64,000 nucleotides of DNA, taken from positions 434,001-498,000 of the forward strand of contig CAWUHX010000062.1 in assembly GCA_963922205.1 (NCBI GenBank). The letters are read 5' to 3'. The notes beneath the pieces are model-generated. The model did not search any database, was not told the DNA's origin, and was given only the letters and a program-made list of their open reading frames with translations. This DNA comes from Romanomermis culicivorax. Lineage: Eukaryota > Nematoda > Enoplea > Mermithida > Mermithidae. Positions 1-64,000 of the stretch are shown in pieces; the first letter of the stretch is position 1, and the number at the start of each line of letters is the position of its first letter. The translations under genes and the position numbers were made by a program.

Positions 1-480
1 ATTAACATAAATTTTCAGATTCAAGTTTACATTAAATGCTGATTCGTCTAAAAATTTACACTAGATTGTGGGCAATGCGACAATTTACACTAGATATACG
101 CATATTTACACCGAATGCACATGAAAATTAGCATAAAATTTTCATATTCAAGTTTACACTGAATCGAAATTCATCCAATAGTTTACACTGCGTAGACATG
201 CATATTTACACTGAATTGTGGTCTATACGGCAATTTACGCTGCGTCTATGCATATTTACACCGTAAGCACATCAAAATTAGCATACACACTTTTCATATT
301 CAAGTTTACACTAAATTCTGGTTTATCTCGAAATTTACACTGGATAAAGACGCATATTTACACTGAATTGTGGTCAATGCGATAATTTACACTAGATCTA
401 TGCATATTTACACCAAATGCACATCAAAATTAGCATACGATTTTCATATTGAAATTTACACTCAATTAAAATGTAAACTA
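1..480. repeat. Tandem ~150-bp repeat rich in TTTACACT
   Basis: About three diverged copies of a ~150-bp unit. The anchor AAATTAGCATA recurs near 126, 276 and 428, followed each time by TTTTCATATT and TTTACACT. Each unit also carries ATGCATATTTACAC and a GGTC(A/T)AT stretch. No reading frame is kept. The array runs off the left edge, so its size is unknown. The TTTACAC word is shared with the next array, but the unit is different. Confidence 0.75.
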
Positions 481-1245
481 AATGTATAGATTAGGCAAGA
501 TTATATTGCAAACAATGGTGTTTTCGTCACACGAGAAAAAAAACGTGTTTTCCTACTGTAACATCTTTTTTTATTTTTTGCAAAGAAAGACGCACACACA
601 CACACTGTTTTATTATCTCTTCGTTTTCTCTCTCCAAACATAATTTATAACGGGTGTTTTTTGAGCGTAACACATTGGCCAAAGGGAAATTTGGTGCGTC
701 TGCGGGTGGTGCTTCACAATGGTAAAAATACAAAAATGCCACACATGCAAAAAACTAGAATTTGCGAACATAATTTTACGATTTGTGATATTATTGTATA
801 AGTGAGTAAGTATCAATTTTGTATTTTTCGTCGAGGTCGAAAATGTCTACCTACTGTAGAAAAGATAATAGAGTAGAATACCCGGGGGCCGATCTCTGGT
901 AAATGATACGCGGCATAGAATACACATTTTCCATTACTGTAGGAAATAATTGAACACACTACTACTACGTGTTGTGTAGACACGAAGAATTTTACATGGC
1001 CCCGGGAAAAAGACGAGGCCGACCGGCCGGCCACCCGAACAGTTACCAAATTGCCCAATATCATCATCATAATAAATAAGTGATATTTCAATAATGCGCA
1101 AACTGGACGGTTAAAGTGTAGCCAATTAGGACATCTACACACACACACACATCTTTATTGGGGACCAAATATGCAAAACAAGTGTCATCTCTCAACTAAA
1201 AACCGAGGTCATTTACAAATTGGCCAAAGAATGCACTACTTTACA
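481..1245. other. Non-repetitive spacer, no gene seen
   Basis: AT-rich single-copy DNA with two TACTGTA words (near 555 and 851-935), a short (CA)n tract at about 593-605 and another at about 1137-1151. The open frames of 67-111 codons here have no recognisable domain, no convincing splice-site series and low-complexity composition. I see nothing to call. Confidence 0.6.
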
Positions 1246-3650
1246 CTTTAAACTAGATTCCTAAAAGTGTAAAGTGGCAAAATTTGTATACTTGTGTAAT
1301 AAACTTTGGCGGGCCATAACTCACTCAAAAATGTTGCTACAGCATTATAAATTATATTTTCGAATAGATCACGAAGAGATCTATCGATTGATACCCATAT
1401 TATAGGTCTTTTAAATTTTTTATAGGACCTAATCTTCAAAGCCAAATTTACACTCTTTGTAAAGTGTGTATTAAATTTTCAATGTCGATAACTCTCCCAA
1501 AGATGAAGCTACACAATTCCAAATTATATATTTGCATAGAGCTCAATGAGACCTATCGATTGATACCAAATTTGTCGCTTTTTCAAAAAAAATTCAAGCC
1601 ACAATTGGGATAACGCTCAAAATGTGTAAAGTAGAAAAATTGGCATACTTGTGTAATAAACTTTGGCAGGCAATAACTCACTCAATAATCGTGCTAGACC
1701 ATTATAAATTATATTTTTGAATAGAGCTCAAAGAGATCTATCGATTGATACCCATATTACAGATCTTTTACGAATAAGAATTTTTTATAGGAATCGCTAT
1801 TCGACCTAATCTTCAAAGCCAACTTTACACTCTTTGTAAAGTGTCTATTGAATTGTCAATGTCGACAACTCTCTAAAAAAATGAAGCTACGCATTTTTAA
1901 ATTATATATTTGCATAGAGCTCAAAGAGATCTATCGATTGATATCAAACTTGTCCCTTTTTGTAGAAAATTTCAAACCAGAACTGGGATAAAAGTCAAAA
2001 TTGTGTAAAGTAGCAAAAATTTGCATACTTGTGTAATACACTTTGGCGGGCGATAACTCACTCAAAAATGTTGCTACACCATTATAAACTATATTTTTGA
2101 ACGGATCTCGAAGAGATCTATCGATTGATACCCATATTATAGGTCTTTTACGAATAAAAAAATTTTATAGCACCTAATCTTTAAAGCCAAGTTTACACTC
2201 TTTGTACAGTGTCTATTAAATTTTCAATGTCGACAACTCAACCAAACATGAAGCTACACAATTTTAAATTATATTTTTGGATAGAGCTTAATGAGACCTA
2301 TCGATTCATATCAAACTTGTCCCTTCTTGTAGAAAATTTCAAGTCAGAACTGGAATAAAAGTCAAAATCGAGTAAAGTAGCAAAAATTTGCATACTTTGT
2401 AAATTGTGTAATAAACTTTGGCGAGCCATAACTCTCTCAAAAATCATGCTACACCATTATAAACTATATTTTTGAATAGATCACGACGAGATCTATCGAT
2501 TGATACCCATATTATAGGTCTTTTACGAATAAAAGAATCTAATAGTACCTAATCTTCAAAGCCAAATTTACACTCTTTGTAAAGTGTGTATTAAATTTTC
2601 AATGTCGATAACTCTCTAAAAAATGGAGCTACGCATTTTTAAATTATATATTTGCATAGAGCTCAAAGAGATCTATCGATTGATATCAAACTTGTCCCGT
2701 TTTGTAGAAAATTTCAAGCCAGAACTGGGATAAAAGTCAAAATTGTGTAAAGTAGCAAAAATTTGCATACTTTGTAAATTGTGTAATAAACTTTGGCGGG
2801 CGATAACTCTCTCAAAAATCATGCTACACCATTATAAACTATATTTTTGAATAGATCACGACGAGATCTATCGATTGATACCCATATTATAGGTCTTTTA
2901 CGAATTAAAAAATCTAATAGTACCTAATCTTCAAAGCCAAATTTACACTCTTTGTAAAGTGTGTATTAAATTTTCATCGTCGATAACTCTCTAAAAAATG
3001 GAGCTACGCATTTTTAAATTATATATTTGCATAGAGCTCAAAGAGATCTATCGATTGATATCAAACTTGTCCCGTTTTGTAGAAAATTTCAAGCCAGAAC
3101 TGGGATAAAAGTCAAAATTGTGTAAAGTAGCAAAAATTTGCATACTTTGTAAATTGTGTAATAAATTTTGGCGAGCCATAACTCTCTCAAAAATCATGCT
3201 ACACCATTATAAACTATATTTTTGAATAGATGACGACGAGATCTATCGATTGATACCCATATTATAGGTCTTTTACGAATAAAAAAATTTTTATAGGACC
3301 TAATCTTCAAAGCCAAATTTACACTCTTTGTAAAGTGTCTATTAAATTTTCAATGTCGTTAACTCTCTAAAAAATGAAGCTACGCATTTTTAAATTATAT
3401 ATTTGCATAAAGCTCAGAGAGATCTATCGATTGATATCAAACTTGTCCCGTTTTGTAGAAAATTTCAAGCCAGAACTGGGATAAAAGTCAAAATTGTGTA
3501 AAGTAGCAAAAATTAGCATACTTTGTAAATTGTGTAATGAACTTTGATCGTCGATAACTCTCTCAAAAATGAAGCTACGCCATTTAAAATTATATTTTTG
3601 GATAGAGCTCAAAGATATCTACCGATTGATACCCATATTATAGGTTTTTG
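1246..3650 (+). repeat. Two-box satellite array A (~186-bp monomer, ~372-bp dimer)
   Basis: About 13 monomers. The box-B tail CTATCGATTGATA recurs near 1381, 1553, 1738, 1928, 2116, 2490, 2676, 2869, 3050, 3242 and 3424, with variants elsewhere. Two monomer types alternate: one ends in ACCCATATTATAGG and the other in ATATCAAACTTGTCCC, giving a ~372-bp higher-order unit. Each monomer has box A (ATAACTCnnTCAAAAAT-like) and, 60 nt further, box B, a dyad around GAGATCTAT. I measured 60 nt at 1316/1376, 1488/1548 and 2053/2113. Open frames across it (such as minus 1248-1445 and 3424-3612) are products of the repeat. Confidence 0.9.
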
Positions 3651-4029
3651 TTAGATTTTTTTGGCCAAAATCCACAACTGGAAATAATCTAATAAAATGT
3701 AAAAATACAAAATTTTAAACCCATAGATGGGTTGGTGTAAACATGTGTTCATCAGATCATTCAAGCTTCGGTGACCAAAGTGTAAAATTGCCTTCTAAAC
3801 TTCGAACGGTCGTATCATGAGTCTGTCAAAACAAAAATTTAGTCATTTTAAATTCAATTTTTTCGAATAGATCTTCGCTTTACACTTTACAGTGTAAAGT
3901 TAGTATTTGCTCGTTTATTAATTGTAAACCTTTTCAGGCAAAAATTTTGAACAAAACAAAAAATTTGAATTTTCGGCGCAACGTTACCCGGAAATGGGAA
4001 ATTTAAGCACAATGTAAACATTTGTTATA
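3651..4029. other. Spacer between the inverted arrays A and B
   Basis: AT-rich DNA separating two arrays of the same family in opposite orientation. It contains a degenerate solitary copy near 3805-3885 (a GTCTGTCAAAA word and a GAATAGATCTTCG word) and several GTAAA/TTTAC words. No coding signal is seen. Confidence 0.5.
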
Positions 4030-5190
4030 TAGAATGTAAAGCAAATTTTAATCTTTTTACATATTGTAAACTTTCAAAAAGTGTTAACTGAGCTAAAATG
4101 CTTTTTCCTCCAAAAAGGCGAGAAAATGGATATCATTCGATAGATCTGGTTTAAAGCTGTTCAAAAATATAATTTAGAATAGTCGATGTCTAAAATAAAA
4201 AAATGTAAAGCAAATTTTAATGTTTTTACACATTGTAAACTTTTAAAAAGTTTTAAACTGAGCTAAAATGCTTTTTCCTCCAAAAAGCAAGAATATGGGT
4301 ATCAATCGATAGATCTGGTTGAGATATGTTCAAAAATATGATTTAAAATGGTCGATGTCTAAAATTATAAAATGTAAAGCAAATTTTAATCTTTTTACAT
4401 ATTGTAAACTTTTAAAAAGTGTAAACTGAGCTAAAATGCTTTTTCGTGCAAAAAGGCGACAATATGGATATCAAACGATAGATCCCGTTGAGATATGTTC
4501 AAAAATATGATTTAAAATGGTCGATGTCTAAAATTATAAAATGTAAAGCAAATTTTAATCTTTCTACATATTGTAAACTTTTAAAAAGTGTAAACTGAGC
4601 TAAAATATTTTTTCCTCCAAAAAGGCGATAATATGGGTATCAAACGATACATCTCGTTGAGATATGTTCAAAAATATGATTTAGAATGGTCGATGTCTAA
4701 AATTATAAAATGTAAAGCAAATTTTAATCTTTTTACATATTGTAAACTTTCAAAAAGTGTAAACTGAGCTAAAATATTTTTTCCTGCAAAAAGCAACAAT
4801 ATGGGTATCAAACGATAGATCTCGTTGAGATCTGTTCAAAAATATGATTTAAAATGGTCGATGTCTAAAATTATAAAATGTAAAGCAAATTTTAATCTTT
4901 TTACATATTGTAAACTTTTAAAAAGTGTAAACTGAGCTAAAATACGTTTTCTTCCAAAAAGGCGATAATATGGGTATCAAACGATAGATCTCGTTGAGAT
5001 CTGTTCAAAAATATGATTTAAAATGGTCGATGTCTAAAATTATAAAATGTAAAGCAAATTTTAATCTTTTTACATATTGTAAACTTTTAGAAAGTGTAAA
5101 CTGAGCTAAAATGCTTTTTCATGCAAAAAGGCGACAATATGGGTATCAATCGATAGATCTCGTCGACATATGTTCAAAAATATGATTTAA
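4030..5190 (-). repeat. Two-box satellite array B, inverted relative to array A (~170-bp unit)
   Basis: About seven units beginning AAATGTAAAGCAAATTTTAA near 4033, 4203, 4372, 4543, 4709, 4878 and 5047. Each carries GGTATCAATCGATAGATCTC, the exact reverse complement of the box B plus tail in array A. On the minus strand the spacer ACCATT..TAAA..ATATTTTTGAA also aligns with array A, so this is the same family. Box A is decayed to ATAATTTTAGACATCG, about 51 nt from box B instead of 60. Confidence 0.88.
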
Positions 5191-6499
5191 AATGGTAATT
5201 TTCCATTGAAAAAAAAAGTTCAAACTATTCCAAAATATGTAAATTTCATACTGTAAAATTTTCAACATATGTTTTCCAACAAAAACGTGTTTTTTTTTAT
5301 TTTCTAAACAACAACAACATCTGTCTACATTTTTCAGTAGGGAAAAAAGAACCGAATCAATCATAATTGTTTAATTAGCTTTGTGTGTGTGTGTTTGCGT
5401 GAAAAAAGAAAATCGATAACCATAAATGAGGATGGAAAAAAAGAAAATTAGAAAATGTTATCATCACCAACATTTTCAATTCCCGGAGCAAGCTTTTGGC
5501 GTTTGCCCGGTGGCGACAAATATCATATTATTTCCAAACGCCCCTCGAAATGAACAGTTGTATATCAAAATTGCCCAGAATCCAGTTAATTTGGATCGGT
5601 TGCGATAAGTGTTCCCCGGGCGCCGTTGGCCGGTTTACTGTAGGATTTACGGGTTTTTTCCCGCTTTTTTCTCTCCTCGGAGCTAATTAGACTATAGAAA
5701 CATATGCTTTAATTAGTGTTTAGTAAATTTTACATAATGTATATATATATATCTACAGTAGGATTACAGTAAGACTGTAAAAATACCGGCAGGTTCTATT
5801 TTTTTTATGCTCTAAAATAATGTCAGACACGAAATTTATATAGCAAGGAGAAGGGTGGAGACACCAACAAAAAAAATTCTCTCTCTCTCTTGATTAATGA
5901 ACATGGGGAAAAAAAGAGCAAATACTAAACTTGATTATGTTTTCTAAAATGTATACACAATAATGTTTACGGGTATACTGTAGATAGATGGAGCAACGGC
6001 AAAAAAATCGGGGCCATTTCCCGGATATCAAGAAAACGTGTCGTAAGTGGGCAAGTTTTAAGTTTCGTCGTTTATGTTCGTGATGTGCCAAGCAAAAGAA
6101 AAAAAAAATTTCCCCCCTATTCCTTAAAACATTCATCATTTCGGGGCCTAGGTAGGAGAAAATTTTTCGCCCTTTTTCTCCCAAAAACTGTTAAACTTTT
6201 CATTTTTACGAGCTTCACCCCGGCTTGTTAAGACAAACAAACATCAATTTTATAATATTGTGTTGTCGTTTTTTTTTCTTTATCTTGTAAAAGTGGTGCT
6301 CGGTACACAACAAGTTTTACGGCCCGGCAACCTACATACGCCATATTTTATCACTTTATAGAAATAGATAAGACGAAATTCGCAAGAAAAAAAAATTTCA
6401 AATTTCCTACAGTAAAAACGTCATCAAATTTCCTAAATTCCAAAACTTGACGCTAAAAATCTTCGTAGAGCCACAAAAAAAAACCATATAGAAGAACCA
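5191..6499. other. Intergenic single-copy DNA, no gene seen
   Basis: AT-rich, with homopolymer runs, a (GT)n tract at about 5381-5396, a (TA)n tract near 5740-5752 followed by several TACAGTA/TACTGTA words (5751-5780), and a (CT)n run near 5878-5891. Short open frames (5426-5608 plus, 5894-6184 minus) lack domains and are not supported. Confidence 0.5.
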
Positions 6500-7470
6500 A
6501 AGGTCAGAGGAATTAACATCCAACATTGTAGAAATCTAGAACTTTCCAGGAAAATGCAGCAGCTCAAATGTACCTGCACATCATATTACATGATCATACT
6601 ATATCAATAGAGATGAAAATCCAAATCCACGTTACCCGGAACTTTTCACGAAACCAAATCCAGAGAATTCCAAATGCAGCTTAGACATTACTATATTATA
6701 GAAAATCATGCAAGTTTCTAGAACTTTTTGGGAAAATGCAGTACATCAAATGTACCTGAACATCATATTACATGATCATACTGTAAGATATGCATCAATA
6801 GATAGCAAATAACCCATTTCGATTACCCGGATCCGAATAACTCCAAATGCGCTTTAGACATTTCAATGATAGAATATCATGGAAGTTGCTACAACTTTCC
6901 AAGAAAATGTTAAATGTACCTGCACATCACACTATGTGATCATACTGTAAGATTTATATTGAATAAAGATGAAAATTCGGATACACGTTACCCCCAACTT
7001 TTCAGGATTTGGATCCAGAAGAAGCATTTTCAAATATCTGAGTAGCAAAGAACTTGCCGGATGCGGATAATTCCAAATGCACTTTGGAAGTTTCTAGAAC
7101 TTTCCAGGAAAATGTTAAATGTACCTGCACATCATATTACATGATCATACTGTAAGATATGTATCAATATAGAGCTGAAAATATGGATCCATGTTACCCG
7201 GAACTTTTCAGAATCTGCATCCAAAAGATGCATTTTCAACTACCTGGATCCGGATAATTCCAAATGCACTTTCGAAGTTTCTAGGACTTTCAAGGAAAAT
7301 GTTAAATCTACCTGCACATCATATTACGTGATCATACTGTAAGATTTATATCGAATAGAGATGAAAATTCGGATATACGTTACCCCCAACTTTTCAGGAT
7401 TTGGATCCAGAAGAAACATTTTTAACATATTTGGATAGCAAAGAACCCATTTCGACTACTCAGATGTGAA
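6500..7470 (+). repeat. Tandem repeat (~170-210 bp) with heat-shock-element-like core
   Basis: Five diverged units. The anchor CCTG(C/A)ACATCA(T/C)A recurs near 6571, 6747, 6921, 7128 and 7312, each followed by a TGATCATACTGTAAGAT-like block, a GTTACCC(G/C) block and a GGATAATTCCAAATGC block. Just before the anchor most units carry TTCTAGAACTTTCCAGGAA or a variant. The copy at 7092-7104 is a perfect TTCnnGAAnnTTC heat-shock element; those at 6534, 6716 and 7275 are imperfect. An inverted copy of the same unit lies at 9901-9966 inside the Iroquois gene, where it forms part of a heat-shock/TATA module. The array lies 3-prime of the Iroquois gene. Confidence 0.8.
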
Positions 7471-7693
7471 TAATTCCAAATGCAGTTTACACATAACTGG
7501 TGGCAAACCTGTAAGAACTCTGGGCGGTGACAAATCCAAAATTTGGGTATTTAGGTACCAAAATTTCCAAAATTTTGGACTAGAGTCAAAAAAATTGCAA
7601 AAATTTAGATTTTTCCCCAAAAAGCTACTTTTTCCCATTTTTTTTGTTTCATTTCACTATGCAATTTTGGGTGAATTCCTTCCACATGCCTGC

Positions 7694-8172
7694 TTATCGT
7701 GGATCATTAACCCACTCACTCAAATTAGGTGGCGGCGGCTGATAGAACGCCAACGGGGTTCCGGCACCTAAGAAGTTTCGCGCGACCATAACGTTATTGT
7801 ACGCCGCTGGCGGCAAACCGCCACCGAAAAATTGAGCATGCGGCACCACCGGCGGCAAGAATGGCGGCGTCCGGCCCATCATGGCGGCTACGGCCGCCGC
7901 CGTCGCCATATTATGCCACGGAGGGAAAGTCAAATTGAATGGTAGCATTTGTTGATTGGAGGAGGCCATTGCAGCATTGGTCATTGATGCCGGAACGGGC
8001 GTCGTTTCCGAATTAGACGACGATGACGAGGAAGGGACTATGCTGTCGGCGATGGACCAAATTTTGTGTCGCTTGACTGGTGTTGACTCCGTAGTGACGT
8101 GCAATGTCGAAGAGTCTAGCTTGCGCTTTTCATTCTGCATGAAAGACGGTGGCGGGATACGATGATCGAAAG
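7694..8172 (-). CDS. irx-1: Iroquois gene exon 5 (residues 299-457, C-terminus)
   Basis: Begins after the acceptor TTTTTTCCAG (ending 8173), completing a split Thr codon, then [33 protein letters not shown] follows, the recognisable Iroquois C-terminal motif, then Ser-, Ala- and Pro-rich sequence, and the exon ends [11 protein letters not shown] with TAA at 7696-7694. The internal Met at 310 (8140) could be mistaken for a start, but the open frame and motif context upstream show it is internal. No separate Iro box is identified with confidence. Confidence 0.85.
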
Positions 8173-11100
8173 CTGGAAAAAATCAAGCAGCGTAGATACA
8201 TAAACCCGTAAAAAAGTGCAAAATGTGCATTTGTTTATTAGGCTTAAGGCCAAACCATACTTCAAGATCTTCAGACCCGATTACCATCACCCCTATGACC
8301 AGGGGCGTAGCGAGAGGGGGGGGCGGCCGCCTCGTCCTTGGACCTTGTGTACGATGATGCTGAATTATGCGTTGAAAAAGTTATTGGCGATTTCGCGATT
8401 AAAAATCGACGTAGGTTGGATTTTGTGATTTAAAAATTGTGTGCTGATTTGTTTAAACTGGTTAACATCTGTTGATGTTGTAGTGTGTTTCCGCCGATCT
8501 TGTCATATTTTGTCAATTCGCGCATGAGGCCCGCAAGTGCCAAGTGGAGTGAGCGACGCAGACCATCAACAGTCGTCTTACTGTAGCGCACGTTGGTACG
8601 CGTGCGCTGGCTCTCTCAATGTGCATTATTCTTGTATGTTTTACAACGTGTACCCCATTAATTACTTTTCTCCTTACTTGCTGCCTCCCCGCACGCACGT
8701 CTTTGTTTGTTTTTCTTTCCAGTGTAAGGATTTTTCCTTTCTGGTATTCTTTTAATTCGGGAGACAATTAAGGAAGCCTCTTTTCCTTAATTGGTAGGGT
8801 CATTAGTGTCGGGTTCAAGTACTATTAATTAAGTTAATCGGGTAAGCGTGGGCGTGGGAAATACGTACATTAAGGACGAACCCTGGGATCCCACTGCTGC
8901 CTGAACTCAAAGCCCAAAGCCTGACCCAACGTATTTTAAAATACAACATTGATGCTGAATTGTTAGTCGTTACGTAAATACATATTTGCAACCAGTAATT
9001 TTTTTGCCTACTTAATAAAGTTAACTACACTTTTTTTCGAAAAACCCGAATATGTTAAAGTGCAGAAATAATCTCTTATGGTGGCATTACACTTTTTACT
9101 ATTTTTGATTTTAAAAAAATTTCCGCCCCCTCGTTAGAAAAATCCTGGCTACACCCCTGCCTACGACCATTCCAAACCATCCACGTGTATCAGTTAGTAC
9201 ACCAAAATCCAATGTTTCAACCATAGAAAATTACACCCTGCAGAAGGGCACCTTCTAGACAAAGGCAACCAAGGAGCCGTGTAGATGTAAACATCTGTCA
9301 AACCTACTATGAAAATTATTATCATTCCTCGGGCTTATTTCGGCGTCCGAATGTTCGCTATCATTCAACAAAAGACTGCTCTGGCTACTGAGCGGTCGAT
9401 CGCTGCCGCGATGATGATTATGCTCTTTGTCATTGATGCCAGACGCCCCTCTATTGCCCGAACTGGTGGTCTGGTCGTCGTTGTTGTTGTTGTTGTTGCA
9501 ATTATTGTTGACCGGGTCGTCGTCGTCGTCGTCATCCAGGTCGTCGTCATCTTCGCCACTACGATTTCTGGGCGACCAGGTCATTTTGTTTTCCTTTTTG
9601 AGTCGACGACGGGCGTTGGCGAACCACGTCGAAACCTGTAAATATGAATGAAAGTTTGAAAAATTATGTTCTGAAGCCATAACGCCAATTTTATATTCTT
9701 AGTACAGCGTCAATCAATAGAATAGTTATTGATTAGTACTGTAGAAAGTATATAAAGAATGGTCTATTCTTACTTCCTGAATGTGATTTATATACTTTGT
9801 ACAGCATCAATCAATAAAAAAATTATTGATTAAAACTGCGCAAAGTATATAGAAGGAAATACTGGTATCCATATTCAGTGGTTTCGATACATATCTTATA
9901 GTATGATCACGTAATATGATGTACAGGTACATTTCATGTACTGCATTTGCCTGGAAAGTTCTAGAACCTTCCAAAATATTCTATAATATTCTCTTCATGT
10001 ACATTCTACGATGTTCTAGAATATTCCGTGATTTTCCGTGATGGTATATAAGTCGTGTTATTTTGCATAGTTGTTCATTTTATTTATTTTACTATTCGGT
10101 ACATTACTATTGTATATTGCGTTAGTTAGCCTTATTAAACTTAGCTATTTACCAGCTGGTATTCCAGTTGGATATTTACAAATTATCCCCAAGGCTAATC
10201 TATTTTCAACTTTGTTCAGTTAGTAAAAAATGTGGCGCTTCGCGCTATAAATACATTTTTCGGGTATTTTTAGAAAAAAATTCTATTTTTCGAACTTTTT
10301 TGGGTGAAAAATAGAATTTTTTTCCATTGAGAGACCCCCCCCCCAGCCCAAAATTTCGGGAATTACTGACCCCGCAGCCCAAAAAAATAGCAAGACTGCC
10401 CAGACCTATGTTTGTCGAGTATAATTTAGCTACACTGTTGAGTCAAATTTTTTGCAGTTCTTGATGCAAACTGAAATTAACAAAGATTTGATTATGATAG
10501 ATGTGAATCTAGATCCGTGATCAGATTCGGATGCTAGATCATTGGGCGTGGATCCGGGTAGCCCTTTCATTCCTTCGAATCCTCCAATTGTTGTTTCTTG
10601 AGTTTAATTTAGCTACAGTGTTGGCTCAAATTTTTTGCACTTTTTGATGCAAACTTAAATAAATAAAGATCTGATTATGAGTTATGCGAATCTTGATCCG
10701 TGATCAGATTTGGATCCAAGTCAGATCTCCGAGCGTGGATCTGGGTGCCACTATCATTCCTGCAAATCCTTCTTGAGTATAATTTAGCTAGACACTTGGC
10801 TAAAATTTTGTGCAGAACTCCATACAAGCTGAAATGAGTAAAGGTCTGATTGTAACAGATGTGAATCCGTGATCCGATTCGGATGCAGGCCAGATGTTTT
10901 GGCGTGGAGCCGGGTACCGCTATGGGAACCCCCCCCCCTCTCCGAGAAACCGTCGACCATATGGCTAGCCACTGGGCGACGCCCCCACCAGGATTTTCCA
11001 ATCCAATGGCCTGCCATATGGTAGCCCTGGGGACGCCCATAATTTTAGTTGGAAAAATACTGAAAAATGTCATTTTTTCATGGAAAATGTCAATTTATGA

Positions 11101-14100
11101 ACAAAAAATGGTCAAAAACGTCAATTTTGTCAGCACTTTGCGCCATAAGTAAATATTTTATCCTTTTTTAGACAAAAATTACTACTTTTTAAACCGTTTT
11201 TCGCACATTTTTCATGGAAAAAATCGAATTTTTTTCCTTAAGGGACCCCTCCCCCCCAAAATTTTGGGAATTACTGACCCCCGGCCCCAAAAAAGTGCTC
11301 CGACCCCCCCCCCCCAGACCTCGGAGCTCCGTTACATGTTACATTTTCTGCAGAACTTCATACAAATTGAAATGATTGTCATGGTTGCGAATCTAGATCT
11401 GTGATCGGATTCGGGTCCCGGGGCGTGCGTCCTGGTACCAGTCTGCAGAATTTTCCACATGGGAGGGTCCACGGATTTTTCATCCAGGAGCAAGGTGGGT
11501 AAACAAAAAAAATTCCACAAGCGAAAAACAAAAAAAAAGTTCCAGGGCGGGGGTGTTTCACGAATTTTTTGGCCAGGAGGGGGTGACCAGGTTTAGCCCC
11601 CCCCCGCCTATGTGCTCTATGCTGGTCCCCCATTCCTTCCTCGAGCAACAATCCTCAAGCCCAGATGTTGAAAAATTTTTCCATATAGTCTAAGTAAAGG
11701 ACACCCCGTCAATATATGTATATATTTCCTAATAATCCTGTTTAATCGGCGCTCGTAAAAAGGCGCAGTGGTGCGCCCCGTGTGTGTAGAAACGGGAGTA
11801 GGGATTTTTTATGGCGGCCAAGCCAATAAGTGCTAGGTATAATGATGTCTTTACCTCTCCGGTTTTATATAAAGTGCCTTCTTTTAGTGCCTAGTGCGTT
11901 TATAATAAGTGGTTGGTGGTGCTGCTGCTAATAATATATATAACACACACACAACTGTATATAATATAATATATATAATCCGAACCAAAGAATCCATTAC
12001 TCTCTAAAACTAGTCCGGCCAACTGAAAAAGAAAATTTACAGTTACTAATACCACTAGCGCAATGTGTTATACATACATAACAAAATTATTTATGTACAG
12101 TAATCTTGTTCCACTTTTTCTTACAGTAAATTCCTTTTTACAGGTGTTGTTTGCTCCAAATTTTTTGTCGACGTGTATATTAGTCTCCTTATCGATAATT
12201 TTCCACTCGGTCTATTTTATATTTTATGAGTGATAAGAAGGCAGCACATTTTGGAAAAATCTAGGCGCCGGCCCGGCTTACTGTAGCAATTTGCATAACG
12301 TGCCCGGCATGTAGAATAATCTTGCTTTTTAGTTAATATGCGCAATTGTGTGTCTGCACCTAGTTAAAATGTTGCTAAGAGAAAGGAGAAACTGGTAGAA
12401 GTTTATTTACATAAGGATTTTAGATTGGGCACTTTTCAAAACTGCGCATATAGAGTTAATCTAGTTTGAAAAGCGATGATGATGATTGAATAATAATTTT
12501 TCAATATATACATAAATACAGTCGGCAAAAAAAAAATCCCTTTTCTCTTGTGTTTAAGTTTTATGATGTAAGAGAGTTAGTTATGCGCAAACATAAACTT
12601 GGAGGGCAAAAAGCTACAGTAAGACGAAATATACTGTATTATTACAAAAAAAATCAAGAATCAAGTTGTGAAATAGTTTTTCTTTACTTGACGATATCTA
12701 TCGAGTAGTGTAAATTGTTTCTGTTTAGTTTACACTCGATAAATATTTTGGTGTAAACTTGAATATAAACTAGTTCTAATTAACTTAAATTTGCTATAAC
12801 TCGGTCAAAAATTGAGATACAAATTTGAAAAGCATACCAAAACATGTAACTCAACGAGATCTATGGACCAGTGTAAATTGTTTTTAAAATTAACAACTTG
12901 CTAGTCTTTTATGGATTAAAATGGGTTTTGACGAATATTTCGGTGTAAACTTATTAAAACTTCCGCTTGTTAAATATAAACTTGTTCGAGTTACTTAAAT
13001 TTGCTATAACTCAGTCAAAAATCAAATCCAACTTTGAAAAGTATACCAAAAGATGTAACTCAACGAGATCCATGGGCCAGCGTAAATTGTTTCCAAAATT
13101 AACAATTTTCTCGTCTGTTATGCATTAAAATTAGTCATTAGTTTACACTTGATAAATATTTTGGTGTAAACTTATTAAAACTTGCATTTAAACTTGTTCG
13201 AATTTATCTAAATTTGCTATAACTCGGTCAAAAATTGAGATACAAATTTGAAAAGCATACCAAAACATGTAACTCAACGAGATCTATGGACCAGTGTAAA
13301 TTATTTCTAAAATTAAAAATTTGTTCGTCTGTTATTGATTAAAATAAGTCATTATTTTACACTTGATAGATATATTGGTGTAAACTTACTTAAATTTGCT
13401 ATAACTCAGTCAAAAATCCAAATCCAACTTTGAAAAGTATACCAAAAGATGTAACTCAACGAGATCCATCGGCCAGCGTAAATTGTTTCCAAAATTAACA
13501 ATTTTCTCGTCTGTTATGCATTAAAATTAGTCATTAGTTTACACTTGATAAATATTTTGCTGTAAACTCACTTAAATTTGCTATAACTCAGTCAAAAATC
13601 AAAATCCAACTTTGAAAAGTATACCAAAAGATGTAACTCGACGAGATCTATCGACGAGTGTAAATTGTTTCCAAAATTAACAATTTTCTCGTCTGTTATG
13701 CATTAAAATTAGTCATTAGTTTACACTTGATGAATATTTTAGTGCAAACTTATTATAACTTACTTAAATTACTATATCTCAGTCAAAAATTGAGATCCGA
13801 CTTTGAAAAGTATACCAAAAGATGTAACTCGACGAGATCTATCGATTAGCGTGAATTATTTTCAAATTCGACAATTTGGTAGAGAAAAAATTATACTTAA
13901 AATAATATATAGTCATTTTCGAAAAAAAATGAAGAAAATTGTCATATTTCAATGCATTATATTTGACAGGAGAAGACGTCGAAAAATTTATGGAGAAATG
14001 TAAATCGGCGGGAATTACGCTTTGGTGTAAACTTAATATAACTTCCGGTTGTTAAATGTAAAGTTTTTCGAAATAACTTAAATTTGCTATATCTCAGCTA

Positions 14101-15350
14101 AAAATTGAGATACAGTTTTGAAAAGTATACCAAAAGATGTAACTCAACGAGATCCATCGATCAGTGTGAGTTATTTTCAAATTTGACAATTTTCGGTGGT
14201 GTTATTGCAAAAAAATCACTAAAATGGATTTTCGATTGATAATTTTCAGATACAAAAAAATACAGTTTAAACTTCATGAAAAAGTGTTAATAAATGAGAA
14301 GTGACCTCGAAAAGCTCATCCGCAGATGTAAATCGGCGAGATTTACCCGTTAGTGTAATTTTTTTTTTGAAAATATCAACTTATTTTAATATTTCGGTGA
14401 AAAATCATTATTAAACTTTAAAATTTATACGACTAGAATCAACTCGACGAGATCTAGAATTTAGTGTAAATTAATTTACAATTTTCGAGGAATTTACACC
14501 CCAAAAAAAATCCCATCATGCGCTCACTTGAGTCAACGTCATTTTGGTTACGATGGCCAAAAATATTTTTTCGCCTTTGGTCGGGTAAGGGTTTTTCCTA
14601 TGTTCGAATAGCCACGATTTTAAAGCGGCCGTCGTTTCGCGCGTGGCGTTCTTGCGCCGCGCCCCGTTTATATCCAAATGGCCGCCGAATCTTAAGTTTA
14701 CAAAACGTTTGTGGTTTAAAGCTAAATCAAAGCGTTTAGTGTAAACTAGCTATTTACCTATCGTGGTAGGGGAATGGCGACGGGAAACACGGGTCGTAGT
14801 AGAACGGGGGCAACATCGGTTGGCCCGGTGCCAAGGCGCCGGATAGATGGTCGTGTTTAAGGTCTAGAGGCTAAAAAAAAAGAAAATTAAAAACTTTGAC
14901 CGGTCGTAATTCCGTCAAAAATTGAGTTAGAGCTTTTTTGAGCATATTTTTGAATAGATCTCGACGAGACCTATCGATTGATACCCAATTTATTAGGTTT
15001 TCGAGAGGAAAAAAATTCAGGGCACGACCAAGGAGTGCTTTCGACAACTCGCGACTCACCGTTCCCGTCAACGGCGGCCCGCCGAAATAGTTCATCGACG
15101 GCGGCGGTGGCGGCGGCAAACCCGGCGGATGATTATGATGATGATGAGGTAACGTTCTAAAAGCGTCGGCCGCCGTTAACGACGACGGCGGCGCTATAGT
15201 CGGCGCCAAGGCCATTTTAGACGGCGACGGACCGGCGGCGTCGTTCCGCGACGACGACGGTACGACGCCCAAAAATGGCGCCAAGGACGAAGCGGCGCCG
15301 GCGGCCGCGGCGTTGTGCAACGAGGCCAAATACCTCAATTCGTCGGACAT
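7694..15350 (-). CDS. irx-1: Iroquois-class TALE homeobox transcription factor, 5 exons, 457 aa
   Basis: Reconstructed join on the minus strand: 15350-15060, 14870-14758, 14690-14528, 9635-9308, 8172-7694 (1374 nt including TAA). All introns start GT and end AG and phases agree (0, 2, 0, 1). Residues ~145-208 form the homeodomain: [18 protein letters not shown] (helix 1), the TALE loop NPYPTKGEK at 168-176, [15 protein letters not shown] (helix 2) and [17 protein letters not shown] (recognition helix, with the Ala typical of Iroquois after WF). The upstream DINGA and downstream MTWSPRNR also match the class. After it come an acidic run (217-229), an Asn run, and KIWSIAD at 335-341, like the KIWSLA motif of other Iroquois proteins. 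The N-terminus is Ala-, His- and Pro-rich. Family role: nuclear DNA-binding patterning factor. Exons are GC-rich, unlike everything around them. C. elegans has a single Iroquois gene, hence the symbol. A possible AATGAA poly(A) variant lies at 7653-7648. The start is the first ATG of the Ala-rich exon; no trans-splice acceptor is obvious. Confidence 0.88.
8300..9159. mobile_element. Non-autonomous hAT-like DNA transposon (MITE) in intron 4 of the Iroquois gene
   Basis: The ends are imperfect 15-bp terminal inverted repeats: CAGGGGCGTAGCGAG at 8300-8314, and CTGGCTACACCCCTG at 9145-9159, whose reverse complement matches at 13 of 15 positions. They are flanked by an 8-bp target-site duplication with one mismatch (CCTATGAC at 8292-8299, CCTACGAC at 9160-9167). 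CAGGGG ends with 8-bp duplications are typical of hAT elements. The 860-bp interior has no transposase-like frame, so it would need transposase in trans. It lies wholly inside the intron and does not touch the splice sites. Confidence 0.85.
9308..9635 (-). CDS. irx-1: Iroquois gene exon 4 (residues 190-298, recognition helix and acidic tail)
   Basis: Starts after the acceptor TTTACAG (ending 9636) with [20 protein letters not shown], the recognition helix of the Iroquois homeodomain. SPRNRSGE and an acidic run (four Asp, Leu, seven Asp), an Asn run and a Ser/His-rich stretch follow, ending near [16 protein letters not shown]. The donor is A|GTAGGT at 9308/9307. It leaves phase 1, which matches exon 5; the next GT downstream (AG|GTTTGA) would give the wrong phase. 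The Asp and Asn runs come from GAC and AAC trinucleotide repeats and may vary in length between individuals. Confidence 0.87.
9701..9852. repeat. Two direct copies of a hairpin-forming ~53-bp module
   Basis: Copy 1 (about 9701-9752) and copy 2 (about 9799-9850) each read GTACAGC(G/A)TCAATCAATA ... TATTGATTA ... AAAGTATATA. Within each copy AATCAATA pairs with TATTGATT; in copy 1 the outer AGTAC/GTACT extends the stem. They lie in intron 3 of the Iroquois gene just downstream of exon 3's partner junction side. No function can be read from sequence alone. Confidence 0.55.
9959..10052 (+). promoter_or_regulatory. Two perfect heat-shock elements followed by a TATA box (plus strand, antisense to the Iroquois gene)
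   Basis: TTCTAGAACCTTC at 9959-9971 and TTCTAGAATATTC at 10014-10026 both fit TTCnnGAAnnTTC, the binding site of trimeric HSF1, with several extra TTC triplets between them. TATATAAG lies at 10045-10052, about 20 bp after the second element, a normal distance for a heat-shock promoter. The left flank (9901-9966) is an inverted copy of the repeat unit found at 6500-7470, so the module belongs to a dispersed element. Helitron transposons are known to spread heat-shock elements in Caenorhabditis, but I did not identify Helitron ends here. No downstream coding frame is evident. Confidence 0.6.
10240..10395. repeat. Dispersed repeat copy 1 (GTGAAAAATAGAATTTTTTTCC family)
   Basis: A stretch with TTTTTTGGGTGAAAAATAG, AATTTTTTTCC, a C-run and AAAATTTCGGGAATTACTGACCCC. 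The same order of words recurs at about 11040-11325 and, without the C-rich part, at 15880-15990. It is probably a decayed transposon. No ends can be defined. Confidence 0.5.
10417..10880. repeat. ~185-bp tandem repeat with GATCCGTGATC core
   Basis: Three units near 10417, 10601 and 10775 share AATTTAGCTA, a TTTTTTGCA(G/C)TT-like block, TGATGCAAACT and AATC(T)AGATCCGTGATCAGATT, then GGGCGTGGATCCGGGTA. A fourth partial unit lies at about 11335-11440 (ATTTTCTGCAGAACTTCATAC, then GATCTGTGATCGGATTCGGG). It lies in intron 3 of the Iroquois gene. No coding content is seen. Confidence 0.65.
11040..11325. repeat. Dispersed repeat copy 2, with C-rich runs
   Basis: Related to 10240-10395 and 15880-15990 through GTCAAAAACGTCAATTTT, AAAAATTACTA(C)TTTTT, AATCGAATTTTTTTCCTT and AATTTTGGGAATTACTGACC. 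It carries long C-runs at about 11249-11257 and 11305-11317. These runs and the neighbouring CCATATGG words (10957-11025) suggest a decayed transposon, but I find no paired termini. Confidence 0.5.
11441..12659. other. Intron 3 single-copy stretch, no feature called
   Basis: AT-rich intronic DNA with (TA)n/(CA)n tracts near 11928-11985 and several TACAGTA/TACTGTA words (12052, 12098, 12125, 12280, 12617). I see no exon-like GC-rich codon bias and no RNA gene. Confidence 0.45.
12660..14500 (+). repeat. Two-box satellite array C (intron 3 of the Iroquois gene)
   Basis: About eight units of 175-220 bp. Box A reads ATAACTC(G/A)GTCAAAAAT at 12796, 13006, about 13220, 13400 and 13574. Box B reads AACTC(A/G)ACGAGATC(T/C)AT with GAGAT at 12856, 13065 and so on, that is 59-60 nt after box A starts. 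The DNA between and around the boxes (GTAAATTGTTTCCAAAATTAA, TTGGTGTAAACTTA) is unlike arrays A, B or D. The unit therefore kept only the boxes in common with them. The array is sense-reversed relative to the host gene. Confidence 0.85.
14528..14690 (-). CDS. irx-1: Iroquois gene exon 3 (residues 135-189, homeodomain first half)
   Basis: Encodes (R)[10 protein letters not shown], then [40 protein letters not shown] and TLTQ. It ends CAA|GTGAGC (14528/14527). It covers homeodomain helices 1 and 2 with the three-residue TALE loop extension (PYP). The acceptor is the weakest point of the model. ACTTAAG at 14697-14691 keeps the phase and gives a 67-nt intron. The alternative ...GATTTAG (acceptor near 14722) would break the frame with exon 2. 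Compared with most Iroquois proteins, helix 1 has WLFEH where WLNEH is usual, and helix 2 has EKIFLAIV where EKIMLAII is usual. Confidence 0.86.
14758..14870 (-). CDS. irx-1: Iroquois gene exon 2 (residues 98-134)
   Basis: A 113-nt exon after the acceptor TTTTTTTTAG (14880-14871). It encodes [20 protein letters not shown] followed by [17 protein letters not shown], a Pro/aromatic segment like the region N-terminal to other Iroquois homeodomains. It ends with two bases (AG) before the donor GTAAAT at 14757. An in-frame TAA follows at once, so this exon must be spliced. It is too short to stand out as an open frame and was found by translating between exons 1 and 3. Confidence 0.8.
14896..14988 (+). 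repeat. Solitary two-box monomer in Iroquois intron 1
   Basis: GTAATTCCGTCAAAAAT (box A, starting 14906) and GAATAGATCTCGACGAGACC (box B, GAGAC starting 14966), 60 nt apart, then TATCGATTGATACCCAA. It fills about half of the 189-nt intron 1. A minus-strand frame runs through it ([11 protein letters not shown]) as a continuation of the exon 1 frame, but the exon 1 donor and the match to intergenic arrays show it is intronic. Confidence 0.82.
15060..15350 (-). CDS. irx-1: Iroquois gene exon 1 (residues 1-97)
   Basis: Begins [20 protein letters not shown] and continues through an Ala/Pro/Ser-rich stretch, a His run (HHHHNH) and a Pro run to [11 protein letters not shown]. The frame stays open past the donor, but the donor ACG|GTGAGT at 15060/15059 matches the consensus and leaves phase 0. 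Reading through would instead enter an intron that contains a satellite monomer. Strong GC-rich third-position bias marks it as coding. The low-complexity N-terminus is usual for the class and has no catalytic role. Confidence 0.85.
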
Positions 15351-16500
15351 TAATTGGATAATTTTGGATATTTTGGATTTTTAGAAAAAAAAAACAATTG
15401 AAAAAATTTCGACCACCCGCGGCGACCGTAAAAAATACTGTAGTAAATAAAAACCTTTCAAGCAAAAATCTGAAATGGAAAAATTTTGATTTGTAAACCG
15501 ACTTTTGTAGAACCTAAACTCGACGGGACAAGAATTGTGCGGTGGAAAAAAAATGAAAAGTTAATAAAGAACAGTAGTTGACAATAAATCATAAAAGTAA
15601 TGTACAAGATTACTGTAGGACGAGCGGCGAATTTTTTTTTTTTTTTGGTCCTTTAGTCGCGTTGTGTTATATCGTAAATTTTTTCGAACAAACATGCGTG
15701 CGTCGATTTAATTTTTAAGGTCGAAAAATTTTCGATTCACGGGCGTCAAAAAAATGGAATTTTTTTGTCGAAAATCGTTTTGAGCGGGTCAAAAATGAGC
15801 GTTTTAAGGCGAAAAAGCGCCGAATTTTTCTCGCTCTGGGGGATCCCGGCTGGATTTTTTGTAAATTTTTGATTAGAGAAAATCATCAAAAACGTCAATT
15901 TTCTCGCCGCTTCGAGTTTTTAAAGAGAAAAATTACTATTTTTGGAATTTTTTTGGGTGAAAAAATCGAATCTTTTTTCCTTGCTTTTATACCCAAAACC
16001 CTTCGTAAATCCATTAAAAACGCAACTTTACACTTTTTTACATAAAAACCTTTTTAAACCAATTTCGCCCATAAAACCAAAATTGTTGTTTTTCGCGTGT
16101 AAGAGCGAAAAATGACGATGATAAAATGACAAAATATTCACAAAACATAAGCGGCCGAATTTTCCACGTTATAGTTTTTAGTTTAGGGGAAAAAAATAGA
16201 ATATTTAGTCGAAAAGAGACGAGAAAGAAAAGATGTTATCAGCGCAATTATCTACCACTTAAAATGTTGTTCCCCGCGAAATGAGTGCTGCTAAACTACT
16301 AGCTAAATTGGCCTTCAAAAAAAAAAAAGAAGGAAAAAGTGGCGAAATTCTCGCCTCGAGCTACAGTATGAAAAACCGGCCGGATATAAATAATACGGAT
16401 GAATATTTGTCATAAATTTTAAAAATTGCACATTCCTCGTGTAAAAGAGGAATTTTCGGGAATAGTTGTAGAAAGTTGGAGGCTCGAAAATAACTTTTTT
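15351..16500. other. 5-prime flank of the Iroquois gene
   Basis: A presumed promoter region upstream of the ATG at 15350. It contains T/A homopolymers (15629-15645 and others) and TACTGTAG words (15438, 15612), with a third copy of the dispersed repeat (15880-15990: AAAACGTCAATTTTCTCG, AAAATTACTATTTTT, GGGTGAAAAAATCGAATC). I cannot point to a TATA box or spliced-leader acceptor with confidence. Confidence 0.45.
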
Positions 16501-17229
16501 GGAGCTTTTTAAATTAAAAAGTAGATTTTTCTACCTAAAAATGCTTAAATGTCGTTTAAAAACAAAAGAAAATCTTATTAAAACGTCCTTAAATCCATTT
16601 TTCGCTCGTCCGGCAACTCTTAGAAATTTTAAAATCGCTCAAAATTTGCGAAAAAACCACTGTCGAATTTTGTCTTTTCCCAAATTTCGGAGCAAAAACG
16701 ACTCGACGATTTTAAATCGGATCAAAAACCAACAAAAAACCCAACTTCGAAATTTATCAACATTTTAAAAACTCCGCTCGCGAAAAACAACGAAAATTGA
16801 AAAATTCGCGAAAAAAAACATTGCCGAATTGAGTTTTTTCCACAAATTTCGGTGGAAAAACGATTCAAAACATTAAAATCGGCTAAAAAACCGAAACTGA
16901 TCATGAAAAATACGGTAAATTTTTCGCTAGAAAGCAATAAATTTACTACAAAAATTATTTCCGAATGGTATATTCAATCAAAAAAGATTCAAAACGGCTA
17001 AAAAATCCAAACTAATTTTGAGAAATATGGCGAATTTTTCGCTAAAAATCATTGAATTTACGTAAATTGGTGTTTTCCGTTATATTTCCCGCAAAAAAAA
17101 GAAAAAAAAAACCGAAATCATTTTTTTTCGCTCAAAAATTTTCCACGGAAATAGAAACGACAATTTAGTTTAAAAAATTTCATATTTCGCTAAAAATAAC
17201 GACGTAAAATTTACAACAAAAAAAACCGC
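16501..17229. other. A-rich spacer, diverged relatives of the next array
   Basis: A-rich DNA with scattered GCTAAAAA and AAAACGA words, grading into the tandem array that follows. The frames at 16499-16768 (plus) and 16722-16937 (minus) are composition artefacts. No gene is seen. Confidence 0.45.
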
Positions 17230-19760
17230 TGATAAATCTTAAATTTGGGAGAAATCGATTCAAAGGGACGCAAAGCCTTGATTTTTGAAATTTCGTGCTT
17301 AAAATCCATGGGAAATTTTTTTTTAAATATCAAATTTTGTTTTAAAAAATCGTCAAAAAGCCAAATTTTCTATGGAAAAAATCGCCAAAAAGTCAAATTT
17401 CTCGTCGACCATCATATTATCTTTAAATTTAAAAAATACAAATTAAGCGAAAAGTAAGCATCGGCAAAGCAATAAATGAAGTTTTTAATTAAATTTCCGG
17501 GAAAAAATCTATTTAGAAGATGATTTTTTCAAATTTCGTGCTGAAAATTTGGTTAAAAAATCAAATTGTCTATCGAAAAAATCGGCAAAAAAGCCAAATT
17601 CTGTATGGAAAAAACCGCCGAAAAGCCAAATTTTTTATGGAAAAAATCGCTAAAAAGCCAAATTTTCTATGGAAAAAATCGCCAAAAGGCCAAATTTTTT
17701 ATCGAAAAATCGCCAAAAAGCCAAATTTCTAGTCGAACATCATATTATCTTTGAATTAAATTAGATTTTAAAAATACGAATAAGCGGACAATTAAGCGCG
17801 GAAAGGCGTCAATGAATAAACTTTTGAAGTAAATTCCTGAAAAAAAAATCTATTTAAAAGAAACAAAAGGCCTCGATTTCGAAATTTCACGCTAAAAAAT
17901 TGGTTAAAAAATCAAGTTTTCTATCGAAAAAATGGTTAAAAAGCCAAATTTTCTAGCGAAAAAATCGACAAAAAGCCAAATTCCTAGTCGACCATCATAA
18001 TATTATCTTTGAATAAAAAATAGAAATTAAGCAAAAAGTAAGTCTCGGGAAAGCGCTAAAAAATAACGTTTTCAATTAAATTCGCCAAAAGAAAATGATT
18101 CTCGATCTATTTTTGAAATTTCGCCCTGAAAATCGATGGAAAGTTTGGTTTAAAAAGTAAATTTTCTACGGGAAAAAATGGCCAAAAAGCCAAATTTTAT
18201 GCGGAAAAAGGCAAATTTCTCGTCGACCAGAATAAAAAAAAATACAAATTAAGCGCCGGGAGAGTGCAAGTTTTCAACGAAATTTCCAGAAAAAACGCTC
18301 TTTTTCTAATTTCACGCTGAAAATCAGTGAAAAATTTAATAAAAAAGTGAATAAATGGCCAAAAAGCCGAATTTTCTACAGGAAAAAATTCGCCAAAAAG
18401 CCAAATTTTATGCGGAAAAAGGCAAATTTCTCGTCGACCAGAATAAAAAAAAATACAAATTAAGCGCCGGGAGAGTGCAAGTTTTCAATGAAATTTCCAA
18501 AAAAAAAACGCTCTTTTTCTAATTTCACGCTCAAAATCGATGAAAAATTTGATTAAAAAAATGAAAAACTCGCCAAAAAGCCAAATTTCTCGTCGTGAAA
18601 ATCGCCAAAAAGCCAAATTTTATGTGGAAAAAGGCAAATTTCTCGTCGACCAAAACAAAAAAAAAATACAAATTAGGCGCCGGGAGAGTGCAAGTTTTCA
18701 AAGAAATTTCCAGAAAAAACGCTCTTTTTCTAATTTCACGCAAAAAAAAAATACAAATTAAGCGCCGGGAGAGTGCAAGTTTTGAATGAAATTTCCAAAA
18801 AAAAAACGCAATTTTTGTAATTTCGCGCTCAAAAATTTGATAAAATAATGAAAAAATCGCTAAAAAGCCAAAGTTTGTGCGAAAAAAGGCAAATTTCTCG
18901 TCGACCAGAATAAAAAAAATACAAATTAAGCGCCGGGAGAGTGCAAGTTTTCAATGAAATTTCCAAAAAAAAAAACGCTCTTTTTGTAATTTCGCGCTCA
19001 AAAATTTGATAAAAAATGAAAAAATCGCCAAAAAGCCAAATTTCTCGTCGACCGGAATAAAAAAAAATTAAAATTAAGCGCCCGGAGAGTGCAAGTTTTC
19101 AATGAAATTTCCAAAAAAAAAACGCTCTTTTTCTAATTTCGCGCTCAAAATCGATGAAAAATTTGATTAAAAAAAAGAAAAAATGGCCAAAAAGCCAAAT
19201 TTTATGTGGAAAAAGGCAAATTTCTCGTCGACCAGAATAAAAAAAAATAGAAATTAGGCGCCGGGGAGTGCAAGTTTTCAATGAAATTTCCAAAAAAAAC
19301 GCAATTTTTGTGATTCCGCGCTCAAAAATTTGATTTAAAAAATGAAAAAATCGCCAAAAAGCCAAATTTTATGCGGAAAAAAGGCAAATTTCTCGTCGTG
19401 AAAATCGCCAAAAGGCCAAATTTCTCGTCGAGCAGAATAAAAAAAAATACAAATTAAGCACCGGGAGAGTGCAAGTTTTCAATGAAATCTCCAAAGAAAA
19501 GACGCTCTTCTTCTAATTTCACGCTCAAAATCGATGAAAAATTTGATTAAAAAAAAGAAAAAATGGCCAAAAAGCCAAATTTTGTGCGGAAAAAGGCAAA
19601 TTTCTCGTCGACCAGAATAAAAAAAAAATAGAAATTAGGCGCCGGGGGAGTGCAAGTTTTCAATGAAATTTCCAAAAAAAACGCTCTTTTTCTAATTTCA
19701 CGCTGAAAAATTTGATTAAAAAAATGAAAAAATCGCCAAAAACACCAAATTTCTGGTAAC
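17230..19760. repeat. Tandem array of GCCAAAAAGCCAAATTT / CTCGTCGACC units
   Basis: Units of roughly 170-210 bp carry GCCAAAAAGCCAAATTT, TTTCTCGTCGACCAGAATAA, ATACAAATTAAGCGCCGGGA, GAGTGCAAGTTTTCAATGAA, then CGCTCTTTTTCTAATTTC. GCGCCGGGAG-type anchors lie near 18254, 18463, 18678, 18762, 18930, 19258 and 19640. Units lengthen or shorten by duplicating the GCCAAAAAGCC submodule (17340-17730). There is no coding content; short plus-strand frames reflect the submodule. Confidence 0.85.
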
Positions 19761-20929
19761 GCCGAAAACAAAAAGCCAGGAAATCCGGGCGCAAATATAA
19801 AATAATGAGTAAATATATTCCAAGGTATTTTCCCACCACCACCATCACGCGGGCCTTTATCGCTCAAAAAATGGACTAAAAATAAGAAGAAGAAGAAGAA
19901 CAAGAGTCCGACGGGCAAGACAACCAACGGGTTATAGGTAATGGATACTAATCATCATCTCTCAATAATATAGAAAACATGTACGTACATGAGTATAATA
20001 CAAGGAAAAACCTGGCGATTTTAGTTAACGATCTAATAAAACTGGACTTGACAAGCCCCGCCCCCCCCGGAATCCTGTAAGTGGGCGTGGCTACGTCTCA
20101 ATTTCAACATACGCCCTTGACATTTTTCTACACACATATGTGACCTTTGATTTATAAGAAGGTAGAAAGATCGGTTACAAAAATTATCAACAAATGTAGA
20201 TTTCCAGACGGTGTGTGGACAATGTCCAGACATATTTTTTACGACCTTGTTTTGGTATTAGAAAGCCTGAACAACTGCGCCAACCTAGAAAGTGACACCT
20301 CGTTTAAAATCTCATTATCCGGCCATTTAAGCCGTTGATGGACGACGGGTTTTGTTTCCACTAGCAGTACTTGGCCACTTTAAAGGCCAATTAAAGCGCA
20401 TTTTTCTTTTCGAAAAGAAGACGTAAACGCGCAACTGCTGTTTCTAGAAAGCGACAATTTTCTCTTTCTCTCTCTCGCCCGGCCGTAATTAGAGGCCCGG
20501 CGTGTCCTACAAAATATACCAAAACATATGGTTTTTTGGGCTTTGATGTTCTCGTTTCCCCCCCGTTTTCCCTCTAATAATAGACTTTTCCAAATGATGT
20601 ATACAAATATTTTGATGACGAGCCATGAATTTATGCATATTATTATATGGTAAAATTGGAGAAAACAATGGAAAAACCCATAAATCCAGTATGTAATCAA
20701 CCGCGAGCAAAGGAAGGAAATTAGAATTGGACACCCTGTCGACATAGAAATGAACAATTTTAGAGTAGCGAAAGTAATTGGCCGAGGCAAAAGTGGAAAA
20801 TGGTCGCGGGGCTCTTTCTAAAGCAATATTTCTCATTATTATTGCGCTTAATTAATTTCTCAATACGATAAAATAGAAAAAAGTTTAAAATGTTTTACTT
20901 TTTTTAAGCTTAAAACATCAAATATGACC
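19761..20929. other. Single-copy intergenic DNA, no gene supported
   Basis: Mixed-composition DNA with a C-run (20054-20070) and CT-rich stretches (20456-20476). The 109- and 136-codon minus frames at 20380-20836 overlap each other in different frames and have no domain, splice pattern or codon bias like the Iroquois exons. I do not call them. Confidence 0.5.
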
Positions 20930-22310
20930 AATTGTCTTAAGACTGTCTCAACACAAATTTTGACTATCTTAAGCCTATTCACACTGTCTTAGCACTACTT
21001 TAAACTATTCACACTGCCTTTTTACTACCTCCACGGGCGGTTTGAGACTACTCAAAGTGTCATAAGACAACTGGCAATGTCTTTTGAACTATTCAGACCA
21101 TCTCAAGACAATCTCAGCACTATTTAAACTGTCTTAGCACTGTCTTAAACAATTCATACTGTCTCTCCTCTACCCAGACAGTTTTAGGACTAATCAGACA
21201 GTCTTAGATATGTCTTAAAACAAATGCCACTGTCTTTTGAACTATTCAGACTGTCTGAAGACAATCTCAGCACTATTTAAACTGTCTTAGCACTGTCTTA
21301 AACAATTCATACTGTCTCAGGTCTACTCAGACAGTTTTAGGACTAATCAGACAGTCTTAGATATGTCTTAAAACAAATGCCACTGCCTTTTGAACTATTC
21401 AGACTGTCTGAAGACAATCTCAGCACTATTTAAACTGTCTTAGCACTGTCTTAAACAATTCATACTGTCTCTCGTCTACTCAGACAGTTTTAGGACTAAT
21501 CAGACAGTCTTAGATATGTCTTAAAACAAATGCCACTGTCTTTTGAACTATTCAGACTGTCTGAAGACAATCTCAGCACTATTTAAACTGTCTTAGCACT
21601 ATTTTAAACAATTCATACTGTCTCTCGTCTACTCTGACAGTTTTAGGATTAATCAGACAGTCTTAGATATGTCTTAAAATAAATGGCACTGTCTTTTGAA
21701 CTATTCAGCCTGTCTGAAGACAAGCTCAAAACTATATAAACTGTCTTAGCACTGTCTTAAACAATTCATACTGTCTCTCGTCTACTCAGATAGTCTTACG
21801 ACCATTCAGACAGTCTTGGAGGTGTCTTAAAACAAATGGCAATGTCTTTTGAACTATTCAGACTGTCTCAAGACAATCTGAGCACAATTCAAACTGTCTT
21901 ATCACCATCTTAAACAATTCATACTGTCTCAGGACTATTCAAACAGTCTTTGGAGGTGTCTTAAAACAATTGGCACTGTCTTGTAACTATTCAGACTTTC
22001 TCAATATAATAACTCAGACAGTTTTAAGACTATTCAGAGTGTCTAAAGACAATTTACACGGTTTTAGAACTATTCAGACTGTCTCAAGACAATTTAAACT
22101 GTCTTAGCATTATCTTAAACCATTGATACTGTCTTAGGACTACTCAGTCAGACTGTGTGAGGCACTGTCATGAGAGAATTCGCACTGTTTTTAGAACTAA
22201 TCAGACTGTCTTAGCACCGTCATAGCAATGTCTTAAGACAATTAGAATTGTCTTAAAGCTGTTCAGACTGTCTTACGACTGTCTCAAGGTAGTTCTCGCT
22301 GTCTTAACGA
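20930..22310. repeat. CTGTCTTA minisatellite with ~153-bp higher-order unit
   Basis: Built of ~20-25-bp subunits around ACTGTCTTA and ACTATTCAGACTGTCT. They are organised into a ~153-bp unit whose anchor TTTTGAACTATTCAG recurs near 21083, 21235, 21388, 21540, 21693 and 21846. It decays on both sides. The sequence is dense in GTCT and its complement AGAC. Confidence 0.85.
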
Positions 22311-22329
22311 CACATAAAACGGTTGAAAA

Positions 22330-25000
22330 TGTGGTTTTTGTCAAATCGAATTTTTACATCTTTACAAGGTTTTGGAAGGAAAAATATCTCCCAAAAAGTG
22401 ACAATTTTCTAAACAAGATGAAACACTCTCTGCCCAGCGAAATTATAATCCGGAAGCAACTAGTGTCTCCAAAAAAAGTGAAAATCGAAAATCAAATGAA
22501 AAAATCAAAAATTCGAAAAAATAAAATAAAAAAATTAAAAAAAAAAATATGTAAATTTTTCAAAAATTGCTATAAGAAATAAATAAGGAAAAAATAAAAA
22601 TAACATGATTGACGTAAAAGAAGGAAAAAAAAGAAAAAACCGAAAAAGAAGAAAAAGAAGACGATATTGAGAAAAAAGAAACAAGTAACAAGGAAAAATA
22701 AAATTCAAGCAAGAAAATTGAAAAAAAAGAAATCCAATACAGGGAAAATAACATAAAATAAGCAGAAAAACAAAAAACGAAAAAACAATAAATAAAAACG
22801 AAAATAAGAAAAGCGATGAGAAAAGTGGAAAAAAAAGCAACAAAAGACAAAAATAGAGAAAACGACAAAACTAAGTACAGTAAAAAAAGAAAAAAAGAGT
22901 AAGAAACGAGGAAAAATGAAAAGGAGGAATGAAAAAGAAATCAATTGAGTAAAAAATAAGAAAAATGAAAAAAGAAGACATAAAAAACATATAAAACAAG
23001 GAATGAAGTAAAAGAAAGAAAGAAAGGAAAACGAGAACAAAATTTGCAGAAAAAGTATCTGAAAAATAAAAGAATGCATGTAACATAAAATAAGAACAAA
23101 AAAGAAAAAAACAATAAAACAAAGAATAAGGAGAAAAACAAAAAAACAATAGAGAAATAATTAAAAAAAGAAAAATAGAACAGCAGATAAAAGAGAAAAT
23201 AGGTGGGAAAAAAAACCAAAAAGGGGAAAAACAAAAAGAAGAAAAAAGCAGAAAATTCAAATAAAAGCAAGAATATTGAAGGTGAACAGCAGGAAAGAAG
23301 AGAAAGGAGCAGGAAAAACGGAAAAAAAAACGACAAAAATGAATATAGTAAAAAACAAAAACATTAGAAACAAAAAAAATGAAGAGAAAAAATAAAAAAA
23401 AGAAATCGAATAAAAAAGGGAAAAAATGAAAAAAGTAGAGATAAACACACAAAAATAGAAAATAAGGAAAGGAGGAAAAAACAATGAAAAAATAGAGGGA
23501 AAAAATATCAAAAAGAAAAAAGAATGCATGCAAAAAATAAAAATAAAATATAAGAACGAAAAACAAATTTAAAAAAAGGGGGAGAAAACAAGAAATGCGA
23601 TAAAAAAATGAGTAAAAAAGAACGGAAAAAAAGAGAAAATAGTTGGGGGAAAAAGAAGAAAAAGGACAAAAAGAAAAACTTGAAGAGAAAAAGAAGAAAA
23701 AAAACAAATAAAAAAGATTGAACAGAAGATAAGAAAATAAGAAAAAGACAGAAAAAAACACAAATAAACGGCAAAAGTGAGTATGGTAAAAAAATAAAAA
23801 TACTGAAAATGAGAAAATTGAAAAGAAGGAATAAAAAAGAAAAAAAGAATGCATGCAAAAAATAAAATAAAATAAGAACGAAAAACAAATTTTAAAAAAA
23901 AGGGAAAACAAGAAATGTGATAAAAAATGAGTAAAAAAGAACAAATAGAACGAAGGAAAAAAGAGAAAATAGTTGGGGAAAAAGAAGAAAAAGGACAAAA
24001 AGAAAAACTTGAAGAGAAAAAGAAGAACAAAAAAACAAATAAAAAAGATTGAACAGAAGATAATAGAATAAGAAAAAGACAGAAAAAACACAAATAAACG
24101 GCAAAAGTGAGTATGGTAAAAAATAAAAATACTGAAAATGAGAAAATTGAAAAGAAAGAAAAAAAAGAAAAAGCAAGAAAAACATAAATAAGGTCAGTAA
24201 AAATAAGAAAAAGAGCATGTGGTTGAAAACATGGAAGGGAAAATCAGAAGAGAAAAAGACCCACAAAGACGCATGAGAAAAATAACATAAAGTACGACAA
24301 AAACGCAAGAAAAAAAAAGAATTCGGAGAAAAACAAAAAAAAATGAGTAAAAAAGAACAAATAGAAAATAGTTTAAAAAAAGGAAACAAAAAAAAAGATT
24401 AAACAGAAGATGAGGATATAAGAAAAAAAAGGAAAAAGTGAGTAGAGTAAAAAATAATAAAAGAATTACAGACGGAAAAAAGAAAAGAAGGAATAAAAAA
24501 AAGTAGGAAAAAAGGAAAAATAAAAATAAAGGGAGACGTAAAAGCACAAAAAATAAGAAGGAACAAGAGATAAGATAAAAAAACAATAAGAAAAATTAGA
24601 AGAAAAGTCAGAAGCACAAAATATCAAAAAGAATACATGCAAAAAACAGCATAGAAAAGGAACGAAAAACGAATAACAAAGAAAAAACAAGAAAAAAAAG
24701 GAAAAAAGAAAGGAATAGAAAATGGTGGGAAAAGAAAAAAGGGGAAAGACAAAAAAAAAAAAGAAAAACAAAGAAAGATTGAACAGAACATAAGAAAAGA
24801 GAAAACACAAATAAACGACAAAAGTGAGTAAAGCAAAAAAAGGCGAAAATACTAAAAAATGAGCAAAAAGAATAAGAAAAAAAAAGAAAAAGAAAAGAGA
24901 GTGAACGGAAGATTGAGAAAATAAGAAAAAACAGTAAAAAAAAAGATAAAATAAGAAGAAAAAAATATGCAAAAATGAATAAGGAGGGTTTGGCTTCTTT
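22330..25000. repeat. Purine-rich (A/G) low-complexity tract with internal duplications
   Basis: Almost all A and G on the plus strand. A ~326-bp block anchored by AAAGAATGCATGCAAAAAAT is nearly identical at about 23517-23842 and 23843-24160, with older relatives near 23070 and 24630. The long Phe/Ser/Leu-rich frames on the minus strand exist because a pyrimidine strand has almost no stop codons, and they are not genes. Its right end (25005-25100) contains a degenerate two-box monomer. Confidence 0.85.
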
Positions 25001-25009
25001 TCAAGCTAG

Positions 25010-25105
25010 AAAGCATGTTTTTACTATATTTCGAAAGATTTCGTTTGGATCTGTCCAAAAATTTATATCTTTAAATGTTGTAGGTCCATTTTTGACCAAG
25101 TTAAT
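25010..25105 (-). repeat. Degenerate two-box monomer
   Basis: On the minus strand ATTAACTTGGTCAAAAATGG (box A-like, from about 25107) is followed about 62 nt later by ACGAAATCTTTCG (box B-like). It is weaker than the array copies and is recorded as a likely old member of the family. Confidence 0.4.
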
Positions 25106-25129
25106 AACGTTCGAGAATTTTTTGTCACA

Positions 25130-26350
25130 TAAAAACGAGCTACAGTAAAAAAAATTGTCAGATGAAATTGAGCTACAGTAAGAAAAATTGTCACATGAAA
25201 ATAAACTACAGTAAGAAAAATTGTCACATGAAAAAAGACTACAGTAAGAAAAATTTTCACATGAGAATAGCTACAGTAAGAAAAATTGTCGCACGAAAAG
25301 AGCTACAGTAAGATGAATTGTCGCATGAAAAAAAGCTACAGTAAGAAAAATTGTCACAAAATAAGCTACAGTGTCACATGAAACAGTAAAAAATTGTCAC
25401 ACGAAAATATGCTACAGTAACAAAATGGTCAGATGAAAATAGCTACAGTAAAAAAAAGTGTCGCATGAAAATCAGCTACAGTAAGGTAAACTGTCACATG
25501 GAAATAGCTACAGTAAGAAACACGGAAATAGCTGCAGTAAAAAAAATTATCACATGAAATAAAGCTTCAGTAAAGAAAATTGTCACATAAAGATAAGCTA
25601 CAGTAAGACAAATTGCCACATAAAAATAAGCTACAGTAAGAACAATTGTCACATGAAAATAAGCTACAGTGTCACATGTAAATGAGCTACAGTAAAAAAA
25701 TTGTCGCATGGAAATGAGCTACAGTACAAAAACTGTCCAATGAACAAAACCTACAGTAAGAAAAATTGTCACATGAAAACAAGCTTCAGTAAGAAAAATT
25801 GTCACATGAAAAACAGGTACAGTAAGAAAAATTGTTACATGAGCATAGCTACAGTATGTCACATGAAGGTAAGCTACAGTAAGAAAAATTGTCACATGAA
25901 AATAAGCTAGAGTAAAAAAATTGTCAGATGAAAAACAGCTACAGTAAAAAAAGTGTCACATGAAAATCAGCTGCACTAATAAAAACTGTTACATGAGCAT
26001 AGCTACAGTATGTCACATGGAAATAAGCTACAGTAAGAAAAATTGTCAGATGAAAAACAGCTACAGTAAAAAAAGTGTCACATGAAAATCAGCTACAGTA
26101 AGGAAAACTCTCACATGGAAATAGCTACAGTAAGAAAAATTTGGACACTGAAATAGCTACAGTATGTCACATGGAAATAAGCTACAGTAAGAAAAATTGT
26201 CACATGAAAATAAGCTACAGTAAGAAAAATTCGTACAAGAGAATAGCTACAGTATGTCACATGGAAAAAAGCTACAGTAAGAAAAATTGTCACATGAAAA
26301 TCAGCTACAGTAAGAAAAATTATCACACGGAAATAAGCTACAGTAAGAAA
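25130..26350. repeat. 33-bp minisatellite: AAGCTACAGTAAGAAAAATT + GTCACATGAAAAT
   Basis: About 35 copies of a 33-bp unit with length variants where part of a unit is dropped. CTACAGTA is nearly invariant and the linker varies (GTCACATG, GTCAGATG, GTCGCATG). Because 33 is a multiple of three, the minus strand shows repeated YFHVTIFLTVA peptides in several frames, for example 26111-26434. They start and stop wherever unit length slips, so I treat them as a by-product. Confidence 0.9.
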
Positions 26351-26460
26351 ATCCAACTTTTCGTATAAGCAAATAAACAAAAGTTTGACGGATCCGGCTC
26401 CCCGACCGACACAAAGAAATTCATGTTCAAACAATCTTTATAAGCCTGGTAAGAATTTTT

Positions 26461-26479
26461 GTGTGTGTGTGTGTGTGTG
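26461..26479. repeat. (GT)n microsatellite
   Basis: Nine to ten GT repeats in a row at the edge of a single-copy stretch. Confidence 0.9.
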
Positions 26480-26999
26480 GAAAAGTAAACTTTTAAGCTA
26501 CAGTAGAATCGTGAGATAGCTTTTAGAAATTTTCACCACCCGAGCGGCTCCTCTTTCTTTCTTTTTCGCATAATGGTCACTTCCTATAGCCGAACAACAC
26601 TTGTTTACTGTACGATTTTTTCCAAGGATTATGATGATCAAAAAAATTTCGCCGATTTTTCCTACTGTATTTTCTATTTTCGGGTCGCCATTATCCCACA
26701 CTCGTCTTTGGGCTCGGCTCCCGGCGACCTTTGCGTCGTTGATACCGGCGTACTTGACACGCGGACACGGGGATTTTCCACTATGCAAATTAGGCTGAAT
26801 GTCCAAAATATAAATATATTGTTATCCTATTATTATATTATTGTCCGAGAGAGAGACGAGACAACACGAGTATGGCGGAATGCGATTGATGTGGTCAAGT
26901 TTTTTTTAGTATATGTAAAAGTGTCGTGTAGATTACTGTATTTTTCAGCTGGATATTACGTAATTTTGGAAAATGTGAAAAAAACAAATTTTTACATTA
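26480..26999. other. Single-copy spacer, no gene supported
   Basis: Contains TACTGTA words (26607, 26663, 26934) and a 158-codon plus frame (26573-27049) that runs into the satellite array. The frame lacks recognisable domains and has no codon bias, so it is probably chance. Confidence 0.5.
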
Positions 27000-28560
27000 G
27001 TTTCCATATTTGGAGAAAAATATGCACCAAAATGCATATAGATCGATAGATCTCGACGAGTTCTATCCAAAACTGCTTTTAAAATTATTGTATCTTAATT
27101 TTTGACGGAGTTATGACGATTATAAATTTTAAATTTAATTTTTCTCGATGACCTCGAAATCCAAATAATCGATATCATAATTTTATAATCCTAAATTTTC
27201 CAAAAATACAGCAAATTGCATATAGATCGATAGATCTCGACGAGTTCTATTCAAAAAACTTAATTAAATTACTGTATCTAAATTTTTGATGGAGTTATGA
27301 CGATAATAAATTTTTAAATTTCATTTCCTTCCGATGACCTCGAAATCCAAATAATCGATACCGTGATTTTATGATCCCGAATTTCTCAAAAAATTGCAAC
27401 AAATTGCATATAGATCGATAGATCTCGACGAGTTCTATCCAAAAAAATTAATTAAATTACTGTATCTTAATTTTTAATGGAGTTATGACGATTATAAATT
27501 TCAAATTTCAATTTTCTCGATGACTTCGAAATCCAAATAATCGATATCATGATTTTATGATCCCAAATTTTTCGAAAAATGCATTAAATTGCATATAGAT
27601 CGATAGATCTCGACAAGTTCTATCCTAAAAAGTGACTTAAAATACTGTATCTAAATTTTTGAAGGAGTTATGACGATTATAAATTTTGAATTTAATTTTT
27701 CCCGATGATATCGAAATCCAAATAATCGACATCATGATTTTATGATCCCAAATTTTTCGAAAAATGCAGCAAATTGCATATACATCGATAGATCTCGACG
27801 AGTTCTATCCAAAAAATGATCTAAAATACTGTATCTAAATTTTTTATAATGTTATGACGATTATAAATTTTAAATTTCATTTTTCTCGATGACCTCGAAA
27901 TCCAAATAATCGATATCATGAATTTATGATCGCAAATTTTCCGAAAAAATACATTAAATTGCATATAGATCGATAGATCTCGACGAGTTCTATCCAAAAA
28001 AGTTAATTAAATTACTGTATTTAAATTTTTGACGGAGTTATGACGATAATAAATTTTAAATTTCATTTTTCTCGATGACCTCGAAATCCGAATAAGCGAT
28101 ACCATGATTTTATGATCGCAAATTTTCCAAAATTGCATATAGATCGAATAGATCTCGACGAGTTCTATCCAAAAAAGATTAATTAAATTACTGTATCTAA
28201 ATTTTTGATGGAGTTATGACGATTATAAATTTTAAATTTCATTTTTCTCGATGACCTCGAAATCCGAATAAGCGATACCATGATTTTATCATCCCAAATT
28301 TTTCTGAAAATGCAACAAAAAGGATATAGATCGATAGATCTCGACGAGATCTATCCAACAATGCTATTTAAATTGCTGTATCTTTATTTTAATGAAGTTA
28401 TGATAACTCTAAAATTTTGAAATGATTTTTCTTAATGAGTTTAAATTCCTAATTTTGGATGTCGTGTGTTAATTTTTTAATCTCGCTCAAAATTTTCCAA
28501 TAAACGGTATAGATCGATAGATCTCGCCGAGTTCTATTCAAAAATACTAATTAAATTACT
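27000..28560 (-). repeat. Two-box satellite array D (~186-bp monomer)
   Basis: Nine monomers with (ATA)GATCGATAGATCTCGACG at about 27040, 27223, 27412, 27597, 27782, 27967, 28141, 28327 and 28510. On the minus strand box A is ATAACTCCGTCAAAAAT and box B GAACTCGTCGAGATCTATCG. Starts measured at 27114/27054 and 27298/27238 are both 60 nt apart. The rest of the unit (TTCTCGATGACCTCGAAATC, CAAATAATCGATATCATGAT) has no counterpart in arrays A-C. Confidence 0.9.
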
Positions 28561-28649
28561 GTATGTTGATTTTTCGCAGACTTACAACAGTTGCAAAGTA
28601 TAAGATTGTGAACATGAAATTTGAAATCATGGATATCATATGATTCGAT

Positions 28650-29015
28650 TATTTCATGTTTTGAAAAGTGCAACAAAAAAAGACGGCAAAAAAACAAAGA
28701 AAAAAAAATTATACGAAATACAAAAAATATATAAAAACAAAAAATATACAAAAACAAAAAACAGAAGGATATAAAAATAAACAACAAATAATACAAAATA
28801 AAAATACACGAAAAATAAACAAAATACAAAAAAAATACAAAAATTAAACAAAATACAAAAAAATAAACAAAATACAAAAAAAACAAAATACAAAAAATTA
28901 AACAAAATACTAAAAATAAACAAAATAGAAAAAAATATACAAAATACAAAAAATATACAAAAAATATACAAAAACAAAAAATACAGAAGAATATAAACAT
29001 TATAGAACAAATAAC
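28650..29015. repeat. A-rich (AAAATACAAAAAATA)n tract
   Basis: Imperfect repeats of AAAATACAAAAAATAAACAA on the plus strand, ending abruptly at about 29015 where composition switches to T-rich. No gene is seen. Confidence 0.8.
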
Positions 29016-29029
29016 ACAAAGATTTCTTT

Positions 29030-32000
29030 TTTTCTCGTTTACATCATTTTTCTTTTTTGTTGATTTTCCACTTTGTTGTTCTTTATTTTTTGTCACTTGT
29101 TTATTTTGTTAATTTTTTTTGTTTTTTTTTTATTTTTCTTGTTTGTTTTTTTTTCATTTTTCTTGTTTGTTTTCACTTTTTTCTCTAGTTTTCTTTTTTT
29201 TGTTATTAATTTTTCATATTTTTGTTTAGTTTTTTTTCTATTTTTCTTTTTTTTCGTATAGTTTTATTTTCCCATTTTTGGTAATTTGTGACAATTTTTC
29301 CATTTGTTTACTTTCTATTTATTTTTCACTTTCTTCTCCAGTTTTTTCATGTTTCTTGTTAATTTTTCAGATTTTTCTACGTTTTTTTCTTCAGTTTTTT
29401 ATTTTTGTATTAATTTTTTTACTTTTTCTCTACTTTGGCTCACTTTTTTCATATTTCATCATTTTTTCTTCAATTTTTTTTCATTTTGTTCTGTAGTTTT
29501 TTCACTGTTTTGTTAATTTTTTAATATTTTCATCATTATTTTTATTTTTCACTTTTTTCTAGCTTTTTTCATTTTTTCACTTTTTTTTTTAATTTTTTAC
29601 TTTTTTCATCAGTTTTTTTTCGCTTTTTGGTTAATTTTTCACTTTTTTTCATTTTTTCACTTTTTATTTTATTTTTATTTTTTTGTTTAGTTCTTTCCCT
29701 TTCTTGTTAATTTCTTATATATTTCCGGCATTTTTTTCCACTTTTTTATTTGTTTTTCACTTTTTTCGCCTGTTTTTTTCACGTTTTTTGTTAATTTTCC
29801 CCATTCTTTTCTGCTTTTTTCACTTTTTAATTTTTTTACTTTTTTGTTAATTTTTTACTTTCTTCTTTACTTTTCCTCACTTTTTTCATATTTTATCATT
29901 TTTTTTCTTTAGTTTTTTCATTTTTTCCATAGTTTTCTGCCTGTATCGCTAATTTTTACCATTTTCTTCACTTTTATTTTATTTTTTTATTTTTCATCTT
30001 TTTCTCGTTTTTTTATTTCTTTTTGATTTTTCACTTTTTACTGCGGTTTTTTGAGTTTTTTTGTTAGCTTTTCACTTTTTTCCATTATTTTTTCCGCTTT
30101 TTGGTTAATTTTCCTCTTCTTTCTTCAATTTTTCACTTTTTTTTGTTAATTTTTCATTCTTTTTTGTTTATTTTCCTTTTTTTTAATTTTTTTGTAGTTT
30201 TTTGTTGATTTTTCTCATTTTTCTCAATTTTTTTTACTTTTTTGTTAATTGTTTACTTTTTTCTTCGGTTTAATTCTAATTTTAGTACATGGAATGATCC
30301 ATGAATTTTTGAAAATTCGAATTTCATGTTACAGTTCATAATTTGATATCATGAAATTCCATTAGAATTCATGGAGCTGATTCTTGCAATTTTTTGGACA
30401 TGGAATGATCCATGAGCTTGAGAATTGAGAAACTTTCAAGATTTTTAATTTTCCATGAAATCAAAAAAGGCTGAATTTTCCAATAGAATCCATGCATTTT
30501 TCTCATGCTCATGATAATTTTCCATGCATACAAATTACTACCATGTTCAAAGCTTTGAAAAAACTACAAGAAAAATTTCCAATTTTTTAAAATTAATTTT
30601 CACTTTTTCTTCAGATTTTTACTTTCTTGTTAATTTTTTACTTTTCCTCACTTTTTCTATATTTTATCATTTTTTCCGTAGTTTTTTCACTGTTTTATTG
30701 ATTTTTTACTATTTTCTTCACTTTTGCTCTGTTTTTCATATTTTTGGCGTTTTCCTCGTTTTTTCGATTTTTTCAATTTCTCACCTTTTACTGTAGTTTT
30801 TTAATTGATTTTCCACTTTTTCGCCTATGTGCCTTTTTTCTCCAGTTTTCCACTTTTTTCCTCAATTTTTCACTCTTTTGCTTATTTTCCTTTTTTTGCT
30901 TCAATTTTTTGGTAGGTTTTTGTTGATTTTTCTCCTTTTTTCAATTTTTTCCACTTTTTTGGTTTATTTTCTTTTTTTCTTCAATTTTTTCGTAGATTTT
31001 TGTTGATTTTTGTTGATTTTTCTCAATTTTTTCCACTTTTTTGGTTTATTTTCCTTTTTTTGTTTAATTTTTTGGTAGGTTTTTGTTGATTTTTCTCCTT
31101 TTTTTTCAATTTTTTTTTTACTTTTTTGGTTTATTTTCCTTTTTTGCTTTAATTTTTTTGTAGGTTTTTGTTGATTTTTCTCTTTTTTCTCAATTTTTTT
31201 AACTTTTTTGGTTTATTTTCTTTTTTTTTGCTTCAATTTTTTGGAAGGTTTTTGTTGATTTTTCTCCTTTTTTCAACTTTTTTCCAACTTTTTTTGGTTT
31301 ATTTTCCTTTTTTTCTTTAATTTTTTGGTAGGTTTTTGTTGATTTTTCTCCTTTTTCTCATTTTTTTCACTTTTTTTGTTTATTTTTTACTTTTTCCATG
31401 AATTTTCGAAATTTTGAATTTAATGTTACACTTCATGATTTGATATCATAATTTGATATCATGAAATTCCATTAGAATTCATGGAGCTGATTCTTGCAAT
31501 TTTTTGGACATGGAATGATCCATGAGCTTGAGAATTGGGAAACTTTCAAAATTTTAAATTTTCCATGAGATCAAAAAAGGCTAAATTTTCCAATTTTTCG
31601 ACATGGAATGACTCATGAGCTTGAGAGTTGAGGAATTTTGAAACTTTGAAATGCCATAAAATCAAAAATAAATTGAATTTTTTAATAAAATTCATGCATT
31701 GTTTACTGCTCATGTAAATATTCCATGCATACAAAAGCCTACCATGTTCAAACCTTCAAAAAAACTACAGTAAAAAATTTCCAATTTTTTTTACTTTTTT
31801 TTATTTTCACTTTTTTCTTCAGATTTTTACTTTGTTGTTGATTTTTTACTTTTCCCTCTACTTTCCCTCACTTTTTCCATATTTTATTATTTTTTTCTGT
31901 AGTTTTTTCACTATTTTATTGATTTTTTACTATTTTCTTCACTTTTACTCTGTTTTTTTATTTTTGACGTTTTTCTCAATTTTTTCGATTTTTTTTTTTT

Positions 32001-33060
32001 AATTTTTCATTTTTCACTGAAGTTTTGTTTGTTAATTTTTCACTTTTTCCCCTAATTTTTTTTTGTTTTTTGGTTAATTTTTCCATTTTTATCTAGTTTT
32101 TCACTTTTTTGTTTATTTTCCTTTTTCTTCAATTTTTCCTTAGATTTTTGTTGACTTTTCTCCTTTTTCTCAATTTTTTTCCACTTTTTTTGGTTTATTT
32201 TCCTTTTTTGCTTCAATTTTTTTGTAGGTTTTTGTTGATTTTTCTTCTTTTTTTCAATTTTTTCCACTTTTTTGGTTTATTTTCCTTTTTTTATTTAATT
32301 TTTTCGTGGGTTTTTGTTGATTTTTGTCCTTTTTCTCAATTTTTTCAACTTTTTTGGTTTATTTTCCTTTTTTGCTTTAATTTTTTGGTAGGTTTTTGTT
32401 GATTTTTCTCTTTTTTTTTCAATTTTTCCCACTTTTTTGGTTTATTTTCCTTTTTTTGTTTAATTTTTTGGTAGGTTTTTGTTGATTTTTCTCCTTTTTT
32501 TTCAATTTTTTCCACTTTTTTGGTTTATTTTCCTTTTTTTTCTTCAATTTTTCCTTAGATTTTTGTTGATTTTTCTCCTTTTTCTCAATTTTTTCAACTT
32601 TTTTGGTTTATTTCCTTTTTTGCTTCAATTTTTTTGTAGGTTTTTGTTGATTTTTCTTCTTTTTTTTTAAATTTTTCCCACTTTTTTGGTTTATTTTCCT
32701 TTTTTTGTTTAATTTTTTGGTAGGTTTTTGTTGATTTCTCTCCTTTTTCTCATTTTTTTCACGTTTTTTTTTATTTTCCACTTTTCCCATGAATTTTCGA
32801 AATTTTGAATTTAATGTTACAGTTCATAATTTGATATCACGAAATTCCATTAGAATTCATGAAGCTGATTCTTGCAATTTTTTGGACATTGAATGATCCA
32901 TGAGCTTGAGAGTTGACGAATTTTGAAACTTTAAAATGCCATAAAATCAAAAATAAATTGAATTTTCTAATAAAATTCATGCATTTTTAATGCTCATGTA
33001 AATATTCCATGCAAATAAAAGCCTACCATATTCAAACCTTGAAAAAAAACTACAGTAAAA
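29030..33060. repeat. T-rich higher-order array with CATGAATT blocks
   Basis: Pyrimidine-rich on the plus strand. From about 30830-31390 and 32090-32770 it resolves into a ~80-85-bp unit containing TTTTTTGGTTTATTTTCC and TAGGTTTTTGTTGATTTTTC. Three non-T-rich blocks interrupt it at about 30285-30560, 31390-31790 and 32785-33060. Each carries ATTCCATTAGAATTCATG and AGCTGATTCTTGCAATTTT then ACATGGAATGATCCATGAG. Spacings of ~1.1 and ~1.4 kb indicate a higher-order unit. No coding content is seen. Confidence 0.85.
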
Positions 33061-33789
33061 AACAGGATTTTTGTACATTTATTCATGAGATCATCAAGTC
33101 TAAACATTTTTTTCGTATATAAATTTATGCACATGGTCGATAATCCATGTGCTCTTCATGATCCATGCAAACAAACACACACACACATGAAAAAAATCCC
33201 CCCTCCCCGCCGCCTATATAAACAATAGGGCCCATCATAACAGCTGGCCAATCGAACACGGATCAATTACAATTTTTAGTTTTTGATTGGTTACTGTACT
33301 TATACAGAAAAAAATACAGTAATCAATGTCAACAACGACAAAAACGAGCCGCGCGTTAATCCAATATGCAAATTAGCCGGCTACAGTAAACCCACGAGCA
33401 TCATATTTTGTAATTGACACCGCGGTGCATGCAAAAACCTGCGTCATATTTTGGCCCAAAAATATACACATACAGTAAGATTACTGTACCAGAAAAAAAT
33501 TTTTTTGTATACAGTAAGCCTACCGTAACAAATTGACGGATTACTGTAGTTATAGGACGATCATTAGTACCTTTTGAAACATTCCGACATATTGCTGTAC
33601 AACTAAATAGAAAATATGTGTATATTATAATGACAGGTTTTCCGGTCCAATGTACAATATGCGGGGATAATGATAATAATTTGCATAATCGACTACACTG
33701 TCTAGGAGTGTGCTCATCATGAATTTACAGAAAAGGATCATGGAATCAATATGGCGTGAAAAGCGGCACTTTTTTTTGTACATATTTTT
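33061..33789. other. Single-copy island between opposite-strand homopurine arrays
   Basis: Higher-complexity DNA with a C-rich stretch, TATATAAA at 33215-33222, and CCAAT/ATTGG words at 33249 and 33289. A cluster of TACTGTA/TACAGTA words follows (33293-33550). It looks promoter-like, but no exon or RNA gene follows that I can recognise. Confidence 0.4.
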
Positions 33790-34202
33790 TCGGTGCGGAT
33801 GAAAGAGACAAAATTAGAAAGGCAAAAAAACCAAGAAAAAAGTGAAAAAAGAGGAAAAAAAGAAAAATAAATAAACAACAATAATGACAAAAAATTGAAC
33901 ATTTAAGACAAAACTAAAAAAATTGTTGAAAAAAAACAAAAAAAACGGTAAAAATCTGTAGAAAAATAAAGGAAAGTAAAGAAGCAAAAAAAAAAAGTAG
34001 AAAAAAGACAGAAAATGAAGGAAGAAAAAACAGGAAAAAATGAGAGAATAGAGAAGAAAACGAAAAAATCGAAGGAAAAAAGTAAAGCCAAAAATGGAAA
34101 AAAGCTAAAAAAAAGAAAAACAGATAAAACAGAAAACCGAACGAAAACAGAGATCATTGAAAAAGAGAAGGAAAAAAGACAAACCAAACAAAAAAACCAA
34201 TA
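33790..34202. repeat. A/G-rich low-complexity lead-in
   Basis: Purine-rich DNA without clear periodicity leading into the AAAAG microsatellite. No gene is seen. Confidence 0.6.
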
Positions 34203-34538
34203 AGAAAAGAAAAGAAAAGAAAAGAAAAGAAAAGAAAAGAAAAGAAAAGAAAAGAAAAGAAAAGAAAAGAAAAAAAAAGAAAAGAAAAGAAAAGAAAAGA
34301 AAAGAAAAGAAAAGAAAAGAAAAGAAAAGAAAAGAAAAGAAAAGAAAAGAAAAGAAAAGAAAAGAAAAGAAAAGAAAAGAAAAGAAAAGAAAAGAAAAGA
34401 AAAGAAAAGAAAAGAAAAGAAAAGAAAAGAAAAGAAAAGAAAAGAAAAGAAAAGAAAAGAAAAGAAAAGAAAAGAAAAGACAAGAAAAGAAAAGAAAAGA
34501 AAAGAAAAGAAAAGAAAAGAAAAGAAAAGAAAAGAAAA
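34203..34538. repeat. (AAAAG)n microsatellite, about 67 copies
   Basis: A 336-bp pentanucleotide array with only two substitutions, G to A at 34275 and A to C at 34481. Such purity over this length indicates recent expansion. A homopurine mirror tract of this kind can form triplex DNA. The KEKKR-type peptides on the plus strand and FSFLF-type on the minus strand are products of the repeat. Confidence 0.95.
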
Positions 34539-34689
34539 TGAAATAAAAGAAAAAACTATAAAAAAGAGAAAAGTAAGAAAAAAGTGGGGAAAAACAGAAG
34601 AAAAAATAGAAAGCTCGACAAAAAATTGAACAAAAGCAGGAAAAGAAAAAAAATGAAAAAAGCAAAAAGGCCAAAAAAGAGAAACCATT

Positions 34690-37600
34690 CAAGCAAAAAC
34701 AAATGCATAAAATAAAAAAACCCCACAAATTGTTGCTTTTTAAAAAAGTAAAAAAAAGTAAAAAGATTAACTGAGAAAAGTAAGAAAAAAGCAAAAAAAC
34801 AGAAAAAAAGAAAAAAGAACAAGGAAAAACAAATGCATAAAATTAAAAAAACACCACAAATTGTTGCTTTTTAAAAAAGTAAAAAAAAGTAAAAAGATTA
34901 ACTGAGAAAAGTAAGAAAAAAGCAAAAAAACAGAAAAAAAGAAAAAAGAACAAGGAAAAACAAATGCATAAAATTAAAAAAACACCACAAATTGTTGCTT
35001 TTTAAAAAAGTAAAAAAAAGTAAAAAGATTAACTGAGAAAAGTAAGAAAAAAGCAAAAAAACAGAAAAAAAGAAAAAAGAACAAGGAAAAACAAATGCAT
35101 AAAATTAAAAAAACACCACAAATTGTTGCTTTTTGAAAAAGTAAAAAAGTAAAAAAATTAACTGAGAAAAGTAAGAAAGAAAGCAAAAAAAAACACAAAA
35201 AAAGAAAAGTAATAAAAAAACCAAAAAAAATGAAAAAAGAACAAGCGAAAACAAATGCATAAAATAAGAAAAAAACCCACAAATTGTTGCTTTTTAAAAA
35301 AGTAAAAAAGTAAAAAAATTAACTGAGAGAAGTAAGAAAAAAGCAAAAAAACAGAAAAAAGTAATAAAAAAACAAAAAAAAGAAAAAAGAACAAGGAAAC
35401 ACAAATGCATAAAATTAAAAAAACACCACATTGTTGCTTTTTGAAAAAGTAAAAAAGTAAAAAAATTAACTGAGAAAAGTAAAAAAAAAAACAAAAAAAC
35501 AGAAAAAAGAAAAAAGAACAAGGAAAAACAAATGCATAAAATAAGAAAAAAAACCCCACAAATTGTTGCTTTTTAAAAAACTAAAAATAGTAAAAAATTA
35601 ACTGAGAAAAGTAAGAAAAAAAAGCAAAAAAAAACAGAAAAAAGAAAAGTAATAAAAAAGAACAAGGAAAAAACAAATGCATAAAATAAAAAAAACACCA
35701 CATTGTTGCTTTTTGAAAAAGTAAAAAAGTAAAAAAAATAACTGAGAAAAGTAAGAAAAAAGCAAAAAAACAGAAAAAAAGTAATAAAAAAACAAAAAAA
35801 ATGAAAAAAGAACAAGGAAAAACAAATGCATAAAATAAAAAAACCCACAAATTGTTGCTTTTTGAAAAAGTAAAAAAGTAAAAAAATTAACTAAGAGAAG
35901 TAAGAAAAAAGCAAAAAAACAGAAAAAAGTAATAAAAAAACAAAAAAAAGAAAAAAGAACAAGGAAACACAAATGCATAAAATTTAAAAAAACACCACAT
36001 TGTTGCTTTTTGAAAAAGTAAAAAAGTAAAAAAATTAACTGAGAAAAGTAAAAAAAAAACAAAAAAACAGAAAAAAGAAAAAAGAACAAGGAAAAACAAA
36101 TGCATAAAATAAGAAAAAAACCCCACAAATTGTTGCTTTTTAAAAAAACTAAAAAAAGTAAAAAATTAACTGAGAAAAGTAAGAAAAAAAAGCAAAAAAA
36201 AACAGAAAAAAGAAAAGTAATAAAAAAAAACAAGGAAAAACAAATGCATAAAATAAAAAAAACACCACATTGTTGCTTTTTAAAAAAGTGAAAAAATTAA
36301 AAAACTTAACTGAGAAAATAAAGAAAGAAAGCAAAAAAAAAACAGAAAAAAAGTAATAAAAAACAAAAAAAAAACAAGGAAAAAACAAATGCATAAAATA
36401 AAAAAACCCCACAAATTGTTGCTTTTTGAAAAAGTAAAAAATAAAAAATTAATTGAGAAAAGTAAGAAAAAAAGCAAAAAAAAACAGAAAAAAAGAAAAG
36501 TAATAAAAAAGAACAAGGAAAAACAAATGCATAAAATAAAAAAAAACCCACAAATTGTTGCTTTTTAAAAAAGTAGAAAAAGCAAAAAAATTAACTGAGA
36601 AAAGTAAGAAAAAAAGCAAAAAAAAACAGAAAAAAGAAAAGTAATAAAAAAAAACAAGGAAAAAACAAATGCATAAAATAAAAAAAAACACCACATTGTT
36701 GCTTTTTAAAAAAGTGAAAAAATTAAAAAACTTAACTGAGAAAATAAAGAAAGAAAGCAAAAAAAAAACAGAAAAAAAGTAATAAAAAACAAAAAAAAAA
36801 CAAGGAAAAACAAATGCATAAAATAAAAAAACCCCACAAATTGTTGCTTTTTGAAAAAGTAAAAAATAAAAAATTAATTGAGAAAAGTAAGAAAAAAAGC
36901 AAAAAAAAAACAGAAAAAAAGAAAAGTAATAAAAAAGAACAAGGAAAAACAAATGCATAAAATAAAAAAAACCCACAAATTGTTGCTTTTTAAAAAAGTA
37001 GAAAAAGCAAAAAAATTAACTGAGAAAAGTAAGAAAAAAAGCAAAAAAAAACAGAAAAAAAGTAAAATAAAAGAACAAGGAAAAACAAATGCATAAAATA
37101 AAAATAACAAACAAATTGTTGCTTTTTGAAAAAGTAAAAAAGTAAAAAAAATTAACTGAGAAAAAAAAGAAAAAAGCAAAAAAACAGAAAAAAAGGAAAA
37201 GTAATAAAAAAACAAAAAAAAAATGAAAAAAGAACAAGGAAAAACAAATGCATAAAATAAGAAAAACCCCACAAATTGTTGCTTTTTAAAAAAGTGAAAA
37301 AGTAAAAAAATTAACTGAGAAAAGTAAGAAAAAAAGCAAGAAAAAAACAGAAAAAAAGAAAAGTAATAAAAAAAGGAAAAAGAAAAAAGAACAAAGAAAA
37401 ACAAATGCATAAAATAGAAAAAACCCCACAAATTGTTGCTTTTTGAAAAAGTAAAAAAAGTAAAAAAATTAACTGAGAAAAGTAAGAAAAAAATCAAAAA
37501 AACAGATAAAAAGAAAAGTAATAAAAAAAACAAAAAAAAAAAGAAAAAAACAAGGAAAAACAAATGCATAAAATAAGAAAAAACCCACAAATCGTTGCTT

Positions 37601-38372
37601 TCTAAAAAAGTAAAAAAAGTAAAAAAATTAACTGAGAAAAGTAAGAAAAAAATGAAAAAAAACAGAAAAAAAGAAAACTAATAAAAAAACAAAACAAAAT
37701 GAAAAAAGAACAAGGAAAAACAAATGCATAAAATTAAAAAAAACCCACTAATTGTTGCTTTTTGAAAAAGTAAAAAAAGTAAAAAAATTAACTGAGAAAA
37801 GTAAGAAAAAAAAGCAAAAAAAAAACAGAAAAAAAGAAAAGTAATCAAAAAACAAAAAAAAATGAAAAAAGAACTAGGAAAAACAAATGCATAAAATAAA
37901 AAAAAACCACATTGTTGCTTTTTGAAAAAGTAAAAAAGTAAAAAAATTAACTGAGAAAAGTAAGAAAAAAGCAAAAAAACAGAAAAAAAGAAAAAAGAAC
38001 AAGGAAAAACAAATGCATAAAATAGAAAAAAATACAAATTGTTGCTTTTTGAAAAAGTAAAAAAGTAAAAAAATTAACTGAGAAAAGTAAGAAAAAAATC
38101 AAAAAAACAGATAAAAAGAAAAGTAATAAAAAAACCAAAAAAAAAGAAAAAAGAACAAGGAAAAAAATGCATAAAATAAAAAAAAAACCCACAAATTGTT
38201 GCTTTTTAAAAACTAAAAAAAGTAAAAAATTAACTGAGAAAAGTAAGAAAGAAAAGCAAAAAAAAAACAGAAAATAAGAAAAGTAATAAAAAAACAAAAA
38301 AAAAGAAAGAAAGAACAGGAAAAACAAATGCATAAAATAAATAAAAAAAAAACACCACAAATTGTTGCTTTT
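34690..38372. repeat. Tandem array, ~26 copies of a 120-165-bp unit (ACAAATTGTTGCTTTTT)
   Basis: Each unit has AACAAATGCATAAAAT, a CCCACAAATTGTTGCTTTTT or CACCACATTGTTGC variant, then AAATTAACTGAGAAAAGTAA and A-runs with CAGAAAAA. The first three periods are exactly 130 bp; later ones differ mainly in A-run length. Two types (CACAAATTG and CACATTG) partly alternate. The array ends sharply at 38372, where single-copy DNA begins inside the GCTTTT word. No coding content is seen. Confidence 0.92.
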
Positions 38373-39041
38373 CAGATGACACTCGCCGCGTTGACCTTCA
38401 AGTTTATGCATTGTCGGATTACTGTAGAAAAATCATGAGCCCTGCATGAGCCTCCTCTCTTAATTTGAATACAAACACAGACACCAAAAAGTAGCCTCAT
38501 TTGAATATTATTGACCAGAGCAATATCCTCTCTTAATCCATCATCAAAAAAGAAAAATGGCGGGCCGCCGCCGAGCCCCCCCAGCCACCTACCCCATAAT
38601 CCTATTATAATAATAGTAGATAGGCAGATTTTGTTGGTGGTTATTTTTCTAGTGTAGTGGTCATCTCACGAAACAAGATGACCAGTGGTCATTTTTGGTG
38701 GCAAAAAAAGCTCGAAAGATTGATGACCAGGGATCAATTACAGTCTACAGGGCCACGATGTAGACTGTAGATATGGACAACTGTACAAATGTTGCTTACT
38801 GTAGATTTGTAGAACATATGGACCGAGAAAAAGGTCACATGGAAAAAAAGCAATCAATCATGCATGAATATGTAGTACAAAATTGAAACATCAACTTTAC
38901 GGGTTCAAGAAAATAGAGGGGCGAAAATTCGCATGCAATTTTCATGAGCAAACTCTTTTGACCTTGATTTTTTCATCCAATATGATAAAAAATTAAGCGT
39001 AAAATTTTATCACATGCAAGAAGTTATTGATTTGTAATAGA
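38373..39041. other. Single-copy island upstream of the tRNA duplication
   Basis: Mixed-composition DNA with TACTGTAG words (38420, 38799) and two perfect short hairpins. At 38658-38684 a 9-bp stem TGGTCATCT encloses a 9-nt loop. At 38739-38769 an 11-bp stem TACAGTCTACA encloses a 9-nt loop. No protein-coding frame is supported. Confidence 0.55.
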
Positions 39042-39057
39042 AAAAGTTGCATTTGGG

Positions 39058-39064
39058 AAAAAAA
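39058..39064 (-). terminator. Pol III T-run of tRNA-Gly copy 1
   Basis: Seven T on the minus strand immediately downstream of the tRNA 3-prime end. Confidence 0.75.
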
Positions 39065-39065
39065 T

Positions 39066-39136
39066 TGCGTTAGCCGGGAATCGAACCCGGGTCGCCCGCG
39101 TGGCAGGCGAGCATTCTACCACTGAACCACCAACGC
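39066..39136 (-). tRNA. tRNA-Gly (anticodon GCC), copy 1
   Basis: A 71-nt gene reading GCGTTGGTGGTTCAGTGG... on the minus strand and ending ...CTAACGC plus discriminator A. The 7-bp acceptor stem has one G-U pair. The A box (TGGTTCAGTGG), the B box/T arm (GGTTCGATTCC) and an anticodon loop with GCC at 39104-39102 are all present. Standard features are intact and no intron or CCA is encoded. A run of seven T (39064-39058, minus strand) two bases past the gene serves as the Pol III terminator. Confidence 0.96.
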
Positions 39137-40232
39137 CGTGACCAATGGCCAGAATAGGAGAAATCTGAAGTAAGAACTAACCCAAATAGTATGAAATACA
39201 CATTGATTGACGAAAAAACACAAAAAAACAAAAAACAAAAAGAAAAAGAAGAAAAAACCAAGAAAATAGAAGGAGAAAAAAATGAAGAATGAAAAGACTA
39301 AGAAAAGTAGAAAAACAAGAAAAAAAGAAAAAAAATGCAAGAAAAAGAAAAAAGGAAATAAAAAAACAAAAAAAGAAAAAAGAAAGGAAATAAGAAGAAA
39401 AACAAAAAACCAATTAAACAAACAAAATAAACAGAAAAGAAAAAGAATAACAATAAAAAAGAAAAGTAGAAAAAGAAGAAAAAAAAGGATGCAAGAAAGA
39501 AGAAAAAAGAAGAAAAAGAAAAAACACAAGCAAAAAAAAACAAATAAAAAGAGAAATAAAAAAACAAAAAAAAACAAAGAACAAAGAAACAGAAAAAAAG
39601 TAAAGAGAAGAAAAAACAAAAAGAAAAAGAAAAGAGAGGAAAAAAGAAGGAAAAACAACAAAAACAAAAACAAATAGAAAAAGAAGAAAAAAAGCAACAA
39701 AGAAAAAAAGAAACAAGAAACAGAAAGAGAAAAAGAAGACTTAAAATAAAAATAAAAGTAGAAAAAGTAGAAAAAGAAGAAAAGAAGGTAGAAAAAGAAA
39801 CAGAAAAAAGAAGACTGAAAATAAAAATAAAAGTAGAAAAACAAAAAGGGAAAAACAAAACGAAAAAAGGAAAAATGAAAAAAGGAAAAGAAATAAGAAG
39901 AAAAACAAAAATAAGAAGAAAAAAACAAAAAACAAAAAGAAAAAAGAACAAATAAGCAAGAAAAAAAAGAAAAAAAAAACGAAAAACAGAAAAAACCGAA
40001 AACATAAAAAACAAAAAAATAGGAGAAAAAAGAAAAATAAAATAAAAAAGAAGAAAAAAGCAAGAAAAAAGGAAAACGAAAAAAGATGAAAACAAAAAAA
40101 AGAAAAAAAGCAAAAGGGAATAAGAAAAAAAGAAGGAGAAGAAGGAAAAGAAAAAGAAAAAGAAGAAGATGAAAAAGAAAAAAAGAAGAAGATGAAAAAG
40201 AAAAAGAAAAAAAGAGAAAAGTTGCATTTGGG

Positions 40233-40239
40233 AAAAAAA
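40233..40239 (-). terminator. Pol III T-run of tRNA-Gly copy 2
   Basis: Seven T on the minus strand downstream of the second tRNA, identical in context to copy 1. Confidence 0.75.
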
Positions 40240-40240
40240 T

Positions 40241-40311
40241 TGCGTTAGCCGGGAATCGAACCCGGGTCGCCCGCGTGGCAGGCGAGCATTCTACCACTGA
40301 ACCACCAACGC
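40241..40311 (-). tRNA. tRNA-Gly (anticodon GCC), copy 2
   Basis: Identical over all 71 nt to copy 1, offset 1175 bp, within unit 2 of the tandem duplication. The anticodon is at 40279-40277. The flanks and T7 terminator (40239-40233) are also duplicated, so both copies should be transcribed independently. Confidence 0.96.
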
Positions 40312-41397
40312 CGTGACCAATGGCCAGAATAGGAGAAATCTGAAGTAAGAACTAACCCAAATAGTATGAAATACACATTGATTGACGAAAAAACACAAAA
40401 AAACAAAAAACAAAAAGAAAAAGAAGAAAAAACCAAGAAAATAGAAGGAGAAAAAAATGAAGAATGAAAAGACTAAGAAAAGTAGAAAAACAAGAAAAAA
40501 AGAAAAAAATGCAAGAAAAAGAAAAAAGGAAATAAAAAACAAAAAAAGAAAAAAGAAAGGAAATAAGAAGAAAAACAAAAAACCAATTAAACAAACAAAA
40601 TAAACAGAAAAGAAAAAGAATAACAATAAAAAAGAAAAGTAGAAAAAGAAGAAAAAAAAGGATGCAAGAAAGAAGAAAAAAGAAGAAAAAGAAAAAACAC
40701 AAGCAAAAAAAAAACAAATAAAAAGAGAAATAAAAAAACAAAAAAAAAACAAAGAACAAAGAAACAGAAAAAAAGTAAAGAGAAGAAAAAACAAAAAGAA
40801 AAAGAAAAGAGAGGAAAAAAGAAGGAAAAACAACAAAAACAAAAACAAATAGAAAAAGAAGAAAAAAAGCAACAAAGAAAAAAAGAAACAAGAAACAGAA
40901 AGAGAAAAAGAAGACTTAAAATAAAAATAAAAGTAGAAAAAGTAGAAAAAGAAGAAAAGAAGGTAGAAAAAGAAACAGAAAAAAGAAGACTGAAAATAAA
41001 AATAAAAGTAGAAAAACAAAAAGGGAAAAACAAAACGAAAAAAGGAAAAATGAAAAAAGGAAAAGAAATAAGAAGAAAAACAAAAATAAGAAGAAAAAAA
41101 CAAAAAACAAAAAGAAAAAAGAACAAATAAGCAAGAAAAAAAAGAAAAAAAAAACGAAAAACAGAAAAAACCGAAAACATAAAAAACAAAAAAATAGGAG
41201 AAAAAAGAAAAATAAAATAAAAAAGAAGAAAAAAGCAAGAAAAAAAGGAAAACGAAAAAAGATGAAAACAAAAAAAAGAAAAAAAGCAAAAGGGAATAAG
41301 AAAAAAAGAAGGAGAAGAAGGAAAAGAAAAAGAAAAAGAAGAAGATGAAAAAGAAAAAAAGAAGAAGATGAAAAAGAAAAAGAAAAAAAGAGAAAAG

Positions 41398-44300
41398 AAA
41401 AACAAAGAAAGAAAAAGAAAAAAGAAAAAGAAAAAAGAAAAAGAAAAAAGAAAAAGAAAAAAGAAAAAGGAAAAAGAAAAAGAAAAAGAAGAAAAAACAA
41501 GAAAAACAAAAAACAAAAAACAAAAACAAAAAGAAAAAAAAGAAAAAAGCAACAAAGAAGAAAAAAGAAAAAAAGAAAAAGAAAGAGAAACAAGAAGACT
41601 TAAAATAAAAAGAAAAGTAGAAAAAGAAGAAAAAAGGTAGAAAAAGAAAAAAGGAAAAACAAAACGAAAAAAGGAAAAACGAAAAACAAAAAAAAGGAAA
41701 AACGAAAAACGAAAAAAGGAAAAGAAATAAGAAGAAAAAGAAAAATGGGAACAAAAAAAAACAAAAAACAAAAAGAAAAAAGAACAAATGAGCCAGAAAA
41801 AAGAAAAAGAAAAAATAAAAAAGAAAAAAGAAAAAGAAAAAAGAAAAAGAAAAAAGAAAAAGAAAAAAGAAAAAAAAAAACAAAAAACAAAAACCAGAAA
41901 AAACTGAAAACATAAAAAACAAAAAAAATAGCAGAAAAAATAAAAATAAAATAAAGAAAAGAAGAAAAAGGCAACGAAAAGAAGAAGAAAAAGAAGAAAA
42001 AGAAGAAAACGGAAAAGGGAGAAGAAAAAAAATCAGCAAAAAAGAAAAATGAAACAAGAAAAGGAAAGAGAAAAAAGTAGAATAAAAAGGAAAAGGAAAG
42101 TAGAAAAAGAAGAAAAAAGCAAGGAAAAAAGAAAACAAAAAAGGAAAAAAAGCAAAAGGAAACAAGAAGAAAAATGGAGAAGAAGAAAAATGGAGAAGAA
42201 GAAAAAGAAAAAGAAAAAGATGAAACAAAGAAGATGAAAAAGAAAAAGAAAAAGAAAAAAGAAGAAGAAGAAAGAAAAAAAAAGAAAAAGAAAAAAGAAA
42301 AAGAAAAAAGAAAAAGAAAAAAGAAAAAGAAAAAAGAAAAAGAAAAAAGAAAAAGAAAAAAGAAAAAGAAAAAAGAAAAAGAAAAAAGAAAAAGAAAAAA
42401 GAAAAAGAAAAAAGAAAAAGAAAAAGAAAATGAAAAAGAAAAAAGAAAAAGAAAAAAGAAAAAGAAAAAAGAAAAAAAAAGAAAAAGAAGAAAAAACAAG
42501 AAAAACAAAAAAAACAGAAAGAAAAAGAAGAAAAAAGGCAATAAAGAAGAAAAAAGAAAAAAGAAAAAAAGAGGAAAAAAACTAGAAATAAAAAGAAAAG
42601 TAGAAAAAGAAGAAAAAAGGTAGTAAAAGAAAAAAGGAAAAACGAAAAACGAAAAAGGGAAAAGAAATAAGAAGAAGGAAAAAAATGAGAATAAAAAAAC
42701 AAAAAAACTAAAGCAAAAACAAACGAAAAGAATAAAAATGCAAGAAAAAAAACGAAAACAAAAAGGATGAGAAAAAACAAGAATAAAAACAGAAAGAAGA
42801 GTAGAAATAGTAGAAGATGAAAAATGCAAGAAATAAGAAGAAAAAGAAAAAAAGGAGAGAAAGAAAAAGAAAAAGAAAAAAACAGAACGAAGTAAAAAAC
42901 AAAGAACAACAAAAAACAACAAAGAACAAAGAAAAAGGAAAGAGCAAATGAAGAAAGAAAGAAAAAAGAAGAATGAAGAGAAAAAGTAAAGCAGAAAAAG
43001 AAGGAAAAAAGAAGAAGAAAAACCAAAAAAACAAAAGCAAAAACAAACAAAGAGAACAAAAACGCAAAAAAAAAAGAGAAACAAAAAGGAAGAGAAAAAA
43101 CAAGAATAGAAACATAAAGAAAAGTAGAAAAAGGAGAAGAAGAAAAAATCAAGGAGAAAAAAAAGAAAAAGAAATTAGAAAAAAAGAAAAAAAGGAGAAA
43201 AAGAAAAAACACAAGCAAATACAAAAACAAATGACAACAAAGAACAAAGAAAAAGAAAAAATGAGAAGAAACGAAAACAATCAAAAACAAAAAAGTAAAA
43301 GAACAACAAAAGGAACAAAAAAGAAAAAAGAAACAAGAAAGAAAAGAAAAAAGAAGAACGAAAAGAAAAAGTAAAGTAGAAAAATAAGAAACAACAAGAA
43401 AAAAAGCAAGAAAAAGAAAAAACGAAAAAAGAAAAAAGGCAAAGGAAAAGAAATAAGAAAAAAATAGGAGAAGAAAACACTAAAACAAAACCAAAAGCAA
43501 AAAGAAACAAGAACAAAAATGCAAGAAAAAAGAAAAACATAAAAAAAGCAGAAAAAACAAGAATAAAAACAAAAAGTAAAGTAGAAAAAGAAGAAAAAAG
43601 GAGAAAAAGAAGAAAAAAGGAGAAAAATGCGAAAAAGGAAGAAAGAAAAAGAAATAAGAAGAAAAAGAAAAAACACAAGCTAAAACAAAAACAAATAAAA
43701 ACAAAAACAAAAAAGAATAGAGAACGAAGGAAAAGAAAAAGAAAAGATAAAAAGAAAAAGAAAAACAAGAAAGAAAAAGAAGAAAGAAGAAGAAAAAAGG
43801 AAAAAAAGAGAAGAAAAAGACAAAAACTGGAAATGAAAAGGAAAGGCAAAAGGAAAAGGAAAAGAAAAATGAAATGGAAAAGGAAAAATTTAAGAAAAGA
43901 AAAAAAGAAATAAAGAGGAGAAAAGTAAAAGTATATAAAACGAATAGAAGAGAAAAAAGAAAATAAAAAACAAAAAAAGAAAACAAGAAAAATCAACAAA
44001 TAAGAAAATTAAAGAAAACAATAAAAAACGAAATAGAAAGAAAGGAAAGCAAAAAAGGAAGAAAACGAAGAAAAAAAGCAGGAAAAATACAGGAATATAT
44101 GGAAAGAATGAAAAACAGAGAAAACAAAAGAAAAAAGAACGAAAAAGAAACATTAAAAAGAATAAAAGAAAATAATTGAAAGAAACGAAAAAGAAAAAGG
44201 AGAAAGAAGGGAAAAAAATAAAAAATGTAGAAATAATTTGGAGAGAAAAAAAGAAAAACAAAAAATAGCAAAAAGAAAAACAAAAGAAAACCAAAAAAAA

Positions 44301-45170
44301 CAAAAGAAAACAAGAAAAATAAAAATATACGAAACGAACAGAAGAGGAAAACAAAAGAAAAAAACAAAAACAAGGACAATAAAAAAACCAAAAAGCAAAG
44401 GAAAAAGAAAATCAAAAGAAAAGCGAAAAACAAAACGAAAGAAGAAAAATAAAAGAAAAGAAGAAAAATATCAAAGATAACGAACGGAAGAGAAACAAGA
44501 AAAAAAAACAAAAAGATGAAAAAGAAAGCAACAACAATAAAGCAAAGAAATAGAGAAGGGAAAGGAAAACAAAAAAAGCGAAGAAACAAAGAAAAGAAGG
44601 TAAGAAAAATATAGACATGTATGAAAAGAATGGAAAACAGAAAAAAGAAAACGGAAAAGAAACAACAAAAAGAATAAATAAAAATAATAAAAAGACGGAA
44701 AAGAAAAAAGAAAGGAGAAAGAAAGGAAAAGAAAAAAACAAAAAAAAGATATGAAAAGAACTAAAAAAAGAAAATGAGAAACAAAAAAGAGAAACGGAAA
44801 AGAAAGCAAAAGAAAAAACGAAAAAAAGATAAATACAAAGATATTAAGATAATAGAACAAAAAGAAAAGAAAATAATAACAAAAAAAAGAAAGGAATAAC
44901 AAAAGGAAAGAAAAGAAACAAAAAGAAAAGTAAATAAAAACAGAGAAAAAGAAACAAAAAAGAAAGACGAAAAGAAAAATGAATAGAAACCAAAGGGAAT
45001 GAATAAGAAATAAAGGAAGACACAATGAAGAAAAAAGAAAACAAAAAAAAAACTAAAATTAAAAACGTAGGGACAACAGAAAAAAACAATAAAAACCAAA
45101 AAAAGAAAAAAGTCACACGAAAAACAGAAAAAAATTAAAAAATACATAAACCAAAAAAGGACTACATCTT
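41398..45170. repeat. Purine-rich (AAAAAG)n / (GAAAAA)n low-complexity tract
   Basis: Continues the A/G-rich tail of the tRNA duplication and amplifies submodules of it, such as the GAAAAAGAAAAAA runs at 41400-41490, 41815-41870 and 42240-42480. The 999-codon minus frame (40291-43290) and its many companions are pyrimidine-strand artefacts. No gene is seen. Confidence 0.88.
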
Positions 45171-46070
45171 GATTGTCATTTTACATCAATTTTCGACATT
45201 TTTTGCATTTTGTGTGTCATTTTTTTCATATAAAATTTTTCATTTTCGTTATTTAGAGCAAAAAAAGCAAAAAAAAAGAAACAAAAAAAATGGAAATGAA
45301 AGAAAACAATAAAAGAAAAAAATGAAAACAAGGAATAAAATAAAGAAAAGGAAAAACAAAATAGATGAGGAAAAAATAAAGAAAAGAAACCAAAAAAAAG
45401 AAAATAAATCAAAACCATGAAAAAAAATAATAAAACTGTAGAAAAAGGAAACAATTGTAAAAAGAGATCAAGAAAAAGGCAAAACGAAAAAAGAAAGGAA
45501 AGGAAAAAATGATTTTACATTATTTTTCTAAAAATAACTTTACAATATTTTTGCAAAAAGAAATTCTCTGCAGAAAAAATAAAAATAAATTTTATAAAAG
45601 AAAAAATATATAAAATAAAATTTCTTCTTTTTCAAAATTTTTTCCATTTTTTAGTAAAACAACCTGAACAACGAAGATTTTTTTTTATTTTGTATAATTT
45701 TGAAAAAATTATTTCATCAAAAAAATGGAAAAAAATTTTCTAATAAAAAACACAAATAAATAAAACAAAAAACAGAAAATGGAAAAATTTAATTTTTTTA
45801 AAAAATTGGAATTAAAAATTAAGAAAAAAAATTAAGCACAATCAACCGAAAAAAATAATTTAAAAATTTTGCTTTTTTCCACATTTTTTGCAACAAATGA
45901 TTTTTTTTCTGGATTATTTTTTCTATTTTTTTATTTTTTCTATTTTCTCTTTCACTTTTTTGGCTTTCCGTAAAAATCCGAAAAAAGACTGCAGTTTATT
46001 CTATTTTTCGAAAATTTTTTACTTACAATTTTTCTAAAATTTCAAAAAGGCCATAACAACCAAAAAACAA
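45171..46070. other. Mixed A/T-rich stretch inside the purine tract
   Basis: Purine bias breaks down here. T-rich words (TTTTACAT, TTTTTCCA) alternate with A-rich ones, and strand bias returns after about 46070. Nothing coding is seen. Confidence 0.5.
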
Positions 46071-47560
46071 AATAAAAAGCAAAAAGCAAAAAAAAAATCA
46101 AGTAAATAATAAGAAAAAAAAACAAAAAAAAAAAAACAAAAGAGCAAAAAAAAACGAAAAGTGCAGAAAAATCAGAAAATTCAACTCAAAGCAAAAAATA
46201 TAAAGAAAGCAACAAAAAAACAAACAAAAAATCAAAAAAAGTAGAAAAAACCAAAGCAAAAAGGTTAAAAAACAGCAACAAAAAACAAAAAGAAGCGCAA
46301 AACAAAGCGAAAAAGGAAAACTAATAAAAGTAACAAAAAAGGCATAGAGTAATAACAAGTTAAAACAACAAAGCAGAAAAAGAAACAAAAAAAAAAGAAA
46401 AACAAAAAACACAACAAAGAAGCAAAAAAAATATAACAGCTAAAAACCGAAAGAAAGCAACACAAAAAAAGCGCAAAATCAACAAAAAAAGCACAAAAAG
46501 AACACAAAAGCAAAAAAAACCGATGCAGAGGTAAAAAAGCGACAAGAAAAAACAAAAAAGCAGAAAAAAGCAAAAAAAAAAACAGAATGAAACGAAAAAA
46601 TAAAAAAAGCCAAAAAAAGGAAAACCACCGAAAGTAACGAAAAAAAGCCAAATCGAAATGAAAAGACCAAAAATACCAAAAAGCAACTGAGAAACAAAAA
46701 AGGGAGAAAGAAAAAAAACAACAAAAAATCAGAAAAAGCGAAGAAATCAAAAAACACAACAAAAAGGAAAAAACGAAAAAGCAACAAAAAAACGAAAAAT
46801 TACGAAAAAACCAAAAAAGCAAAAAAATCGAGAGCAAAAAAGCAGAAAATCAACAACAAAAAACAAAACAACTCAAAAACGCAAAACAAAGCGGAAAAGC
46901 AGAAAAAGTCAAAAAAAGAAAACCCGGTGTAAGTAAAAGAAAATGCAAATAGAAACAAAAAAAAACAAAAAAAGATAAAAAAAAGAAACAGAGCAACAAA
47001 GAAAGCAAGAAAGAAAAATAAAAAGAAAAAATCAGAAAAAATGAAAGAGCGAAAAAACGAAAAAAAACACACTGAAAAGCAAAAAAAGGGAAACAACAAA
47101 AGAAAGCAACAGAATAAAAGAAAAATCAACAAAAAGCAAAAAAAGTGGAAAAAAACTCAAGCAAGAGGGCAAAAAAGCGACAACAAAAAACAAAAAAAAC
47201 ACAGAAAAAACAAAAAACGCAAAACAAAGCGAAGAAGTAAAAAATCCACGGAAGCAAAAAGAAAGAAAAACCAATAAAAGTAACAAAAAAGCCGGATAGG
47301 AACAAAAAAAAAACAAGGAAATACAAAAAAAGCAAAAAAAGCGACAAAGAAAGCAAGAAAGCAAAAAAAACATAAATCAGCAAAAAAGAGCGAAAAAGTC
47401 AAAGAAACCAAAAAAGGAAAAAACACAAAAAGAAGCAAATAAAGAAAAAAAGAAAAAAAGCAGAAGAGGCAAAAAAACAGAAAATGAAAAAATAAACATA
47501 AAAAAGTTTGAAAACAAAAAAAAACATAGTTTTCCTTCTTATTCAGACTTTTTTACACTT
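46071..47560. repeat. A-rich (AAAAAAGC / AAACAAAAA)n tract
   Basis: A-rich DNA with frequent AAAGC and AACAAA words, resembling 52740-59440 beyond the gap. It runs to within ~60 bp of the contig end. Minus-strand frames are artefacts of composition. Confidence 0.75.
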
Positions 47561-47622
47561 TACATTTTTTGTAAAATTCTAATAAAGCAAAAAGACTAAA
47601 AAACAAAAAAAAGAAGCAATAA

Positions 47623-47665
47623 AGTACTCTGCGTTGATACCACTGCTTAATCTGATAGAGTGTGT
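47623..47665 (-). other. Sequencing/amplification adapter left in assembly (left of gap)
   Basis: The reverse complement reads ACACACTCTATCAGAT (a 16-mer of PacBio barcode type, to my memory bc1019), T, then AAGCAGTGGTATCAACGCAG continuing AGTAC and T. The second part is the SMART-type PCR primer sequence also used for amplified low-input genomic libraries. It is synthetic and not nematode DNA. Confidence 0.95.
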
Positions 47666-47765
47666 NNNNNNNNNNNNNNNNNNNNNNNNNNNNNNNNNNN
47701 NNNNNNNNNNNNNNNNNNNNNNNNNNNNNNNNNNNNNNNNNNNNNNNNNNNNNNNNNNNNNNNNN
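47666..47765. other. Assembly gap of 100 N
   Basis: Exactly 100 N, a conventional placeholder for unknown size, placed between two adapter copies in opposite orientation. The two contigs are joined only by scaffolding. Confidence 0.99.
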
Positions 47766-47808
47766 ACACACTCTATCAGATTAAGCAGTGGTATCAACGC
47801 AGAGTACT
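47766..47808 (+). other. Sequencing/amplification adapter left in assembly (right of gap)
   Basis: The same 43 bases as the left copy, in forward orientation: the 16-mer barcode, T, the SMART-type primer and T. Genuine sequence resumes at about 47809. Confidence 0.95.
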
Positions 47809-50800
47809 CTTTTTTTCACATGAGATAAGTGCTTATTTTTGTGATTTTTCAAGAAAAAAATTTTTTCTCTACACTTTTTGTATAAAAGTTCACAAAAAGC
47901 ATGAATTTAAGCATTGAAAATGTGATTTTTTTGTGAAACATGTGAAAAAAATCATTTTTGTGTGAATTTTGTGAAAAAAAATTTTCACATGAAGTCAGTA
48001 TCATGAAATTTTTCACGTGAGATAAGTGCTTATTTCTGTGATTTTGCAAGAAAAAATTTTTTTCCCTACACTTTTTGTATAAAAGTTCACAAAAAGCATG
48101 AATTTAAGCATTGAAAATGTGATTATTTTTTGTGAAACATGTGAAAAAAATCATGTTTGTGTGAATTTTATGAGAAAATTTTTTTTTCTGAAAAAAAGCA
48201 TGTTCATGTGAGTTTTATGAATTTTTTAAAAAACCATGATGTGAATTCTGTGAAAAAAATTTTTTTTTTGAAAAAAAACTTATTCTTGTGAATTTTACGA
48301 ATTTTTTTTAAACCATGTTCCATGTGAATTTCATGAATTTTTTTTTGAAAAAGCCATGTTCATGTGAAGTTTATGAGAAAAAAATTTTTTTCTGAAAAAA
48401 AGCATGTTCATGTGAATTTTATGAATTTTTTAAAAAACCATGATGTGAATTTTGTGAAAAAAAATTTTTTTTTTGAAAAAAAACTTGTTCATGTGAATTT
48501 TATGAATATTTTTTTTTCAAAAAACCATGTTCATGTGAGTTTTATGGAGAAAATTTTTTTTTTGAAAAAAAGACATTTTCATGTGAATTTTATGCAAAAA
48601 AAGTTTTTTTGAAAGAAAACATGTCCATGTAAATTTTAGGAAAATTTTTTTCTGAAAAACACCATGTTTATGTGAATTTTATGAAAAAAATTTTTTTGTT
48701 GAAAAAACCCTGTTTATGTAAATTTTATGAATTTTTTTTTGTGAAAAACCATGCTCATGTGAATTTTACGCAGAAAATTTTTTTTGGAAAGAAACTATGT
48801 TCATGTAGATTTTTATGAAATTTTTTTTTTTGAAAAAACCATGTTCATGTGGATTTCATGAAAAAAATATTTTTGTTTAAAAGAAATCATATTTGTGTGA
48901 ATTTTATGAAAATTTTTTTTTTTGAAAAAAGTCATTTTCGTGTGAATTTTATGCAAAATTTTGTAAAGAAACCATGTTTATGTGTGAATTTTATGAAAAA
49001 AAATTTTTAATGTGAATTTTATAGAAAATTTAGTGAAGAAACCATGTTCATGTGACTTTTTTTTGAAAAAAATCATGTTCATGTAAATCTTTTGAAAAAA
49101 AATTTTTTTTTTGAAAGAAACCATTTTCATGTGAATTTTATGAAAAAAATATTTTTCTGAAAGAAACCATTTTAATGTGAATTTTATGAAATTTTTTTTT
49201 TTGAAAAAAGCGATGTTTATGTGAATTTTATGAAAAGGGAATTTTTATTTTGAAAAAGATGTTTATGGGGTGAATTTTATGGATTTTTTTTTTGAAAAAT
49301 CATGTTCGTATGAATTTTATGCAAAAATTTTTTTTTTGAAAAAAACCATTTTCATTTGAATTTTATGAGAAAAAATTTAAAAAAAACGATGTTTACGTGA
49401 TTTTCATGGAATTTATTTTAGAAAAGACCTTGTTTATGTGAATTTTATGAAAATTTTTTTTTTGAAAAACCATCTTCATCATGTGAATTTTATGGAAAAA
49501 AATTTGAAAAAAACTCTTTTTCCTGTGAATTTGATGCGAAGTTTTTTTTTTGAAAAAACAATTTTCACGTGAATTTTATGAAAAAAAATTATTTTTTTTT
49601 GAAAAAAATCATTTTCATGTGAATTTTATGAAAAAAATTAACACATGAAACCAGTATCATGAATTTTTGTCACAACAAATAACTGCTTATTTTTGTAATT
49701 TTGCAAAAAATAGCAGACACCCTGTTGGCTTGCATTTTTTCAGGCACCCTATTGCTGACTTTTTTTTTGAAAAATATCACAAGAATCTTTTTTTTCGTGA
49801 AAAAAACATGTCTGAATATTTCAGTGAAAAATCAAATTATGGTTTTCATGAATTTTTTCCATGTTCCTGTGAATTAAAAAAAATTTTTTTTTGAAAAAAG
49901 TCATGTTCACGTTAATTTTATGAAAAAATTTTTTTTTGAAAAAAAGCATGTTGGTGTGAATTTTATGAAATTTTTTTAAAAAAAAAGCATGTTGGTATGG
50001 ATTTTATGAAATTTTTCTTGAAAAAACCACGTTTATGTGAATTTTATGATTTTTTTTTTAAAACCATGTTCATGTGAATTTGATGAAATTTTTTTTTTTG
50101 AAAATATACATATTTTGTAAATTTTATGCGAAAATTTTTTTTCCAAAAAAACAATCTTTATGTGAATTTTATGATTTTTTAAAACCATGTTCATGTGAGT
50201 TTGATGAAATTTTTTTTTTTTGAAAAAAACATGTTTTTGTAAATTTTGAGAGAAAAAATTTTTTTTTCCAAAAAAACAATCTTTATGTGAATTTTATGAT
50301 TTTTTTTGAAACCATGTTCATGTGAATTTTATGAAATTTTTTTTTTGAAAAAAACATGTTTTTTTAAATTTTATGAGAAAAATTTTTTTTTCCAAAAAAA
50401 CAATCTTTATGTGAATTTTATGATTTTTTTAAAATCATGTTCATGTGAATTTGATGAATTTTTTTTTTGAAAAAAACATGTTTTTGTAAATTTTATGCGA
50501 AAAATTTTTTTTTCCAAAAAAACAATCTTTATGTGAATTTTATGATTTTTTTTGAAACCATGTTCATGTGAATTTGATGAAATTTTTTTTTTGAAAAAAT
50601 ACATGTTTTTGTAAATTTTAAGAGAAAAATTTTTTTTTCCAAAAAAACAATCTTTATGTGAATTTTATGATTTTTTAAAACCATGTTCATGTGAGTTTGA
50701 TGAAATTTTTTTTTTTTTGAAAAAAACATGTTTTTGTAAATTTTGAGAGAAAAAATTTTTTTTTCCAAAAAAACAATCTTTATGTGAATTTTATGATTTT

Positions 50801-52010
50801 TTTTGAAACCATGTTCATGTGAATTTTATGAAATTTTTTTTTTGAAAAAAACATGTTTTTTTAAATTTTATGAGAAAAATTTTTTTTTCCAAAAAAACAA
50901 TCTTTATGTGAATTTTATGATTTTTTTAAAACCATGTTCATGTGAATTTGATGAAATTTTTTTTTTTTTGAAAAAAAACATGTTTTTGTAAATTTTAAGA
51001 GAAAAAATTTTTTTTCCAAAAAAACAATCTTTATGTGAATTTTATGAAAAATTTTTTTTCAAAAAAGACATGTTCATGTGAATTTTATGAAATTTTTCTT
51101 GAAAAAACCATGTTTATGTGAATTTGATGAAATTTTTTTTTTTGAAAAAAAAACATGTTTTTGTAAATTTTATGAGAAAAATTTTTTTTTCTAAAAAAAA
51201 CAATCTTTATGTGAATTTTATGAAAAATTTTTTTTCAAAAAAGACATGTTCATGTGAATTTTATGAAATTTTTCTTGAAAAAACCATGTTTATGTGAATT
51301 TGATGAATTCTTTTTTTGAAAAAAAACATGTTTTTGTAAATTTTATGAGAAAGATTTTTTTCCAAAAAAACAATCTTTATGTGAATTTTATGAAAAATTT
51401 TTTGTCAAAAAAGACATGTTCACGTGAATTTTATGGAATTTTTCTTGAAAAAACCATGTTTATGTGAATTTGATGAAATTTTTTTTTTTTGAAAAAAAAC
51501 ATGTTTTTGTAAATTTTATGAGAAAAATTTTTTTTTCTAAAAAAAACAATCTTTATGTGAATTTTATGAAAAATTTTTTTTCAAAAAAGACATGTTCATG
51601 TGAATTTTATGAAATTTTTCTTGAAAAAACCATGTTTATGTGAATTTGATGAAATTTTTTTTTTGAAAAAAACATGTTTTTGTAAATTTTATGAGAAAAA
51701 TTTTTTTTTCTAAAAAAAACAATCTTTATGTGAATTTTATGAAAAATTTTTTTTCAAAAAAGACATGTTCATGTGAATTTTATGAAATTTTTCTTGAAAA
51801 AACCATGTTTAGGTGAATTTGATGAAATTTTTTTTTTTGAAAAAAAACATGTTTTTGTAAATTTTATGAGAAAAATTTTTTTTTCCAAAAAAACAATCTT
51901 TTCTGTGAATTTTATGAAAAAAAAAATTTTTTTTTTTGTGAAAAACCATATTCATGTGAATTATTTCATGGAAAAAATTTAACACATGAAACCAATATCA
52001 TGAATTTTCG
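47809..52010. repeat. Tandem array of ~60-bp GTGAATTTTATGAAAAA units with higher-order structure
   Basis: The basic unit is CATGTTCATGTGAATTTTATG followed by A-, T- and A-runs. It is bracketed by a longer module (ATAA(G/C)TG...TTATTTTTGTAATTTT) at about 47818, 48017, 49670 and 52010. From 50152 the CAATCTTTATG anchor recurs every 122-127 bp for seven intervals (50152 to 51025), then every 170-176 bp for five intervals (51025 to 51894). This is a change from two to three basic units per repeat. Open frames are unit artefacts. Confidence 0.9.
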
Positions 52011-52632
52011 TCACATGAAATAACTGTATATTTTTGTAATTTTACAAAAAAAATAACAAAAACCCCGTCGGCTTCGTACAAAAATGTGAAAACTGGTTAT
52101 TTTTCTTCTTAAAATTCGTGAGTAAACAGTCGTCGGCTTATTTTGTAGATGCGTGGAAAATATTTTTGTAAGGGGGACACCATGTTGTTTTCACAAGTTT
52201 CCATTGTAAAAGTTAATATTTGCGGATTATATTAACTGTATTACAAAAGGGGCCGAAAAATTTTGTTGGATTTATTTTCCGAACACAACCGGTATACATT
52301 TTTCATGTTTTTGTTTGTTCGATTTTTTTTTGTTTACTGTACAGGGTTACTGTAGAAAAATGTACAAAAATTTTCGTCCCGCTTCTCCGACTATTAATCG
52401 AGAATTTTTTCCCTCTCTCTCTCTTAATTCGATATCTCGAAGCGAAAATCCTTGCCAACCGAACCGATAAGTGGTTGTTAAACACGGCATTTTTGTAGGC
52501 GGTTACTGTAGCGAGCTAATTTCCTTTTTTCTACAAGCTCGTGTCGACAATGTATACTCGAAAATCCATGCAAAAACGACATAAAATTGCTTTTATGGAC
52601 AGAAAGAGATAAAAGAAAATGGAGAAAAAGAA
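52011..52632. other. Single-copy spacer, no gene supported
   Basis: More complex DNA with TACTGTA words (52335, 52349, 52504) and a (CT)n run (52411-52424). Overlapping frames of 60-92 codons on both strands lack domains. Nothing is called. Confidence 0.5.
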
Positions 52633-52735
52633 AATTGTACGAGCAAGTTGGGGGTGGTAAACATGGGGAAAATGTGGATTACGGTATGAAAATGACCAAC
52701 GCGCGTGGAAAATCCATGGAAAAATACATGAAAAA
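52633..52735 (+). repeat. ~100-bp module, copy 1
   Basis: AAAATTGTACGAG, AAGTTGGGG(G)TGGTAAACAT, AATGT(G)GATTACGGTATGAA, then AATCCATGGAAAAATACATG. The same order recurs at 54714-54815, and a shorter piece lies near 56602-56640. It is the only higher-complexity sequence inside this A-rich array. Confidence 0.75.
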
Positions 52736-55700
52736 AGCAAAAAAGCAACAACAAAAAAGAAAAAAAAGCTAAAAAACACAAAACAAAGCAAAAAAGCAAA
52801 AAAAAGTGAAAAAGTAAAAAAAAATCAAAAAAGCAACAAAGCAACAACAAAAAAGACAAAAAAGCAATAAACACAAAACAAAGCAAAAAAAGCAACAACA
52901 AAAAAATATTAAAAACAGAAAAAAGCAAAAAACACAAAACAAAGAGAAAAAGGAAAAAATCTGAAAAAGCAAAAACCGATAAAAGCAACGAAAAAGCCAA
53001 ATAGAAACGAAAAGAACAAAAAAGACAAAAAAGCAACAAAGCAACAACAAAAAAACAAAAAAAGCAGAAAAAGCAAAAAACACAAAATAAACCAAAAAAA
53101 CAAAACAAACCAAAAAAACAAAACAAAGCCAAAAAGTAACAAAAGCCAAAAGAAAGAAAAACCAACGAAAAAGTCAACTAGAAACGAAAAGAATAAAAAA
53201 TACAACAAAGGAACAACAAGAAACAAAAAAACAGAAAAAAGGTAAAAACACAAAAACAAGCAAAAAAGCACAAAAAAGGTAAAAACACAATACAAAGCAA
53301 AAAAACGTGAAAAATTAAAAAAAGGTGACAAAACCAAAAAAAAGAAAAAACAATAAAAACGAAAAAGCTAAATAGAAACGAAAAAGACAAAAAAGGACAA
53401 AATGTAACAAAAGAGCAACAAAGAGCAAAAAAAGCACAAAAAGGTAAAAACACAAAAATAAGCAAAAAAACAAAACAAAGCGAAAAAGTGGAATAAAATC
53501 AAAAAATCGAATAAAAATGAATAGAACAAAAAAGCCAAAAAAGCAACAAAGCAACAACAAAAAAACAAAAAAAAACAGAAGAAAGCAAAAAACACAAAAT
53601 AAACCAAAAAAACAAAACAAAGCCAAAAAGTAACAAAAGTCAAAAGAAAGCAAAACCAACGAAAAAGTCAACTACAAACGAAAAGAATAAAAAAATACAA
53701 CGAAGCAACAACAAGAAACAAAAAAGCATGAAAAAGGTAAAAACACAATACAAAGCAAAAAAGCAACAACAAAAAAGAAAAGACAGAAGAAAGCAAAAAA
53801 CACAAAACAAAGAGAAAAAGGAAAAAATCTGAAAAAGCAAAAACCAATAAAAGCAACGAAAATGCCAAATATAAACGAAAAGAACAAAAAAGACAAAAAA
53901 GCAACAAAGCAACAACAAAAAAGACAAAAAAGCAGAAAAAGCAAAAAACACAAAATAAACCAAAAAAACAAAACAAACCAAAAAAACAAAACAAAGCCAA
54001 AAAGTAGCAAAAGCCAAAAGAAAGAAAACCAACGAAAAAGTCAACTAGAAACGAAAAGAATAAAAAAATACAACAAAGCAACAACAAGAAACAAAAAAAA
54101 CAGAAAGAAGCTAAAAAACACAAAACAAAGCAAAAAAGCAAAACAAAGCGAAAATTAAAAAAAGATAAAAAAGCCTAAAAAAAGAGAAAACAAAAAAAAG
54201 AAACGAAAAAGCCAAATAGAAACGAAAAAAACAAAAAAGACAAAAAAGCAACAACAAGAAACCAAAAAAGCAGAAAACACAGAACAAAGCAAAAAAAAGC
54301 AAGCAGAAAACACAAAACAAAGCAAAAAAAAGGCAAAACAAAGCGAAAATTGAAAAAAGATAAAAAAGCCTAAAAAAGAGAAAACAAAAAAAAAGAAACG
54401 AAAAGGTCAAATAGAAACGAAAAGAACAAAAAAGACAAAAAAGCAACAACAAGAAACCAAAAAAGCACAAAACACAAAACAAAGCAAAAAAAGCAAAACA
54501 AAGCGAAAATTGAAAAAAGATAAAAAAAGCCCAAAAAAGAGAAAACAAAAAAAAAGAAACGAAAAAGCCAAATAGAAACGAAAAGAACAAAAAAGACAAA
54601 AAAGCAACAAAGCAACAACAAAAAACAAAAAAAAAACAGAAAAGCGAAACAGTTAAAAAAACAAAAACTGATAAAAGAAACAAAAAAGCCAAATTGGAAC
54701 GGAAAGAACAAAAAATTGTACGAGAAAGTTGGGGATGGTAAACATATGAAAAATGTCGATTACGGTATGAAAATGACGAACTCCCGTGAAAAATCCATGG
54801 AAAAATACATGAAAATGGAAAAAAGCAAAAAAGCAACAACAAAAAAGAAAAAAACAGAAAAAAGCTAAAAAACACAAAACAAAGCACAAAAGCAAAACAA
54901 AGCGAAAAAGTAAAGAAGCCAAAAAATCGAATAAAAATGAATAGAACAAAAAAGCCAAAAAAGCAACAAAGCAACAACAAAAAAACAAAAAAAGCAGAAA
55001 AAGCAAAAAACACAAAATAAACCAAAAAAAACAAAACAAAGCCAAAAGAAAGAAAAACCAACGAAAAAGTCAACTAGAAACGAAAAGAATAAAAAAATAC
55101 AACAAAGCAACAACAAGAAACAAAAAAAGCATGAAAAAATACAACAAAGCAACAAGAAACAAAAAAGCATGAAAAAATACAACAAAGCAACAAGAAACAA
55201 AAAAAGCATAAAAAAATAAAAACACAAAAATAAGCAAAAAAGCACAAAAAAAAGTAAAAACACAATACAAAGCAAAAAAACGTGGAAAATTAAAAAAACG
55301 TGACAAAACCAAAAAAAAGAAAAAACAATAAAAAACGAAAATTGCCAAATAGAAACGAAAAAAACAAAAAAGGACAAAATGTAACAAAAGAGCAACAAAA
55401 AGCAAAAAAAGCACAAAAAGGTAAAAACACAAAAATAAGCAAAAAAGCAAAACAAAGCGGGAAAGTGAAAAAGCCGAAAAAAGAAAATCCAATAAAAGAA
55501 ACAAAAAAGCGAAATAGAAACGAAAAGAAGAAAAAAGACAATCAAAGCAACAAAGCAACAACAAGAAACAAAAAAGGCAGAAAAAAAAGAAAAAACACAA
55601 TACAAAGCAAAAAAGCAAAACAAAGCGAAAAAGTAAAAAAAAATCAAAAAATCGAATAAAAATGAATACAGCAAAAAAGCCAAAAAAGCAACAAAGCAAC

Positions 55701-58700
55701 AACAAAAAAAAAACAAAAAAAGCAGAAAAAAACAAAAAACACAAAACAAAGCGAAAAAGTAAAAAAGCTGAAAAGAACAAAAACCAATAAAAGCAACGAA
55801 AAAGCCAAATAGAAACGAAAAAGACAGAAAAAAGACAAACTAATAGCAAAAAAGCAAAACAAAGCCGAAAAGTAGCTAAAAAAGGTGAAAAAAACAAAAA
55901 CCAATAAAACAAACGAAAAAGGGAAATTGAAACGGAAAGAAAGAAAAAGCAACAAAGCAACAACAGGACGCAAAAAAGCAAAAAAACACAAAACAAAGCA
56001 AAAAAGCAAAAAAAAACAAAGAATTAAAAAAAGGTTAAAAATACAAAAAATAAAAACCAATAAAAGTAACGAAAATAACAAAAAAGACCAAAAAGCAGCA
56101 ATGCAACAAGAAAAAAACAGAAAAAAGCAGAAAACACGAAACAAAGCAAAAAACCAAAATTAAGCGAGAAAGTAAAAAAAGCTAAAAAAGTCAAAAAACC
56201 CAAAAAATCAACAAACCAACAAAAAAAGGAAGAATGCAAAAAAACACAAAAAGCAAAAAACACAAAACAAAGCAAAAGTAAAAAATGTGAAAAAAAACGA
56301 ATAAAAGAAACCAGAAAGCCAAATAGAAACGAAAACAACAAAAAAAAAACAAAAAAACAACAGAAAACGCAAGAATACACAAAAAAAGCATAAAAATTAA
56401 ACAAAGCAAAAAATCAAAAGACACAACAAAAACCAAAAAAACAAAAAAAGACGAATGAGCAACAGAGCAACAATACGAAACACAAAAAGCACAAAGAAGC
56501 GAAAAAGTAAAAAAGCTAAAAAAAAGAAAAATCAATAAAAGAAACGAAAAAGCAACAAAACAACAACAAGAAACGAAAAAAACAGAAAACACAAAACAGA
56601 CATGGAAAATCCATGAAAAAATCCACGAAAATGGATCACGTGATCTGAGAAAAAAAGGCAAAAAAGCAACAACGAAAAACAAAAAAAAACAGAAAAAACA
56701 AAAAACACAGAACAAACGAAAAACACAGAACAAACGAAAAAAGCAAAACCATACAAAAAAGTGGCTGAAAAAGCCAAAAAAAGAAAAAAAAGAAAGAAAC
56801 GAAAAAGCCAAATACGAACAAAAAAACCAAAAACGACAAAAAACGAACAAAGCAACAACAAAAAACAAAAAAAACAGAAAAGCAAAACAAAGCGAAAAAG
56901 CAAATAAAGTCAAAAAAAAGAAAAATTAATGAAAGAAACGAAAAAGCCAAATAGAAACGAAAAGACTAAAAAAGACAAAACAGCAACAAAACATACAACG
57001 GCAAAAAACGAAAAAAAGCAGGAAAAAGCAAAAAAAAACAGAACAAAGCAAAACAGAGCGAAAAAGTAAAAAAAGAAAAACGAATACAATAAAAAAAAAC
57101 AAATAAAAAACAAACAAAAAGACCAAAAAAAGACAAAAACGCAACAAAGTAACAACGACAAACAAAAAGTAGATAAAAGCAAAAAAAACAAAACGAAGAA
57201 AAAAAGCAAAACAAAGCGAAAAAGTGAGAAAACTAGGAAAAGAAAGGAACGAAAAACCAAAATAGAAACCAAAAGAACAAAAAAAGACGAAAAAGACACA
57301 AAGCAACAACAAAAAACGGAAAAAAACTGAAAAAAAGAAAAAACACAAAACAAAGAAAAAAAGCAAAACAAAGCGAAAAAGTGAAAAAAGTAAAAAAAAA
57401 CCAATAAAAGAAACGAAAAAGCCAAATAGAAACGAAAAGAACAAAAAAAACCAAAAAAGCAACAAAGCAACAACAAAAAACTGAAGTAAAAGAAAAAACA
57501 AAACAAAGAAGAAAAAAAGCAAAACAAAGCGAAAAAGTGAAAAAAATAAAAAAAAACCAATAAAAGAAACGAAAAAGCCAAATAGAAACGAAAAGAACAA
57601 AAAAACCAAAAAAGCAACAAAGCAACAACAAAAAACAGAAAAAAAGAAAAAACAAAACAAAGTAAAAAAGCAAAACAAAGCAAAAAAGAAAAACAAAGCG
57701 AAAAAACGTTAAAAAAGCCAAAAAAAAGAGAAACCAATAAAAGAAACGAAAAAGCCAAATAGAAAAGAAAAAAACAAAAAAAGACAAAAAAGCAACAAAG
57801 CAACAAAAAAAGCAAGAATGCAAAATTTGAAAAAACGGAGAAAAAGCAAAAAATTGCATAAAAATAAAAACCAGGCAAAAAAATCGAAAATGCAACGAAA
57901 ACCAAAAAAAAGTAAAAAAGCAAAACAAAGCGAAAAAGTGAAAAAAGTAAAAAAAACCAATAAAAGAAACGAAAAAGCCAAATAGAAACGCAAAGAACAA
58001 AAAAAACAAAAAAGCAACAAAGCAACAACAAAAAACTGAAAAAAACACAAAACAAAGCGAAAAAAGTCAAAAAAAGAAAAACCAATAAAAGAAACGAAAA
58101 AGCCAAATAGAAACGCAAAGAACAAAAAAAACAAAAAAGCAACAAAGCAACAACAAAAAACTGAAAAAAACACAAAACAAAGCGAAAAAGTGAAAAAAGT
58201 CAAAAAAAACCAATAAAAGAAACAAAAAAGCCAAATAGAAACGAAAAGAACAAAAAAAAACCAAAAAAGCAACAAATCAACAACAAAAAACTGAAAAAAA
58301 GAAAAAACAAAACAAAGCAAAAAAGCAAAACAAAGCAAAAAAGCAAAACAAAGCGAAAAAGTAAAAAAAGCTAAAAAGCCAAAAAAAAGAGAAACCAATA
58401 AAAGAAACGAAATAGCCAAATAGAAACGAAAACAACAAAAAAAACCAAAAAAGCAACAAAGCAACAACAAAAAACTTAAAAAAAGAAGAAAAAAACACAA
58501 AACAAAGAAAAAAAGCAAAACAAAGCGGGAAAGTAAAAAAGGCTAAAAAAGAAAAATCAATAGAAGAAACGATAAAGCCAAATAGAAACGAAACGAACAA
58601 AAAAGACAAAAAAGCAACAACGCAACAACAAAAGACAAAAAAACAGAAAAAATAAAAAAAACACAAAGCGAAGCAAAAAAGCAAAACAAAGCGAAAAAGT

Positions 58701-59440
58701 GAAAAAGTCAAAAAAAGAAAAACCCATAAAAGAAACGATAAAGCCAAATAGAAACGAAAAGAACAAAAAAACCAAAAAAGCAACAAAGCAACAACAAAAA
58801 ACTGAAAAAAAAACACAAAACAAAGCGAAAAAGTGAAAAAAGTAAAAAAAAACCAATAAAAGAAACGAAAAAGCCAAATAGAAACGAAAAGAACAAAAAA
58901 AAACGAAAAAGCAACAAAGCAACAACAAAAAACAGAAAAAAAGAAAAAAAACATAAAACAAAGAAAAAAAGCAAAACAAAGCGAAAAAGTGAAAAAAGTC
59001 AAAAAAAGAAAAACCAATAAAAGAAAGGAAAAAGCCAAATAGAAACGAAAAGAACAAAAAAAACCAAAAAAGCAACAAAGCAACAACAAAAAACTGAAGT
59101 AAAAGAAAAAACAAAACAAAGTAAAAAAGCAAAACAAAGCAAAAAAGTAAAACAAAGCAAAAAAGCAAAACAAAGCGAAAAAGTAAAAAAAGCTAAAAAA
59201 GCCAAAAAAGAGAAACCAATAAAAGAAACGAAAAAGCCAAATAGAAAAGAAAAAAACAAAAAAAGACAAAAAAGCAACAAAAAAGGCAAGAATGCAAAAA
59301 TTGAAAAAAACGGAGAAAAAGCGAAAAATTGCATAAAAATAAAAACCAGGCAAAAAAATCAAAAAACGCAACGAAAAGCAAAAAAAAGTAAAAAAGCAAA
59401 ACAGTCAAGAAAATAGAAAATCAAAACAAAAATGAAAAAC
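52736..59440. repeat. A-rich tandem array of AAAGCAACAAAGCAACAAC / GCCAAATAGAAACG units
   Basis: Units of ~110-180 bp contain AAAAGCAACAAAGCAACAAC, CACAAAACAAAGC, and AAACGAAAAAGCCAAATAGA then AACGAAAAGAACAAAAAA. Regularity increases rightward (57400-59300). Phe/Leu/Cys-rich minus frames up to 421 codons come from the repeat and the lack of stops on the pyrimidine strand. Confidence 0.9.
54714..54815 (+). repeat. ~100-bp module, copy 2
   Basis: About 85-90% like copy 1 at 52633-52735 by eye, with the same word order and spacing. It shows that a segment of ~2.1 kb was duplicated within the array. Confidence 0.75.
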
Positions 59441-59768
59441 ACGAAAAATTTGAAAAAGAAAGAAAAAAAAAAATAGTTTTGTTTCTCGTCGGAATTTTTT
59501 TTTTAATTTTTACACTTTTTGTAAATATAAACAAGCAAAAATATCAAAAAAGAAAAAAGAAACAACAAAAATTAAAAGCAAAAAAAAAACAAAAAACCAA
59601 AAAACAATGTTGAAAAAGGTAGAAAAAAGAATACAGTTTTCTTTCTTTTTTCAAATTAATTTTTTTCACTTTACAGTTTTTATGAAATTTAAAGAGGGAA
59701 ATAAAATTCAGCTAGAGTGAAAAAAATAAAAATAAACAAAAAACAAAAAAAAAAAGAAATTCATATGC
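59441..59768. other. Mixed A/T-rich transition
   Basis: T-rich words (GTTTTGTTTCTCGTCGG, TTACACTTTTTGTAAAT) between two A-rich blocks, much like 47520-47580 left of the gap. No gene is seen. Confidence 0.45.
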
Positions 59769-61740
59769 ATGAAAATAGATCAAGTGATCAAATTCCACAC
59801 AATATCAAAATCCTTCACATGAAACTTTGAACTATAAAAACTGAAATTTGATTAGATCAAAAAATCCATACAATATTCTGAAAAATTCATAATCATGGAC
59901 ATTGATCAAAATGATCGAATTTCGTACAATATCAAAATTTCACATGAAGCCTTGATCCCTAAAACCTGAAATTTGATCAGATCATGAACAGCATGCAATA
60001 CTCTCAAAAAATCATAGTCATGGAAATTGATCAAAATGATCCAATTTCACATAATATCAAAATTTCACATGAAGCCTTGATCTGTAGAAACTGAAATTTA
60101 ATCAGATCAAAAAATCCATGCAATATTCTGAAAAATTTATAATCATGGACATTGATCAAAATGATCGAATTTCGTACAATATCAAAATTTCACATGAAGC
60201 CTTGATCCCTAAAACCTGAAATTTGATCAGATCATGAACTCCCAAAAAAACAATCAGGGTCATGAAAATTGATCAAAGTGATCCAATTTCACATAATCTC
60301 AAAATTTCACATGATGCCTTGATCCCTAAAACCTTAAATTTGATCAGATCATGAACTCCCAAAAAAACAATCAGAGTCATGAAAATTGATCAAAGTGATC
60401 CAATTTCACATAATATCAAAATTTCACATGATGCCTTGATCCCTAAAACCTGAAATTTGATCAGATCATGAACTGCCAAAAAACAATCAGAGTCATGAAA
60501 ATTGATCAAAATGATCGAATTTCGTACAATATCAAAATTTCACATGAAACCTTGATCCCTAAAACCTGAAATTTGATCAGATCATGAACTGCCAAAAAAC
60601 AATCAGAGTCATGAAAATTGATCAAAGTGATCCAATTTCACATAATATCAAAATTTCACATGAAGCCTTGATATGTGAAGAACTGAAATTTAATCAAATC
60701 AAGAAATTCATGCGATATTTTGAAAAATTCGTAATCATGGAAATTAATCAATAATCGTCAAATTTCACACAATATCAAAGTTTCACATGAAACTTCCATC
60801 TGTAAAGATTGAAATTTGATTAGATCACAAAATTCATGCAATATTTTGAAAAAATTCATAGTCATGAAATTAATCAAAATGATCCAATTTCACACGATAT
60901 CAAAGTTTCACATGAAATCTTGATCTGTAAAGAACTGAAAATGGATCAGATTACAAAATCCATGCAATATTTTGGAAAATTCAAACTCAGGAAAATTGAT
61001 CAAAATATTCTAATTTCACAGAATGTCAAAACTCAGATGAAACCTCGATCTGTAAAGATTGAAATTTGATTAGATCACAAAATTCATGCAATATTTTAAA
61101 AAAATTCATATTCATGAAATTAATCAAAATGATCCAATTTCGCACAATATCAAAACTCACATCAAACCTTGATCTGTCAAAATTGTATTTTGATCAGATT
61201 AGGAAATTCATGAAATATTGTGAAAAATTTCTAGCCATGAAAATTGATCAAAATAGTCTAATTTCACAGAATTTCAAAATTCACGTGAAACCTCGATCTG
61301 TCAAAATTGTATTTTCTGAGAAATTCATACTCATGAAAATTGATCAAAATGATTCAATTTCACACAATATCAAAACTTACATGAAACGTTGATCTGTAAA
61401 AACTGAAATTTGATCATATCACAAATTCATGGAATAATATTGATGAAATATTGATCAAAGTGATCTAATTTCACATAATATCAAAGTTTATATGAAACCA
61501 TCGCATGAATTTATGATCTATAGAACATTAAAATTGGTTCATATCAAGAAATTTATATCCATGAAAACGGATCAAGTGATCCAATTTCACAAAATATCCA
61601 AAATGATCTGAAACTATTCACATAAATTTTTGAATAATAAAACACAAAGGTTGAATCAGATCATTAAATTTGTAAAATATTTGTAAATTGATATCCATGA
61701 AAATTGATCAAGTGATTTTTAAAACTATGTTGTAAAATTT
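59769..61740. repeat. GATC-rich tandem array (~122-bp unit)
   Basis: About 16 units with ATTGATCAAAATGATC(G/C)AATT, ACAATATCAAAATTTCACAT, GAAGCCTTGATC, and AAATTTGATCAGATCATGAA. Anchors near 59903, 60026 and 60149 are spaced 123 bp. The left half is regular and the right half decays. There are several TGATCA palindromes per unit. No coding content is seen. Confidence 0.88.
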
Positions 61741-62049
61741 TACAAAATTCTAGATTAGCTGATTTATTTTTTGATCATGAGATCATATCTGAAAAATTTT
61801 AGATCAATTTTTTTTTGTTACATCATATCAGATCAAAAAATCGTGTGATGATAAAATTCACTTTTATTCCAGATTAACATAAAATTATGATTTGATCACA
61901 AAAATGCATGATCAGATCAGATCAAGAAATAACATGTTTCTAAATTCATAGAACAATGGATTGATATAGGTTACAAAGAATTAGATTTTTCTTAGAATCA
62001 GATCAAATCCAGTATTCAAAATTGAAATGAAAAAGTTCAATTTGATCTA
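61741..62049. other. Decayed edge of the GATC array
   Basis: Scattered GATCATGAGATCAT and CAGATCAGATC words without clear period, then transition to A-rich DNA. No gene is seen. Confidence 0.5.
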
Positions 62050-64000
62050 AATAGTGGAAAAAAAGAAAGAGCAAAAAACTGATTAAAAACAGTAGAAACA
62101 AACAAAAATTGCAAAAAAATTAAAAATAAAACAAACAAACAAAAAGCAGCGAAAAAAGAGAAAAGGCAAAAAACTGATGAAAAACGACAGAAACAAACAG
62201 AAACAGCAAAAAACTATGGAAAAACAGCAAAAACAAATGGAAATAGCAAAAAATGATGAAAAAATGCAGAAACAAACAAAAATGACAAAAAAATAAAAAT
62301 AAAACAAACAAAAAAAAGCAGCGAAAAAAGAGAAAAAGCAAAAAACTGGTGAAAAACGACAGAAACAAACAGAAACAGCAAAAAACCATGGAAAAATAGC
62401 AAAAACAAATGGGAATAGCAAAAAATGATGAAAAACAGCAGAAACAAACAAAAATGACAAAAAAAATAAAAATAAAACAAACAAAAAAAAAGCAGCGAAA
62501 AAAGAGAAAAAGCAAAAAACTGATGAAAAACGACAGAAACAAACAGAAACAGCAAAAAACTATGCAAAAATAGCAAAAACAAATGGAAATAGCAAAATAT
62601 GATGAAAAACAGCAGAAACAAACAAAAATAGCAAAAAAAATTAAAAATAAAATAAAACAAACAAAAAGCAGCGAAAAAAGAGGAAAAGCAAAAACTGATG
62701 AAAAACGACAGAAACAAACAGAAATAGCGAAAAATGATGAAAAATAAAACGAACAGACAAAAAACAGTGCAAAAAACAGAAACAGCAAAAAACTAATGAA
62801 AAACAGCAAAAAAATGGAAATAGCAAAATATGATGAAAAATGGCAGAAACAAACAAAAATAGCAAAAAAAATTAAAAATAAAACAAACAAACAAACAACA
62901 GCGAAAAAAAGGGAAACAGCAAAAACTGATGAAAAACTACATGAAAAACAGCAAAAACAAATGGAAATAGCAAAAAAAATTAAAAATAAAACAAACAAAC
63001 AAAAAACAGCGAAAAAAGAGAAAAAGCAAAAAACTGATGAAAAACGACAGAAACTGACAGAATCAGGAAAAACTAATGAAAATAAAACAAAGAAACAAAA
63101 AACAGTGGAAAAACCAGAAACAGAAAGAGGAAAAAACTGATAAAAAACAGCAGAAACAAAAAGAAATAGCAAAAACTAACGAAAAATGGAACAAACGAAC
63201 AAAAAACACTGGAAAAAAACAGAAACAGCAAAAACCTATGGAAAAAAAGCAAAAACAAATGGAAATAGCAAAAAAATTAAAAATAAAATAAAGCAAACAA
63301 GAAGCAGCGAAAAAAGAGGAAAAGCAAAAACTGATGATAAACGACAGAAACAAACAGAAACAGCAAAAAACTATGGAAAATAGCAAAAACAAATGGAAAT
63401 AGCAAAATATGATGAAAAAATGCAGAAACAAACAAAAATAGCAGAGAAATTAAAAATAAAACAAACAAAAAAAAGCGGCGAAAAAAGAGAAACAGCAAAA
63501 AACTGATGAGAAATGGCACAAAAAAAGCGAAAAACAATTGAAAGAAATAGAAACAGGAAAAAAGTGATAAAAAACAGCAGAAACAAAAAGAAAAAGCAAA
63601 AACTAACGAAAAATAAAACAAACGAACAAAAAACAGTGGAAAAAAGAGAAACAGCAAAAAACTAATGAAAAACAGCAGAAACAAACACAAATTGCAAAAA
63701 TTGATGAAAAATGCCCAAAAAACGAAAAACAGTGGAAAAAACCAGAAACAGCAAAGAACTGATCAAAAACAACAGAAACAGAAAAAAACTGACGCAAAAA
63801 AAACAGTTGAAAGAAACAGAAACAGAAAAAAACTCATGAAAAACAGCAGAAGCAGAACGAAATAGCAAAAACTAACCACAGAAAACAAAAACAAACAAAA
63901 AACAGTGGAAAAAACTGAAACAGATGAAACTGCTGAAAAAGAGCAAAAACAAACAGAAATAGCAAAAACTGACGAAAAAACACAAACAAACAAAAAACAG
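62050..64000. repeat. A-rich array of GAAACAGCAAAAAACTGATG units
   Basis: Short ~23-27-bp subunits (AACAGCAGAAACAAACA, AATGGAAATAGCAAAA, AACTGATGAAAAACGACAG) form a ~170-180-bp higher-order unit marked by AAACAAACAAAAAGCAGCGA (near 62130, 62305, 62480, 62660). It runs off the right edge. Minus frames of up to 350 codons are artefacts. Confidence 0.88.

Follow-up and report, generated by a model that had tools for sequence, protein, structure and literature searches.

Highly divergent satellite DNAs (satDNAs) of Meloidogyne share a 17-bp motif resembling the CENP-B box (PMC3694981, PMC9673304), and in the parts of these reports available to us the unit is commonly of one of two lengths, one of them about 180 bp. 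In the M. incognita group, centromeric tandem repeats with a 19-bp box, described as short arrays of divergent families joined by one box, are associated with CenH3 (PMC9673304). The Cg_HINE Helentrons of the Pacific oyster are short non-autonomous mobile elements that contain satellite-like repeats, with varying combinations of flank and repeat (PMC7492417). The satellite families of Caenorhabditis are mostly species-specific (PMC4595182), and MITE-derived satellites are listed among the conversions of transposable elements to satellites (PMC6947457).

Here we consider a repeat family from a stretch of 64,000 nucleotides of the nematode Romanomermis culicivorax (the window). Like the Meloidogyne satDNAs, as far as the available parts of the reports describe them, it comprises divergent satellites of one nematode genome with common short conserved boxes, and the unit lengths are close to the 180-bp class. 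Unlike them, its core contains no CENP-B box, and the common part is about 125 bp long and also occurs as solitary copies and within a longer element. The arrays resemble the M. incognita group repeats in being short, divergent and joined by one box, a likeness drawn from the description of the 19-bp box; those repeats have a CenH3 association, whereas ours are known from sequence alone. As in the available description of Cg_HINE, the repeats are both satellite-like and located inside an element, and the combinations of flank and repeat vary, but the long element here has one core copy in each of the loci looked at, and its inverted ends are tentative. Dispersion and fast turnover are shared with the Caenorhabditis satellites and the transposon conversions, some of which are tied to Helitrons (PMC4595182, PMC6947457); a common core beneath unrelated linkers is not among the features described in the available part of the Caenorhabditis study (PMC4595182).

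The features of the window are as follows.

1296..3648, forward strand: array A, 13 core copies of two alternating monomer types (profile matches).
4116..5207, reverse strand: array B, seven partial core copies lacking box A, with a unit of 169 (profile matches, alignment, period).
12778..14456, forward strand: array C, eight core copies, the last one truncated (profile matches, reading frames).
14871..15059, reverse strand: intron of about 189 bp, 3' of the first coding exon of a homeobox gene (reading frames, GT..AG borders; exact first base placed by eye).
14886..14999, forward strand: solitary core copy (profile match, 78.6 bits).
14906..14922, forward strand: the solitary copy's box A, GTAATTCCGTCAAAAAT (box search).
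14954..14974, no strand assigned: imperfect palindrome ATAGATCTCGACGAGACCTAT with box B, GAGAC at 14966 (direct reading).
25031..25115, reverse strand: degenerate solitary core copy (profile match, 30.6 bits).
27021..28596, reverse strand: array D, nine core copies, unit about 185 (profile matches, box positions).

With at most three mismatches, box A has 39 matches in the window (shuffled mean 16.3; none of 100 shuffles reaches 39), and box B has 49 against 1.2. The core profile yields 42 matches at E<1e-3, of which 39 are the core copies of arrays A to D and the two solitary ones, and three are opposite-strand matches to the palindrome. Array A has a higher-order unit of about 375 bp (tandem repeat 1283–3649, period 375). 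An earlier note on this DNA described four arrays and one solitary copy sharing two boxes at a 60-nt spacing. The box and profile matches agree approximately with its array positions and bear out its box distances, including the 59 nt at 13006/13065, and the boxes are indeed shared, mostly at 60 nt, except that array B has no box A. The distance of about 51 nt assigned to array B, with a decayed box A, is meaningless: no box A can be aligned there, as the matches begin at model column 44 (six copies) or 40 (one copy) and box A occupies columns 26–42, the 3' half of the spacer being retained. Two copies of array D (28342, 27796) are also at 59. The degenerate copy at 25031–25115 was absent from the note.

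Array C sits between readable exons of the homeobox gene, and about 60% of the 189-bp intron consists of the solitary copy. The host gene is presumably a TALE-type, "Irx-like" homeobox gene; the exon has a partial match to Pfam Homeobox_KN (20.6 bits, below the cut-off of 24) and no match at E<=0.01 among solved structure chains.

Boxes A and B are the best-kept peaks of one continuous core of about 125 bp, which includes the spacer. At 31 loci, represented by 276 copies without gaps (gapped ones were omitted) of which many had been retrieved by exact boxes, conservation is continuous from about −15 to +105 relative to box A, and beyond these limits drops to 0.03–0.07 bits per column. Within the core, the spacer has mostly 0.60 bits per column, the left part of the palindrome 1.05 and the region 3' of box B 0.61. 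Box B is the right half of an imperfect 21-bp palindrome, ATAGATCTCGACGAGATCTAT. Thus, of the earlier picture of two words kept in unrelated sequence, the unrelated linkers stand and the unrelated spacer does not. In the window and 29 fetched loci, the core has 319 matches at E<1e-5.

In the whole genome, box A occurs 380 times (reversed control: 2) and the box B 16-mer 183 times (reversed control: 0). The core is found in three contexts: tandem arrays, solitary copies and a dispersed element of greater length (about 260 bp). All loci come from one genome. The search for arrays outside the window used exact boxes at 55–65 nt and would miss other spacings; among the array copies examined, 274 of 293, and 187 of the 206 not used as seeds, are at exactly 60, measured from three bases inside each box. 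Dispersed loci were chosen by box A alone, in list order, from 100 of the 380 places listed (60 loci, contigs C2–C94, excluding contig C62 and places already fetched). Box B is recognisable in 31 of the 60, with a spacing of 60 in 13 of these 31 and from 35 to 89 in the others. Free variation of spacing, which according to the earlier note would reduce the boxes to the slowest remnant of a young repeat, is therefore seen in dispersed copies, whereas in arrays the spacing is nearly fixed. Fourteen of the 60 loci were excluded because they could not clearly be assigned to this element (eight represent another repeat), leaving 46; a further 20 solitary-looking places were picked by box B from 100 of the 183 listed. 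Four solitary copies are intronic: the window copy, L020, L021 and L037.

At least 20 short satellite arrays have the module as their constant part: 28 runs of at least four core copies occur at 24 places, including two that are near repeats of others. The units are arranged head-to-tail, are about 100–400 bp long and similar within an array, as in satellite DNA. The linkers are essentially unrelated. When up to three near-median linkers per set were compared, only five pairs among 23 sets had any match at E<=1e-3, two of these pairs being near-duplicate loci. The unit lengths are nevertheless similar, with a median period of 158–206 bp in 22 of the 23 sets. The word CAGGGTGTCC adjoins the core in some arrays, in one orientation where seen; as a candidate end motif it was dropped for these two reasons.

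Homology of the dispersed copies extends from about −75 to +200. On a 306-column profile of this long element, built from the same 60 dispersed loci, 36 of 56 matches in these loci start at or before column 30, and 37 extend beyond column 215. The 309 matches in the window and array loci typically run from column 61 to 182 (10–90% range: starts 39–79, ends 155–195); 17 start by column 30, seven end past column 215 and none covers both ends. One of the 309 is the solitary L041, which runs from column 24 to 229; L041 and L038 contain more of the long element, and seven solitary copies (L002, L020, L021, L033, L037, L045, L047) are core-only with array-like limits. The word ACATCGGC is found at one limit of the homology and its inverse at the other. 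Within two mismatches, the 5' word occurs in 11 of 46 copies (exact in four; shuffled mean 2.7, maximum 8), and the 3' word in 10 of 46 (exact in three), which is not above shuffles (mean 6.4, maximum 13). The two-end pattern has one exact match in the genome and none when reversed. Tentatively, these words may be the inverted ends of the 260-bp element; no target-site duplication was seen by eye in three copies with both ends (L083, L106, L131), all of them divergent.

In the 46 dispersed copies picked by box A, agreement with the family consensus is 0.77 in box B, 0.77 in the left arm of the palindrome, 0.72 in the 3' half of the spacer and 0.59 in its 5' part; in the 20 copies picked by box B, it is 0.70 in box A (15 fixed positions), 0.65 in the 3' half of the spacer and 0.50 in its 5' part. 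The flanks have 0.45–0.65. Since agreement is higher in the boxes than in the 5' spacer and the flanks, mild constraint on the boxes at the source copies is plausible. The constraint beyond drift proposed in the earlier note gains support to this extent, but the 3' half of the spacer and, in the copies picked by box A, the left arm are nearly equal to the boxes. In 27 array runs, the substitution rate is 0.087 in box B, 0.104 in box A and 0.137 in linkers; the box rates are biased downwards by the use of exact boxes to find the arrays outside the window.

The palindrome and the TCAAAAAT/ATTTTTGA pair are both inverted repeats of the consensus and might fold in a transcript; transcript structure was one of the constraints that the earlier note had named. 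In 41 dispersed sequences (five of the 46 were dropped), 76.2% of cells are paired, compared with 34–42% when the partners are slid, a difference that any consensus palindrome would give; the shuffled value is 76.8%, and pairs with double changes number 3 against 4.8 in shuffles. We reject this explanation as highly improbable, since covariation is no higher than in shuffles. Compensatory changes above shuffles were thus not found, nor was an Rfam match at the boxes in the window, where gathering thresholds yield two tRNAs only. Pair counts on one-per-locus array sequences, from which gapped copies were omitted, are not evidence, because the right arm of the palindrome is fixed by ascertainment; the counts given above come from dispersed copies.

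The essential positions of the CENP-B box are TTCGNNNNANNCGGG. This candidate was rejected, as in 32 locus sequences the mean best mismatch is 3.44, against 3.52 in shuffles. The two-box pattern has no matches in viral and bacterial/archaeal collections, which hold no animal genomes. A 19-base core word has one match, in a Flavobacteriales assembly, and none in viral contigs; that match covers only columns 79–106 of the core profile and by arithmetic is at about chance level. A literature search by core words found no title on repeats.

The explanation we favour, with somewhat better than even confidence, is that a module of about 125 bp with one ancestor has been scattered, as solitary copies and within the 260-bp element, and repeatedly amplified into arrays with their own linkers. 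A copy of the module would be amplified in tandem together with some neighbouring DNA, each new array then consisting of the module and its own linker in units near 158–206 bp, so that the fixed 60-nt spacing would mainly be inherited. Hence we infer that the spacing mostly reflects shared ancestry and is not proof of function. Two observations count against this reading. The core limits are similar among the arrays, as expected of a discrete module but not of random in-place amplification of the longer element. No array was caught at birth, in that for none of the linkers was identity with a solitary copy's flank shown. That the long element, MITE-like with inverted ends, is itself the parent, each array being its amplified interior, is possible but doubtful. 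The homology beyond the core, the opposed end words and the single exact two-end match argue for it; matches at array loci that never cover both ends and seldom reach one, the core-only solitary copies and the lack of a visible target-site duplication in the three both-end copies argue against it. The additional occurrence of the core within this longer dispersed element lends partial support to the transposition mentioned in the earlier note.

Another explanation assumes no constraint at all, the boxes being a chance agreement among subfamilies of a plain remnant. The free decay of spacing and length in dispersed copies, the absence of covariation and the weakness of differences within arrays are consistent with this, but agreement along the core is uneven in both sets picked by the opposite box, which is unexpected under uniform neutral decay of one source, and on balance we consider a plain remnant improbable, without dismissing it. 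Somewhat less probable still seems a protein complex bound to two sites at a fixed helical distance, with selection on the arrays keeping the words and their spacing. The boxes of dispersed copies that outscore the 5' spacer and flanks, the palindromic box B, the spacing of the non-seed array copies and the rarity of indels per site per pair in the left arm (0.003) and box B (0.0015), compared with linkers (0.027), point to such binding. However, array B persists without box A, the spacing in dispersed copies is free, indels in the spacer (0.018) are not much rarer than in linkers, and box B evolves more slowly than the linker in 21 of 27 runs, yet does so in only two of the four window arrays, which are those not found through exact boxes. 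Under the favoured explanation, spreading copies would keep both boxes somewhat better, probably because these are read by a DNA-binding protein or the amplification machinery.

A more specific reading, which we regard as unlikely, takes the module for a sequence-specific chromatin seed, such as a pairing site or dispersed centromere in a nematode with holocentric chromosomes: a putative protein dimer would bind the palindrome, a nucleosome would be positioned by A/T tracts that recur in the core with a 10-bp phase, and arrays would be fixed only if module and linker amounted to about one nucleosome repeat, which would explain the nearly equal unit lengths despite unrelated linkers. The A/T tract power of the core at 10–10.5 bp is reached by none of 400 block shuffles for AA/TT and by 0.5% for AAA/TTT, in a post hoc comparison of sequences that share ancestry, with loci WB and WC omitted; across all tested periods the peak is not clearly outstanding (6.8% and 5.8%). 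There is little 10-bp power in whole arrays: the four in the window have 0.1–3.3, less than the values of 7.2 and 16.9 found at 10.5 bp in two of three control stretches.

In our reading, the family is a new satellite superfamily that belongs to a known kind and has arisen repeatedly from a dispersed module. Within one genome, a short module can be traced as a single copy, within a longer element and in some 20 satellite arrays, and therefore the birth of satellites and the convergence of their unit lengths become directly testable. If the boxes are bound in chromatin, the family would add to the reports of divergent nematode satellites that keep a protein-binding box.

The positions and distances of the two boxes, as listed in the earlier note, hold when re-read in the sequence. 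Box A has 39 matches in the window at up to three mismatches (shuffled mean 16.3; none of 100 shuffles reached 39), and box B has 49 (shuffled mean 1.2). In the genome (359 Mb, 595 contigs, the window being C62:434001-498000), box A alone occurs at 380 places against two for its reversed control, and the box B 16-mer at 183 against none for the control. The exact two-box pattern, with 55–65 nt allowed from box start to box start, is present at 96 places, while the reversed control yields none; counted from the list, the spacing is exactly 60 in 94 of them.

A core profile built from 87 of these places gave 319 matches in the window and 29 fetched loci (E<1e-5). Both boxes are covered in 293 matches, 274 of them with a spacing of exactly 60; once the seeds are set aside, the figure is 187 of 206. 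The information per column, with one vote per locus and the copies biased towards exact boxes, is 1.34 bits in box A, 0.60 in most of the spacer, 1.05 in the left part of the palindrome, 1.66 in box B and 0.61 after it, and only 0.03–0.07 beyond the core. Array B keeps the 3' half of the spacer and box B while box A is gone, hence box A is dispensable there; since the spacer columns are informative and this half is kept, the spacer belongs to the conserved unit. Box B is indeed common to the arrays, and box A to all but array B, but they do not stand in mostly unrelated sequence, as the earlier note had it: the spacer is also conserved, and the whole is one core.

Dispersed copies were picked by box A at 60 loci, from 100 listed of the 380 places, all outside contig C62. 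Box B (up to three mismatches, 20–124 nt away) was found in 31 and not in the other 29. The spacing is 60 in 13 of the 31, the others being 35, 43, 47 (two), 49, 53, 54 (two), 55, 57, 58, 59 (two), 61 (two), 62, 67 and 89. Among 20 fetched loci picked by box B, 13 have box A (up to four mismatches), seven at 60 and three at 61 (two of these copies being near-identical), with single cases at 47, 53 and 59. Thus the spacing, claimed to be fixed, is near-fixed in the arrays examined but varies in dispersed copies, which therefore show length decay as in ordinary old repeats. Rough capture-recapture from the box counts gives about 2,200 copies, a crude figure given that these counts depend on one another.

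The 46 copies selected through box A agree with the family consensus at 0.77 in both box B and the left arm of the palindrome, at 0.59 and 0.72 in the 5' and 3' spacer, at 0.56 upstream, and at 0.65, then 0.61, downstream. For the 20 copies selected through box B the agreement is 0.70 for box A over its 15 fixed positions, 0.79 for the left arm (partly fixed by the search word), 0.50 and 0.65 for the 5' and 3' spacer, 0.54 upstream, and 0.56, then 0.45, downstream. Both boxes are kept better than most other parts, yet on a broader conserved block. At eight loci (L062, L064, L065, L066, L089, L090, L099, L103) box A lies inside a TCGATAACTCgTTCAAAAATaatttcc-like stretch of a second repeat family without box B, which may reflect either kinship or coincidence.

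Within arrays, monomers were compared in 27 runs, two near-duplicate locus pairs included. Substitutions per site are 0.104 in box A, 0.087 in box B, 0.131 in the left arm, 0.137 in the linker, 0.151 downstream, 0.153 in the spacer and 0.171 upstream; indel events per site are 0.0015 in box B, 0.003 in the left arm, 0.013 in box A, 0.018 in the spacer, 0.023 downstream, and 0.027 both upstream and in the linker. Box B has a lower substitution rate than the linker in 21 of the 27 runs, those outside the window having been found via exact boxes, and in two of the four window arrays, found without such a search.

The core occurs in three contexts: in arrays, as solitary copies, and inside a longer dispersed element. 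Of 23 locus-strand sets (window arrays A and C pooled, B and D pooled, two near-duplicate pairs included), 22 have a median array period of 158–206 bp and one, almost without linker, of 125; the overall median is 180. Linkers (at most three per set) match between sets in five pairs, two of them duplicates, and those of different arrays are essentially unrelated. CAGGGTGTCC or a close form adjoins the core in arrays on contigs C5 and C224 and at the solitary copy L002 (L001 at about 1110, L030). Locus L001 also has a stretch near a run of N, which we take to resemble a cDNA adapter. Contigs C1–C61, seemingly the longest of the assembly, hold 2 of the 96 exact two-box places against 42 of the 100 box A places that come first in the list. 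Possibly arrays lie preferentially in repeat-rich regions or on certain chromosomes.

The solitary copy of the window takes about 60% of a 189-bp intron after the first coding exon of a minus-strand homeobox gene, and that of locus L037 a similar fraction of an intron of 165 bp (borders by eye). The gene is presumably Irx-like; the Homeobox_KN match of one homeobox exon is partial and sub-threshold. Words such as CTACAGTA and compact introns would suggest that the host is a nematode. The reverse complement of the core is on the gene sense strand in all four readable intronic solitary copies (14871-15059, L020, L021, L037), too few to claim a bias. Elsewhere in the window, two tRNA-Gly(gcc) genes with equal Rfam scores, 39066-39136 and 40241-40311 (-), probably lie in duplicated segments, and 15400-17500, outside the arrays, has a strong 10.5-bp AA/TT periodicity (power 16.9 against a background of 1.5).

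As to the longer element, sequence similarity among the copies selected through box A extends to about -75 and +200, with CACACATCGGCAG at one limit and GCCGATGTATG at the other, mutually inverted. These end words gave mixed results when tested; the two-ended pattern has one exact genome match, at which no target-site duplication is visible. The 306-column profile has 309 matches in the window and array loci, typically spanning columns 61–182; 17 start by column 30, seven end past column 215, and no match extends to both true ends, the broadest being that of the solitary copy L041 with columns 24–229. Divergent Meloidogyne satellites are described as having a short CENP-B-box-like motif in common (PMC9673304). 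Satellite units inside mobile elements are described for the oyster Cg_HINE (PMC7492417), and PMC6947457 lists MITE-derived satellites. A literature search by sequence words and keywords found no earlier report of the core, which is a weak absence.

Covariation in 41 dispersed copies, for the palindrome together with the TCAAAAAT/ATTTTTGA pair, does not exceed that of shuffles (76.2% paired against 76.8% shuffled; slid controls 34–42%), and a folded transcript is unsupported. The CENP-B box is absent from the locus sequences examined. We propose that a common ancestral module has spread in three forms, as lone copies, within the longer element and as array monomers, the 60-nt spacing being its inheritance. 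Arrays would have been born repeatedly by amplification of a module copy with local DNA, their units probably settling near one nucleosome repeat. In the copies that have spread, the boxes seem somewhat better preserved, and a DNA-binding protein reading the palindrome may perhaps be behind this.
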